Part shown: one piece after another, positions 1 to 41,033 of the stretch
How positions within the stretch are numbered: the first letter of the stretch is position 1
How the letters are laid out: each line of letters starts with the position of its first letter
Assembly (NCBI GenBank): GCA_027353165.1
Contig: DAIEHY010000003.1
Location: forward strand, 1 to 41,033
Length of the DNA stretch: 41,033 nt
DNA from: Desulfosporosinus sp.
Lineage (GTDB): Bacteria; Bacillota; Desulfitobacteriia; Desulfitobacteriales; Desulfitobacteriaceae
Direction of reading: 5' to 3'
Made by a program: the position numbers and the translations under genes
The notes under the pieces: model-generated
The model's database searches: none
The model's input: the letters and a program-made list of their open reading frames with translations, nothing else
What the model was told of the DNA's origin: nothing

Positions 1-426
1 GTTTTGCTTCTTCATGACTTCAGATTCGACTTCGATAGAAGGAGGATCTATATCCCTTAGCCGGGAAGGTACTTGAATGAAATTCATTTTGGTATTTTCT
101 TGAGTGGATAAATAGTTATCGATAATTTTCTTAAGACGTAAGTGAATCTGCATGTAACGTAGCATGCGATGATCAACATTATAACGCTTGCAGAATTCAC
201 TGATACGAAGCCCTGATTCATGGCGATTTCTAGCATGTTCAACGTATTCATTGTATATTTTTTTGTTCCCGTTACATGAAAACATTATTCTGTACTTCAT
301 GTTTGAAAACTTCTTGTATGGAATGCCTTTCGATTCACAATACTGCCCGACTCTAATTCCAGACTTATTTTGCGCAAGTATTTCGTTGTACCAATACATT
401 ACCTCTTCTTTCTTACTTTGAATCAT
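1..426 (-). CDS. tnpA: IS66-type TnpA accessory protein, N-terminal part (cut by window edge)
   Basis: Reading leftward from ATG at 426, the frame stays open for 142 codons to base 1. The protein has two tandem helix-turn-helix-like segments: about residues 13-45 (SGIRVGQYCESKGI) and about 70-100 (SGLRISEFCKRYNV). This SG-x-x-x-x-x-C pattern is typical of the small IS66 TnpA/IS3-OrfA-like DNA-binding proteins. The start overlaps the stop of the preceding gene as TAATG, so it is translationally coupled to a phage-type gene and does not stand inside a normal IS element. The C-terminal end expected of this family lies at the other window edge (40933-41033). Function: DNA-binding accessory of IS66 transposition in its original context; its role here is unknown. 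Confidence 0.75.
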   Translation of the reverse strand, partial: MIQSKKEEVMYWYNEILAQNKSGIRVGQYCESKGIPYKKFSNMKYRIMFSCNGNKKIYNEYVEHARNRHESGLRISEFCKRYNVDHRMLRYMQIHLRLKKIIDNYLSTQENTKMNFIQVPSRLRDIDPPSIEVESEVMKKQN

Positions 427-629
427 TACAACCGTACCTTCCTCAAAAAGCTTTCACCTTGGCTAATCAGCTCACCAATCGTGTCAGCTTGTAAATCATA
501 ACTATCATTGTGGGTCATCATTTTGCCACGCAACTTGCCGTCATCCTGCTTAGGGTAGAGTGTTATCGCCACAGTCGGGTACTTCTGTGTCCAGTAATCC
601 TTGATTTCGTCTAACTCTGTCTGTGCCAT
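426..629 (-). CDS. Hypothetical protein, 67 aa
   Basis: I do not recognise this family. It is a small mixed-charge soluble protein beginning MAQTELDEIKDYW. The ATG at 629 has a convincing ribosome site (GAGGAG about 7 nt upstream). Its first 80 bases overlap the 3' end of the zinc-motif gene in another frame, which is long for a phage overlap. One of the two frames could end differently in reality. Its stop overlaps the tnpA start by one base (TAATG), pointing to one transcript 879 to tnpA. Confidence 0.6.
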   Translation of the reverse strand: MAQTELDEIKDYWTQKYPTVAITLYPKQDDGKLRGKMMTHNDSYDLQADTIGELISQGESFLRKVRL

Positions 630-879
630 CCTTGTGCTCCTCTATTAACCGACTAAGTTCTGCTGAAATAACTTCACACGCCTTAATATAGCCCTGGTCG
701 GACTCCCATCCCATGGCATCAAGACGCATCTTGAAACCTGAGACGTGAACACGTAACCAGTTCAATAATTCATCAGAAGAGGAAGTTTTGGGATTGCCAA
801 GCCCGCAACACGGGCAAATCATTTCGAGAACAACCTCTTCTCGGCAATGCTGGCAATGGTAGTAGCTGTCTACGCTCAC
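550..879 (-). CDS. Small zinc-ribbon-like protein, 109 aa, GTG start
   Basis: The N-terminus carries two Cys pairs, CQHC (about residues 9-12) and CPCC (about 22-25), the spacing of a treble-clef/zinc-ribbon knuckle. The rest is helical and charged. The start is GTG at 879, chosen because GGAGGAC lies 7-8 nt upstream and the preceding ATG runs straight into TGA. It is the first gene after the promoter at 905-933, hence first gene of a leftward operon that continues into tnpA. Function unknown; zinc binding is inferred from the cysteine spacing only. Confidence 0.65.
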   Translation of the reverse strand: MSVDSYYHCQHCREEVVLEMICPCCGLGNPKTSSSDELLNWLRVHVSGFKMRLDAMGWESDQGYIKACEVISAELSRLIEEHKDGTDRVRRNQGLLDTEVPDCGDNTLP

Positions 880-904
880 ATTTGTCCTCCATTTGATAAT
901 GTGA

Positions 905-933
905 ATTAAACCACGGTTTAACTATGTAGTCAA
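905..933 (-). promoter_or_regulatory. Leftward sigma70-type promoter overlapped by palindromic operator
   Basis: On the minus strand TTGACT (928-933) is followed after 17 bp by TTTAAT (905-910). The perfect 7+7 inverted repeat TTAAACCGTGGTTTAA (906-921) covers the 3' half of the spacer and the -10 box, so a bound repressor would block RNA polymerase. Transcription would begin near 898, about 20 nt before the GTG of the zinc-motif gene. Confidence 0.75.
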
Positions 934-942
934 ATTTAAATG

Positions 943-1137
943 CTATTTAAAGACATATTGCAGCAGTAGCTGCGTAATGTTTGCCACTGCTATTCCAACC
1001 ATAAATCCTTGGCTTCTGCCGTGTCGCTTGGTCTCAATTATGATTCGGTCGATGACTTGCATCATGTCGGACTTTCCAGCCAAGATTGCGGCTCTTGGGG
1101 CGGTTAATTTGACTGGGAATTGGATGATTTCAGTCAT
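943..1137 (-). CDS. Hypothetical protein, 64 aa, possible membrane segment
   Basis: Unrecognised. The C-terminal third (about residues 44-62, GFMVGIAVANITQLLLQYVF) is hydrophobic enough for one membrane-spanning helix; the N-terminal part is basic. The start overlaps the stop of the upstream gene as TAATG, so it is the last cistron of the leftward set 2287 to 943. It ends just before the 905-933 promoter, which lies in the gap to the next leftward gene. Confidence 0.6.
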   Translation of the reverse strand: MTEIIQFPVKLTAPRAAILAGKSDMMQVIDRIIIETKRHGRSQGFMVGIAVANITQLLLQYVFK

Positions 1138-1451
1138 TATTCACCACAAATCATAGTTTTCAAATCTTCCTTACCACGTCCAAGCCAATGCTGATTAGGT
1201 GTGTTATCGACCCACATTCTGTCCTTCCACATCAAATACCACCATCCAATCTGAGAACAGATGAAATCCTTCTGCTCTGGCGTGAATGTGGCGAACATCT
1301 TTTGCTCCATTTCATACCGTGCCCGATACTCAGGGGCTACTTCTTCGAGAAGTGTTTGACTGAGCTTCATGTCAGCAACCAAATTAAGCTCTTCGTCATT
1401 GCGCTTGCCTTCTACGATTGTCTTGGCTTCTTCTATTATGCTTGTCATCAT
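1137..1451 (-). CDS. Hypothetical protein, 104 aa
   Basis: Unrecognised soluble protein, acidic and helical at the N-terminus (EEAKTIVEGKRNDEE). Its Trp-rich C-terminal half (QIGWWYLMWKDRMWVD, about residues 67-82) suggests a compact hydrophobic core or binding face. The ATG at 1451 overlaps the upstream stop (ATGA), and its stop overlaps the next start (TAATG). It is an inner cistron of a tightly coupled leftward early operon. Confidence 0.65.
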   Translation of the reverse strand: MMTSIIEEAKTIVEGKRNDEELNLVADMKLSQTLLEEVAPEYRARYEMEQKMFATFTPEQKDFICSQIGWWYLMWKDRMWVDNTPNQHWLGRGKEDLKTMICGE

Positions 1452-1729
1452 TCATCCCCAAACATTTCAGTTATCACACGTTCAAATTGCTCTTTACGCC
1501 TTTGCGTCAATTCCAATTCATCAATGGCATCAAGCAACGCATCAAACTTAATTGGATACTCAGATGACAATTCCTGAATCTTCTGCTCTCTGTCAGCTAG
1601 GACACTCTCAAGCTTGCAGACCTCCAGTTCAGCCTTCTTACGCATTTCACGAGCACGCAATGGAGCTTTAGCTTCATTAATCTTCTCCTTGCATAAAGCC
1701 AGTACATCCTTATATTTCATTAAATTCAT
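1448..1729 (-). CDS. Coiled-coil hypothetical protein, 93 aa
   Basis: Long charged helix throughout (KAELEVCKLESVLADREQKI and flanks), predicted coiled coil. No family recognised. I place the start at ATG 1729 and not at the in-frame TTG at 1735: GGAG lies 7 nt before the ATG but only 1 nt before the TTG. The stop overlaps the next gene (ATGA). Confidence 0.65.
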   Translation of the reverse strand: MNLMKYKDVLALCKEKINEAKAPLRAREMRKKAELEVCKLESVLADREQKIQELSSEYPIKFDALLDAIDELELTQRRKEQFERVITEMFGDE

Positions 1730-1760
1730 TTTCAATCTCCTTGGTGATTAATTGTCTAAG

Positions 1761-1988
1761 CTACTTAGCCCGACTCCTTAGTAATAAAAGCTTTTTATCC
1801 TTCTTGGATTTATTCGTATCTGAAGTAACAGTATTATCGTTGCTTTTTATACCGCTTACTTCAGTAAATTGCATCTGCGCTCCTAAAATCATGCGTTCAC
1901 GCTCCATCCGATAATTGTACTCATTGATCTGCTGAGCATGGTGACAAGAGTGCGAGCAACATCTAAAACAAAATGTTGACAGACTCAT
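1761..1988 (-). CDS. Small Cys/His-rich hypothetical protein, 75 aa
   Basis: The N-terminus packs Cys and His (CFRCCSHSCHH, residues 7-17), consistent with a single metal-binding knuckle. The middle is helical and the C-terminus is very basic (KSKKDKKLLLLRSRAK), which could contact nucleic acid. The start overlaps the stop of the upstream gene as ATGA (1985-1988). Function unknown. Confidence 0.55.
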   Translation of the reverse strand: MSLSTFCFRCCSHSCHHAQQINEYNYRMERERMILGAQMQFTEVSGIKSNDNTVTSDTNKSKKDKKLLLLRSRAK

Positions 1989-2287
1989 GCTATAAGAGCC
2001 CTAAACTTAAACTCTGGCGCTGACGCATGAGTTTCAGGGTTCATTCTGTCGTAATGCCATAGTGCAATCCTTGGTCTCATGCCACACTGGTCTAAATACT
2101 TGCTGCTGCGCTGGGTTAGCGTCTTAATGTCACTCTCAAGTGCCGTCTGGGCTTCTTTGCTCAATTCTGTCAGTGGCGCAATGTAGCGGTCATTCTCAGT
2201 GTATGTTGGCCTTGAGTCGCATAGCATCTTGCCTAACATTTGCACTCGGTCGTAAATTCGTCTCCATTCCTTTATCGAAAATTGCAT
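1985..2287 (-). CDS. Hypothetical protein, 100 aa
   Basis: First gene of the leftward operon 2287 to 943. It is a helical soluble protein with a Glu/Lys-rich middle and conserved-looking aromatic residues; no family recognised. The ATG at 2287 follows an AAGGA ribosome site about 8 nt upstream. A promoter candidate with TTAACT, a 16-bp gap and TACAAT lies upstream, overlapped by an operator-like palindrome at 2360-2375. Confidence 0.6.
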   Translation of the reverse strand: MQFSIKEWRRIYDRVQMLGKMLCDSRPTYTENDRYIAPLTELSKEAQTALESDIKTLTQRSSKYLDQCGMRPRIALWHYDRMNPETHASAPEFKFRALIA

Positions 2288-2335
2288 GATTATCCTTAAT
2301 CAGATTTTAGTTCACTCATCAATGAGGCTACCAGC

Positions 2336-2376
2336 ATTGTAACTGAAATATAATTTGAGTTAAATTAGGGTTGAAT
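2336..2376 (-). promoter_or_regulatory. Operator-like palindrome and leftward promoter candidate
   Basis: The element TTAAATTAGGGTTGAA (2360-2375) is a degenerate copy of the TTAAACC-NN-GGTTKAA palindrome found at other promoters here. On the minus strand its end merges with TTAACT, followed 16 bp later by TACAAT, suiting the gene starting at 2287. On the plus strand a TATAAT (2349-2354) lies just before it but lacks a good -35 box. Confidence 0.45.
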
Positions 2377-2392
2377 TAATAAGGGGTGATTG

Positions 2393-2623
2393 ATGAATGA
2401 TTTTACGAGAGAAGAGCTGCAAATGCTTTACAACATGATATTGCATGTTCGTAATGACTACCCAGCAATCAGAAAAGATAATGATGCTTGTTGCTTGAAA
2501 CACAAACTCCAATCCATGATTGACAGCTATTGCGACCACGCATGGGCATTCCATGTCAATGTCGATGGAAATTATGTGGCTTGTCAGAAATGTAATAGAA
2601 ATCTAACTAATTCGCATGAATAG
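2393..2623 (+). CDS. Small zinc-finger-like protein, 76 aa
   Basis: The protein ends in a CDHAW...CQKC arrangement (Cys/His pair about residue 48, CxxC about residue 67) that resembles short phage treble-clef proteins. The N-terminal half is helical (FTREELQMLYNMI). I use ATG 2393 rather than TTG 2390 because of its position after AAGGGGTG. It is a lone rightward gene between two leftward clusters, and its stop is followed at once by a small hairpin (AGTGT/ACACT). Function unknown. Confidence 0.65.
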   Translation: MNDFTREELQMLYNMILHVRNDYPAIRKDNDACCLKHKLQSMIDSYCDHAWAFHVNVDGNYVACQKCNRNLTNSHE

Positions 2624-2647
2624 TGTAAGTACACTTGTACTAATGGC

Positions 2648-2701
2648 GGCTTCCAGGGCGCACCTTTAACACGGCTAGGATTCCCTGACCGTCTGGAAGC
2701 C
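2648..2701. other. Structured intergenic element with 9-bp terminal stem
   Basis: GGCTTCCAG (2648-2656) pairs with CTGGAAGCC (2693-2701). Inside, further short complementary blocks (CGG near 2672 with CCG near 2690) allow a branched fold. It lies between convergent genes, so a two-way terminator is the simplest reading. It lacks a clear T-tract and is longer than a usual terminator. Confidence 0.45.
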
Positions 2702-2710
2702 ATGGGAAGT

Positions 2711-2929
2711 CTACCATGCTGTAGCTACAACATAAAACTTGCCGTTGGAATCTTGATGAGGCTCCCAATAGACACGCCTATTGCCACAGTCGCATCTTCT
2801 TGATTCACCATCCCACCCAGCGCATTCATTATCGGAAATATCATCACAGTTTTTGCCATCAAAATCTTCTTGATACCCATGGTCTGCTAAGGCGTTATCT
2901 ATTGCTTCTTGCTCGCTATCGTAATTCAT
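2711..2929 (-). CDS. Acidic Cys-rich hypothetical protein, 72 aa
   Basis: Strongly acidic protein with four Cys in the middle (NCDD...NECAG...CDCG, about residues 27-48), suggesting metal binding. No family recognised. It overlaps the 3' end of the upstream gene by 14 bases, so the two are probably co-translated. Its stop abuts the structured element at 2648-2701. Confidence 0.6.
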   Translation of the reverse strand: MNYDSEQEAIDNALADHGYQEDFDGKNCDDISDNECAGWDGESRRCDCGNRRVYWEPHQDSNGKFYVVATAW

Positions 2930-3110
2930 AATTTTCCCATAAATATATATGCCATGTAGCGTAAACCATTTTCGTGTCGCCAGGAATATGGTCTGGGAAT
3001 TCAGTACTTTCCATTATGGAAATAACCACTCTGTCAAGCTTGTCAAACCTTGTCGGACTCCTTGACAGAAATTCGTGTACAGATTGTGTAGAAAAAATAT
3101 TGTTAGGCAA
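2916..3110 (-). CDS. Hypothetical protein, 64 aa (start uncertain)
   Basis: The open frame begins at a TTG (3110) with no clear ribosome site. Internal starts at a GTG and an ATG near residues 28 and 33 are possible, so the N-terminus is doubtful. The C-terminal part (MVYATWHIYLWENY) is aromatic-rich. The coding region contains an unusual cluster of TTGTC/TTGACA repeats (3031-3068), which may itself be a DNA or RNA signal. No function can be assigned. Confidence 0.4.
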   Translation of the reverse strand: MPNNIFSTQSVHEFLSRSPTRFDKLDRVVISIMESTEFPDHIPGDTKMVYATWHIYLWENYELR

Positions 3111-3214
3111 AGACAGATTTATAAGAATTTCTGCGGGAAATTATTGGGGTGAACACTATCCTTATTCTGTATGTGCGCGAGTTTAATTCGTATGGGAATT
3201 TTCTAGGATTGCTA

Positions 3215-3464
3215 GAAATATTTAGGGGGAAATGAACCTGAGATAATTTTGCACAAATAATTTTGACAAAATTGTGGGATATTTTTGGGCAGTGTATTTT
3301 GGGAATTGGCTGATTGCGGGAGAGGTGAGGCTCCAGCACTCGCAGCGGGGTGCCTCTGTTGCGGGGCATACCCCCCTCGAAGGCTCAAGCAGTACCCCTC
3401 TGGCATGGCTGGCGACAACGACGAGTCCAGTTGTGAGCAATGACTACGCGTCATCATCAACCAT
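3215..3464 (-). ncRNA. Candidate structured non-coding RNA (leftward)
   Basis: The 560-bp gap between 3110 and 3673 holds no convincing gene. A GC-rich block (about 3300-3470) stands out from its AT-rich surroundings and folds well. GGGG-CATA-CCCC (3363-3374) is a perfect short hairpin, and GAGGC (3327-3331) pairs with GCCTC (3352-3356) around an inner GCAC/GTGC stem. A near-consensus leftward promoter (3471-3499) would start a transcript near 3464. Open frames here lack ribosome sites and protein-like composition. The 3' end is not defined; a long 5' leader for the genes at 3110 and 2929 is the alternative. Confidence 0.35.
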
Positions 3465-3470
3465 GTGCGC

Positions 3471-3499
3471 ATCATATCAACCTAGGTTTAATATGTCAA
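3471..3499 (-). promoter_or_regulatory. Leftward consensus-like promoter with operator palindrome
   Basis: Minus strand TTGACA (3494-3499), 17-bp spacer, TATGAT (3471-3476). The spacer contains TTAAACCTAGGTTGA(T) (3476-3491), the same palindrome seen at 906 and 5051. It drives the GC-rich non-coding stretch and possibly the genes at 2711-3110. Confidence 0.75.
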
Positions 3500-3672
3500 C
3501 TATTATTTATTTAATTTATTCATGTTGCAAACGTATACCAATACAGACACGCTCGCGACACTATTAATCAGCCCCATATTGCTATGTATTAAATACGTTA
3601 TATTATCTTTATTGACACATGATAGAAAGGTAATGTACAGTGCGCTTCTTTTGCAACAAGAGGACAATCATA

Positions 3673-4242
3673 ATGAGCGAGAACATTGGATATATAAGAG
3701 TATCAAGCGAAGGGCAGAACACCGACCGGCAGCTTGACGGCATAGTATTGGATAAGCGATATATTGATAAGGTATCAGGCGCAAGCAAGGACAGGCCGCA
3801 GTTAACCGCTTGCCTTGATTACATACGCGAGGGCGATACATTACATATACATAGTATAGATAGGTTAGCTAGAAGCTTGCGCGACCTGCAAGAGATTGTA
3901 GACAGCTTAGTGACCCGTGGCGTAACCGTAACATTCCACACTGAGCGCTTAACGTTCACCAGCGAAGAAAATCCCGTTAGTACCATGATGTTACAAATGT
4001 TAGGCATGATAGCCCAGTTCGAGCGCACGCTTACACGCAAACGCCAGCGCGAAGGCATAGACATGGCAAAAGCGAAAGGTAAGCACTTAGGCAGGCCATC
4101 AATTGACTACACCAGAAGGGATGAAGCTTGTACCCTACTAGACCAAGGCAATAACATTAGCCAGATCAGCAGGGCAATGGGATTGAGTAGAGCCAGTATA
4201 TACAAACTAATTTCCGGCCACACCAAAACTGTACAATACTAG
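3673..4242 (+). CDS. Serine recombinase, resolvase/invertase family, 189 aa
   Basis: N-terminal catalytic domain with YIRVSSEGQ (residues 7-15; S11 the likely nucleophile), IDRLARS (62-68) and AQFER (114-118). These are the canonical motifs of Tn3-type resolvases and DNA invertases. A C-terminal helix-turn-helix (about 157-181) follows GKHLGRPS, and the length of 189 matches the family. The start is ATG 3673, preceded by GAGGAC; an in-frame upstream ATG at 3640 would add 11 atypical residues. TTGACA at 3612-3617 may be its -35 box. Resolvases of this kind resolve multimers or flip segments and do not usually integrate phages. No integrase is seen, so genome dimer resolution in a plasmid-like state is a reasonable inference. 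Confidence 0.9.
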   Translation: MSENIGYIRVSSEGQNTDRQLDGIVLDKRYIDKVSGASKDRPQLTACLDYIREGDTLHIHSIDRLARSLRDLQEIVDSLVTRGVTVTFHTERLTFTSEENPVSTMMLQMLGMIAQFERTLTRKRQREGIDMAKAKGKHLGRPSIDYTRRDEACTLLDQGNNISQISRAMGLSRASIYKLISGHTKTVQY

Positions 4243-4259
4243 ACCTTCGAATACTCATT

Positions 4260-4302
4260 AATATAAACGTGGCATACTGCGCCTAGTAGTCACGTTTATA
4301 TT
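4260..4302. terminator. Two-way terminator hairpin between resolvase and terS-like gene
   Basis: AATATAAACGTG (4260-4271) pairs with CACGTTTATATT (4291-4302), a 12-bp stem lying between convergent genes. The stop codon of the minus-strand gene falls in the loop. Runs of T/A at both ends suit termination in either direction. Confidence 0.65.
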
Positions 4303-4651
4303 TATCCTCTAATTCCTTCAACTTCTCTTTCAATTCTTTCGTATCATCACTACCAGTAGTCTCAATCACTTGTTTTTCAACCCATCCATGACTAGCCCCT
4401 TGAGTCTTCAAATACAATGCTTGTGACTTTTCATTGCCTTCTAAGGCTTGCTGATAAACAGTCTTACCAATGCGCTGAATGGCGATACTTTTCGCGGTAT
4501 TAAGTTCGCGCTGATAATGCTTGGTAAGCGTTTCGTCATCAATGCCAATAACTTCAGCAATTAAATATTTTGGCGTTCCAGTGATAACCAAGTCGGTTAC
4601 ACGTTGTCTTAATTCATCCGTAACTTTATGGGTATTGTCATATAGTGCCAT
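4283..4651 (-). CDS. Putative terminase small subunit, 122 aa
   Basis: The N-terminal half looks like the helix-turn-helix of a phage small-terminase family: GTPKYLIAEVIGIDDETLTKHYQREL (about residues 25-50). It is followed by helices (AIQRIGKTVYQQALEGNEKSQALYLKTQGASHGW) whose alkyl-TxxxGW end is typical of that family, and by a charged coiled-coil tail. In packaging, TerS binds pac DNA and feeds it to TerL. Here it is not next to terL (36945-38501) but about 7 kb away if the genome is circular. The assignment rests on pattern recognition, not on gene order; another DNA-binding protein is possible. Confidence 0.6.
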   Translation of the reverse strand: MALYDNTHKVTDELRQRVTDLVITGTPKYLIAEVIGIDDETLTKHYQRELNTAKSIAIQRIGKTVYQQALEGNEKSQALYLKTQGASHGWVEKQVIETTGSDDTKELKEKLKELEDKYKRDY

Positions 4652-4669
4652 GATTGATATTCCTTATCG

Positions 4670-4954
4670 TTATGAAGCGCGTTTGCGCTTATAAAGTGCT
4701 TTCTTGCCGTCAATCTTAACATCAACCTCTTTGACTGGCTCAACCGCTTCAACCGTAGTGGCTGGCACGCTATCCGCAACCGCATTAATCACCTCTTTCA
4801 CTGCAACATCTTGCACAACTTCAACAGGTTTCGGTTTCTCACTCGCAAGAATCGTACCCTTACCATTGCAAGTATTGCATTGCCCTATCATTCCGCCAAG
4901 TTTCGGCACTTTCTTTGCGCCCCGACAAGCTGGGCAACGTATTGAATCAGTCAT
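4670..4954 (-). CDS. DnaJ-type zinc-finger small protein, 94 aa
   Basis: The N-terminus has two CxxCxG-type knuckles, CPACRGAKK (about residues 7-15) and CNTCNGKG (about 26-33), the signature of the cysteine-rich DnaJ centre. No J-domain is present. The middle is a Val/Glu-rich low-complexity stretch and the C-terminus is basic (KKALYKRKRAS). Small proteins of this type are common beside phage packaging genes. It lies directly upstream of the terS-like gene on the same strand. A leftward -10 candidate TATTAT lies at 4987-4992. Confidence 0.65.
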   Translation of the reverse strand: MTDSIRCPACRGAKKVPKLGGMIGQCNTCNGKGTILASEKPKPVEVVQDVAVKEVINAVADSVPATTVEAVEPVKEVDVKIDGKKALYKRKRAS

Positions 4955-5043
4955 AACAATATCATCCTTGAGTAATTATTAACCTGATAATAGCAGCATA
5001 TCATCATAATTGAAATAAATGTTGTAAAGGTGCAAATAATTGC

Positions 5044-5072
5044 TTGACAGTTAAACCTAGGTTGAATATAAT
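5044..5072 (+). promoter_or_regulatory. Perfect consensus rightward promoter with operator as spacer
   Basis: TTGACA (5044-5049), exactly 17 bp, TATAAT (5067-5072). The spacer is one G plus the 16-bp palindrome TTAAACCTAGGTTGAA (5051-5066), so the operator fills the space between the boxes. It drives the nine-gene rightward operon 5106-7554. A bound repressor would shut off an otherwise maximal promoter. Confidence 0.9.
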
Positions 5073-5105
5073 GACGGCTTATTAACCAAGCGAGGACAAT
5101 CATTG

Positions 5106-5318
5106 ATGAAAGAGCGCGATATGAAGAGTGCCTTGGATAACGACAAAGTGCGCGTAAAAGGTAAAAAATTTGACGTGAAATTAGTTATACCTTTAATGGA
5201 TGACGAAATAAGGGAGTCTTTGCATAGCCGGAAAGATTGGGAATCAGAACAGCAATTTTTAGATCAATATTGCATAGAACATCAATTAAAATTTCTTGAA
5301 GAATTTATTATAAATTAA
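5106..5318 (+). CDS. Hypothetical protein, 70 aa
   Basis: First gene behind the strong promoter at 5044-5072. Charged, helical C-terminal half (EQQFLDQYCIEHQLKFLEEF); no family recognised. ATG 5106 is chosen over TTG 5103 because of its 8-nt distance from GAGGAC. The leader TTAACCAAGCGAGGACAATC is nearly repeated before the next gene. Confidence 0.65.
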   Translation: MKERDMKSALDNDKVRVKGKKFDVKLVIPLMDDEIRESLHSRKDWESEQQFLDQYCIEHQLKFLEEFIIN

Positions 5319-5372
5319 TTTCAAAGAAAGAACCTGATAAGAATTAATTTTAACCAAGTGAGGACAATCACA

Positions 5373-5738
5373 ATGAGCAGAAGTAGCGAACAACAATTAC
5401 TTAAGAACCTTGAGGACACAATCAAGGAACGCATTACATGGAACATTCAAAACGGCCACTATTCAGACCTTGACCGTGACCAAATACTGGAAGACTTGCA
5501 AGACTCAAGCCATGAAATGATCGATGGTGAACTGCCGATTTATTATCACGATATGGCCAAATTACTCGCTGAAAATACACGATTCGCGGATGTTGACGAT
5601 TCCGGCATGCTTCCTGAAAACCCGACAGTTTGGGATATCATCACTGCGTCAGTTTACGAGTGGCTATCAGGTGAATTCTTTGAGTTAGCTTGTGACGCAG
5701 TTGACGAGTTAATGCCAGAATTGAGGTTACCCGCATGA
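5373..5738 (+). CDS. Acidic hypothetical protein, 121 aa
   Basis: Strongly acidic helical protein, unrecognised. The start is ATG 5373, just after GAGGACAATCACA; an upstream in-frame ATG (5358) would lie within the repeated leader. Its stop overlaps the next start by four bases (ATGA). The high negative charge resembles DNA-mimic or host-takeover proteins encoded in early phage operons, but nothing specific supports that. Confidence 0.65.
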   Translation: MSRSSEQQLLKNLEDTIKERITWNIQNGHYSDLDRDQILEDLQDSSHEMIDGELPIYYHDMAKLLAENTRFADVDDSGMLPENPTVWDIITASVYEWLSGEFFELACDAVDELMPELRLPA

Positions 5739-5956
5739 ATACAGTTCACGCCTTTTTATACAAAGGCAACGAAATAATAATACTTTTTGACCAAAATGAA
5801 GAATTATATGCCGTTGATATTCGAATTGATGATTATGACGGTCACATGATTCAAGGCTATTGCGAACTAGGCAGCGAATCTGAAGCAATAAGCGTAGGAA
5901 AGGCATTCGTTGATGGCTTAAGGCACGTTGAAGAACCAGAAATACAAAATAGGTGA
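5735..5956 (+). CDS. Hypothetical protein, 73 aa
   Basis: Acidic small protein with a predicted beta-rich N-terminal half (VHAFLYKGNEIIILFDQNE). Unrecognised. Translationally coupled to the upstream gene (ATGA) and followed closely by the next cistron. Confidence 0.6.
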   Translation: MNTVHAFLYKGNEIIILFDQNEELYAVDIRIDDYDGHMIQGYCELGSESEAISVGKAFVDGLRHVEEPEIQNR

Positions 5957-5960
5957 AGCT

Positions 5961-6119
5961 ATGAAAACACTGATAACAAGTGCACTCACCGCATGGGTGA
6001 CAGTGATCGCACACAATCAAATTCTTGAATCAGATACAGAACATTATCGATTTAGAAAGGATTCGATTGATGCCGTGTGCGCTATACATGAATTTTATAA
6101 GCAATTTGAAGGGGCATAA
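5961..6119 (+). CDS. Hypothetical protein, 52 aa
   Basis: Short protein beginning MKTLITSALTAWVTVIAH; the N-terminal 16 residues are hydrophobic and could be a weak membrane anchor. The start at ATG 5961 is supported by AGGTGA, which contains the stop of the preceding gene. Function unknown. Confidence 0.5.
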   Translation: MKTLITSALTAWVTVIAHNQILESDTEHYRFRKDSIDAVCAIHEFYKQFEGA

Positions 6120-6120
6120 T

Positions 6121-6324
6121 ATGAGCGATTTTAAAGAGGCAAAGCCAATTAGAAAATTAATAGTAGGTGACTGCATAAGCGTTTCAGGCTATGCGGATGA
6201 CGCAGCAGAAATTGAGGAAATACGCCCTATTTCAACTTGTATCATGGTCACATTATCAAACGGTGACGCAAAATTATTTAACCCAAAAGACTTTGACAAA
6301 CTTATTCGCTGTTACAAAATTTAA
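6121..6324 (+). CDS. Hypothetical protein, 67 aa
   Basis: Small beta-rich protein (VGDCISVSGYADD, IMVTLSNGDAKLF), possibly an SH3/KOW-like barrel, but no family is recognised. ATG 6121 follows AAGGGG by a good distance; the longer open frame upstream overlaps the preceding gene and lacks a ribosome site. Confidence 0.6.
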   Translation: MSDFKEAKPIRKLIVGDCISVSGYADDAAEIEEIRPISTCIMVTLSNGDAKLFNPKDFDKLIRCYKI

Positions 6325-6349
6325 CATTAACTAACGGGGGACAATCCAA

Positions 6350-6556
6350 ATGACACTAGACCAAGCAATACAAGACATGCTTAAAAACTCAATTGATAGC
6401 GATATCGAATCGCTTGAATGGCTCGCACGCAATGAACGTGCCGACACAATAGAACGCTATCAATCCACCTACGGATGGACAATAGCAGACTGCAATGAAT
6501 TCTTAGATAATGCCGTGCTGGCATATGAGTTACTTGTGAAGGATAAAGCAGCATGA
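6350..6556 (+). CDS. Hypothetical protein, 68 aa
   Basis: Acidic, helical; unrecognised. It has its own ribosome site in the recurring leader (GGGGGACAATCC) and overlaps the next start by ATGA. Member of the 5.1-7.55 kb rightward operon. Confidence 0.6.
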   Translation: MTLDQAIQDMLKNSIDSDIESLEWLARNERADTIERYQSTYGWTIADCNEFLDNAVLAYELLVKDKAA

Positions 6557-6960
6557 AAGAGGAATCAAAGATAATAAAACAGATTCGACTACAGTTAGCG
6601 CATTGTATGGCGTGCTATGGTGATGAACCAGAACGCCTCATGTACAAGCTTGAAACCTTAGTGTTGGAATGGTACGACAAAGGCAAGCAAGCAGGTTATG
6701 AAGCATGGCGAAAGTCAAATCATGATTACATTCAGCAATTTTTAAACATGACGGTTGATGATGATAGCGATTCAACGAAAAGCGTCAAGGCTACAATCGC
6801 GCAATTCCTGTCAAACGTGAAGCATCAATTTAACCTGATCGCGAATGAGCAAGTGGGAATGTTAAGCCGTGAAGATATTGTGCAATCTCAAATTGACCAA
6901 CTGCGAATTTGTATCGTGGATTTACAAAGAATTTTAAACCTAAAGGAAGAAAGACAATGA
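6553..6960 (+). CDS. Helical hypothetical protein, 135 aa
   Basis: Largest product of the small-gene operon. It is mostly alpha-helical with a coiled-coil-like C-terminus (QSQIDQLRICIVDLQRILNL). No family recognised. Coupled at both ends by ATGA overlaps, suggesting fixed stoichiometry with its neighbours. Confidence 0.65.
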   Translation: MKEESKIIKQIRLQLAHCMACYGDEPERLMYKLETLVLEWYDKGKQAGYEAWRKSNHDYIQQFLNMTVDDDSDSTKSVKATIAQFLSNVKHQFNLIANEQVGMLSREDIVQSQIDQLRICIVDLQRILNLKEERQ

Positions 6961-7235
6961 GCAATCAAAGGCGCACGATTATAGGGGCTTGCGACTACAC
7001 CATCGCAGCAATACAGAATCTCAAAAGGGATTTACAGAATATTGACGCGACAAATCCAGAATTAAATTGGGCGATAGGCGGAATCGTGGCAACGCTATCA
7101 AGCAATCTCTTGATGATATGCGATCAGGTGTTCCAAGAATCGGGTGCAGACGGAAAACCAGACGCGAAACAGGATTTAACGGAAATCAAGGAGCGATTCG
7201 CGCAATTTGTCGACAGAATGGTGAATCATGAATGA
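6957..7235 (+). CDS. Hypothetical protein, 92 aa
   Basis: Helical protein with a central hydrophobic stretch (IGGIVATLSSNLLMI, about residues 40-54), probably a buried helix. Unrecognised. ATG 6957 overlaps the upstream stop (ATGA) and follows GGAAGAAAGAC. The following gene starts within its last codons. Confidence 0.6.
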   Translation: MSNQRRTIIGACDYTIAAIQNLKRDLQNIDATNPELNWAIGGIVATLSSNLLMICDQVFQESGADGKPDAKQDLTEIKERFAQFVDRMVNHE

Positions 7236-7554
7236 GTTTAACAAACGATATCTTGATATACTACGCAGACAAGTTGACGAAGAAATACACTTCCTTGTGA
7301 ATAATGGACATGATAACGGCGTTATCTATCAGCCATGTATGTTCTGCATTGAGAGACCAAATTCAAGCTATGTTTGCCGTAGATTAACCGATTTAAGGCG
7401 GTTTCTATCAAGCATAGTAAGCCATGGGTCAAGCAAGTTACGACAACAGCATGAACGCAAGCGTATAGGCTTTGAAGCTGAAATATTCCCAACGCAACAA
7501 GATGGGGTCGTCAATTATGGCGAGAAAATGCCATTGCTTTCCATCAAGCTATAA
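7228..7554 (+). CDS. Hypothetical protein, 108 aa, Cys-containing
   Basis: Last gene of the rightward operon. Contains a CMFC pair (about residues 37-40) and a third Cys (about 51) that might bind a metal. The C-terminal part is basic then beta-like. No family recognised. Directly followed by the convergent terminator at 7561-7594. Confidence 0.6.
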   Translation: MNEFNKRYLDILRRQVDEEIHFLVNNGHDNGVIYQPCMFCIERPNSSYVCRRLTDLRRFLSSIVSHGSSKLRQQHERKRIGFEAEIFPTQQDGVVNYGEKMPLLSIKL

Positions 7555-7560
7555 TCAATT

Positions 7561-7594
7561 CCCCTTAAAACCTCCATACGCGCGTTTTAAGGGG
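7561..7594. terminator. Convergent two-way terminator
   Basis: CCCCTTAAAAC (7561-7571) and GTTTTAAGGGG (7584-7594) form a perfect 11-bp stem with a 12-nt loop. Each strand has an A/T-rich flank. It separates the rightward small-gene operon from the leftward replication operon. Confidence 0.85.
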
Positions 7595-7609
7595 TATGTA
7601 ATTTTACCC

Positions 7610-9007
7610 CTAGTCAACGTATTGCTTTTCTGAGAAGTCTTTACCACGGCCAGAAAAAAGGGCTTGCTCGATATTTTTAGTTGGCTTTGATGGCTGCCTG
7701 AACCATCCTTCGGGAACTTCTGCAAATGTACCTTCATTAAAAGCTAAAATTAGTTCAAAAATTCCACCAAATCGATTTTTGCGACACTTGATTACAAATT
7801 GATTCCTATAGCAGGGGTCATCTTGATACTGGTCTGGTCTATCAACGCCTAGCCATAATGCAGAACTACGATGAGAACCACTGGAATCGGCAGCGTCATG
7901 AGGCCATGGGCAACGGTCATCAATGGAACGAGCAGCATTGGCGCGGTTAATCTGAGATAAACAAATCACCACACAGTTTAACTCAATTGCCAGTTTAGAC
8001 AGCTTGGTTACGGTATCAGATTGCTTTAAGTCATTACGTTCAAAGCGACCACGATTTTCAACCAATCCCAGATAGTCAACGACAATCACGGATATCGGTT
8101 TTTCCATTGCTTTCAATCGCGCGGTAGTAAGGATAAAATCAATGTCATCCGCATTTCGACAAGTAGCCAAATCGTAAATCCTCACAGGAACAGACGCGAG
8201 TTTAGGGACAGCAGCTAATTTCTCTTGTTCGGTTAAGTCATCAAATTGCTTTCCAGCGCAGATTCCCATATGACGTTGCCAAATATGTCTGGCTTCCATT
8301 TCAATCGAAAAGAACAGCGAATGGGTGTCTGGTTGATTACGCGCAATCGCGTCCATAAGGAATATCGCAAAGCCAGTTTTACCGACACCAGCTCCAGCAG
8401 CAATTGTGATAAGGCTCTTTGCTCTAATTCCACCGCCAAGTAATTCATTCAGCTGATCGCATGTGGTAGGAAGAATAACGTCATCGGGAAGCAGTCCTTC
8501 AAAGTAGGCTTCTGTTAATTCCATTGCAGAAATCCCATCCTTGGAAGCTCTGAAGGACAGATTGTTAATCAGGTTGATATGCTCCAAAAGGCTTTCTTGC
8601 GCTGATTCAGGATTGGCAATAGCTGAAACTTCTCTCTGGGCTTCAGCCATTAAACTCATTTGCTTGCGTAATACTTTAAGCGCAATTAAGCGGTCAACAT
8701 AAGAAAGAAAGTTAGCTGTGCCAGTGAAAATTTCAGAATATTCTTGACGTACCCAGTTGTAGGCTTCGAACAAATCATTGTCATCTTTCTTAATCAGCAT
8801 CAGCACGTCAACAATCGTGAACATTTCCCCCTTCTGGAAACATTCTCGAATAATCCCAAAAAGCTGTCCGTACAAGTAATCGTAAAAGCAATCAGCGGTT
8901 AGCTTAAGCATGGCTTGCTGAACTTTCACCTCGTTAGGGTCTCCAAGGTGCATCAGGCTCATCAAAATTAAACGCTCTAATTCAGGCGACTGGTTAGGAT
9001 GTGTCAT
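7610..9007 (-). CDS. dnaB: Replicative DNA helicase, DnaB family, 465 aa
   Basis: Two-domain DnaB layout: an N-terminal helical domain (about 1-110), a linker, and a RecA-like motor. Walker A is GAGVGKT (205-211), Walker B ends VIVVDYLGL (D311), and the sensor motif is CLSQINR (349-355). The C-terminal arginine region (KCRKNRFGG) is also present. It unwinds DNA at the phage fork as a hexameric ring, presumably loaded by the adjacent initiator protein. Its ATG overlaps the initiator stop by four bases, so both are co-translated. The length is normal for the family. Confidence 0.92.
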   Translation of the reverse strand: MTHPNQSPELERLILMSLMHLGDPNEVKVQQAMLKLTADCFYDYLYGQLFGIIRECFQKGEMFTIVDVLMLIKKDDNDLFEAYNWVRQEYSEIFTGTANFLSYVDRLIALKVLRKQMSLMAEAQREVSAIANPESAQESLLEHINLINNLSFRASKDGISAMELTEAYFEGLLPDDVILPTTCDQLNELLGGGIRAKSLITIAAGAGVGKTGFAIFLMDAIARNQPDTHSLFFSIEMEARHIWQRHMGICAGKQFDDLTEQEKLAAVPKLASVPVRIYDLATCRNADDIDFILTTARLKAMEKPISVIVVDYLGLVENRGRFERNDLKQSDTVTKLSKLAIELNCVVICLSQINRANAARSIDDRCPWPHDAADSSGSHRSSALWLGVDRPDQYQDDPCYRNQFVIKCRKNRFGGIFELILAFNEGTFAEVPEGWFRQPSKPTKNIEQALFSGRGKDFSEKQYVD

Positions 9008-9837
9008 GAGTATTGATTCTCTAAAAATTTAACAAGGGTATCCCATCGGCAAAAGGTTTCCATTCCGTTTTTCTTCTTACGCCCAGCTGCGGTCGTGTAC
9101 TCACTGAGTGAGAAGTTAGGCGCATAATCTCTCATAGCAATCATGTAACGCCTGAAAGCTGGAATGTCCAAAGGCGAACCATTGGGGTCAGCTTCAGGCC
9201 ATCGCTTGATAAGCGTCTGTAAAGTTTTCTGTAAACTTGTCGATATAAGCCTAGGATGAGGCTGTGGGTTGTTCGGAAATGTCTCACGATAGACGTCAAT
9301 CATTTCCCGCATAAATTCCGTTGGCTTAGATTTGCTGCTGCTGCTGCGTGCGCTAGTAGTAATAGTATTATTACTACCTAATGAGTTAGGTTTTATTGGT
9401 ATAGGTCTGCCCGTTTGGGCAGGGGGTCTGCCCGTTTGGGCAGGGGTGTCTAATTCTGTATCACCATTGTCGGAATCGACAAATGAGTCTGGGTATAGCT
9501 TTCTGGCCTCTCTTTCAAAATATTTCCATCCTTTTTCCGTAAGCGTGTACCAATTCGTGTTATCGTATTTCTTCTTGTTAAAATGCCCGACAATGAGCAA
9601 GCCGCCTTTAATAGCACGCGCAGTAATAGTGCGTATTTGCTTAGATGAGAATCCAGGTAATCTTTTGGCATATTCAGGATATGAATTGAATGACCAGTAT
9701 TGGCCTTCGTGAAAATTGCGATGTTCAGGATTGTCTTTTGAAGCGTTGTAACCAAGCCATGATACGATGTGCCTTAAAAAATATTCCACTTCAAGGTCAA
9801 AATCTATCCAAAGTTGTTCGCTAAAATTGACGTACAT
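9004..9837 (-). CDS. Phage replication initiator / helicase loader-like protein, 277 aa
   Basis: The N-terminal half resembles the winged-helix domain of lambda O/DnaD-type initiators (FSSKQIRTITARAIKGGLLIVGHF, about residues 63-86). A flexible Ser/Pro linker follows, with the tandem repeat PAQTGRP-PAQTGRP (about 132-145), then a helical C-terminal domain (about 170-277) that probably contacts the helicase. The gene precedes dnaB with a 4-bp overlap, exactly as O-P or DnaD-DnaB pairs do. The linker-coding DNA is a cluster of palindromic repeats, the usual place for the origin in such genes. The ATG at 9837 follows ACGGAG. Confidence 0.75.
   Translation of the reverse strand: MYVNFSEQLWIDFDLEVEYFLRHIVSWLGYNASKDNPEHRNFHEGQYWSFNSYPEYAKRLPGFSSKQIRTITARAIKGGLLIVGHFNKKKYDNTNWYTLTEKGWKYFEREARKLYPDSFVDSDNGDTELDTPAQTGRPPAQTGRPIPIKPNSLGSNNTITTSARSSSSKSKPTEFMREMIDVYRETFPNNPQPHPRLISTSLQKTLQTLIKRWPEADPNGSPLDIPAFRRYMIAMRDYAPNFSLSEYTTAAGRKKKNGMETFCRWDTLVKFLENQYS
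9356..9445. repeat. Putative replication origin: AT-rich hairpin plus tandem palindromic repeats
   Basis: Two tandem 21-bp units (9404-9424 and 9425-9445), each containing the palindrome CTGCCCGTTTGGGCAG, lie beside an AT-rich 9-bp hairpin, GTAGTAATA (9356-9364) with TATTACTAC (9369-9377). All are inside the initiator gene. Iterons plus an AT-rich unwinding segment inside an O-like gene is the classic lambda-type origin design. Confidence 0.55.
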
Positions 9838-9861
9838 GGTATAATTGCTCCGTAATAGTTC

Positions 9862-9920
9862 GCAGTGATGCAGTACCGCAGTTCATAACGTGATTCGGTC
9901 GCCAAACTTTCACACGTTAT
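9862..9920. promoter_or_regulatory. Repeats upstream of the initiator gene
   Basis: GCAGT occurs three times at exact 8-bp steps (9862, 9870, 9878). It is followed by an 8-bp inverted repeat, ATAACGTG (9885-9892) and CACGTTAT (9913-9920). This lies in the short gap before the replication initiator. It may be an operator, a second iteron set or an mRNA hairpin. Confidence 0.4.
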
Positions 9921-9946
9921 TCCAGTTGTAGGGCAGGAAGCCCGAT

Positions 9947-10171
9947 TTAAACTTCTATTGTTTCAAGTAATCTCTCCGCTATAGCTAATCTGATTGCTAA
10001 TTCTTCTTCGCTGATGGTGGGAAAATCCCGAATTATGCGTGCGCGAATGACTTCCAGTATATTCATGAGCGACATCCTTTGTCTCGGCAATGTGAAAATT
10101 TCTGAAATTAATGCTTGATTCTGTGGATCGGTGATGTAAAATTGTGAGCATGTGGCTGAGCTATCCTCCAT
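9947..10171 (-). CDS. Hypothetical protein, 74 aa (start uncertain)
   Basis: Helical acidic C-terminal half (ISEEELAIRLAIAERLLETI). ATG 10171 has no clear ribosome site. An internal ATG near 10066 follows AAAGGA and would give only about 38 residues. No family recognised. It lies between the NAD-enzyme genes and the replication initiator. Confidence 0.45.
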   Translation of the reverse strand: MEDSSATCSQFYITDPQNQALISEIFTLPRQRMSLMNILEVIRARIIRDFPTISEEELAIRLAIAERLLETIEV

Positions 10172-10188
10172 TAAGTTCGGTTACGCAG

Positions 10189-10219
10189 AGAGTAATTAAG
10201 CTGCAATCTTAATTACTCT
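10189..10219. terminator. 12-bp hairpin after the NAMPT-like gene
   Basis: AGAGTAATTAAG (10189-10200) and CTTAATTACTCT (10208-10219) form a perfect 12-bp stem with a 7-nt loop downstream of the leftward NAD-enzyme genes. No long T-tract follows, so it may attenuate transcription or stabilise the mRNA without fully terminating. Confidence 0.5.
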
Positions 10220-10279
10220 TGCCTTTAGCAGTAATGCTTCAGGGGGGGTCTTGTTGACTTCCCTTAGAATGGTTTTAAT

Positions 10280-11791
10280 CTACTCTGAAACCTGTTCTAA
10301 TTCAATAGATAAACTGTGTCTAATGTCAGCTAATGTAGTAACATTAAACAGCTCGCCATCTTCAAATACAGTTTCCAAGTGACTTTCTTCTTCTGCTGAT
10401 TCAGTTACATCATCAACAAGATAATATCGACCAGTTTCCATATCCATTTCTACCTGAAGCAATCCGCGAGCAGACTTCTTCTTATTGCCATCACTCGCCG
10501 TGATAGGGTCTTTATAAATTGCGTGACGCTTTCCATTAATTACAGCACTGGTTGCCTTCATCGCAAACCCAAAGGTATCGCGTGTGACATACTGGTATGT
10601 GTAGCTCCCAACACCGAAAACAATGTTACTCGAAGCGAATCCCTTCTCTTCCATAATTTGCAAGATTAAAGATGCGCGGTCAACTGTAATGGCATCACCA
10701 TAGATGAGTCCTACCTTGGGGTTCAGCTCCTTATAACCTGCTGAATTGATTCGTCCTCCGAAAGTGTCCCAGAGTAATTGCAATGCTCCTTTATAGGCTG
10801 GAGTGTCACGCACCGCACACATATCGCCACATATGATATCAACAGGATTACCAGAGTCAGGACGAATAACCACCTTCCCTTCTCGGTTAACAATTTCGCT
10901 ATACAAGCTCGGAATATAGACACTTAATGTTCTCCATAAGTCATATGAATCTGACACGATTGATACTATGCCAGTGGGATATACTTCAGTAATTAACCTC
11001 TTGATGGTCTCGTACTCACCGTCAGAACCACCGCAACACATCACACTATGCTCAGTCGCTGGAACGCTGCTACCGACAATACTGGCGGTAGCACTTGCAT
11101 CATAGTGTTGATTTAATAGGTCAATTGCGCTAACACAATCCGTTCCTTTAAAGCTTGTAAGGTGAGCTGCTCCTGATAGTGTTGCGTCATTCCATCCAGA
11201 CATGCCACGGAAACTAAAGTCATGCGCCTGATAGTCTACGAATGATTCATCTGCGCCTGTCAGTTTCGCGTACTTCATAAGCAATCGTTTATATTCAAAT
11301 GCTATGGTCGCTGAAGTCATAGCTTTCCAGAGACTCGCTGAAATAATAGTTTCAAGATAATTCGTAAGCCAATAGAAATCAGGATGAGTGTTAACGATGG
11401 TCAGAACAGGTACGCCAATCGGAACACGAAACCCTTCGTTGATAGCCTTAATGCGAATCGGCAAGTAACCAAGGTCATGTAGAGCCTCCAAGTGCGAGCA
11501 ATCAAAGTCTTCAATGCCTAATGCTGTTTGAACTAAATCCTTGTATTCATCGATAACATTTCGCTTGTCACGCTGGAAGAACAGCCATTTCCACTGCTCC
11601 GACAAATAATCTTTGATGAACGATTGTATGCCAAATACGACAACTTGGTTATCAAAATCTGACAATAAACTATGATTTTGCTTAACATATCGTGGCGTGA
11701 AATTAGAATAGATTTCAGTTGTTCCTTCAGGATATTGTCTCCGATGGTCTACCTTGTAAAAATCTATGGCAAATAGGGGATTATGATACAT
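10280..11791 (-). CDS. NAMPT/NadV-like phosphoribosyltransferase (candidate Namat of NARP1), 503 aa
   Basis: Full-length member of the nicotinamide phosphoribosyltransferase family. Conserved segments in order: the substrate loop DFYKVDHRRQYPEG (10-23), DFSFRG (191-196, R195), KGTD (215-218), the catalytic-His segment PATEHS (H248), VSDSYD (279-284), IRPDSGNP (309-316, R310 and D312) and YGDAI (364-368). NadV enzymes make NMN from nicotinamide and PRPP. In the NARP1 pathway the homologous Namat joins nicotinamide to ADP-ribose pyrophosphate, giving NAD+ directly. Sequence alone cannot tell the two apart. It overlaps the PRPP-synthetase-like gene by 11 bases, fixing the pair as one module. Start ATG 11791 follows AGGAG. 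Confidence 0.9.
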   Translation of the reverse strand: MYHNPLFAIDFYKVDHRRQYPEGTTEIYSNFTPRYVKQNHSLLSDFDNQVVVFGIQSFIKDYLSEQWKWLFFQRDKRNVIDEYKDLVQTALGIEDFDCSHLEALHDLGYLPIRIKAINEGFRVPIGVPVLTIVNTHPDFYWLTNYLETIISASLWKAMTSATIAFEYKRLLMKYAKLTGADESFVDYQAHDFSFRGMSGWNDATLSGAAHLTSFKGTDCVSAIDLLNQHYDASATASIVGSSVPATEHSVMCCGGSDGEYETIKRLITEVYPTGIVSIVSDSYDLWRTLSVYIPSLYSEIVNREGKVVIRPDSGNPVDIICGDMCAVRDTPAYKGALQLLWDTFGGRINSAGYKELNPKVGLIYGDAITVDRASLILQIMEEKGFASSNIVFGVGSYTYQYVTRDTFGFAMKATSAVINGKRHAIYKDPITASDGNKKKSARGLLQVEMDMETGRYYLVDDVTESAEEESHLETVFEDGELFNVTTLADIRHSLSIELEQVSE

Positions 11792-12617
11792 TCGGAAACT
11801 CCTGAAGTATGGTTAAATTTTCATCTGATTTATACAAAGAATGATGCAAAACATGATGGCAATAAATGTGCTTGTAATGCTGAAGTAATTCACTCAAGCC
11901 TTTGCTGAATATGCCATGGGTCACATAGAGATAAAGGTTTTCTGCCCCTTGAGCCTTGAGCGTATCAGCAGCCATTAGAAAGGTTGCTCCACCATCACAG
12001 ATATCATCTACGACCATGACATCATAACCATTCACTGTTCGGTTATCGTGATTGAAATACATACTGGTAATTCGACCATTGGAAGGATTTCGATTCTTTT
12101 CCAAATACACTGGGGTTTGGAGTTCAAAATGGTTCGCAAGTTTCGATACTCGGTCTGTTGCTCCTTTGTCTGGGGCGCATAACACGAGGTTGGACAAGTC
12201 AAACTGATTGAGAAGGCCATGCCGAGCAAAGATATCATGCGCCTCCCAATGCCATACCCAATTACCTAGCAATAATTCATCAGTGAGTTCTGGGTTGTGA
12301 GCGTCCCAAATCCTGATGCCACTCACATCTAAACTGTCCAGAAATTTACAAATGAACTTTAAACTGAACGCTTCACCTTTTGCGCAGACTCTATCTTGAC
12401 GCGCGTAAGGAAGATATAGCACGTCTAAATCAATATCATAAATGCCAGCATTTACTAGAGCATTAACTGTAAGACCTAACAGAATTATGTGATCGGATTG
12501 AGAAGGATTCCATGTGAGCGTCACACGTTCTTCTTGAATGACTTCTGGTAACTTGACTTGAATCTCACCACCAGAGAAATGAAAATAATTAATCGGTTGA
12601 CCGTTCAGTAGCAGCAT
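11781..12617 (-). CDS. PRPP-synthetase-like enzyme (candidate Adps of NARP1), 278 aa
   Basis: Ribose-phosphate pyrophosphokinase fold. Visible motifs: SGGEIQV (15-21), LPYARQDR (69-76), DAHN (105-108), EKNR (173-176) in the catalytic flexible loop, and the pyrophosphate-binding loop VVDDICDGGAT (202-212). It is shorter than bacterial Prs (about 315 aa). Classical Prs makes PRPP from ribose-5-phosphate. The NARP1 enzyme Adps belongs to this family but pyrophosphorylates ADP-ribose. Pairing with a NAMPT-like gene supports NAD+ rebuilding. I prefer ATG 12617 to the in-frame TTG 12623 because of spacing from AGGGA. Confidence 0.85.
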   Translation of the reverse strand: MLLLNGQPINYFHFSGGEIQVKLPEVIQEERVTLTWNPSQSDHIILLGLTVNALVNAGIYDIDLDVLYLPYARQDRVCAKGEAFSLKFICKFLDSLDVSGIRIWDAHNPELTDELLLGNWVWHWEAHDIFARHGLLNQFDLSNLVLCAPDKGATDRVSKLANHFELQTPVYLEKNRNPSNGRITSMYFNHDNRTVNGYDVMVVDDICDGGATFLMAADTLKAQGAENLYLYVTHGIFSKGLSELLQHYKHIYCHHVLHHSLYKSDENLTILQEFPNVS

Positions 12618-12789
12618 CTTCAATATTCCCTATATCAGATTTCATTTGCAAGAAAGCAAAAAGAGTCCCAGCACGGAACCCTCTTCGATAATCTTTATTC
12701 TCTTCGGTAGCAAGTTCATCATGAAATGCCATGCTCGCGTCATTAATATTCCTTTGAAGGAATTTCTGCGTTTCGGTCAATGATTTCAT
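12589..12789 (-). CDS. Hypothetical protein, 66 aa
   Basis: Helical, charged, unrecognised. It overlaps the membrane-protein gene upstream by 47 bases and the PRPP-synthetase-like gene downstream by 29 bases, so it is embedded in the same transcript. The central YRRGFRAGTLFAFLQM (about residues 34-49) is its most distinctive stretch. Confidence 0.5.
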   Translation of the reverse strand: MKSLTETQKFLQRNINDASMAFHDELATEENKDYRRGFRAGTLFAFLQMKSDIGNIEDAATERSTD

Positions 12790-12988
12790 CGTTCTTCCTT
12801 AATACTTTAAGTAAGTGATAAGCCAGACGGTCAATGACAGCCAGCCACATCATCAAAATAATCGTGATTAAGACTATATCTGCCCACAATGGCATCGTGT
12901 TATTCGATATCGCCCATGGAAGTATCGCGCCTTGCATGAAGATAAAGCACGCCACAAATGAAATCACCTTGAATATCACCATCCTCAT
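12743..12988 (-). CDS. Small membrane protein with two helices, 81 aa
   Basis: Two hydrophobic helices (about residues 3-25 and 36-56) separated by a short loop, then a charged C-terminal tail (HLLKVLRKNDEIIDR). The ATG at 12988 overlaps the SPFH-protein stop (ATGA), so the two are translationally coupled. It may act with the SPFH protein at the inner membrane. Size and topology also fit a class II holin, but it is far from the endolysin and lies in the early operon. Confidence 0.6.
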   Translation of the reverse strand: MRMVIFKVISFVACFIFMQGAILPWAISNNTMPLWADIVLITIILMMWLAVIDRLAYHLLKVLRKNDEIIDRNAEIPSKEY

Positions 12989-13875
12989 TTCTTGCTCCCT
13001 ACGTTGATGAATGGCATAGCTCCACCAGCGTTGGTGGTCGGTAATTGCCCGTCCCATTTCAATATCGCTTGGTATTGAACAAATTCTGGAGTAATGCTTT
13101 CAGCCAGTAACTTATTCGCTTTCGCTTGAGATTCAGCATTGAGTGTAATCTGTTTAGCATTGGCTTCAGCTTCAATAAGACGCCGTTCTGCTGCTGCTTT
13201 TGCGTCAACGATAGTCTTCTGAGCTTCCGCTCGACTTGTCGCAACTTCATTTTCAACTCGCATTGCATTCTGAGAAGCTTGAATCTTCGTATTAATCGAC
13301 TCCACGACATTTGCTGGTAATTGGAATGAACCAACGAGATAAATCTTATCCACTTCGATTCCATTATCGGCTGCTTCCTTCTTCACAATTTCATTAACCT
13401 TGGAGATAAACCTCTCCTTGCCCGAACCATAAATCGCTTCAACAGTCATGGTGCTGGCAACTTCATTCATCGCATCACGCACTTGATTGTGAAGGAATGT
13501 ATTAGTGATTTCTTCTATGCCTAAACGATACTTCTGAAACACTTTAACTACGTTGTCTGGCGCAATATTGTAAGTGATTCCCGCAGAAGTGGTAATTGAT
13601 AGCCCTTCTGATGTTTGCATTGCAATAGCTTGCTCGCCAGTCCATGAATAGTTCTGCAAGAATGTAGGAAACAGATACATTTCTCGATTCCATCCCATGT
13701 AATAGCGACCTACTCCAGCCGATTGCTCCGATACGCCTTTATCACTGCCATATAAATTAACAATTACGCCACGATAACCCGCGGGAACTCGTGTCAGATT
13801 ACATCCTATGTAAAGGGCTGCAACCAGCGTGAACCCACAGGCGACTCCTGCTTGAATCTTATGCTTTAGTTTCAT
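12985..13875 (-). CDS. SPFH/Band 7 (prohibitin/stomatin-like) membrane protein, 296 aa
   Basis: N-terminal membrane anchor (about residues 9-26), then an SPFH domain beginning RVPAGYRGVIVNLYG (29-43) and running to about 200. A long Ala/Glu-rich coiled coil (about 195-265: EVATSRAEAQKTIVDAKAAA) follows, and then a Gly-rich tail. This is the layout of HflK/HflC/prohibitins, which form large inner-membrane rings and in bacteria shield or control the FtsH protease. In phages, SPFH proteins may protect early products such as lysis-lysogeny regulators or alter the membrane; that role is inferred. It is directly downstream of the Cro-like gene and coupled to a two-helix membrane protein. Confidence 0.85.
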   Translation of the reverse strand: MKLKHKIQAGVACGFTLVAALYIGCNLTRVPAGYRGVIVNLYGSDKGVSEQSAGVGRYYMGWNREMYLFPTFLQNYSWTGEQAIAMQTSEGLSITTSAGITYNIAPDNVVKVFQKYRLGIEEITNTFLHNQVRDAMNEVASTMTVEAIYGSGKERFISKVNEIVKKEAADNGIEVDKIYLVGSFQLPANVVESINTKIQASQNAMRVENEVATSRAEAQKTIVDAKAAAERRLIEAEANAKQITLNAESQAKANKLLAESITPEFVQYQAILKWDGQLPTTNAGGAMPFINVGSKK

Positions 13876-13898
13876 TACACTTCCTTATGTCATTAAAA

Positions 13899-14114
13899 TT
13901 ATTTCGTCTTAGGCTTCTTGGGATGCCTCACTAGATAAGGGTCTTCATCATCGGGCAATAATTCGCCCTCGGTCACGGTGGCAATTTTAAACTGTTGCTT
14001 CCAAGGAATATAACCCTGCTTCTTCCACTTCGTCATATTCTGTGATGCGATATCGATTGCTTTGCAAGCTTGATGTAGATTACCAAACCATGCAACTACT
14101 TCTTCAATAGTCAC
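13899..14114 (-). CDS. Cro-like transcriptional regulator, 71 aa, GTG start
   Basis: Short helix-turn-helix protein of the Cro type: EEVVAWFGNLHQACKAIDIA followed by SQNMTKWKKQGYIP and KQQFKIATVTEGEL. This matches phage Cro proteins in length and in the closing I-x-x-x-T-x-G-E-L. I place the start at GTG 14114, because GGAG lies 6 nt upstream and the leftward TATAAT at 14142-14147 predicts a short leader. Longer in-frame starts (up to 14291) would cross the promoter and the divergent gene. It is the natural binder of the palindromes at its own and other promoters. Confidence 0.8.
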   Translation of the reverse strand: MTIEEVVAWFGNLHQACKAIDIASQNMTKWKKQGYIPWKQQFKIATVTEGELLPDDEDPYLVRHPKKPKTK

Positions 14115-14141
14115 GGTTATCTCCAAATAGATTTTCATAAC

Positions 14142-14203
14142 ATTATAATCTAAACCCTGTTTGAATTCCATAGATTGATTTAAACCTGAGTTGCATACAT
14201 AAT
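14142..14203. promoter_or_regulatory. Divergent control region with two operators and back-to-back promoters
   Basis: Rightward: TTGATT (14175-14180), 17 bp, CATAAT (14198-14203), for the YqaJ-RecT-SSB operon. Leftward: TATAAT on the minus strand (forward 14142-14147) with a weak -35, for the Cro-like gene. Two palindromes, 14150-14165 (CTAAACCCTGTTTGAA) and 14180-14195 (TTAAACCTGAGTTGCA), each end 2 bp before the respective -10 box. This symmetric layout is that of a phage genetic switch. Confidence 0.75.
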
Positions 14204-14226
14204 GTATCTTTCCAAGGAGGAAAATT

Positions 14227-15057
14227 ATGCTAACGGATGAGCAACGTGCCAAACGGCATGAAGGAATTGGTGCTTCTGATACACCAATCATTATGGGCTA
14301 TTCAACCTATAAGACACCCTATCAGTTATACCTAGAGAAGACTGGAGCAATTGAGTCTGATGATGAAATGACAGAGCAGCAATATTGGGGGAATGCCCTT
14401 GAGCCGCTAATCATTAAACGATTCGCAGAAGAAAACGATGTCAAAGTCTCGTTCCCTGATACTGTATATCATCCTGATTATCCTTTCATATTTGCCAATT
14501 TGGACGGCTGGATTGAGTCTGAGAATGCGGTTATCGAGGCCAAGTCTGCCAACAGCTTCCAGCGTAAAGAATGGGACATGGCACTTACAGATGGTATTCC
14601 TCTCGTCTACCTCATTCAAGTTGCTAAGCAATGCCTGATTACAAATGCGACCAGAGGCTATTGCGCTGTGCTTATTGGCGGCATGGAGTACAAGCAATTC
14701 ACCTATGAGCGTGACGCAGCACTTGAGGCTCTTATACTTCAGGCAGATATCGACTTTTGGGATTGTGTCCAGAATAAACGTGAACCTGCTTTAAGTTCAA
14801 CATCCGATTGTAGATTGAAGTTTCCTACGCCTCATCCTGATAAGGTCGTTAATTCGAATTTCAGAACTGGCAATGCGCTTGCGGAATTGATGAACGTCAA
14901 AGGTGCAATCAAGAATCTGACAGACCAAGAAGATAAATTTAAGATGGAGCTTATGTCTCATATGGGTGATGCGGAATATCTTATAGGGCAAGATGGTGAA
15001 TTGTTGGCCACATGGAAGGCTACTAAAAAGGGTACACGAGTTTTTAACATTAAGTGA
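14227..15057 (+). CDS. YqaJ/lambda-Exo-type recombinase exonuclease, 276 aa
   Basis: N-terminal GIGASDTPIIMGYSTYKTP (13-31) and WGNALEP (54-60) are hallmark segments of YqaJ viral recombinases. The nuclease core includes NLDGWI (91-96) and VIEAKS (102-107), giving the Asp/Glu-x-Lys metal site. The enzyme degrades one strand of double-stranded ends to make 3' single strands for the annealase. It is followed immediately by recT-like and ssb genes, the standard two-component recombination set. ATG 14227 follows AAGGAGG at ideal spacing. Confidence 0.9.
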   Translation: MLTDEQRAKRHEGIGASDTPIIMGYSTYKTPYQLYLEKTGAIESDDEMTEQQYWGNALEPLIIKRFAEENDVKVSFPDTVYHPDYPFIFANLDGWIESENAVIEAKSANSFQRKEWDMALTDGIPLVYLIQVAKQCLITNATRGYCAVLIGGMEYKQFTYERDAALEALILQADIDFWDCVQNKREPALSSTSDCRLKFPTPHPDKVVNSNFRTGNALAELMNVKGAIKNLTDQEDKFKMELMSHMGDAEYLIGQDGELLATWKATKKGTRVFNIK

Positions 15058-15065
15058 GGGATCAC

Positions 15066-15998
15066 ATGACTACTACAGAACTAGCGCAGGTTCCAGAGAA
15101 ATCGCGGCAACTTGATCACATGAAACCAACACGCTTGGAAGACAGTTTATACTCTAAGGATTTAGCACCACATTATATGCAATTAGCCAGTAAGCTCGCA
15201 TCGAGTGACCTTATACCGAAATCATTCAGAGGCAAGCCGCAAGATTTATTCATCTGCTGGGCTATGGGCTATCAGGTGGGTCTTACGCCAGAGCAATCAC
15301 AGCAATGTATCGCAGTCATCAACGGCAAACCTGCCATGTGGGGTGATGATATGTTAGCCCTATGTATGGCGCATAAAGACTTTGATGACATCATTGAAAC
15401 ACCTATCGTGAAGAATGACTCCATCATCGGGTACACCTGCATTGTTAAGCGCAAAGGTAAGGCTGACAAGGAGAGCATATTCACCATGGACATGGCCAAG
15501 AAAGCCGGACTTCTAGCTAAGGGTGGCGTATGGAATCAATACCCTGAGCGTATGTTGAAGCTTCGGGCAAGAGGATTCTGTCTGCGTGATGCCTTCCCTG
15601 ATGCGTTAAAAGGCATTAAGCCAAGAGAAGAGGTTGAGGACTATATCGATGCTGACTACACCGTATCAAATCAAAAGGGTTCACGTACAGAATTATTGAA
15701 GCAAGACATTTTAACCAAGCAAGGAGTGAGCAATGTGGACGTGGTTTATGGAGCCGTGGCTACAGATGAGCATAAAGTCGCTGGCGAGACGAATGACGAG
15801 AACGAAGAACGAGGACAAGAGGATGAAGTTAGCGTCACGCCAGCTTCGTTGCATCTTAAAGTTAGAGAGCTTATCGCGGACAAAGACTTCAATGATGAAC
15901 GATTAGCCAAGGCTCTTGCCTTTTACGAAGTCGGAAGTATCGAAGAACTGTCCGTTGAAGCGGCAGAGAATTTTATTGAAAAACTACTGAAACTATAA
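15066..15998 (+). CDS. recT: RecT-family single-strand annealing protein, 310 aa
   Basis: Core typical of RecT-like annealases: LYSKDLAPHYMQLASKLASS near the start, GKPQDLFICWAMGYQVGLTPEQSQQCIAVINGKPAMWGDDM in the middle, and ERMLKLRARGFCLRDAFPD. The C-terminal part is acidic and low in complexity, then helical, probably a partner-binding tail. It anneals complementary strands produced by the YqaJ exonuclease. ATG 15066 is chosen because GAGG lies 6 nt upstream; a GTG at 15054 overlaps the preceding stop. Confidence 0.88.
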   Translation: MTTTELAQVPEKSRQLDHMKPTRLEDSLYSKDLAPHYMQLASKLASSDLIPKSFRGKPQDLFICWAMGYQVGLTPEQSQQCIAVINGKPAMWGDDMLALCMAHKDFDDIIETPIVKNDSIIGYTCIVKRKGKADKESIFTMDMAKKAGLLAKGGVWNQYPERMLKLRARGFCLRDAFPDALKGIKPREEVEDYIDADYTVSNQKGSRTELLKQDILTKQGVSNVDVVYGAVATDEHKVAGETNDENEERGQEDEVSVTPASLHLKVRELIADKDFNDERLAKALAFYEVGSIEELSVEAAENFIEKLLKL

Positions 15999-16007
15999 GG
16001 ATATATC

Positions 16008-16400
16008 ATGGTAAACCAAGGAACCGTACTCGGACGTGTAGGCAAGATTGATACTAAGACAACCAGCTCAGGGGTCAAAATTAGTAATGTCAGCATGGTC
16101 ACTTCGAAAAAGTTTGTGAAAAACGGTGAGAAGCACGAAAAGGTAACATGGCACAATGTGACGATGTTTAATAAACTTGCAGAAATTGCTGAGAAATATG
16201 TTAGCGTGGGTGATTTGCTGTACATCCAGGGCGAGATGGACAACCAGAAGTACACTGATGGGAATGGTCAGGAGCGCACAAAGTACTTCATCATAGCGCA
16301 CGACCTTAAATTGATGCCAAAATCTAAGGAACATAAGCCTGAGCCTAAGAAAGAAAGCACATATGAAGAAGCGTTCGAAGATAGCGAGCTACCCTTCTAA
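16008..16400 (+). CDS. ssb: Single-stranded DNA-binding protein, 130 aa
   Basis: OB-fold SSB: QGTVLGRVGKIDTK at the N-terminus, WHNVTMFNKLAEIAEKYVSVGDLLYIQGE in the core, and the acidic C-terminal tip DSELPF that recruits partner enzymes in bacterial SSBs. It is shorter than E. coli SSB (178 aa) because the linker is reduced, which is normal for phage SSBs. Third gene of the rightward recombination operon. Confidence 0.92.
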   Translation: MVNQGTVLGRVGKIDTKTTSSGVKISNVSMVTSKKFVKNGEKHEKVTWHNVTMFNKLAEIAEKYVSVGDLLYIQGEMDNQKYTDGNGQERTKYFIIAHDLKLMPKSKEHKPEPKKESTYEEAFEDSELPF

Positions 16401-16774
16401 AGTGCCAGATAATCCTTCATGGTGCTGATAACTTCTTCGGCACCATAGCATATCTCTGCTCTGTAACCGACATCCCTCATTCGCTGTAAGAATGCCTTCT
16501 GCTCAGCACTAGGTCGCCCTGTCTTAGATTTCACTTCAATGAATAGCCCATGGAAGCCACCACAAGGCCATGCCATGAAGAGATCGCTTGCGCCCTTGAG
16601 TACGCCCATGCGCTTCATAATGTAGCCAACATAGTAGCTTGCCTTGCGTTCGTTACCGATATGTAGCGTATGTAATGCTATCTGAGGATGCTGCGCTCTT
16701 AGCCAATCCATGGCTGCTATTTGTTCGTTAGATTCTGTGTGGCGTTTGACTACCACGCTGCTCGATTCATCCAT
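16397..16774 (-). CDS. VRR-NUC domain endonuclease, 125 aa
   Basis: Single-domain VRR-NUC protein. Motifs: NEQ (E17), GASDLFM (61-67, D64), FIEVKSKTG (78-86, E80 and K82) and EQKAFL (91-96). The family comprises small phage and bacterial nucleases of the PD-(D/E)XK fold, some of which cleave Holliday junctions. A role in resolving recombination or replication junctions before packaging is likely but inferred. It is convergent with ssb (stops overlap by 4 bp) and its start overlaps the endolysin stop by 25 bp. Confidence 0.85.
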   Translation of the reverse strand: MDESSSVVVKRHTESNEQIAAMDWLRAQHPQIALHTLHIGNERKASYYVGYIMKRMGVLKGASDLFMAWPCGGFHGLFIEVKSKTGRPSAEQKAFLQRMRDVGYRAEICYGAEEVISTMKDYLAL

Positions 16775-17286
16775 CCCTTTCTACACCATTCCATGGCAGG
16801 ATTCGCTGCAATAATTTCTATGTACCTATGTTTGGCACACTCCCTTAACTCTTGTCGCAACTTATTCCCGTCCGTGGAATTAGCTGCGGCAAAAGTTTGT
16901 CCTCCTATTAAACCGTCAACTTTAATGGGCTGCTCTCTCAAGCGATTGATGGCAATCTGAAGCAGCTTATGAGCCGCCATGCCACCCATGTTGACAGCCA
17001 TGTCGAACACTTTCTCTACTACTACGAGTTCATTGAATGCTGCGTACTTGTATTTATCCCACCAATATCTGCGATAAATTTCTACAGCGCCGTCTTTATG
17101 CAATCCGATAACATCTTCATCATTGATTACGCCATCACCGTTCAGGTCTAAACCCATGTTCTTGAGATAGCGCAAGGATATGCCCCATTGTGTCGTGCCG
17201 CCTGGGTCGCCTTTGTCTCTGGACAAACCACCTTCATGCTCTAAGATTGATTTAATACACGCTTGAAACATCTCTTCATGATTCAT
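16750..17286 (-). CDS. Endolysin, GH108 N-acetylmuramidase, 178 aa
   Basis: Begins with the GH108 active site HEGG (17-20, E18 the likely acid) and DPGGTTQWGIS (27-37). A DLNGDGVINDED loop (about 47-58) with EF-hand/dockerin-like calcium-binding spacing follows; such an insert is common in this family. The C-terminal peptidoglycan-binding half (MGGMAAHKLLQIAINRL...DGLIGGQT) is also present. It cuts the glycan backbone at lysis. No signal sequence is visible, so it should need a holin. ATG 17286 overlaps the DUF1353 stop (TGATG) and follows GGAG by 7 nt. Confidence 0.9.
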   Translation of the reverse strand: MNHEEMFQACIKSILEHEGGLSRDKGDPGGTTQWGISLRYLKNMGLDLNGDGVINDEDVIGLHKDGAVEIYRRYWWDKYKYAAFNELVVVEKVFDMAVNMGGMAAHKLLQIAINRLREQPIKVDGLIGGQTFAAANSTDGNKLRQELRECAKHRYIEIIAANPAMEWCRKGWMNRAAW

Positions 17287-17735
17287 CAGCACACTCCATG
17301 TTCATAGTGAGAGCCACCGAATAGGCGTACTCCTATATAGAATTTAGATGCGGTAAATGGGGTGACGTTTTCGGAAATTAAAGCTGAATAAAGTACTTCA
17401 TCAGCATACTTACGAGTAATGTGAGCATTACAGCGATATAAGTAATCATGCAGTATTGCTGGTGCCACGAACCCTGAATACTGAGGCGCAAAAATTGGCC
17501 AAAGCAAGCGCGGGACACTCGCCAAATCTGTCTCAAAATCTTTCGGTATGATGTATTTCTTGTCATCGATTGTAACCCTCATGGCTTTACAAGTCTTATA
17601 TTCGTAACCTTCAAATGGAATAATACAGGCTTCATCGATGAATTTTATTGGATGAAATTTGGCACACCCGACCATATAAGCCAGTGTGAGATAGATGATA
17701 AATATGAACAACAATCCGTGACGTATTATTTTCAT
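17286..17735 (-). CDS. DUF1353 family protein with signal/anchor helix, 149 aa
   Basis: Core FETDLASVPRLLWPIFAPQYSGFVAPAILHDYLYR is the signature of phage DUF1353 proteins. A hydrophobic N-terminal helix (about residues 5-22) ends at YMVGC, close to a lipobox, so it may be membrane-anchored or a lipoprotein. The start is ATG 17735, preceded by AAGGAT; the longer frame to 17843 runs through an inverted repeat and lacks a ribosome site. It often lies beside lysis genes, as here; the molecular function of the family is unknown. Confidence 0.8.
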   Translation of the reverse strand: MKIIRHGLLFIFIIYLTLAYMVGCAKFHPIKFIDEACIIPFEGYEYKTCKAMRVTIDDKKYIIPKDFETDLASVPRLLWPIFAPQYSGFVAPAILHDYLYRCNAHITRKYADEVLYSALISENVTPFTASKFYIGVRLFGGSHYEHGVC

Positions 17736-17751
17736 GCTAATCCTTATTAGG

Positions 17752-17814
17752 GATATCTGTGGGAAAAGGTGTGGAGTAATTACAGGTAATTCACGTAAAA
17801 AAACCACAGATATC
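17752..17814. repeat. 11-bp inverted repeat upstream of the lysis pair
   Basis: GATATCTGTGG (17752-17762) and CCACAGATATC (17804-17814) are perfect inverted copies 41 bp apart, with the palindrome GTAATTAC in between. It may be an operator pair or an mRNA hairpin in the leader of the DUF1353-endolysin transcript. Confidence 0.55.
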
Positions 17815-17861
17815 AGTTTCAGTATAGCATCGATTTTGAACAATGAAAGGATAGCTAAATT

Positions 17862-17909
17862 ATGAGCTGGTTATTCGGAATTCTTATAGTCGGAAATCGG
17901 ATTTTCTAG
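17862..17909 (+). CDS. Possible 15-codon hydrophobic micropeptide
   Basis: ATG 17862 opens a 15-residue hydrophobic reading frame (MSWLFGILIVGNRIF) preceded by GAAAGGAT at 10 nt. It runs against its neighbours in the 466-bp gap 17736-18200. No good promoter is seen, so this is tentative. Compare the better-supported peptide at 24374. Confidence 0.25.
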   Translation: MSWLFGILIVGNRIF

Positions 17910-18027
17910 CGTACCCCTATGTCGTCACTACGAGGTTGAACGCATTAATCGGTCAATCGAGACTTCGGATATAAGCTGTAAAAGTAATCGGAATTCAAGG
18001 TCAGTAATGACACCCTAGATGGTGGGT

Positions 18028-18100
18028 GTTATCTGGCAGGATTCGAACCTGCTACACCAAGCTCCAAATGCTTGTGCTCTACCAATTGAGCTACAGTTAT
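18028..18100 (-). tRNA. tRNA-Gln (anticodon TTG)
   Basis: Cloverleaf on the minus strand. D-arm TAGCTCAATTGGTAGAGC, anticodon stem CAAGC/GCTTG with loop ATTTGGA (anticodon TTG), 5-nt variable loop, T-arm GCAGG-TTCGAAT-CCTGC. The acceptor stem (ATAACTG with CAGATAA) has two mismatches, including position 1-72, so function may be reduced or host-like modification required. CCA is not encoded. It reads CAA codons. Confidence 0.8.
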
Positions 18101-18200
18101 AGCAAGGTTACAGCCTTGCACTGGCAACGCAACAGTACTGCTGCTTAGGATTAAGGCTCCTAGCGGCCTTCCTCATACCATTTAGCTATCGAACTCGGTG

Positions 18201-18503
18201 TTACGCTTTGCTGTAGGCTTCCATAACCATTGGGTCAACAGATAGTACTGTAGTCCAGTTGGCTTGCTGGATAAGTGCGTCTACTAAGCGTAATTGTTTG
18301 GCAACGTAATCAAATTCAGCCGTAACCTGTGATGCTTCAAGCTTAGGGTAATTGACATTGATGTCTTCCAAGCCTTCGGTAACTTTCACACGTTGACCGC
18401 GAACTTCGTAAAATGCGTGGTTATCTTTGAAATGACGTAAGATGTTTAGCTTCTCTGCTAATTCTTTACGTCTGAGCAATGCTTCCGCTAACTTAATATC
18501 CAT
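18201..18503 (-). CDS. Hypothetical protein, 100 aa, DIP1984-like N-terminus
   Basis: Begins with KLAEALLRRKELAEKLNILR, reminiscent of the DIP1984 family, followed by a second helical stretch (FDYVAKQLRLVDALIQQANW) matching the same family's antiparallel coiled-coil plan. The likeness is weak. Last gene of the leftward structural block, next to the tRNA-Gln gap. Confidence 0.55.
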   Translation of the reverse strand: MDIKLAEALLRRKELAEKLNILRHFKDNHAFYEVRGQRVKVTEGLEDINVNYPKLEASQVTAEFDYVAKQLRLVDALIQQANWTTVLSVDPMVMEAYSKA

Positions 18504-18527
18504 CTCACTTCCTTAGTTTAGTATAGA

Positions 18528-18586
18528 AATGGCTCGCAAGCCTTAATTTGGAGGACAATCCATTTTGAAGGTGCGTGCGAGCCATT
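18528..18586. repeat. 11-bp inverted repeat forming a compound hairpin
   Basis: AATGGCTCGCA (18528-18538) pairs with TGCGAGCCATT (18576-18586). The 37-nt loop contains a second small hairpin around GGAGGACAATCC, which on the plus strand repeats the ribosome-site leader of the 5-6 kb operon. It lies between two leftward small genes. Confidence 0.55.
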
Positions 18587-18594
18587 AAGAGCGG

Positions 18595-18783
18595 TTATTC
18601 TACCACAGGTTCTTGAGGAGGTTCAACCTGGGGTGTATTCTCTACTGGCGCACCCTCTTGAACGCGTTGAATCCAATGCAACGTCTCAGCTTTATGTCCA
18701 TGAAGGGCATTCAGTTGAGATGTTATATTAAGGATCGCAGTTTCAATCTCTTGCGCACGAGCTAACAATTGTTCTAAGTTCAT
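18595..18783 (-). CDS. Small coiled-coil protein, 62 aa
   Basis: Helical heptad-like protein (LEQLLARAQEIETAILNITSQLNAL) with a Pro/Glu-rich tail. Such proteins near tail genes are often minor structural or chaperone factors. No family recognised. The leftward gene is separated from its upstream neighbour by 18 bp, so co-transcribed. Confidence 0.6.
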   Translation of the reverse strand: MNLEQLLARAQEIETAILNITSQLNALHGHKAETLHWIQRVQEGAPVENTPQVEPPQEPVVE

Positions 18784-18801
18784 AGCACTTCCTTATGTTA
18801 A

Positions 18802-19662
18802 TTAAGCAGCAGCTCTAAGAGCTTGCCAAGTAATTGTTGTCGCAGCACCTGGATCACCAGATAACAAAACAACAACTTGATCAGTTCCGGGTGTAACTTT
18901 TTGTACGCTTACCGCATTGGTTGATTCTTGAACTTGAGCGAATGCCAAGTCTGTTGCAACTACGCCTGCCGCAGTAATTGTAATTGTTGCAGAACCACCA
19001 CCATCAGCAGCTTTACCAGCATACTTTACAATGTAGGCAGGTGTAATACCAGCAGCCAATTTGGTTAATGTTACGTTAGCGTCTAATATCTTAGAAGTCG
19101 TAATAGCATTCGCAGAAATCGTCAAAGCACCAGAAGCTATAATTGTTGCATCCCCTGACATTGCAACAGATGTCGCTACGTTGCCAGCAGAACCTACAAG
19201 CAAGTTTCCTGATGTAAGAGTAGCCAACTTACTGAATGCAATTGCAGCAGCAGCATTAATGTCGGCATTGACGATTACACCAGCAGTAATAGCAGTCACA
19301 CCAGTATTGCTGATTGTAACGTCCCCAGACATAGCCACGTCAGTCGCAATGTTGCTTGCGTTACCAACGAAGATATGACCATTTGTAAGACCAATACCAG
19401 TGTTAGAACCAGCATCTAAAGACCAGTCCGAACCAACATGCTGAATTTCATACCAACCAACTTGGGCTACAGATGTTGGTGTTTCCTTCGTTGTTACCGC
19501 AGCTATACATGGCAAATTGAATTGCGAACCTTCAGCAACCGCTTTGTTCAAATATCCAGCAGCAGTCACTGTAGCAATCGGATCATTCGTTTGAATATAT
19601 GCAACACTTGGTAAAACACTTACCAACCCTGCCTGACTTGTAGTTACGCTTAAAATAGACAT
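18802..19662 (-). CDS. Phage virion/tail-fibre-type protein with internal repeats, 286 aa
   Basis: Beta-rich, Ala/Thr/Gly-rich composition without Cys clusters. Two related segments, GNASNIATDVAMSGDVTI (about 100-117) and GSAGNVATSVAMSGDATI (about 157-174), show an internal duplication. This repeat style is common in phage tail fibres and adhesin-like structural proteins. It follows the fibre genes, so a receptor-binding or decoration role is inferred. Confidence 0.65.
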   Translation of the reverse strand: MSILSVTTSQAGLVSVLPSVAYIQTNDPIATVTAAGYLNKAVAEGSQFNLPCIAAVTTKETPTSVAQVGWYEIQHVGSDWSLDAGSNTGIGLTNGHIFVGNASNIATDVAMSGDVTISNTGVTAITAGVIVNADINAAAAIAFSKLATLTSGNLLVGSAGNVATSVAMSGDATIIASGALTISANAITTSKILDANVTLTKLAAGITPAYIVKYAGKAADGGGSATITITAAGVVATDLAFAQVQESTNAVSVQKVTPGTDQVVVLLSGDPGAATTITWQALRAAA

Positions 19663-19692
19663 TTAATCGCCTCATCCTTAAGTTTTTGATTC

Positions 19693-19720
19693 AAATATCT
19701 ATACGGGGGTATAGATATTT
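19693..19720. terminator. Perfect 12-bp hairpin between tail genes
   Basis: AAATATCTATAC (19693-19704), loop GGGG, GTATAGATATTT (19709-19720). It overlaps the stop codon of the 92-residue gene. No T-tract follows on the minus strand, so attenuation or an RNA-processing site is as likely as termination. Confidence 0.6.
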
Positions 19721-19997
19721 ATGGCCACACAATACCCGGCAAAATAGCTACCAGTTCAGATATTGTAGGGACTGGGTCTGTGGGTTGCAATGAATCTATG
19801 ATTGGAGTAATTCTCGTCCAAGATGAATCTCGCCATGCACTAAAAACTGCAGCTTCGCTCTTCCATTGCGCTACTGTGCTGTGCATATAACTCACACACG
19901 ATTCTGTTGAACTATATTTGCGCTGCTGTGCAATAGAGTCCATAAAAAAACCAATTTCAATGGCTAGCTGGTAAAGTTCTTTGTCTCTATCTGTCAT
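19719..19997 (-). CDS. Putative tail-fibre assembly/chaperone-type protein, 92 aa
   Basis: Small protein immediately downstream of the large fibre gene. It has a helical N-terminus and a Trp-rich middle (QWKSEAAVFSAWRDSSWTRI). The length, the xxFSAWRDxxW-type region and the position after a fibre gene recall phage fibre assembly proteins, but I do not recognise a named family with confidence. ATG 19997 follows AAGGA; an ATG-like start at 20027 lies inside the upstream gene. Confidence 0.5.
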   Translation of the reverse strand: MTDRDKELYQLAIEIGFFMDSIAQQRKYSSTESCVSYMHSTVAQWKSEAAVFSAWRDSSWTRITPIIDSLQPTDPVPTISELVAILPGIVWP

Positions 19998-20010
19998 TAT
20001 TTTCCTTATA

Positions 20011-21717
20011 TCACTGATAAAACTCATAAACTGTAATTAAACCTGAGCCGCCAGCCCCCCCTGCGATTGTTCCTGCGCCTGCTGTTCCAGCTGCACCAAC
20101 TGCATACGCATATGTTGCTGACGGGCTTGTAATTATATAATCAATATATGCCCCAGCTCCTCCGCCCGCACTCGATGCTCCTGAACTTGCGCCACCTCCA
20201 CCTCCGCCACCGCCGGTATTCGTGCCTCCAGAACCTCCAGGGTTTGAAGCACCTCCACCATACCCCGCGCCGCCGAAAGCACTTGAGCCGCCCACGCCAC
20301 CAGTGCCATTGCCGATCTGCATACTAGCACCACCTGCGCCACCAGGTAATGCGATGCCGCTACCCACTGTAGCTGATGCTGTACCACCAGCACCACCTAT
20401 ATTTGAACCCACAACGCCGCCAGTACCGCCGTTAGCCACTAAATTTGTTACGCCAAAGGTTGTATTACCTCCTGATCCGCCATTTGTTGGCGTTCCTGCA
20501 ACACCTGCTCCTCCTCCTCCACCGCCAACCATAACGACCCGTATATACAAAGGCGCTGGGCTTGTTGGGGTTGTATAAGTTCCTGAACCAGATGTGAATT
20601 TTTGAATGCTAGGAGAAGTTGAACTTGCTGTAATACTTTTAAATGAAGGCAAAGCACCAGCACCATTCGAAGTTAAAACTTGTCCTGAAGTTCCAACGCT
20701 CGCAATACTTTGAAGTGCGCCTGTACTCGTTGTTCCACCACACAACACAGCATAAGGCGTTGCACTTGCTAATCCCGTACCACCATTAGACACCGTTAAA
20801 GCTGATGTTAAGCTCAATCCTGCAAACGTTGGTGAGCTAGCTGGTGCTATGTTTTGCGGAAGGCTTAATGTGATGTTGCCTGTTGACGAAGAAGCTATTA
20901 CTTGATTAGCTGTTCCTGTTATTGATTGAACTCCAATAGTGTTGCTCGTATATTGCAAATCCCAAGAAGCCGCTGAAGTTCCTGCCACTCCGTTGTAGGT
21001 CAGAACTGTTTGGGTCAAGGGTTGCATTGTTACAATGGCATTAGATCCAGAAGATACAACAAATAAAGCATTGGATGAATCATTTATCAATCTGTATGTT
21101 TGACCAACCGACAAAGTTGCGACACTTGGCATTTCAACAGTTTGAAAAGTACTGCCAGAGAAGACAAATTGCTGCGGGCTGCCAACAGTTAATATCGTTG
21201 TACCTCCAGCATTAGTTACAAGCTGAGTTTCTGACAAAAAGCTATTAGCAGATAGATTTTTATTTGTATCCCATCCAGCAAATGCAGACGCTGTGGGCGA
21301 AGTTGTTACCGAAGTAACGCCTGTCCCCCCATTGGCTACTGGCAGGCTTCCAGTCACGCCTGTTGGCAACGGCAATCCTGTGCAATTGGTTAATACGCCA
21401 GAGGTCGGCGTTCCAAGTGCTGAAGTAACAAGAGTTACATTAGTTAGCGTTGCACTTGAGATTGTTCCGCCAGAAATGGACACGGCATTGGCATTTTGTG
21501 TCGCGATTGTCCCGAGTCCTAAATTATTTCTGGCATCTAAATTATTACTTGCTCCCGTGCCTCCATTGGTAATCGGCACAATGTAGCCCGGGGGTAACTC
21601 TGCTGTATAGCTAAATCTCGTATTAAGTCCGTCACGCAAGCCAACAATAATATCACCTACCAACAGGCTTCCACCATTTTGAAAGGTACTAAATTTCTGA
21701 TCTGATACTAACGCCAT
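20011..21717 (-). CDS. Tail fibre with glycine-rich C-terminal adhesin region, 568 aa
   Basis: The N-terminal and middle parts carry typical fibre sequence ([23 protein letters not shown] and related NGGTG units, about residues 45-330). The last 170 residues are extremely Gly-rich ([34 protein letters not shown]), like the polyglycine sandwich of T-even gp38-type adhesins. This region probably binds the host surface and is prone to rapid change. ATG 21717 is chosen for its spacing from AAGGAC. Confidence 0.8.
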
Positions 21718-21750
21718 AATCACCGTCCTTGGGATGCTAATACGCTATAA

Positions 21751-22140
21751 TTAGTTAGCTGGAAGAGCGTAAAACTTAACTAGTATATCCGTTCCTGCGG
21801 TTGGTGCTAAAAAGTGCATTATGTCTCCACTTTTTACTTCAACGCCATAGTATTCACTTCCAACAATTAAATCCGATGTAGTAGATGCAAAAGTGTTTCC
21901 TGCTGGAGCCGCTGCGGTCGCGTTCAAAGCAAACCATACAGATAAGTTTGCTTCAACTTGAATTACTGCAAGCCATTTGGTGACGGCATTCAATGCTTGC
22001 CCTATGGCTGCATTGCTAGGTACTGTAAGCACAGTATCAGTTGTAACAGCCAATGAAGCACTAAATTTTTGATCACAGAATTGCAATCCAAATCCGTTGT
22101 ACCCAGCTACGTCCTTTTGTAATTTATATTGAGTTGCCAT
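21751..22140 (-). CDS. Small virion-associated protein, 129 aa
   Basis: Beta-rich, Ala-rich protein located between two fibre genes. No enzyme motifs, no membrane helix. Probably a tail or fibre component by position and composition. ATG 22140 fits the AAGGAT ribosome site better than the preceding ATG. Confidence 0.6.
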   Translation of the reverse strand: MATQYKLQKDVAGYNGFGLQFCDQKFSASLAVTTDTVLTVPSNAAIGQALNAVTKWLAVIQVEANLSVWFALNATAAAPAGNTFASTTSDLIVGSEYYGVEVKSGDIMHFLAPTAGTDILVKFYALPAN

Positions 22141-22158
22141 CATTTATCCTTAAATTAT

Positions 22159-24303
22159 TTAAACTAATCCTAGCCGAGCATCTGCAACATAATGATAATT
22201 AATAAATGCCTGTGGATTTGTAGTACTTACTGCCGCTGCCCCAAGCAAATATGTTGAATTTGCAGGAACATAATACACATTTTTACTTCCAATTGCAGTT
22301 TGAGTCCAATTCGCTAAATCTAAGTCACCACTATTTCGTAAAACATTTTCCGTATAGACTAATCCCGAAACAGCCGTTCCAACTCCCGTGCTTGGTGAAA
22401 ATAAATTTACAGCAGGAGTCGTTATTTTAGAATTTTTAAAAGAAATATTAAATCCGCTAGCATATAAACCAACCTGAGTGGTAACAATAGCTGCATTTTG
22501 TGCGCTTATTAGTGAATTCTGTCCATCAACCGCACCGGCAGCCGAAGAATTTGAATAACTTTTTTCATAATAAAATTCACATTCTTTTAAAACTTGATCT
22601 AATGTCTGAGGGGCTGGAATGGTTGGAATTTTTCCTGGCACAATTGAAATTGATGCAATTGAAATTTTTTCGCCGGCGGGTATAGAGGAACTCCCGACAA
22701 CGATAGCAAATGAGACGCCAGTTAAGTATGCTGTTGGTTCTATATAATTTGAAAAACCATTCATCTGATATATATTAGTCAACGTTGTAAATGTTGCTTT
22801 CTGTAAGGGTAGTTTTGTGATTTCAGTCCATCCTGCCGCAACGGTAGGATAACCAGTGGCATCTAATCCAGTAACTAATGAATCGTTTGATGTCATTCCA
22901 GTTCCGATAGGGTTCACGCTCCACCACAAGGACACCGTAAATGTTTTAGGCGTTGTTGTAGATCCTGCAAACATGACGCTAACCCCTTCCAAAGCCATTT
23001 GATTTAAAATTAATTGAGCTTGAGTTCCACTCAAATATTGAATTACAGCCGCTTGCGTTGTTGTAGTCGCAGTTAAATTCATGTAAAGACTTGTTGATTC
23101 CCTCGAAACGGCAATACTATTGTCTGCTGTTTGAAAAACAATTGTTTGATCCCAAGCGTAATACGATTTGTTTGCGCCTATAGCTTGAGTGCCAACTGAA
23201 TCGCCAAAAATTTGAGCCGGATTTAAAGGGAAATCCCATGCCACTAAATAACTTGGTATCGGTTTAAATTGCAACAGGGGATTATAATAATGAAATGTAT
23301 AATCTACTTGCCTATCGTAAGATGTTTGGTCATAAAGAATATTGTCAACATTAACATCATTAGTAAAAGAAACCATCACGCTGCTAATATCTATCTCGGT
23401 CGTGAGAGGTATATCAAAATAAATATCTATATAGGCATTTGGGAAAAAATCGGCACTATTAGAAATAGGAATTAGTGCGCTTCCAGGATAAGCTGCATAA
23501 TTGCCGTCCCCAGGTAATGTCGCTGAAACCAACAATTCATCAACAACTGCACCATTTGATTGACTATAATACATATTCAATACAGTTGAAGTGCCGCCAT
23601 AAGTTTTAGCAATAAATGTCGCTGTTAAATAACCAGACCCCCACAAGTTTGGTGAACCGTATAGTCGTTGACGTAATTTTAAACTTGTTAATCCAGTGGA
23701 TTTAATATTTAACAGTGTCCCAGGGTTAGTAATTCGATTTAAACTTCCTGTTGGCGTGATTATTGTTAATGTCAATGACCCTACCCCTGGACTTGTTAAA
23801 ACGACATCCCAGCCTGGCGCGATTGTGATGACTTCATCTGCGACTGCATTAAATGTAAAAGTTATTGGAGATGTGAACAACACTTCAGCAAATTGAGGAT
23901 TTGTTAATTCATTCTCCAATACGCTTGTAACTATATTATTGCCAGCGCTCACGACATATGGCACCGCTTCGCGCGTAAATTGTTCAACGCCTTCTGCGCT
24001 TGTGACTCGCAAATAATATAATTCAACATTGCCTGATGCGTCATATGGATAGAAATATGGAATAACAGGATTTCCAAGCGAATCTTCAAACGTACCAATT
24101 GCACTTAATGTTAGTGGGTTTGGTAACTGCGTATATGTGTAATCTGGAGATGCGCCTGTAATCTGATACACAGGCTTTAATACACCTCGCTGATCATCTA
24201 TTTCAAAATAGACTAATCCGCCTGTTAAAGGAGCACCTGTATCCTTATCCAACAGCACATCTTCAATCGAAAACGCGGGAATGTAATGTGAATCAATGGC
24301 CAT
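22159..24303 (-). CDS. Large tail fibre/tailspike-like protein, 714 aa
   Basis: The N-terminus (VLLDKDTGAPLTGGLVYFEIDDQRGVLKPVYQ) matches head-binding domains of podovirus tail proteins, in which a small beta domain describes substituents and leads into long beta-structured shafts. The middle is beta-rich without a recognisable hydrolase motif. It is the largest receptor-binding candidate. Ribosome site AAGGAC before ATG 24303. Confidence 0.7.
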   Translation of the reverse strand: MAIDSHYIPAFSIEDVLLDKDTGAPLTGGLVYFEIDDQRGVLKPVYQITGASPDYTYTQLPNPLTLSAIGTFEDSLGNPVIPYFYPYDASGNVELYYLRVTSAEGVEQFTREAVPYVVSAGNNIVTSVLENELTNPQFAEVLFTSPITFTFNAVADEVITIAPGWDVVLTSPGVGSLTLTIITPTGSLNRITNPGTLLNIKSTGLTSLKLRQRLYGSPNLWGSGYLTATFIAKTYGGTSTVLNMYYSQSNGAVVDELLVSATLPGDGNYAAYPGSALIPISNSADFFPNAYIDIYFDIPLTTEIDISSVMVSFTNDVNVDNILYDQTSYDRQVDYTFHYYNPLLQFKPIPSYLVAWDFPLNPAQIFGDSVGTQAIGANKSYYAWDQTIVFQTADNSIAVSRESTSLYMNLTATTTTQAAVIQYLSGTQAQLILNQMALEGVSVMFAGSTTTPKTFTVSLWWSVNPIGTGMTSNDSLVTGLDATGYPTVAAGWTEITKLPLQKATFTTLTNIYQMNGFSNYIEPTAYLTGVSFAIVVGSSSIPAGEKISIASISIVPGKIPTIPAPQTLDQVLKECEFYYEKSYSNSSAAGAVDGQNSLISAQNAAIVTTQVGLYASGFNISFKNSKITTPAVNLFSPSTGVGTAVSGLVYTENVLRNSGDLDLANWTQTAIGSKNVYYVPANSTYLLGAAAVSTTNPQAFINYHYVADARLGLV

Positions 24304-24318
24304 AGCACGTCCTTATGC

Positions 24319-24347
24319 TTGATTTCTATCCAATGTACCCCTATAAT
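24319..24347 (+). promoter_or_regulatory. Consensus rightward promoter inside the late region
   Basis: TTGATT (24319-24324), 17-bp spacer, TATAAT (24342-24347), directed against the surrounding leftward late genes. No copy of the operator palindrome is present, so it may be active in a repressed genome. It precedes the 22-codon ORF by an ideal distance. Confidence 0.75.
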
Positions 24348-24373
24348 GCTTTCTTATTATACAGGAGGACACC

Positions 24374-24442
24374 ATGACAATAATTTTAGGCTTAATAATC
24401 CTATGGTACGCAGATGACATTATCGATTGGTTATTTCGATAA
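24374..24442 (+). CDS. 22-residue membrane micropeptide
   Basis: ATG 24374 follows a strong ribosome site (AGGAGGAC, 2-3 nt from ACC-ATG) and the promoter at 24319-24347. The peptide begins MTIILGLIILWYADD and ends IIDWLFR: one hydrophobic stretch of about 10 residues, two Asp-Asp/Asp pairs and a basic end. It occupies exactly the 142-bp gap between two leftward genes. Size and nature recall small toxic or regulatory membrane peptides. Its role is unknown; lysis timing, superinfection or host membrane effects are guesses. Confidence 0.6.
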   Translation: MTIILGLIILWYADDIIDWLFR

Positions 24443-24445
24443 TTG

Positions 24446-26539
24446 TCACATGTGAACCAAATTTGCCCCTTTAACCTTCACGAAGAATCGCATTAACTCT
24501 TTCAGGCGACCGCCTTTATCCTGAATGAATTTCTCATGATCATCCAATTCCTTCTGAAGACGCTTATGTTCCGCGCTATTCTTCTCGACTTCCTGCATCC
24601 TGCTGCGAAGTTTAGGAATTGCATCTTCGTGAAATTTAATTTGCTTCTTCAGCTTATCAGATTCTTCGATAGCATCTCTACGAATCTTCTGCTCCTTAGC
24701 AGCATCTTTCATCGATTTGACTAAATCATCATACTCTTTTTTCACCTGACTTGCTTTGACTTCACCTTCTTTTACGCCTTGTAGAGCTTCCTTGAGCGCA
24801 TTAACATGTTCTTCAACTTCAGGCAAAGCCTCGATGTATTTCTTTGTCAAACTAGTAGGCTTCAAAAGCTTATTGACATTGCTTTCACCAGCATACGCCG
24901 CAAGCACGTGTTTCTTCAATTCAGGATCCGACTCAACCAAGGCATGTAAGAAATCATTCCCTGGATGTTCCTTAACAATCTCAATCATGGCGCGTGTAGG
25001 CAATTCACCTTTCAAAGCAGCTTTACCAACAGGATTGCGTTTAGATAAATCCTTCCATGTCTTCCAGCCTTTATTGGCTTGCTTAATCATGGATTGAACT
25101 TCTTTGCCTCCAACTGATTCAAGACGCTTCTCTAATGTTGCAGCATGAGATTCAAGTCTGTCACCCAAATTGTTGAGCCGCTTAAATTCGATGTCATTGA
25201 CCCCAGAGTACTGCTTCTTGCGAGTATCTTCAGCCATCTTCTCCAGCGTTCGTTGTAAGTCAAATATGTCGCTTGCATTTACTTTCTCACCTTTAAGCGA
25301 TTCCAATTGGGCTTCCAAAGCCTTCTGCTCAGCAGTACCAGAGCCGTAACCTGGAGCTAATTCATCAGCGTCCTTGAGCGCAGTTAAGTCCTTAGTTACA
25401 GCTTTAATCTCAGCACCATTGTCTGCTTGAATCTTTTGATCAACATAATGAGCGCGAGCTGACTTGTATAAGGAATCAGCAGAATCATGAACCTCTTCAA
25501 TGGCTTTCTTAACTTTAGCACCACCTTTCAATCGTGGATTATCTAAAGTGCCTAAAGCATATTCGGCATCTGTCTTAGCCTTTTCAAGCGCAGCCTTCTT
25601 CTGGTCAATGATAGCCTTAGTATCAGGCTCAGGAGGGATTTCACCAACCTTTTGCTCAGGTATTTCAGTCAATGGCTTCAGTTCTTGCAATTTACCCTGC
25701 TTCACATTAATCGCTTCTTCCTGACCAATAGGCGTTTGTTCAGCTAACTTCTTACCGTGAATGGCGGAATAGTCTCGTCTGAGAGATTCTTTCAATGCTT
25801 TAAGTTGGTCTTCGCTCATAGACGTGTTCTTAGCAGCTTCGTCCACACGTTCTTCTAATACACGCTGGAATAGCTTTTCCTTGCTGGGAGCAGACGTAAC
25901 CTTCTTGACCTTACTGATACCGCTTCCAAGTAACTTTCCACCACCATACAATGCAGGAATTGCGCGAAGCAATTCATCACTCTTCTTGGTAGGTTCGAGT
26001 CCCAAAAACTTTTCAACACCAGTGTCTGCAGGAATATGCGTAAACGGCAACTCGTTGTACTTCTTCAGCCACTCCGGAATTAGCTCCTTCCGACCAAGTT
26101 CAGCAATGGCTTCATGCGGCAAATTAAGAGTATTTTTTGCGATACCGCCTAATCCTGCCAGTACTTGTTGAGCAATGTGTGGAGGGTAGCTCAGTCGATG
26201 ATTCACTAATTCAGACCCAATCTCTTTCAGGTTCCCTGGAGTTCTTCGGGCAAATCCTACGCCCGACCTCAACGTATGACCAAGCAGTCGAAGCACGTCT
26301 CCAGCAAGACCTTTAAATCCTGTAGACTCTTTCGGCTCTTGTCCCTTGGTTAATTCAAGCTCCATGGGCTTCGTACCTTCTTCATCCTCGGTATAGGTTC
26401 CTTGCTGAATGCTAATGGCTTTCTTCTTCTGGTATTCATCCGCAAACTGACCACCTGCTTCTAAGGCATGGGGCAATTGATCGTATGGGATAGCATGAGC
26501 TTGACCTGTAGATGGATCGATTACATTAATGGATTGCAT
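24446..26539 (-). CDS. Large helical virion protein, putative DNA-ejection protein, 697 aa
   Basis: Mostly alpha-helical with long charged coiled coils (residues about 215-697) and a hydrophobic/Gly-rich N-terminal third (LAGDVLRLLGHTLRSGVGFARRTPG). Position after the gp4/gp10-like genes and a three-gene run of helical proteins fit the P22 ejection set (gp7, gp20, gp16), which pass through the portal to form a conduit. Naming is by position and composition; no catalytic motif is seen. Confidence 0.6.
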   Translation of the reverse strand: MQSINVIDPSTGQAHAIPYDQLPHALEAGGQFADEYQKKKAISIQQGTYTEDEEGTKPMELELTKGQEPKESTGFKGLAGDVLRLLGHTLRSGVGFARRTPGNLKEIGSELVNHRLSYPPHIAQQVLAGLGGIAKNTLNLPHEAIAELGRKELIPEWLKKYNELPFTHIPADTGVEKFLGLEPTKKSDELLRAIPALYGGGKLLGSGISKVKKVTSAPSKEKLFQRVLEERVDEAAKNTSMSEDQLKALKESLRRDYSAIHGKKLAEQTPIGQEEAINVKQGKLQELKPLTEIPEQKVGEIPPEPDTKAIIDQKKAALEKAKTDAEYALGTLDNPRLKGGAKVKKAIEEVHDSADSLYKSARAHYVDQKIQADNGAEIKAVTKDLTALKDADELAPGYGSGTAEQKALEAQLESLKGEKVNASDIFDLQRTLEKMAEDTRKKQYSGVNDIEFKRLNNLGDRLESHAATLEKRLESVGGKEVQSMIKQANKGWKTWKDLSKRNPVGKAALKGELPTRAMIEIVKEHPGNDFLHALVESDPELKKHVLAAYAGESNVNKLLKPTSLTKKYIEALPEVEEHVNALKEALQGVKEGEVKASQVKKEYDDLVKSMKDAAKEQKIRRDAIEESDKLKKQIKFHEDAIPKLRSRMQEVEKNSAEHKRLQKELDDHEKFIQDKGGRLKELMRFFVKVKGANLVHM

Positions 26540-27681
26540 TATTTACCTCCAGCCACAGGATATGCTCCAAAATCAAATCCGCCAGTAGATGAGCCTTTCT
26601 TCAAGTGTTTCTTCAGCATACTGTTATTGACCAAAGATTTCACGCGCACTTTACCAGCTTCTTTAATCCAGTCGGTCATGTATTGTTGAGCCTTGTTATA
26701 GGTTTCAGAATCTACCAAGCTCTCGAAGACATTTAGCTTGCCAAGTGACTTGTGTTCCAGTTCACGCAGGGCTTCAATACCGATGTTACCGCCAGCAATC
26801 TTCAATCGAAGTGAGTTCAACTCAGGCAGTAACGCGCGGGCAGCTAATGCTCTTCCTTGTTGATCAGGATTAGAACCTTCCATGGCGTCTGCAATTTGCT
26901 CGAACGAATATCCTAGAATCTTATTCTGATACTTACCCAAACCCTCATTGATGTGCTTATCGAGTGTATCGATTTCATCCATGTAGGCATTCGCTTGCTG
27001 TGCCATCTTGATGTTCTGTTCGCCAGCAGCATAATCTGGTTCTACTTGAGAGATATCAATACCATTTTCCTCAGCATATGAAGAGGGACTTTTGCCCGAT
27101 TGACGTAGGTAAGCCACGGCCTGTACAGGATCAACGCCCATGCCCTTCATAAGAGCCACAGATTGCTTCTTGTCATTCACAGGAAGCTTGTCAAATGCGT
27201 TACCTGCGACCACATCCTTGCTGCGATTGATAATGGTGTTTTCATGCTCCATCTTCGTGCCATGAATCTCTTCATAAGCTTTACGGATATCTTCTTGAGT
27301 AGCATCAGGATGAGATACGATATAATTGGCTAGTTCACCATTGGCTTTCACATTGCCGCCAAGTTTAGTCTGCAATGCTTTCTGAATCTGAGCCTGCTTC
27401 AATTGCTTCTCAAGATTGTATTTCTCTTCATAATGCTCAAGAGCCTTGGATTGCAACGCATTTGCCAAACTCTTCTGCTGGTCATTAAGCGCATATTCTT
27501 TAGGCTTATGCTGAACTTCCAAATCTTTGAGCTTATTAGCAAGAACTCGCGCAGACTGTTCTTCCCGCATTTTAGCTGGCTCTTGTGACATCTTATAGCC
27601 CTTCAGGACATCCTCGAAGATGGTCTTCGCTGGTGAATCAAGTAAGGGAGCCTTGGAGAAATCTGTGAATTGAATCGCCAT
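26539..27681 (-). CDS. Helical virion protein, putative ejection protein, 380 aa
   Basis: Helix-rich with Lys/Glu/Gln-rich central part and no membrane segment. Begins MAIQFTDFSKAPLL. The start at 27681 follows GGAGG; a longer frame to 27735 overlaps the upstream gene without support. Its stop overlaps the next start (TAATG), coupling it with the 697-residue protein. Probably the second member of the internal or ejection protein set. Confidence 0.6.
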   Translation of the reverse strand: MAIQFTDFSKAPLLDSPAKTIFEDVLKGYKMSQEPAKMREEQSARVLANKLKDLEVQHKPKEYALNDQQKSLANALQSKALEHYEEKYNLEKQLKQAQIQKALQTKLGGNVKANGELANYIVSHPDATQEDIRKAYEEIHGTKMEHENTIINRSKDVVAGNAFDKLPVNDKKQSVALMKGMGVDPVQAVAYLRQSGKSPSSYAEENGIDISQVEPDYAAGEQNIKMAQQANAYMDEIDTLDKHINEGLGKYQNKILGYSFEQIADAMEGSNPDQQGRALAARALLPELNSLRLKIAGGNIGIEALRELEHKSLGKLNVFESLVDSETYNKAQQYMTDWIKEAGKVRVKSLVNNSMLKKHLKKGSSTGGFDFGAYPVAGGK

Positions 27682-27682
27682 A

Positions 27683-28327
27683 TTATTTTCCTCCGAAAAC
27701 GCTCGCGCCAGCCGTAGCTCCAGGCACACCACCAAAGTAGCCGCCTATGCCAGCACCTAATGCTTTTCCGAACATACTCCACAGGTCATTCTTATTCTGA
27801 TTCTTTTGCTGCTGATTCTGGAATGCGAGGCCACCTTGCTGATTCAATGCGCTACCAAGTGCGTCAACAAGATTGCCAGACGCATCATAGCCTCGTGTCG
27901 CAACACCTTCTTCACCTTTAAGTCCAGTATCGTATCGACCAAGTACATTCTGTAGGAATTGTTGCATGTCGCCAGATAATAGCTTCTGAACTGCTTCACC
28001 TTGATTCAGTTGGTCTAATGGAGTCCCTGCGACTCCACCAGCGGCAGCCGTATTACCTAATTCCTTCGTAAGCTGTTCCTTCTGGAACTGATACCCTTCT
28101 GATGGCTTATAGCCTTCCATAAGCTTATTAATAAAGCCTGTAGGGTCTTCCATCATGCTTTCATAGGCGGATTTGGTTTTACTTGAAGCATCCAACCCAG
28201 CATTCACATAGGGATCATATCCTTGATGTGCTACACCAGGAATCTGATTGAGATATTGATTAGCAGCGTTCATTGGAGAATTGCTATCGCCATGACCACC
28301 ACCAAATAATTTATTTAGCCAGCCCAT
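27683..28327 (-). CDS. Putative DNA transfer/ejection protein, 214 aa
   Basis: Starts MGWLNKLFGGG, a form common to small podovirus ejection proteins, then a Gln/Gly/Ala-rich helical body ending in a Gly-rich hydrophobic tail (FGKALGAGIGGYFGGVPGATAGASVFGG), which could insert into the cell envelope. The second ATG (28327) fits GGAG at 6 nt; the first (28333) is too close. It resembles P22 gp7-type proteins in role by position. Confidence 0.65.
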   Translation of the reverse strand: MGWLNKLFGGGHGDSNSPMNAANQYLNQIPGVAHQGYDPYVNAGLDASSKTKSAYESMMEDPTGFINKLMEGYKPSEGYQFQKEQLTKELGNTAAAGGVAGTPLDQLNQGEAVQKLLSGDMQQFLQNVLGRYDTGLKGEEGVATRGYDASGNLVDALGSALNQQGGLAFQNQQQKNQNKNDLWSMFGKALGAGIGGYFGGVPGATAGASVFGGK

Positions 28328-28340
28328 ATTCATCTCCTCC

Positions 28341-28640
28341 CTATGGATATGCTGCGGTCGTTATCTTTCGTAACGCACCATTAATCTTAACAACGACCTC
28401 ATAGTACAAAGTAATATCATCATGAACATACCATATACTGCCGTTAGGCATAACATCAGATCCAGTAAATGCCTGAATCTGAGCCAGTTGCGTTTGTGTT
28501 ACCGTGGGCAATGTCCAGCCATTGTCACTGAGGCCATTGCGCAATATATTATTCAATTCATCATTGTACATCTGCATTTGGGGCGTAAGATAGCCATCTT
28601 TATCAACATATTGTACTGCCTGAAACGTTGGGATAATCAT
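28341..28640 (-). CDS. Small tail/neck-associated protein, 99 aa
   Basis: Soluble protein with an N-terminal helix and a C-terminal beta part (NGSIWYVHDDITLYYEVVVKINGALRKI), as seen in small podovirus proteins encoded next to gp10 homologues. No specific name can be given. Its start overlaps the stop of the gp10-like gene by four bases. Confidence 0.6.
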   Translation of the reverse strand: MIIPTFQAVQYVDKDGYLTPQMQMYNDELNNILRNGLSDNGWTLPTVTQTQLAQIQAFTGSDVMPNGSIWYVHDDITLYYEVVVKINGALRKITTAAYP

Positions 28641-30232
28641 TGATATACCTCGATCATGCCATTCGCAATTACAACCGCACCAAATCCCCAGAATCTCATT
28701 TGAATAGTGAACTGATTTGCTTCACCAAGCTTGTTAAACCTAGGTTGATTCTTGTATTGGCCAGTAGGATGCATGTAGTAAATACTGGCATTCCCGTAGG
28801 TTTCTCCGCCATTCTTGGAACATGTAACGTCAATCCGTGGACGGTATATCTGACAACTTCCACCTTCGACAAGCAAAGGTAAGTCATCTTCTGAGTACAT
28901 GATTTTTCCGCTGCTTTCACCTAGGATGTAGCCATCGCATTCAAACTGGTAATCTACGTTCTGCTCAACACCGTTCTCGATAGTGAAGCTAAATTGATTC
29001 ACGATAAATCTGTCGCTACCTGGCAGTCTATAAGTATCACATTTCCTGATGCGTGGAATCTCATACACATTCTGAACATCCGTAGAAATGTACGTTAAAT
29101 CTGTACTAATGCGCATTAGGCTGCCCTGATTCAACGAAACGAAGTAGATTTCATTGTTAAAGTATGCCATTTGACGCGCTGGATGATAATTGAAGTCCCA
29201 ATCTGTGATATCAAAGAACTTTTGAGTGGTGAAGTCATACATGATTGAGAAGTTATCTTCCGTATCAAAGAAAGTCAGAATATAGAAAACATGACCATCT
29301 TGCCGATAGAACATTGCGGTAGACTTATCTGGATGTTGAACTCTGCTTAAAAGGTAATCGATACCGTCAGTCGATAACCTCTCAGCGCGTCCGCCTGTCA
29401 TTACCATAATGGCAGGCGAGGATTTCTCATTTATCCCTAGCCACGCGATCATGTCATCAGAAGCCGCGATCGTTGAAACTGAAGCAACGCCATAGTCGAT
29501 ATTAATAGATGACTGGCGTTGATAAACCTGTAATCCAGCAACGTTAGTCCAAATTTCAGCTACAGTTGAACCAAGCACCAATAGGTTATTCCCATGGCTT
29601 GGTATTCTGATACATGCTCTCGCAAAGTCTGGCTTAGTTTGTAGCGTCAGTGTTTGAACCCAACTTAACTTCAATGGGTCTGCCAGTGTCGTAGGATTAA
29701 ACCCGCTTTTGTAAACAAACCATTGAGAGCCTGATGTCGTATTGTCACCATTACCGAAAATGAAATATGTATTCTGATATGTGACATAATTAGGCGTGAA
29801 TGTCGTTCCGCCTCCAGTATTGTCCCAAACAATCGCGCCTATGGTACCAGTAGTATAATTGTAGATGTAAGCTGTAGAAGTTCCATCAACGATAGCAATC
29901 TGCGAGCTAAGATTCTCGTCCATAAAGACTTCGCCAACACTGCTTCCGATGCTTGCTAAAAATGTAAATCCAAGGTTGCCATCAATGCGATATACATTAG
30001 AACCTAAAACAGCGATTAGAAAGTTACCTCGTGTAGAATGAAACAACCCACGACCTTCTGTCGTTGTCGTCAATATTTCTACTGCTTGCTCATATCCTGC
30101 AAAGTTAATCAGCCAATCATCAGAGATAAAAAGATTATAAGTTCTTTCATCGCTAATAATAGGATGACGACCGAAAATGCTCGAACCAACGATGCGTACA
30201 GGAATTTGTGTTCCACCAGGGGTCATCACCAT
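28637..30232 (-). CDS. P22 gp10-like packaged-DNA stabilisation (tail hub) protein, 531 aa
   Basis: Beta-propeller-like architecture with repeating segments (RGLFHSTRGNFLIAVLGSNVYRI; NNLLVLGSTVAEIWTNVAGL; MIAWLGINEKSSPAIMVMTGG) that recall P22 gp10. In P22, gp10 forms the hexameric tail hub below gp4 and closes the channel after packaging. It is longer than gp10 (472 aa). Position directly after the gp4-like gene supports the call. Confidence 0.75.
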   Translation of the reverse strand: MVMTPGGTQIPVRIVGSSIFGRHPIISDERTYNLFISDDWLINFAGYEQAVEILTTTTEGRGLFHSTRGNFLIAVLGSNVYRIDGNLGFTFLASIGSSVGEVFMDENLSSQIAIVDGTSTAYIYNYTTGTIGAIVWDNTGGGTTFTPNYVTYQNTYFIFGNGDNTTSGSQWFVYKSGFNPTTLADPLKLSWVQTLTLQTKPDFARACIRIPSHGNNLLVLGSTVAEIWTNVAGLQVYQRQSSINIDYGVASVSTIAASDDMIAWLGINEKSSPAIMVMTGGRAERLSTDGIDYLLSRVQHPDKSTAMFYRQDGHVFYILTFFDTEDNFSIMYDFTTQKFFDITDWDFNYHPARQMAYFNNEIYFVSLNQGSLMRISTDLTYISTDVQNVYEIPRIRKCDTYRLPGSDRFIVNQFSFTIENGVEQNVDYQFECDGYILGESSGKIMYSEDDLPLLVEGGSCQIYRPRIDVTCSKNGGETYGNASIYYMHPTGQYKNQPRFNKLGEANQFTIQMRFWGFGAVVIANGMIEVYQ

Positions 30233-30233
30233 A

Positions 30234-30938
30234 TTAGTTCACCCAACCATGTCCAATATTTACTTGAGCGTAGTTGATACCACCGCGTCTTTGTAAACTG
30301 GATAATTTGACCAATCTTAAGTCCATCGGGCCGGATTTTTTACTAATTGAGTCTTCATAGTTCGCTAATGCTTTAGCTACGCCAGGTGGAACAGTGTAGT
30401 TGTACTCAGCACATAGACGAGCAGCTAAATCGAACTTCAAGTAGTTAATGTAAAACCTGTCCAGCGTCAGAGATAAGTCCTGATTAATAGCTACTTGCTG
30501 AAGCCTGAACTGCCCCCAAATCGTCAGTGGGAAATTCTGATTCGGCTTGAAATAGATATATAAGTTCGCCCCACCGAAGCATCGCTCCATGTGCCAGCTA
30601 CCAGGCAATGACTGAATATTGTCAGCACGAGAAGAGCCAAAGTACTCGCGTCTTGCGCGGTTCTCAGTTTGATACCGTACTGTGTCTATATAAAATACGA
30701 ATGTATCAATCTCAATCAAATCCTGGATAAAGTACTTTTCTTGTCCAATGACCGCATTAAAGTTGTACTCTTCGTAATATGGGATAAGACCATTTTCGAT
30801 AGTCTTATCCGCAATTAGGTCATTTAGGAACTGTAAGCCATCGTTCGCCTGTTGGCCTCCAACTGTCTCAAAGCCGCGTGAAACAATACCCGATTCATAA
30901 TAGGCATTGGTAATGAGCTGTAATGTCGTGTAGGCCAT
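30234..30938 (-). CDS. P22 gp4-like head-to-tail adaptor protein, 234 aa
   Basis: Helical N-terminus (TLQLITNAYYESGIVSRGFE; NDGLQFLNDLIADKTIENGL) like the gp4-type tail accessory factors that bind the portal ring, followed by a beta-rich part. Larger than P22 gp4 (166 aa). Gene order coat, extra head protein, this, gp10-like matches the P22 plan. Confidence 0.65.
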   Translation of the reverse strand: MAYTTLQLITNAYYESGIVSRGFETVGGQQANDGLQFLNDLIADKTIENGLIPYYEEYNFNAVIGQEKYFIQDLIEIDTFVFYIDTVRYQTENRARREYFGSSRADNIQSLPGSWHMERCFGGANLYIYFKPNQNFPLTIWGQFRLQQVAINQDLSLTLDRFYINYLKFDLAARLCAEYNYTVPPGVAKALANYEDSISKKSGPMDLRLVKLSSLQRRGGINYAQVNIGHGWVN

Positions 30939-30948
30939 AGCTAACTCC

Positions 30949-31758
30949 TTATGCTGCGATACTTACTGCCAATTGGTCTAAATAAGCCTGAACAGAAATT
31001 GCTACAGCCGAACCAGTGACTTTATAGTCAATAGCATCAGTTGCAGGGGCGTCTGTTGGGCAAACTAGATTTCCAGTCACAGCGGCTCCAGTACCAGCCA
31101 ATGTTGCGTAGCCTAGTGTTGAAGTAGATGTTCCAGGAGCTAAGACCAATTTGTCGTTGGTGCCAGTTGGAGTGAACACGCAATAGAAGTTAACCATTGT
31201 TGGCGTAGCAGCAGGTAAACTTGCACTACAATCAACCGCAGCGTAAGTAGCAGATGAACCGCTTGTTACATCTGTAGCGATTGGTGCGTCATACCACATC
31301 CAACGGTCTAAACCACAGCCATCTTGACGGAAAGGCAAAATTTGAGCTGAACCGTTAGTTTTGACATAACCTATGCGGAAAAACATGTCATATCCAGCAG
31401 GAAGCAATGGAGAAGACAAATCAGCAGAAATCAAAGCCGATCCAGGATTGTTGCCATAACTATCTCCAATAGCATAAACAGCATAAAACGTGTCGTTTGC
31501 CATTGCGCCAGTGTCAAGCCCAGCCGCACCAGTAGCAGCAGTATTGATTGTTACAGCTCCAGTACCAGCATCAACAGGAAGAACCCCTGTCTGAGTAGCA
31601 GCTACGTTTAACGGTAAACCGACACTAATGTCATTAACGTTTGTAGAGTTACTGCATCGACCAGCACTGACAGTCATAGTTGTAGCACTTGCATATGCCA
31701 ATTTCAGACCATTGATATAGTACTGACGGGCATTAGTGATTGGTGTTGAAATAGCCAT
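30949..31758 (-). CDS. Head decoration / structural protein candidate, 269 aa
   Basis: Ala/Thr/Gly/Ser-rich beta protein with few charges, typical of capsid decoration or head-fibre proteins. Immediately downstream of the coat gene, separated by a hairpin (31780-31797). No family recognised. Confidence 0.6.
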   Translation of the reverse strand: MAISTPITNARQYYINGLKLAYASATTMTVSAGRCSNSTNVNDISVGLPLNVAATQTGVLPVDAGTGAVTINTAATGAAGLDTGAMANDTFYAVYAIGDSYGNNPGSALISADLSSPLLPAGYDMFFRIGYVKTNGSAQILPFRQDGCGLDRWMWYDAPIATDVTSGSSATYAAVDCSASLPAATPTMVNFYCVFTPTGTNDKLVLAPGTSTSTLGYATLAGTGAAVTGNLVCPTDAPATDAIDYKVTGSAVAISVQAYLDQLAVSIAA

Positions 31759-31779
31759 TTTAATATCCTTATAGTGTTA

Positions 31780-31797
31780 GGAGGGCTTTCACCCTCC
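31780..31797. terminator. Short GC hairpin after the coat gene
   Basis: GGAGGG (31780-31785) pairs with CCCTCC (31792-31797) over a 6-nt loop, just downstream of the leftward coat gene. Without a T-tract it would give partial termination, a common way to set coat protein above downstream products. Confidence 0.5.
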
Positions 31798-31805
31798 AGA
31801 GTCAA

Positions 31806-33044
31806 TTACAGTGGGAAAATTACAGACATTGCATATTCAGGAACGCACTTCTTGCCCCAAATAGCATCGTGAATCATTCCGCGTTGGTTTTGACCAAACA
31901 AAGAACCGTAATACATACGCAAAGACACACCAGTATCAGGGTCTACTTCATTACCTGTAGGGAATGGCACTTCTTCTGGAAGCATCGGCATACCCAAGAA
32001 CAGAGGATTACCAGCAGTAATCATTCCCGCTCTGTGAGATGGCAACGCAGTAACTTGCATTCCAGCAGCAATCTCGAAGTTCAAGTTGCGAGTGTTACCA
32101 GCAGAAGCCTTCAATGGAGGATAAACATCAACTGTGACGTTACCAGCACTAGAAGCCGCATCAGCAGTAGCTCGGAATTGAACAGGGTTGCTTGATACCT
32201 TGTGACCGATGAATGTCAAATAGCGAAGGTTTGGTTGACCAGAAACACCGTCAGAGAATTGGAACTTGTCGAATTCTTTAACAGCGTCAGCATCCGTACC
32301 AGCACCAGAGAACACGATTTGAATAACCGCATCGTTAGCGTCCTTGACTACAGACACAACTGTGAGGACAGTACCGTCTTCACCGATTGTTCCAGCAGTG
32401 TGAACTGGAAGTAAGTTAGATACATAGAAGGCAGCTCTGTCGAAATCACCAACATCCCAACTGTTAGCTGCTTCATCGTTACGTCTTGGAGCGAACTGAT
32501 TCAATCCAGTGTTAACGATTGCAGATTGAGCAATATCACTCAAATAGAACTTAGTGTTGTCCTTCGCAGCACCGTAGTTACGATACATAGCAAGAGCAGC
32601 AGCCAATTGGCCATAAGAATTGATTGGTGTTATACCATCACCGTAGAAACGGTATGGAGATTCAACGCACACTGTCGCAATATCAGCTTCAATTTCAGAA
32701 GACATTTCCATGACAGCGGCTTTACCGAACTGCTTCATGTAATCCTCTACGTTGAAAATGAATTGTTGCGCTGTGAACGCATAGGAAACGTTAATCGCTT
32801 TATCAACGGTTAAGTTTTCAACACGTTGGTCAGCAGACTGGAATGTGGCCACTAGGCTTGAAGCAGTCGTGAAACGTGGTGGTAAATCGAAAGTCACTGT
32901 GTCGCCTAAGTTCGCAGTCAGCTTCTCGAAGTTCTTGAATTTCGTGTTAGCTGTGGCTACGAAGCAGTTCAAGTTCTGAAGGTAAGCCAGGTTCGACATC
33001 TGGTAGGTTTGCACTTGTTGCAAAATGTTATTTGGAACGGCCAT
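31806..33044 (-). CDS. Major capsid protein, P22 coat-like, 412 aa
   Basis: Features of the P22 gp5 group: N-terminal helix, ANLGDTVTFDLPPRF (about 44-58), a long spine-helix region with EIEADIA, a central inserted domain (about 215-300) and PLFLGMPMLPEEVPF near the end. Length is close to gp5 (430 aa). It follows the scaffold gene with 63 bp between, as in P22. It assembles the T=7-type procapsid around scaffold. Strong ribosome site GGAGAAGAAGAC. Confidence 0.8.
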   Translation of the reverse strand: MAVPNNILQQVQTYQMSNLAYLQNLNCFVATANTKFKNFEKLTANLGDTVTFDLPPRFTTASSLVATFQSADQRVENLTVDKAINVSYAFTAQQFIFNVEDYMKQFGKAAVMEMSSEIEADIATVCVESPYRFYGDGITPINSYGQLAAALAMYRNYGAAKDNTKFYLSDIAQSAIVNTGLNQFAPRRNDEAANSWDVGDFDRAAFYVSNLLPVHTAGTIGEDGTVLTVVSVVKDANDAVIQIVFSGAGTDADAVKEFDKFQFSDGVSGQPNLRYLTFIGHKVSSNPVQFRATADAASSAGNVTVDVYPPLKASAGNTRNLNFEIAAGMQVTALPSHRAGMITAGNPLFLGMPMLPEEVPFPTGNEVDPDTGVSLRMYYGSLFGQNQRGMIHDAIWGKKCVPEYAMSVIFPL

Positions 33045-33107
33045 GTCTTCTTCTCCAATGAAAATCCATATTCATCAGGAACAGACATGACCGTTTAAGG
33101 TTGGACT

Positions 33108-33890
33108 TCAGCCTTTTAAGTAGGAGGCTGATTTGAAGTCCCGTACATTCTTCGTACCACTGTCTGTTCCCACGGGCGAAGGCTTCAGACGGTTTAAGGG
33201 ATCTTGCGGTTCTTGCAAATTACGTTTTGCCTCGTCATTCCGTTTAATTGACTCGGAAAGCTTTGACAATTCGTTCTTGGCCATGCTGGGTGATTTCTCA
33301 ACCAATACTGCCAGGTCAGCCAACTTACCTGGATTCTTCCGCAGCTCATAAATTATGGCTGGGGTGTTATCCAATTGATTGGCTAAAAACACTAACTGTG
33401 GAAACTCAGCAGGGTTAAAATCGGCTGTAACTGCCTCAAAGTCTTCGAACATGTCTTTACCTTGAGCCATTTTGCCGAAATACTGCTGTGCTACCTGATT
33501 AACTTCTTGCTCGATTTGCTCTTGATGCCGCTTGGCTTCTTCTTCTTGCTGCTTCTGCTGTAACAGTTGCATCACCTGTTGCTGAATCTGTTGCGGGTCG
33601 ACTCCTTGTTGCTGCCCTTGTTGGGGTGGCTGTGGGGAACCAGTCTGCGCAGTATTCTGCAACCCTTGTTGCGCCTGTTGAGCCTGAAGCTGCTCAATCT
33701 GTTGCCGTGCTGCGTCTAGTTGCTCTTGCATTTTCTGCTCTCCTTTGCGTTTCGCCTTTTTAATCAGCTCATTCACTTGGGAAGCAGGAAGCATTTTCTC
33801 AGGTGGTGGAGTTTCAGCGTCTTGCGACACTTCTTCAGCACCCACATTAGTATCTTGCAATAAATCTTCTGCAATATCCTTTGCATCCAT
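33108..33890 (-). CDS. Scaffolding protein, Gln-rich coiled coil, 260 aa
   Basis: Acidic N-terminus, a long Gln-rich coiled coil (about 35-135: QEQLDAARQQIEQLQAQQAQQ; QQVMQLLQQKQQEEEAKRHQ) and a basic/mixed C-terminal segment (about 205-260), the part that binds coat in P22-like scaffolds. Between portal and coat genes, the usual position. Scaffold guides procapsid assembly and leaves before packaging. Confidence 0.8.
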   Translation of the reverse strand: MDAKDIAEDLLQDTNVGAEEVSQDAETPPPEKMLPASQVNELIKKAKRKGEQKMQEQLDAARQQIEQLQAQQAQQGLQNTAQTGSPQPPQQGQQQGVDPQQIQQQVMQLLQQKQQEEEAKRHQEQIEQEVNQVAQQYFGKMAQGKDMFEDFEAVTADFNPAEFPQLVFLANQLDNTPAIIYELRKNPGKLADLAVLVEKSPSMAKNELSKLSESIKRNDEAKRNLQEPQDPLNRLKPSPVGTDSGTKNVRDFKSASYLKG

Positions 33891-33899
33891 TGAAACCTC

Positions 33900-34118
33900 A
33901 CTGTTTCCGGTGTGACCGTGATCACCTGCCGTCCGTGGCAGTCCGACTATTTTGTCCGCATAGCTGCGTAAATGGCCTAGCGTCCTTTTAGTCTCAGGCT
34001 AGTCTGAGATACTACATGTAGTGTTAGTCCATCCTAGACAACACTACATCTTGTGTAATGAACTTAGTATAGCAACAATTCTTGCAAATGGAATAGATGT
34101 TAACCAACGGTTTAAATC
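33900..34118. promoter_or_regulatory. Hairpin-rich leader upstream of scaffold-coat genes
   Basis: The gap contains several hairpins: CTGCC/GGCAG (about 33938-33953), GTCTCAG/CTGAGAT (about 33991-34010), ACTACATGTAGT (about 34013-34024), and TAGTGTT/AACACTA around a 14-nt loop just after. A leftward promoter candidate lies near 34060-34090 (TTCCAT, 16 bp, TATACT), with an operator-like palindrome at 34100-34115 upstream. Confidence 0.45.
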
Positions 34119-34235
34119 TCACCTCAGACAATCCTTTTTAACCATTTTTTTAACCAATTTCTTATCCTGCTTAATATCGTCATGTTTCGCCTTCTTGGGC
34201 TTCTGGCGCATAGCACCTTTAGGCTTGTCTCTCAT
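34119..34235 (-). CDS. Very basic Lys-rich small protein, 38 aa
   Basis: Short frame starting at ATG 34235, overlapping the stop of the preceding gene as ATGA, behind GGGGAAGAAG. About 40 percent of residues are Lys or Arg. It could bind nucleic acid or the acidic scaffold; unrecognised. Confidence 0.5.
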   Translation of the reverse strand: MRDKPKGAMRQKPKKAKHDDIKQDKKLVKKMVKKDCLR

Positions 34236-34441
34236 TTCTTCTTCCCCAAAATTCTGTCAGCCTTGGCATCAATCTTAGCCTTGGCTGAAGGTGATAATTT
34301 ACCCTTATGCTCCATCTCTGAAGCGCGTGACTTAGCATTGCGGGCGTGACTCTTATTATTTACGGGATATTTCCTTTCAGCCGGAAGTGCAAAGTCAGAC
34401 TTCGGTAATTTATTCCGTGCTTTGCTTGTTAATTTTGCCAT
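34232..34441 (-). CDS. DUF6582-like basic small protein, 69 aa
   Basis: Sequence KARNKLPKSDFALPAERKYPVNNKSHARNAKSRASE followed by KLSPSAKAKIDAKADRIL matches a widespread phage and bacterial small basic family (DUF6582-type) often encoded among structural genes. Function unknown. ATG 34441 overlaps the stop of the Tad2-like gene (TAATG). Confidence 0.7.
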   Translation of the reverse strand: MAKLTSKARNKLPKSDFALPAERKYPVNNKSHARNAKSRASEMEHKGKLSPSAKAKIDAKADRILGKKK

Positions 34442-34701
34442 TATGCAAACTCCCAATCCTCAGCCATTAAATCGCCCATAGATGCAAGCCAAACTCCAAT
34501 ACTTCCATCTTGGTATTTCATATCTATATGAGGCCGGTAGGTTATCTCTGTACCTTCATCAAACATACCAAGCAATGGTGGTCTATTAACTTTGAAATTA
34601 GAACCATTAACCAAGAATACATATTGATCTTTACCATTCCATCCTGAGCGTTTTACAAGAGCACCGTTCTTTATTTCAACTAATGCTTCACTAAAATTCA
34701 T
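34441..34701 (-). CDS. tad2: DUF2829 protein, Tad2-like anti-Thoeris sponge candidate, 86 aa
   Basis: Clear DUF2829 pattern: MNFSEALVEIKNGALVKRSGWNGK (1-24), NRPPLLGMFDEGTEITYRPHID (about 39-60) and VWLASMGDLMAEDWEF at the end. Tad2, a DUF2829 protein, forms a tetramer that captures the cyclic ADP-ribose signal of Thoeris defence. Length matches Tad2 (about 90 aa). Many family members have untested function, so the activity is inferred. It lies in a chain of overlapping small genes after the portal, an accessory spot in the late operon. Start coupled to the upstream micro-gene (ATGA). Confidence 0.8.
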   Translation of the reverse strand: MNFSEALVEIKNGALVKRSGWNGKDQYVFLVNGSNFKVNRPPLLGMFDEGTEITYRPHIDMKYQDGSIGVWLASMGDLMAEDWEFA

Positions 34702-34799
34702 TTTTTTCTCCGATTAGGTTTACCTGCTTCCATTTCGCGCTTAACATTCTCACTAAAGCCCTTTCGAGTCTTAGCCTTCTTCCCCTTTACTAGTGGCAT
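34698..34799 (-). CDS. Basic micro-protein, 33 aa
   Basis: Begins MPLVKGKKAKTRKGFSENVK, like short basic phage proteins often found between portal and scaffold genes. ATG 34799 follows AAGGAG at about 8 nt. It overlaps the portal 3' end by 29 bases and the Tad2-like start by ATGA. Function unknown. Confidence 0.65.
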   Translation of the reverse strand: MPLVKGKKAKTRKGFSENVKREMEAGKPNRRKK

Positions 34800-36942
34800 T
34801 TTTTATCTCCTTCTCACGTAATTCGTGTTCTCTGTCTTTATGCTCAACTTCATGATGATGCTTACTGACATCCACGGCCATACTGACCGCAGTTCTAGCA
34901 TTCTCTGCGTCCAGCTTTTCTTGGCGTAATGCTTGGTCAACGCTTGCGCCCTGAATGTCCGCCATCACCTTTAGGAAATCGATATCTGCTTGCTTATTCT
35001 TCACAGCGTCATCGGTTGAAATCTTAGTTAAATCGACTTGCGCTTGGCGTTCACTTGCTTCGCGCTTCTGCTGAACCTTCATGATTTCAGCCTGAGCTTG
35101 CAGCATCATCACCTGTTTAGGATCGATTTGCTGCTGAGCCTGTTGCATTGCCATCTGTTGCGCTTGAGCTTGCTGTTGAGCAACTTCTTCCATGTATTGA
35201 CCAGCAGCCTGACGCAATCCTTCGATGCCACGAATATCGATATTGTCGAGCAGAATGCCAAGACCTTTGGTGTTAATGAAATTAGCGAACGATTCAGATG
35301 TTTGCATGAGCTGAATGATGGTCTCAAGGCTAATCTGCTTCTGTACGGCAAAGTTCACACCAGCCTCAACCTTGACATCAAGACTCATGGAATCGTAATT
35401 CATGTACGGATTTCCAGGCTTATTAATCGTCTGATATGAACGCTTGCCGTCAGGTTCAACAATAGGAATGCTACGTGGGGTTACATAGTACTTAGGAATC
35501 AGGTCAAGCAATTGCTGACAGACACGATTCCAGCCTTTCATGAACCCTACAGTGTAGGGCATCGCAGCAGCGTTAGAGTGCATTGCGCCTTGCATAATCG
35601 CTACACCTGACAATTCATTATTCTGAATGCCCAATGCTGCGTCATAGCTTCCAAGAATGCCTTGAATCAGATTGTCCGACATTTGGAATGTCTCGCTGAT
35701 TTGAGGCGGAATTGGTGTTCGGACTACTTCGCGCGGAGGCGGTAATTGAACATCTGGATTACCTTCATAGAATGCGTTGTAAAGCAGAGTTCCAGGCTTC
35801 TGAACGTCAATGTAGGCATCAATGTAATCTTCAGGAATGGATTCCACGCTTGCTATGAATTTGTGTTCGACCGTATTTTCAAGTTCATTGGCAAGTGACT
35901 GACCAGCGTAGTTCTTCAATCTCTGAGCATCGCGCACGTTATAAATATATGGGCGCGTCATTTGCTCAGCCGTGGAATCGTTATTGTCTCTTAGAATTGC
36001 GCTGTTACCATCAAAGAAAATCAGCGGCAGCATCGAGAAGCTTGTCTCAACTGGCGTATCAATCAGTTCAGCACCTGAGAAGGTATAGCGTGTAATCTTT
36101 TCAATCATTGTTTCACGCATTTTACCAATTGGAATTGGCGGCTGCTCGATATAACCCGCTTGGTTCCACATCTCTAACAATTGCTCGTAATGTTTCACGG
36201 AAACCACACGACCATTCGAAAGCTTAGTAATCTTCTCTTTCTTGTAATCTTTCTTGTCATACTGACACATTAATACAATGTCACGCTTAGCGGAACGGTA
36301 TGACCAATTGAAGCCTGAAAAACTACGGGCGTATTTTAATCCTTTAACTGCGTCAGAGCCGTATTCCTTCTCGACTTCTTCGCGCTCCTTGGGGAATAAC
36401 TGAAAACAGTAGCCACCATCACCCTTATGCGATTTACGAGCCAAAGGGTCGAAGCCACATAAGGTTGGGTCAAATACTCGATTCGCACATATTTTCTGAT
36501 CCATGGACATAGAAGATATGTAATCTGTATAGACTTCGACAACAGAAAAGCCGCCCACCAAAAGGTCAGTATATACGTCATAGCTAAATCCATCATTGTC
36601 GGAATCGTTCAAGATAGCGCGAAAATGTGCTTCAAGAAGGCTTAGTAATTGTGGGTCAATGTCATCAAAACCATCTTGTGCGCGAACCACGAACCCTGGT
36701 TCCATTCTGGAGAACTCACCACGCAATCGACTGATGTAGGCTTCCATCATATTGAACTCAATCTGAGGACGACCAAGCGTTGTTAATACCGCTATATCAT
36801 CTTCTGTCAGCGTAGACTTATATACAAACCGCATGAACTGATGAAATCTCTCATAGTTCGGGCGGAAATAGGTATAAGCCTGTTCAACAGACTGCTTAAT
36901 CTTATCGAGTTGCGTTGTATGCTTCCTAGCAATGACAGCCAT
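34771..36942 (-). CDS. Portal protein, P22-like, 723 aa
   Basis: Length is almost that of P22 gp1 (725 aa). The N-terminal region TLGRPQIEFNMMEAYISRLRGEFS (about 57-80) is typical of P22-type portals. The C-terminal 120 residues are Gln-rich helices (QQQAQAQQMAMQQAQQQ), equivalent to the P22 barrel. It forms the dodecameric ring through which TerL pumps DNA and to which the gp4-like protein binds. ATG 36942 is chosen for AGGA spacing; its TTG alternative overlaps the terL stop. Confidence 0.9.
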   Translation of the reverse strand: MAVIARKHTTQLDKIKQSVEQAYTYFRPNYERFHQFMRFVYKSTLTEDDIAVLTTLGRPQIEFNMMEAYISRLRGEFSRMEPGFVVRAQDGFDDIDPQLLSLLEAHFRAILNDSDNDGFSYDVYTDLLVGGFSVVEVYTDYISSMSMDQKICANRVFDPTLCGFDPLARKSHKGDGGYCFQLFPKEREEVEKEYGSDAVKGLKYARSFSGFNWSYRSAKRDIVLMCQYDKKDYKKEKITKLSNGRVVSVKHYEQLLEMWNQAGYIEQPPIPIGKMRETMIEKITRYTFSGAELIDTPVETSFSMLPLIFFDGNSAILRDNNDSTAEQMTRPYIYNVRDAQRLKNYAGQSLANELENTVEHKFIASVESIPEDYIDAYIDVQKPGTLLYNAFYEGNPDVQLPPPREVVRTPIPPQISETFQMSDNLIQGILGSYDAALGIQNNELSGVAIMQGAMHSNAAAMPYTVGFMKGWNRVCQQLLDLIPKYYVTPRSIPIVEPDGKRSYQTINKPGNPYMNYDSMSLDVKVEAGVNFAVQKQISLETIIQLMQTSESFANFINTKGLGILLDNIDIRGIEGLRQAAGQYMEEVAQQQAQAQQMAMQQAQQQIDPKQVMMLQAQAEIMKVQQKREASERQAQVDLTKISTDDAVKNKQADIDFLKVMADIQGASVDQALRQEKLDAENARTAVSMAVDVSKHHHEVEHKDREHELREKEIKNATSKGEEG

Positions 36943-36944
36943 GG

Positions 36945-38501
36945 TCAAATCCTTTTCTCGTAGGCTTTCTTCTTAAGCGCAGCGATTCTGTGATATTTAC
37001 TGCTGGCCTCTTGGGTAGTACTTCTAAACAATGCGTCCTTGTGTGTATGTATGTATAGCAATTTATCAATAAGAGCGATTCTTACGGCGTCTGAACAAGT
37101 ATCTGCAATATCATCATGCGCATGACTATCGTTATTGGTAATCTTCTTCATGTGATTCACGCACATTTCCGTATGTGTGCCATGTGCGGGAAGCGATACT
37201 TGCTTACTGGCTATGTAAGGCTGAATATCGATGAAGCGTTGCGACTTGGAACCGGATTTACGCGTTCTCTCGATTTCGCGCACCTTTAGCCCTCTCATGC
37301 CCTTCAGTATCGAAATAAGCGTCACGCCTGTAGATTTCTTCTCAATAAAAGCGGTTAATGGGGGCTGCTTGTGCCGTGCGCAATCCTGCCAAAAGTCTAA
37401 GAACTCAGTCTCAAGTCGCTTCGGTTCAACACGCATTTCACGACAGGCAATCCAATGCAGCCCCATTACCCCAGTCTGTCGCCCTAGGGTTTCAATATTG
37501 TATAGTCCCCAGAAGGAGAACACAGTCGCGTCATTGCGCGGGTCTTCTGTCTCTGCGGTATCGGCAGTGATGAATGTAATCGCATATTCTGGCTCTTCGG
37601 CCAATAACGGGAAATCTTCCGGCAAGAAGAGTCCACCACCTGCGGGCTGCGGGTCTTGCTGATGCTGCGCTGCAAATACATATCTGTCTTTTTCTTGCCT
37701 TATTTTCAACATGTCCAGTGGGAAGGCTTCGGGATAAAGTGCATTTCCTGCGTCATCGATTGACTTCAGTATGACTCTATCCCATTCATAGCCATCCTCA
37801 CCTGCAAGGAAGTAAGCAGGTAAGTCTTGTTCGTGTAACCGTTGTCCAATGAACACTATTGGTACGTTGATACCCCGTGGTCGCTGTTGGATGGTTTCAC
37901 GGAAATTTGTAATTACGCTTTCACGGATAATATCGGAGTGAACTTCGTCAGGCTTGTGGGAGTCATCGATAACGACTGCCCCACTGAATCGTTCAAGTCC
38001 AGGAAGACCCGCATTTCGCCCTGTGATAGCACCTGCTGAACCGAAAGCAGCGACAACTCCTCCTGCTTCTGTAGTAAAAGCATCTTTTGCTTGGGAATCG
38101 TCTCTAAGATGTACATCAAACAATGCCTTGTATTGGGGAAGCATCATTAAACGCTTCACGGTTTCAGTGTGGGTTGCTGCTAGGGTCTTAGCGTATGAGA
38201 TGTACAGAAAGTTACAGTCACCCCATTTTGCATAGCACCACGCAATCCAAAAACTGACGATAACAGACTTGCCATGGCCAGGCGGCACGTTAATCAATAG
38301 GCGTAGAGATTCGAGGCGCGTACATTTAGTTAATGCGCGACAGATGGTAATAAAGTGACTTTCCCTGCCTACAGGACGCGAGATAATAAAATCCCGACCT
38401 GTCAGCAGAGGGAAGAACGATTGTATGAAGAGCAGCAGACTACCCTTCAACTTGGCCGCAATTTCTGCGTTCTCAAGTTTTAGCTGTTGAGCTTTGTCCA
38501 T
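36945..38501 (-). CDS. terL: Terminase large subunit, 518 aa
   Basis: ATPase domain with Walker A PPGHGKS (73-79) and Walker B VVIDD (176-180). C-terminal RNase H-like nuclease with acidic residues in FITADTAETED and HDDIADTCSDA. It powers DNA packaging and cuts the concatemer. It stands directly upstream of the portal gene. The nearest TerS candidate is across the linear ends at 4283-4651. The leader contains a TCGCA/TGCGA hairpin near 38526-38538. Confidence 0.93.
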   Translation of the reverse strand: MDKAQQLKLENAEIAAKLKGSLLLFIQSFFPLLTGRDFIISRPVGRESHFITICRALTKCTRLESLRLLINVPPGHGKSVIVSFWIAWCYAKWGDCNFLYISYAKTLAATHTETVKRLMMLPQYKALFDVHLRDDSQAKDAFTTEAGGVVAAFGSAGAITGRNAGLPGLERFSGAVVIDDSHKPDEVHSDIIRESVITNFRETIQQRPRGINVPIVFIGQRLHEQDLPAYFLAGEDGYEWDRVILKSIDDAGNALYPEAFPLDMLKIRQEKDRYVFAAQHQQDPQPAGGGLFLPEDFPLLAEEPEYAITFITADTAETEDPRNDATVFSFWGLYNIETLGRQTGVMGLHWIACREMRVEPKRLETEFLDFWQDCARHKQPPLTAFIEKKSTGVTLISILKGMRGLKVREIERTRKSGSKSQRFIDIQPYIASKQVSLPAHGTHTEMCVNHMKKITNNDSHAHDDIADTCSDAVRIALIDKLLYIHTHKDALFRSTTQEASSKYHRIAALKKKAYEKRI

Positions 38502-38609
38502 GTAGGGGCAATCCTTTGCCAGATTCGCATCATGCGAGCCTAAATGAAGATATCAATGTTACATTAGCACAAAATTCGATAAAAACACTATATATTGTGT
38601 CTAGTTTAT

Positions 38610-39014
38610 CTAAAAATCACTAAATATAGCGATAGAATCAGGCAAAGTTTCCATCCACGGCAAGTATTCTTGAAATTGTATCGGTAATTTTACATTCCGA
38701 ATATCACGCGCAAGTCTAAATAATGGCGCAATTTGATATGGCTTCCATCCTGCTAATCCGCAACCGATTTGTGTGACCATGTACGTGTTTTCAGGAGTGT
38801 AGTCGGCGTAATTAAGAAAATCCGCCACGAACTTGTTGATTTGAACCAGGTCAAGACTTCTCGCGGGAGATTGCTTCGTGGGAATAGCGTATGAATTACC
38901 TTGTAGACCAACACCCTGACCAAGAATTGCACCATGCTTCTGAAGCGCACATAGGGCTGCGCCTTTCTTGTGAATTCCCAACAGGTTACTGCCAAATACG
39001 AATATATCAGCCAT
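38610..39014 (-). CDS. Macro-like phage non-structural protein, 134 aa
   Basis: Begins ADIFVFGSNLLGIHKKGAALCALQKHGAILGQG and has SYAIPTKQ (about 46-53) and YMVTQIGCGLAGWKPYQIAPLF (about 78-99). These are the marks of a phage family annotated as A1S_2505-like, whose layout recalls macrodomains, the ADP-ribose-binding fold. Macrodomain likeness is my inference from the Gly-rich loops. In a genome with NAD-related counter-defence genes, binding of ADP-ribose derivatives is worth testing. ATG 39014 follows AGGAG. Confidence 0.65.
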   Translation of the reverse strand: MADIFVFGSNLLGIHKKGAALCALQKHGAILGQGVGLQGNSYAIPTKQSPARSLDLVQINKFVADFLNYADYTPENTYMVTQIGCGLAGWKPYQIAPLFRLARDIRNVKLPIQFQEYLPWMETLPDSIAIFSDF

Positions 39015-39027
39015 TATTGCTCCTAAT

Positions 39028-39113
39028 TGGTGGAGAAGCTAGGATTCGAACCTAGACGGACTAGCCGACCGCAGGGTTACAGCCTGGTGCCCTTCCTAAT
39101 AGGCGTCTTCTCC
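39028..39113 (-). tRNA. tRNA-Tyr (anticodon GTA)
   Basis: Class II tRNA with a long variable arm. Perfect acceptor stem GGAGAAG/CTTCTCC, anticodon loop CTGTAAC (GTA), T-arm CTAGG-TTCGAAT-CCTAG, discriminator A and encoded CCA. The C-C mismatch at the top of the anticodon stem is the only flaw. Confidence 0.9.
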
Positions 39114-39118
39114 GAAGG

Positions 39119-39193
39119 TGGTTGCGGGAGAAGGAGTTGAACCTTCGACATGAGGAGTATGAACCATCTGTTCTACCACTGAACTACCCCGCG
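39119..39193 (-). tRNA. tRNA-Met (anticodon CAT), initiator-like acceptor end
   Basis: Starts CGCGGGG and ends TCCCGCA-A-CCA, giving the C1-A72 mismatch diagnostic of bacterial initiator tRNA-fMet. Anticodon loop TTCATAC reads CAT. However, the anticodon stem (GATGG/TCCTC) lacks the three G-C pairs of initiators and has one mismatch, and the D-stem pair 11-24 is T-A, of the elongator type. So it is a mosaic: initiator acceptor end on an atypical body. CCA is encoded. Confidence 0.85.
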
Positions 39194-39201
39194 ATTATCA
39201 T

Positions 39202-39276
39202 TGGCTCTGGTGGCTGGATTCGAACCAACATTGTACAGATTAACAGTCTGCTGCCTTACCTATAGGCTACACCAGA
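39202..39276 (-). tRNA. tRNA-Asn (anticodon GTT)
   Basis: Regular cloverleaf: acceptor TCTGGTG/CACCAGA, D-arm GCCT/AGGC, anticodon stem GCAGA/TCTGT with loop CTGTTAA (GTT), T-arm GTTGG-TTCGAAT-CCAGC, discriminator G as expected for Asn, and encoded CCA. Confidence 0.93.
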
Positions 39277-39281
39277 ATAAC

Positions 39282-40100
39282 TTAAATCCGCTCAGGATGC
39301 TTAATATCCTTCGCCATCTTATACACCGCTTCTAACAACATATAATGCCTGAAAATAGCGGCAAATGGCCGATAATACGGATGTGTTACAACTGTACCAA
39401 TATGCGGAAACATTGTCACATAAATTGGCGCAGTTAATGGCGCATTCTGTATATGTTCCCAGCTATCATGCCACCACATGTTCGTTGTCGCGTCAAATGC
39501 TTGCCACTTTCCGCCTATGTAAGCCTCATTGAACACATGACCTGGGTTCATCATGAAGCGATTCTTAATTCCTGCCTTCGTTAATAGCATGTGTAGCATA
39601 TTAGCATGGTCAGTACAGCAACCAATTCGTGAAGCAATCATCTGCGGAATGTGCTTGCTGATGTCCTCTTCAGGATTAAATATTCCGCCAGGATGGTCTT
39701 CATTCTTGAAAACGCAACCTACTTGCGAAACCTTCACAGGATTGCCATAACCCCACATGTGCGCAGTGACGTTCATCATGTAGAGCGTCAATAGCAAATC
39801 TGGGTCGCTTACATGCCATTCACGATTAATCTCATCTTGATAGATATCAAATTGCATTCTAACCGCTTCATACAAGGCATCTTCTGTAAGGATAGGACTA
39901 CGAGTAAGAAATTCTCGGTCAAACCATTCGCTCTTGTGGTTCACCGATAAATCTTGAATCTTAATGGTCTGAATGCGCGTAAAATCTACAATAGGCAGCG
40001 GAACCGCAGCAGCTAATTCGTGCCGAAATGCGTACCCTCCTGAAATCCCTATCATACTCACTGCCAGACACAGAATTCCTGGAATCAATAATTTTCTCAT
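39282..40100 (-). CDS. Secreted/anchored transglutaminase-like cysteine enzyme, 272 aa
   Basis: N-terminal signal or anchor helix (about residues 4-22). The C-terminal half has the transglutaminase-like core: GCCTDHANMLHMLLTKAGI (160-178, C162 the likely nucleophile), GHVFNEAYIGGKW (187-199, H188) and FDATTNMWW (202-210, D203). This Cys-His-Asp triad serves proteases, peptide cyclases or crosslinkers. The substrate is unknown; cell-envelope peptide or host-surface modification is plausible given the signal helix. It sits between tRNA genes in an accessory position. Start ATG 40100; ribosome site is weak (AGGGACATC). Confidence 0.8.
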   Translation of the reverse strand: MRKLLIPGILCLAVSMIGISGGYAFRHELAAAVPLPIVDFTRIQTIKIQDLSVNHKSEWFDREFLTRSPILTEDALYEAVRMQFDIYQDEINREWHVSDPDLLLTLYMMNVTAHMWGYGNPVKVSQVGCVFKNEDHPGGIFNPEEDISKHIPQMIASRIGCCTDHANMLHMLLTKAGIKNRFMMNPGHVFNEAYIGGKWQAFDATTNMWWHDSWEHIQNAPLTAPIYVTMFPHIGTVVTHPYYRPFAAIFRHYMLLEAVYKMAKDIKHPERI

Positions 40101-40119
40101 GATGTCCCTATCAACATTG

Positions 40120-40191
40120 TGCTACGCCTAGGAGTCGAACCTAGAACTTCCGCTTACAAGGCGCCTGCGCTGCCAATTGCGCCAGTATAGC
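40120..40191 (-). tRNA. tRNA-Thr (anticodon TGT)
   Basis: Acceptor GCTATAC/GCGTAGC with one wobble and one mismatch, D-stem GCGC/GCGC, anticodon loop CTTGTAA (TGT), T-arm CTAGG-TTCGACT-CCTAG, discriminator A. CCA is not encoded. The upper two pairs of the anticodon stem are mismatched, so it is more divergent than the other tRNAs. Confidence 0.8.
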
Positions 40192-40199
40192 ATTTAATC

Positions 40200-40228
40200 A
40201 GTATATTCAAATCAGGTTGAAGCGTCTA
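40200..40228 (-). promoter_or_regulatory. Leftward promoter with operator as spacer, before tRNA-Thr
   Basis: Minus strand TAGACG (40223-40228), 17 bp, TATACT (40200-40205). The 16-bp palindrome TTCAACCTGATTTGAA (forward 40206-40221) plus one base fills the spacer, the same geometry as at 5044-5072. It would express tRNA-Thr and the transglutaminase-like gene. Confidence 0.65.
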
Positions 40229-40420
40229 CTTCTTAAACGGAACTATATTACCTGAAACAACTTTAATACGCGGATGATCGTCCGCCATCATGATGACCAG
40301 CTTAGTTAGGCTGTCTAAGTGTTCGCCTTGCGCCTTAATAACTTTCGTGAATTGCCATATTACAATCCAATTAAAGATTGCAGCCAAAGATAGAGATATG
40401 TGTATTAGCTTAGGTAACAT
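40226..40420 (-). CDS. Small membrane protein, 64 aa
   Basis: One N-terminal membrane helix (about residues 5-24, ISLSLAAIFNWIVIWQF), then a charged helical tail. Its ATG lies 11 bases inside the preceding gene. With its neighbour it forms a pair of single-helix membrane proteins; holin/spanin-like or membrane-regulatory roles are possible. Unrecognised. Confidence 0.6.
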   Translation of the reverse strand: MLPKLIHISLSLAAIFNWIVIWQFTKVIKAQGEHLDSLTKLVIMMADDHPRIKVVSGNIVPFKK

Positions 40421-40586
40421 CTTTCAATCCTTTATCTGCGATTCTTTGATTTATAATCAACTGATGAATGCTCAAAACCAGTACGTCCATTGAACGTTCT
40501 AAAGAACGATAAATGTAAAGCATTCCTATGACGCTAATACCCATCATGAATAGACTTATGCTCAATAGAATTACCATTGTAGTCAT
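40410..40586 (-). CDS. Small membrane protein, 58 aa
   Basis: N-terminal hydrophobic helix (about residues 3-25, VILLSISLFMMGISVIGMLYI), then an amphipathic helix (ERSMDVLVLSIHQLIINQRI). ATG 40586 overlaps the tnpB stop as ATGA, so it is translated with the IS66-type genes. It overlaps the next membrane-protein gene by 11 bases. Unrecognised. Confidence 0.6.
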   Translation of the reverse strand: MTTMVILLSISLFMMGISVIGMLYIYRSLERSMDVLVLSIHQLIINQRIADKGLKDVT

Positions 40587-40933
40587 GCGCTATGCTCCAA
40601 TAACACCGGCTGACGTTCAACCTCTTGTGGATCAAACCCTGAAAGCAATATTTCCAGCTCATTTGCTGTAATCTTCTCGACAGCCTTCAGCATCTTCTTT
40701 ATTTTAAATCGGCATTTGTCCAAACGCTTGTAGTACAGCACGAAACCATTCCTATCCCAGAATAAGCACTTAATCTTGTCGAGGTTCTTGTTGTAGAACA
40801 CGTAAATTGAGCCATCGTGAAGATGCGCATGAACTTCATGCTGGATAAAGTTAGATAGACCATCAATCGACATCCTGAAATCAATTGGCTGACTGGCGAT
40901 AAAGATTTGCTTGTTCTCGTAGGGAATTAACAT
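40583..40933 (-). CDS. tnpB: IS66 Orf2-type TnpB, 116 aa
   Basis: Clear IS66 Orf2 family protein: IFIASQPIDFRMSIDGLSNFI (10-30), GSIYVFYNKNLDKIKCLFWDRNGFVLYYKRLDKCRF (41-76). Full length for the family. Its ATG overlaps the tnpA stop (TAATG). In active IS66 elements a large tnpC transposase follows; here small membrane-protein genes follow instead, and no tnpC is found anywhere in the window. Confidence 0.92.
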   Translation of the reverse strand: MLIPYENKQIFIASQPIDFRMSIDGLSNFIQHEVHAHLHDGSIYVFYNKNLDKIKCLFWDRNGFVLYYKRLDKCRFKIKKMLKAVEKITANELEILLSGFDPQEVERQPVLLEHSA

Positions 40934-41033
40934 TATAAGTCCTTCAATAGTTCAATAATTCGTATTAGCTTGTCCGCCCCGACTTCAGGCGCGACCACTA
41001 CCTTAACTCCAGCAGAGATAATTAACTCTACAT
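40933..41033 (-). CDS. tnpA: IS66-type TnpA, C-terminal end (cut by window edge)
   Basis: The last 32 codons before TAA encode VELIISAGVKVVVAPEVGADKL and then IRIIELLKDL, the usual C-terminal strand-strand-helix of IS66 TnpA. The two bases at the window end leave an incomplete codon. Adding one base would join it in frame with the 142-codon N-terminal part at 1-426, giving about 175 residues. Confidence 0.7.
   Translation of the reverse strand, partial: VELIISAGVKVVVAPEVGADKLIRIIELLKDL

Follow-up and report, generated by a model that had tools for sequence, protein, structure and literature searches.

Analyses of a 41,033-nucleotide stretch of phage DNA (hereafter the window, meaning the whole stretch) indicated that a 16-bp palindrome recurring in its intergenic regions is probably an operator recognized by the P22-type Cro that the phage itself encodes, which would use it to block RNA polymerase at several early promoters. 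The initial annotation of this DNA had proposed one operator in most early promoters, with a Cro-like protein as its probable binder. Synteny and the covariation of operator and Cro across approximately 20 related phages gave good support to that proposal, and from these data we infer both the binding and the direction of regulation.

The gene families identified in the 41 kb contig were those of a tailed phage, including the terminase large subunit, portal, major head protein and head closure protein, together with an endolysin, a DnaB-like helicase, RecT, and YqaJ, AcrIC5-like, SPFH, Ocr-like and Tad2-like proteins. The host of the phage is uncertain because the bin containing the contig is a 67% complete assembly and no second copy of the contig's Cro was found in the rest of the bin's family. 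A search of GenBank phage records for relatives of this Cro found none. In IMG/VR, 52 loci were related to the contig, and a relative was also present inside a contig of Legionella maceachernii ATCC 35300, where cellular genes flank it on both sides, as expected of an integrated prophage. Few phages of Legionella are known.

All eight 16-bp sites listed in the initial annotation read as it had given them. Searching the window with TTAAACCNNGGTTKAA at three or fewer mismatches returned 28 strand-matches versus 7.1 +/- 3.3 in shuffled sequences, and none of 100 shuffles reached 28. A de novo search of all 16,384 seven-base half-sites at five spacings identified TTCAACC-2-GGTTGAA as the best non-coding palindrome of the window (weighted n 5.5, expected 0.06), the per-phage Poisson scores of this search being rough as the background was simulated and many patterns were tried; in a few relatives (e.g., G014, G015, G016), simple repeats or other sequences ranked first. 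A matrix constructed from the related phages only, with the window left out and a cut-off of 10 bits, had 12 matches in the window, four of them in genes (37,211 bp) and eight in intergenic sequence (3,822 bp). The intergenic matches were exactly the eight listed sites and were about 20-fold denser than those in genes, and the motif was far from equally frequent in shuffled sequence, which averaged only 0.93 matches with a maximum of two. The matches at 40206, 2360 and 14180 are imperfect, and that several sites have two to three mismatches would suit a reading of all eight as chance palindromes in AT-rich promoter DNA; the shuffles, the relatives-only matrix, synteny and covariation all contradict that reading, which we consider barely credible. 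Six to seven of the eight sites look like real operators.

One additional match absent from the original list, with a single mismatch, lies at 28734-28749 on the minus strand and has a promoter score equal to background. This candidate was rejected as a coding coincidence, as it comprises codons of the conserved peptide NQPRFN in an Hc3-like gene, and these codons vary freely, including in phages with another operator or with no detectable Cro.

Promoter-embedded palindromes of this size are typical of bacterial regulators, which would fit a host regulator binding the sites and being exploited by the phage. The distribution of the motif made this very improbable. In the whole 2.24 Mb assembly, four of the ten places with one or no mismatch were in the phage contig and no enrichment was seen in the remainder, while in the L. 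maceachernii genome the motif occurred at 11 places versus 12 for a reversed control pattern, and the contig carrying the prophage accounted for five of the 11. The motif also varies by phage along with Cro.

Most of the sites were located within promoters. The minus-strand operator at 906..921 overlaps the -10 box of the left early operon promoter (TTGACT-17-TTTAAT), behind which are genes at 550-879 and 426-629, and it is kept in G001, G004, G006, G007 and G009. The minus-strand operator at 3476..3491, for which the initial annotation had also given overlap with the -10 box, fills the spacer of the resolvase-side promoter (TTGACA-17-TATGAT), directed leftward away from the resolvase gene; operators of this type are spacer-filling in G001, G003, G013, G018 and G051 as well. 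Promoter scoring confirmed the proposed spacer-filling at the plus-strand operator 5051..5066 (TTGACA-17-TATAAT, filled exactly) and at the weaker minus-strand operator 40206..40221 (TAGACG-17-TATACT), the 16-mer plus one base forming the 17-bp spacer in each case. The latter precedes a tRNA-Thr and a transglutaminase-like gene, and no syntenic copy of it was found in the relatives. Since the sites occupy the spacer or overlie the -10 box in ordinary promoters with 17-bp spacers, repression is their likely effect.

Promoter scoring confirmed that two operators immediately precede -10 boxes that point in opposite directions. That at 14150..14165 (minus strand) is in the leftward cro promoter (TGGAAT-17-TATAAT), which makes autoregulation by Cro likely, and that at 14180..14195 (plus strand) is in the rightward yqaJ-recT-ssb promoter (TTGATT-17-CATAAT). 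This pair had been described as flanking the Cro gene, but both members are in the divergent intergenic region between cro and yqaJ. Nearly all close Cro-bearing relatives have an operator in this gap, and the second site at 14180 is kept in close relatives. The operon behind it (14227..16400, plus strand) encodes the YqaJ exonuclease (PF09588, E 8.5e-26), a RecT-like annealing protein (phrog_561, E 1.6e-32) and a third protein that is putatively SSB-like, based on synteny and reading of its sequence only.

Of the two remaining sites, the weaker operator at 2360..2375 lies between the genes 1985-2287 (minus strand) and 2390-2623 (plus strand), and G003 and G008 have a better match at the same place. 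The site at 34100..34115, between 34232-34456 (minus strand) and a scaffold-like gene at 33108-33890 (minus strand), is doubtful. It is the weakest of the eight (10.2 bits with the relatives-only matrix), promoter scoring found no promoter above background there, and in several relatives, irrespective of the type of Cro they have, a similar sequence occurs approximately 222-227 bp ahead of the scaffold gene; its listing as a real operator was not sustained.

Just downstream of the 3476 promoter, a conserved non-coding element was identified at 3263..3466 (minus strand; core GGGGGTATGCCCC), and an ORF at 3212-3475 was rejected as a protein gene as it overlaps this element. The element is a candidate non-coding RNA or, as an equal alternative, a candidate resolvase recombination site. 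The window sequence gave a stable fold (z about -4), an Rfam search had no match, and in the relatives the fold was no better than shuffles and no covariation was found.

The 5051 promoter is followed by an anti-defence operon. Its first gene (5103..5318, plus strand) is of the AcrIC5 anti-CRISPR family (PF22147, E 1.7e-14, above cut-off), and the second (5358..5738, plus strand) encodes an Ocr-like DNA-mimic anti-restriction protein (PF08684, E 1.4e-8; phrog_2568, E 4.2e-10). The genes in this position vary among phages, with AcrIC5-like then Ocr-like genes in the window and unknown genes in others, and Ocr-like orthologues head the operon in G004, G005 and G011. Pfam searches produced no match for any of ten small genes, of which nine occupy this operon position in relatives.

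Comparisons among approximately 20 related phages revealed that the positions of the operator are shared: ahead of a conserved zinc-finger-like gene and the anti-defence operon, at the resolvase-side transcript, between cro and yqaJ, at the left operon, and between the counterparts of 1985 and 2390. In these phages the palindrome often exactly fills the spacer between the -35 and -10 boxes. Most relatives have a 5051-type promoter composed of TTGACA, the 16-mer plus one base, and a TATAAT-like box, and this architecture was seen with a phage-specific half-site in G001, G003, G004, G005, G008, G015, G018 and G051. Mean identity in the 5051 promoter was 0.92 for the operator, 1.00 for the -35 and 0.89 for the -10 box, compared to 0.70 upstream and 0.55 downstream. 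The motif was not found at these promoters in G010, where no Cro could be detected beside yqaJ.

The Cro-like regulator is encoded at 13899..14114 (minus strand; 71 aa, GTG start with GGAG upstream) and is a member of the P22_Cro family by sequence (PF14549, 33.8 bits against a cut-off of 30.2, E 2.9e-8) and of the phrog_409 transcriptional regulators. Profile matches were to P22 Cro (1RZS, E 3.3e-7) and also to the Cro 3BD1 and N15 Cro (2HIN). It resembles P22 Cro and N15 Cro in family, size, helix-turn-helix, place of the recognition helix, and in having an operator over its own promoter.

The half-sites differ between phages (TTMAACC, ATCAACC, CTAAACG, TTAAACT, TTAAAGC), each variant being common to several promoters within one phage, and the Cro proteins differ in parallel. 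The de novo searches identified ATCAACC in G007, CTAAACG in G013 (n 6, expected 0.06), and TTAAAGT/C in G051; TTAAACT was present in G006, G011, G018 and G057, and GTAAACC in G015. Residue 29 of Cro, which aligns with Q27 of P22 Cro and presumably with the DNA-contacting K32 of lambda, varies with base 6 of the half-site. Cro proteins with K or R at this residue have C6 in the stronger half wherever the site is readable. G051, whose Cro has S29, has G instead of C at base 6 in the cro, anti-defence and resolvase-side promoters together, and in G061/L210 (N29) the stronger half at the cro promoter is CTAAAGC; the correlation at residue 29 is striking as a pattern but comes from two phages only, the sites of L205 (Q29) and L203/L204 (N29) not being readable. 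Residues 24-29 do not account for the difference between CC and CT half-sites (G003 versus G006/G018), so other Cro residues matter. G004 and G005 have a second Cro, each with its own palindrome, which makes cross-talk possible. As the half-site varies with the phage's own Cro, and base 6 with residue 29, the Cro-like protein is the likely binder; covariation and promoter overlap indirectly support the recognition helix specifying the palindrome that overlaps the cro promoter.

The same covariation bears on whether the sites might instead belong to another phage repressor, CI-like or unrecognized, with Cro sharing them only at its own promoter in the manner of lambda. Lambda CI and Cro use common operators, many early genes of the window match no family, and the CB protein of phiKO2 binds five operators while its Cro binds only one (PMC4997575). 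We nevertheless consider a different repressor unlikely, as phages with different Cro recognition helices have different half-sites, scans of the window genes detected neither a CI/LexA-type nor an XRE family, and the XRE gene carried by the L. maceachernii prophage has no counterpart in the window or in the other relatives. The window does not have the arrangement of the lambda/P22 switch, with divergent cI and cro around shared operators; its cro is divergent from yqaJ.

Based on Cro as the binder, we propose that a Cro dimer on a 16-bp site inside or against the core promoter would shut out RNA polymerase. With the site repeated at five to six promoters, Cro would jointly reduce transcription of the left early operon (906), the resolvase-region transcript (3476) and the anti-defence operon (5051), as well as the recombination operon (14180), and probably also the 1985-2390 region (2360) and the tRNA transcript (40206). 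It would lower its own operon (14150), which may run through SPFH, Prs, NadV and replication genes, and this autoregulation would keep Cro itself limited. The early genes would be shut off after an initial burst. Repression rather than activation, the timing and the extents of the operons are predictions in this scheme.

Cro may alternatively be the maintenance repressor of a dormant state, lysogenic or plasmid-like, and not a damper of lytic early genes. We view this as a tentative possibility, somewhat improbable overall, and note that it concerns the role of Cro, not the identity of the binder, and overlaps with the proposal above. A dormant state would agree with the related prophage integrated in L. 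maceachernii, with no separate CI having been found in the window, and with the serine resolvase kept in most relatives, which would fit circular maintenance. Against it, Cro-family proteins are classically lytic repressors, and the window has no integrase gene, a serine resolvase being present instead. Among the relatives compared, an integrase was found in G004 and G005 only, without a match in the window or the other relatives (G001, G003 and G008 among them), and most members may not lysogenize by integration.

The proposed repression of early genes through Cro has both likenesses to and differences from known systems. The phiC31 repressor has conserved inverted repeats and P1 C1 has scattered operators. 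In both of these a single repressor acts at several promoters through dispersed operators, as is proposed for the window, but the repressor families are unrelated. The 16-bp length of the operator is like that of the N15-type operators of PY54, whose Cro has a 16-bp palindromic operator (PMC4488713), and of N15/phiKO2, which have 16-bp operators (PMC4997575). However, PY54 and phiKO2 Cro bind one operator each (PMC4488713, PMC4997575), whereas the window has sites at five to seven promoters genome-wide and not in a single immunity region, and no CI partner was found in it.

The scattered layout had been implied to be unique, but scattered repressor sites are known from the stoperators of mycobacteriophages (PMC6550527). 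In L5/Bxb1 there are up to about 30 stoperators, which are 13 bp long and asymmetric, are oriented with transcription, and are mostly at non-promoter positions (PMC6550527). Features in common with the L5/Bxb1 system are multiple genome-wide sites for one phage repressor and a site consensus that shifts along with that repressor from one relative to another (PMC6550527). The window sites are unlike those of the L5 clade in being palindromic, few and embedded in promoters, under a different repressor; they are not asymmetric, in one orientation and mostly outside promoters as stoperators are.

The anti-defence operon invites comparison with the Aca proteins that control anti-CRISPR operons (Aca2, PMC8434428; Aca families, PMC9410906), which are usually encoded in the acr operon. 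In both, a small helix-turn-helix protein likely represses an anti-CRISPR promoter via a palindrome within it. The window regulator, in contrast, is approximately 9 kb from the acr gene and likely controls other early promoters too, and no helix-turn-helix regulator was among the families found in the 5103-7554 operon, so that this is not an Aca-regulated acr operon of the usual form.

Scattered repressor sites themselves being already known, what appears to be new here is a P22-type Cro running a scattered-operator network that includes an anti-defence operon. We give an even chance to the broader interpretation that this is a phage family without CI, in which a P22-type Cro is the sole transcriptional master regulator, a lineage-specific operator occupies the spacer of all main early promoters, among them that of an exchangeable anti-CRISPR/anti-restriction cassette, and Cro and operators have together changed specificity several times. 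The phage group includes a member in L. maceachernii. Because its place is constant and the genes behind it differ, the 5051-type promoter could guide the discovery of new anti-CRISPR and anti-restriction genes, a use to which regulatory sequences have already been put in archaeal viruses (PMC11065993). The group would also constitute a naturally replicated experiment, in which a repressor with readable recognition helices and its scattered operators have changed specificity together across approximately 20 phages.

In the related phage G010 (L124-L126), no Cro was detectable beside yqaJ, and a different recurring near-palindrome, resembling TTAATGCAGTGGATTAA, was found upstream of the exonuclease gene yqaJ and at the promoters of the serine resolvase region and of the conserved zinc-finger-like gene. 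With TTAATGCAGTGGATTAA-like sites at these same two promoters, it looks as though a joint replacement of repressor and operators had taken place. In two other relatives, G005 (L102-L104) and G004 (L099), an integrase module is accompanied by a diverged second Cro, which has a palindrome of its own, TACAACCNNNGGTTGTA. A Cro-like gene is also often divergent from yqaJ in distant phages (L229-L262; YqaJ ~45% identical), together with another conserved promoter sequence, GGCATTGACACATAATGCC...TTTGTCAAT, upstream of yqaJ.

Immediately downstream of the leftward, operator-bearing promoter at 3476, and adjoining the serine resolvase gene, is a conserved non-coding element (3263-3466, minus strand) whose near-invariant core, GGGGGTATGCCCC/GGGGTATACCCC, is kept in at least 13 related phages. 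Rfam has no entry for this element, which is a candidate for an unknown RNA or a resolution site.

The weak operator at 40206 precedes a minus-strand group (39028-40191) comprising a transglutaminase-like gene and four of the five tRNA genes of the contig (Tyr, Met, Asn and Thr). An IS66 TnpB (Orf2)-like gene (40583-40933, minus strand) is retained as a phage gene in approximately 12 relatives, and an intact copy is missing from both integrase-bearing relatives.

A Tad2-like (Thoeris anti-defence) protein encoded at 34441-34701 on the minus strand (PF11195, E = 3.6e-22) brings the anti-defence families in the phage to at least three. Neighbouring minus-strand genes at 10280-12623, named by eye, were read as a NAD salvage pair, a NadV-like nicotinamide phosphoribosyltransferase and a ribose-phosphate pyrophosphokinase, which possibly counters NAD-depleting defences.

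What the first reader, a model, noticed from the sequence alone, without database searches (positions are those of the whole stretch)
10280..12617. Candidate NARP1-type NAD+ reconstitution operon
A PRPP-synthetase-like gene and a NAMPT-like gene overlap by 11 bp. This is the gene pair of NARP1, in which Adps converts ADP-ribose to ADP-ribose pyrophosphate and Namat adds nicotinamide, restoring NAD+ that Thoeris, DSR or SIR2-type defences have destroyed. Classical NadV salvage (PRPP plus nicotinamide to NMN) is the alternative. The pair sits in the early operon directly under Cro-like control, the right time for counter-defence.
Basis: partly seen in the sequence, partly recalled or inferred. 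Interest (0 to 1): 0.8.

Follow-up and report, generated by a model that had tools for sequence, protein, structure and literature searches.

The report
Phage NARP1 NAD+-rebuilding gene pair
A small bacterial virus carries the two-gene NARP1 kit, which is predicted to rebuild NAD+ from its fragments when the host destroys NAD+ to stop infection; this is a well-supported new example of a known counter-defence system, not a new kind of system.

Summary
ORF 11781-12617(-), 278 aa, PRPP-synthetase-like, overlaps ORF 10280-11791(-), 503 aa, Nampt-like, by 11 bp. The contig is a ~41 kb tailed phage binned into a MAG.

The NARP1 reading holds. The Nampt-like protein sits inside the Namat clade, apart from canonical Nampt/NadV, carries the published Namat signature exactly (GSYTYQYVTRD, both adenine-stacking aromatics), keeps nearly all published NAD+ contacts, and its model matches the solved Namat best (9w5x, TM 0.96). 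The partner keeps Prs catalytic residues but groups with Namat-adjacent Adps proteins, not with Prs. Across 81 representatives the clamp aromatic and an Adps gene in the same locus go together (73 of 75 against 0 of 6). Haemophilus ducreyi NadV, an NMN maker inside the same clade, has lost both. The contig has no NMN adenylyltransferase.

In its phage lineage the pair is an accessory unit between cro and the replication genes, present or absent as a whole (5 of 16 long relatives). An Ocr-like DNA mimic elsewhere fits a counter-defence theme.

Not shown: enzyme activity, defence countered, host, expression timing. The SCL half of the clamp is atypical (Lys-Gln). New member of a known kind.

The parts
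11781..12617 (-). Adps-like gene (ADP-ribose to ADP-ribose pyrophosphate, predicted), 278 aa; possible TTG start at 12623
10280..11791 (-). Namat-like gene (nicotinamide ADP-ribose transferase, predicted), 503 aa
10577..10609 (-). Namat selectivity-clamp helix motif GSYTYQYVTRD (residues 395-405); Y397 and Y401 align with adenine-stacking F392 and Y396 of SPbetaL1 Namat
   Evidence: invariant in the six near relatives aligned
11678..11689 (-). Namat selectivity-clamp loop residues Y35-V36-K37-Q38; K37 aligns with R40 of SPbetaL1 Namat
11979..12008 (-). Adps PRPP-loop motif DDICDGGATF (residues 204-213), Adps-type and not Prs-type (DDIIDTAGTI)
12090..12098 (-). Adps K174-N-R176, aligned with the catalytic Lys/Arg loop of Prs; K and R invariant in 48 Adps
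11781..11791 (-). 11-bp overlap of adps and namat (translational coupling inferred)
12985..13875 (-). SPFH/Band 7 protein upstream in the same gene run; found in the window and 4 of the 5 other pair-bearing relatives, in none of 6 pair-less ones; link to NARP1 unproven
13899..14171 (-). Cro-like regulator at the head of the gene run (ORF can extend to 14291)
7610..9837 (-). replication initiator and DnaB-like helicase downstream, the other border of the variable cro-to-rep interval

Best explanation
This is a NARP1 operon. The Adps-like enzyme is predicted to transfer pyrophosphate from ATP to ADP-ribose, giving ADP-ribose pyrophosphate. The Namat-like enzyme is predicted to join that product to nicotinamide, giving NAD+ directly. 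ADP-ribose and nicotinamide are what TIR, SIR2 and SEFIR defence NADases leave behind, so the phage can refill NAD+ during infection. Shown here: both genes, their overlap, the intact active sites, the Namat adenine-clamp helix, the clade placements, the co-inheritance as one unit and the absence of an NMN adenylyltransferase on the contig. Inferred: the reactions, the counter-defence role and early expression.
For: Signature GSYTYQYVTRD fits the Namat consensus GSX-Phi1-X-Phi2-X-Phi3-TRD with aromatics at positions 3 and 7. Of the other published NAD+ contacts all are kept (D10, Y12, F192, S193, R195, D218, A245, R310, D312, G365, D366, A367, G395, S396, T403, R404, D405) except SCL R40, which is K37. 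Best solved match is SPbetaL1 Namat: phmmer 521 bits against 454 for the next, H. ducreyi NadV, and 250 for human Nampt; Foldseek TMt 0.96 with NAM-bound Namat. Tree placement inside the Namat clade. Adps partner: Prs fold, catalytic H107, K174, R176, D204, D205 invariant among 48, clade apart from Prs. Clamp aromatic and Adps in the same locus: 73 of 75 with, 0 of 6 without. No CTP_transf_like gene on contig C214. Both genes present in 5 and both absent in 11 of 16 long relatives, in one variable interval. The MAG's genus does carry TIR and SIR2 domains (6 of 13 and 5 of 13 genomes).
Against: No assay. Namat enzymes also make NMN from PRPP in vitro (PMC12774641), so sequence cannot exclude PRPP use in vivo. 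H. ducreyi NadV lies inside the same clade and makes NMN, so clade alone is not proof. The SCL fourth residue (Q38), expected to stack when the third is Lys, is not aromatic and varies among near relatives (Q, K, E, H). Substrate determinants of Adps are not described in the papers held. The MAG itself shows no TIR_2 or SIR2_2 hit (67% complete), and the phage-host link is by binning only.
Confidence: 0.9

Rival explanations
1. Canonical NAD+ salvage: a phage Prs makes PRPP and a NadV makes NMN, which the host adenylates to NAD+.
For: The proteins are homologous to Prs and Nampt. Namat retains PRPP-dependent NMN synthesis in vitro. Acinetobacter homologues at about 55% identity sit beside a bifunctional NMNAT/Nudix gene, and H. 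ducreyi NadV of the same clade makes NMN in E. coli (PMC7384224).
Against: Canonical Nampt/NadV have GGA/GLLQ in place of the clamp and lie across a 100* branch. H. ducreyi NadV has lost the clamp (GAQTYQRNTRD) and has no Adps gene on its plasmid. The partner is Adps-type, not Prs-type, and the MAG already has a full-length Prs (L310).
Confidence: 0.07
2. NARP2-type pathway: Nampt plus a phage NMN adenylyltransferase.
For: Known in phages; BcepSaruman and Milchi carry a cytidylyltransferase-family gene upstream of Nampt.
Against: No CTP_transf_like gene on the contig; the window enzyme is not in the canonical Nampt branch.
Confidence: 0.01
3. A working NARP1 pair whose main role is general NAD+ supply during phage growth rather than rescue from a defence system (a rival on function, compatible with NARP1 chemistry).
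For: NARP1 homologues also occur in bacterial chromosomes with no known defence role (PMC12774641).
Against: Presence or absence as a unit among close phage relatives and an Ocr-like anti-restriction gene in the same phage fit a counter-defence accessory better.
Confidence: 0.12

Closest known systems
NARP1 of Bacillus phage SPbetaL1 (Adps + Namat; PDB 9w5w, 9w5x; PMC12774641)
   Same: Gene order adps then namat; Namat about 50% identical, same clamp helix, same NAM/ribose contacts, model TMt 0.96
   Different: Adps is divergent and lies in another part of the Adps tree; clamp loop Lys-Gln in place of Arg and longer; different phage type
NARP1-type pairs of ICP1, Bas62 and mycobacteriophage Chaser
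   Same: Adps next to Namat, aromatic clamp residue, Adps motif DDICDGG or close (ICP1 DDICDGA)
   Different: Larger phages (77-145 kb); window lineage is ~41 kb; the mycobacteriophage DyoEdafos NARP1 operon has a RyR-domain gene inserted (PMC13232231), and no RyR domain was found in the neighbouring window ORFs scanned
Haemophilus ducreyi NadV (pNAD1; PDB 9ke8, 9keo)
   Same: Same clade, 48% identity, same catalytic residues
   Different: Clamp aromatics replaced by Gln and Arg; no Adps partner; makes NMN
Canonical Nampt/NadV (human, Cupriavidus, KVP40-like phage phi-ST2)
   Same: Fold and NAM/PRPP chemistry
   Different: GGA/GLLQ instead of the clamp, no Adps in the locus, across a 100* branch

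Membership tests
NARP1 | adjacent adps and namat genes in one operon | tested here: met
   Overlap of 11 bp, same strand
NARP1 (Namat) | SCH motif GSX-Phi-X-Phi-X-Phi-TRD with aromatics at positions 3 and 7 | tested here: met
   GSYTYQYVTRD, invariant in six near relatives
NARP1 (Namat) | SCL third residue Arg, Lys or Tyr; with Lys/Tyr the fourth residue stacks on adenine | tested here: inconclusive
   Third is Lys (met); fourth is Gln, not aromatic and variable in relatives. Fourth residues after Lys/Tyr vary widely in the family
NARP1 (Namat) | catalytic and NAM/ribose contact residues | tested here: met
   All aligned contacts conserved; catalytic His in PATEHSV, H248 invariant among 43
NARP1 (Namat) | falls in the Namat clade, not the canonical Nampt clade | tested here: met
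   caveat: H. ducreyi NadV is in the same clade
NARP1 (Adps) | Prs fold and catalytic residues, but separate from Prs | tested here: met
   Prs sample only six sequences of one order
NARP1 | ADP-ribose + ATP + nicotinamide to NAD+ | not testable with these tools
   Needs purified proteins
NARP1 | relieves an NAD+-depleting defence | not testable with these tools
   Needs infection or toxicity-rescue assay
Canonical NadV/Nampt salvage | Nampt-type SCH-equivalent (no adenine-stacking aromatics) | tested here: not met
   Clamp aromatics present
Canonical NadV/Nampt salvage | uses PRPP to make NMN as its main reaction | not testable with these tools
   Needs enzyme assay
NARP2 | phage NMN adenylyltransferase with Nampt | tested here: not met
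   No CTP_transf_like hit on contig C214

The most novel reading that the evidence does not exclude
In this phage lineage NARP1 is part of a larger module: the SPFH/Band 7 protein and the small ORF just upstream work with Adps and Namat, for instance by holding them at the membrane, and the divergent Adps has shifted substrate range (for example towards other ADP-ribose derivatives).
Probability: 0.06. Interest if true: 0.6.

Novelty: new member of a known kind. Interest (0 to 1): 0.27.

Why it matters
It puts a complete NARP1 pair in a ~41 kb phage lineage with no megablast match among the phage records searched, where close relatives with and without the pair exist: a good natural setting for testing what the pair is for. 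The comparison also sharpens how to tell NARP1 from ordinary NadV salvage by sequence (clamp aromatic plus Adps partner), with H. ducreyi NadV as a natural loss of both.

Tried and rejected
PADLOC: no match for Namat; weak matches of the Adps to PsyrT/ShosT (about 20 bits) rejected, since the Prs and phage Prs-like models score far higher. Rfam: only tRNAs. Promoter and terminator scans: no excess over shuffles, so they do not support the timing claim. RyR-domain (RyDEP) partner as in DyoEdafos: no Pfam hit in neighbouring ORFs. A general SPFH-NARP1 link: SPFH near only 6 of 55 dereplicated viral Namat loci, so weak outside this lineage. The primary NARP1 paper (10.1038/s41586-024-07986-w) is not held; its content is taken from PMC12774641 and PMC13232231. 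First Adps trees lacked Prs because my motif filter missed the host-type Prs; repaired. My first motif scan used a wrong spacing; repaired. Megablast of 24 kb of the window against phage records: no match. TerL and Namat relatives in the MAG's genus: none but the window itself, so the host assignment rests on binning alone. Papers on Acinetobacter NadV kinetics were looked for and not found among those held.

Full report
1. What is there. The window is the whole of contig C214 (41,033 bp) of a 67%-complete MAG and codes for a tailed phage: terminase, portal, capsid, head closure, RecE/RecT, SSB, endolysin, DnaB. On the minus strand run a Cro-like regulator, an SPFH protein, two small ORFs, the Prs-like ORF 11781-12617, the Nampt-like ORF 10280-11791, a small ORF, a replication initiator and DnaB. 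The two genes of interest overlap by exactly 11 bp. No terminal repeat was found at the contig ends.

2. The Nampt-like protein is a Namat by nearly every sequence test available. The 2026 structure paper on SPbetaL1 Namat (PMC12774641) defines a selectivity clamp that lets Namat take ADP-ribose pyrophosphate: a helix motif GSX-Phi-X-Phi-X-Phi-TRD with aromatics at positions 3 and 7, and a loop residue. The window has GSYTYQYVTRD (Y397, Y401), and all other published contacts are kept, with the loop Arg replaced by Lys37-Gln38. The loop half is therefore only partly met; the paper reports that single clamp mutations cost 1.3-1.7-fold. The best solved relative is that Namat (521 bits), and the AlphaFold2 model (pLDDT 92) matches it at TMt 0.96. 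In a tree of 81 representatives the window protein lies deep in the Namat clade, apart from Cupriavidus, KVP40-like and NARP2-like Nampt by a 100* branch of length 1.5.

3. A natural control. H. ducreyi NadV (pNAD1; PDB 9ke8/9keo, titled HdNadV) is 48% identical to the window protein and lies in the same clade, yet makes NMN in E. coli (PMC7384224). It has GAQTYQRNTRD, both aromatics lost, and no Adps gene on its plasmid. So clade alone would not decide, but clamp plus partner does: of 75 representatives with an aromatic at position 3, 73 have an Adps homologue in the same locus; of 6 without, none has. These counts are of related sequences, and the Fisher value (8.6e-8) should not be read as a test on independent events.

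4. The Prs-like protein is an Adps by family placement. It has the Prs fold (model pLDDT 94.6; Foldseek best hits all PRPP synthetases, TMq about 0.7-0.8). The residues H107, K174, R176, D204 and D205 are invariant in 48 homologues. But it has the Adps-type loop DDICDGGATF where the MAG's Prs has DDIIDTAGTI, lacks the Prs IQGFF segment, and in a tree the 66 Namat-adjacent proteins form one side of a 100* branch against six Prs from the MAG's order. The MAG keeps its own full-length Prs (L310). What makes Adps choose ADP-ribose is not described in the papers held, so this is family placement, not proof of substrate.

5. Not NARP2. No CTP_transf_like (NMN adenylyltransferase-type) gene is on the contig, whereas phages with canonical Nampt in my set (BcepSaruman, Milchi) carry one beside it.

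6. The pair is an accessory unit. Of 16 long contigs reached through TerL relatives of the window (51-91% identity), 5 carry both genes and 11 carry neither; none carries only one (these are virus records that may be incomplete). In the 5 pair-bearing relatives the pair sits between cro and the replication genes, and in the pair-less relatives where both borders could be mapped that interval is about 0.5-1.2 kb instead of about 4 kb. The SPFH gene is present in the window and in four of the five other pair-bearing relatives and in none of six pair-less ones, but it is near only 6 of 55 dereplicated viral Namat loci in general, so I do not make it part of NARP1.

7. Counter-defence setting. The phage also has an Ocr-like DNA mimic (5358-5738 +, PF08684 E 1.4e-8). 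Genomes of the MAG's genus carry TIR_2 (6 of 13) and SIR2_2 (5 of 13) domains, so NAD+-depleting defences are plausible in the host group, but the MAG itself has no hit and the phage-host link is by binning. No genome of the genus has a Namat homologue or a TerL relative outside this contig.

8. Verdict. Activity, substrate, timing and the defence overcome are not shown. The interest score is low because phage NARP1 is established and common: 1,936 phage records match the Namat query at E 1e-5, canonical Nampt included.

Noticed in passing
L369:13992-16445 (IMGVR_UViG_3300044648_000136): The Namat of this close relative is interrupted in frame between D and S of the RPD|SG active-site motif by an intein-like insert of about 310 aa (starts CYSEDTSI, has TPNH, ends VCGN before Ser); Pfam gave no Hint match at 0.01.
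   Followed up: partly
5358-5738 (+): Ocr-like DNA mimic (PF08684, E 1.4e-8), a likely anti-restriction gene, with homologues in some relatives.
   Followed up: partly
12985-13875 (-): SPFH/Band 7 protein gene that tracks with the NARP1 pair in this phage lineage; an SPFH gene also lies next to a canonical Nampt with a NUDIX gene on Sinorhizobium plasmid pLM21S1.
   Followed up: partly
L003, L238-L263: Acinetobacter chromosomes carry an Adps-like gene, a clamp-bearing Namat-like gene (GSFTYNYLTRD, GSYTYNYLTRD) and, in L003, an NMNAT/ADPR-pyrophosphatase gene; the gene called NadV there may be a Namat.
   Followed up: partly
L229-L308: Clamp-bearing Namat homologues are common in bacterial genomes (Bacteroidota, Acinetobacter and others); 69 of 80 have an Adps homologue in the same ~11 kb locus, in some Bacteroidota several kb away.
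   Followed up: partly
L003 (CAKLQF020000015.1): Filed as 'Acinetobacter phage MD-2021a', but the genes around the pair are bacterial (ferric enterobactin transport, TauE, AraC); probably a chromosome fragment.
   Followed up: no
39028-40191 (-): Four tRNA genes (Tyr, Met, Asn, Thr) around a transglutaminase-like ORF (39282-40100), and a lone tRNA-Gln at 18028-18100.
   Followed up: no
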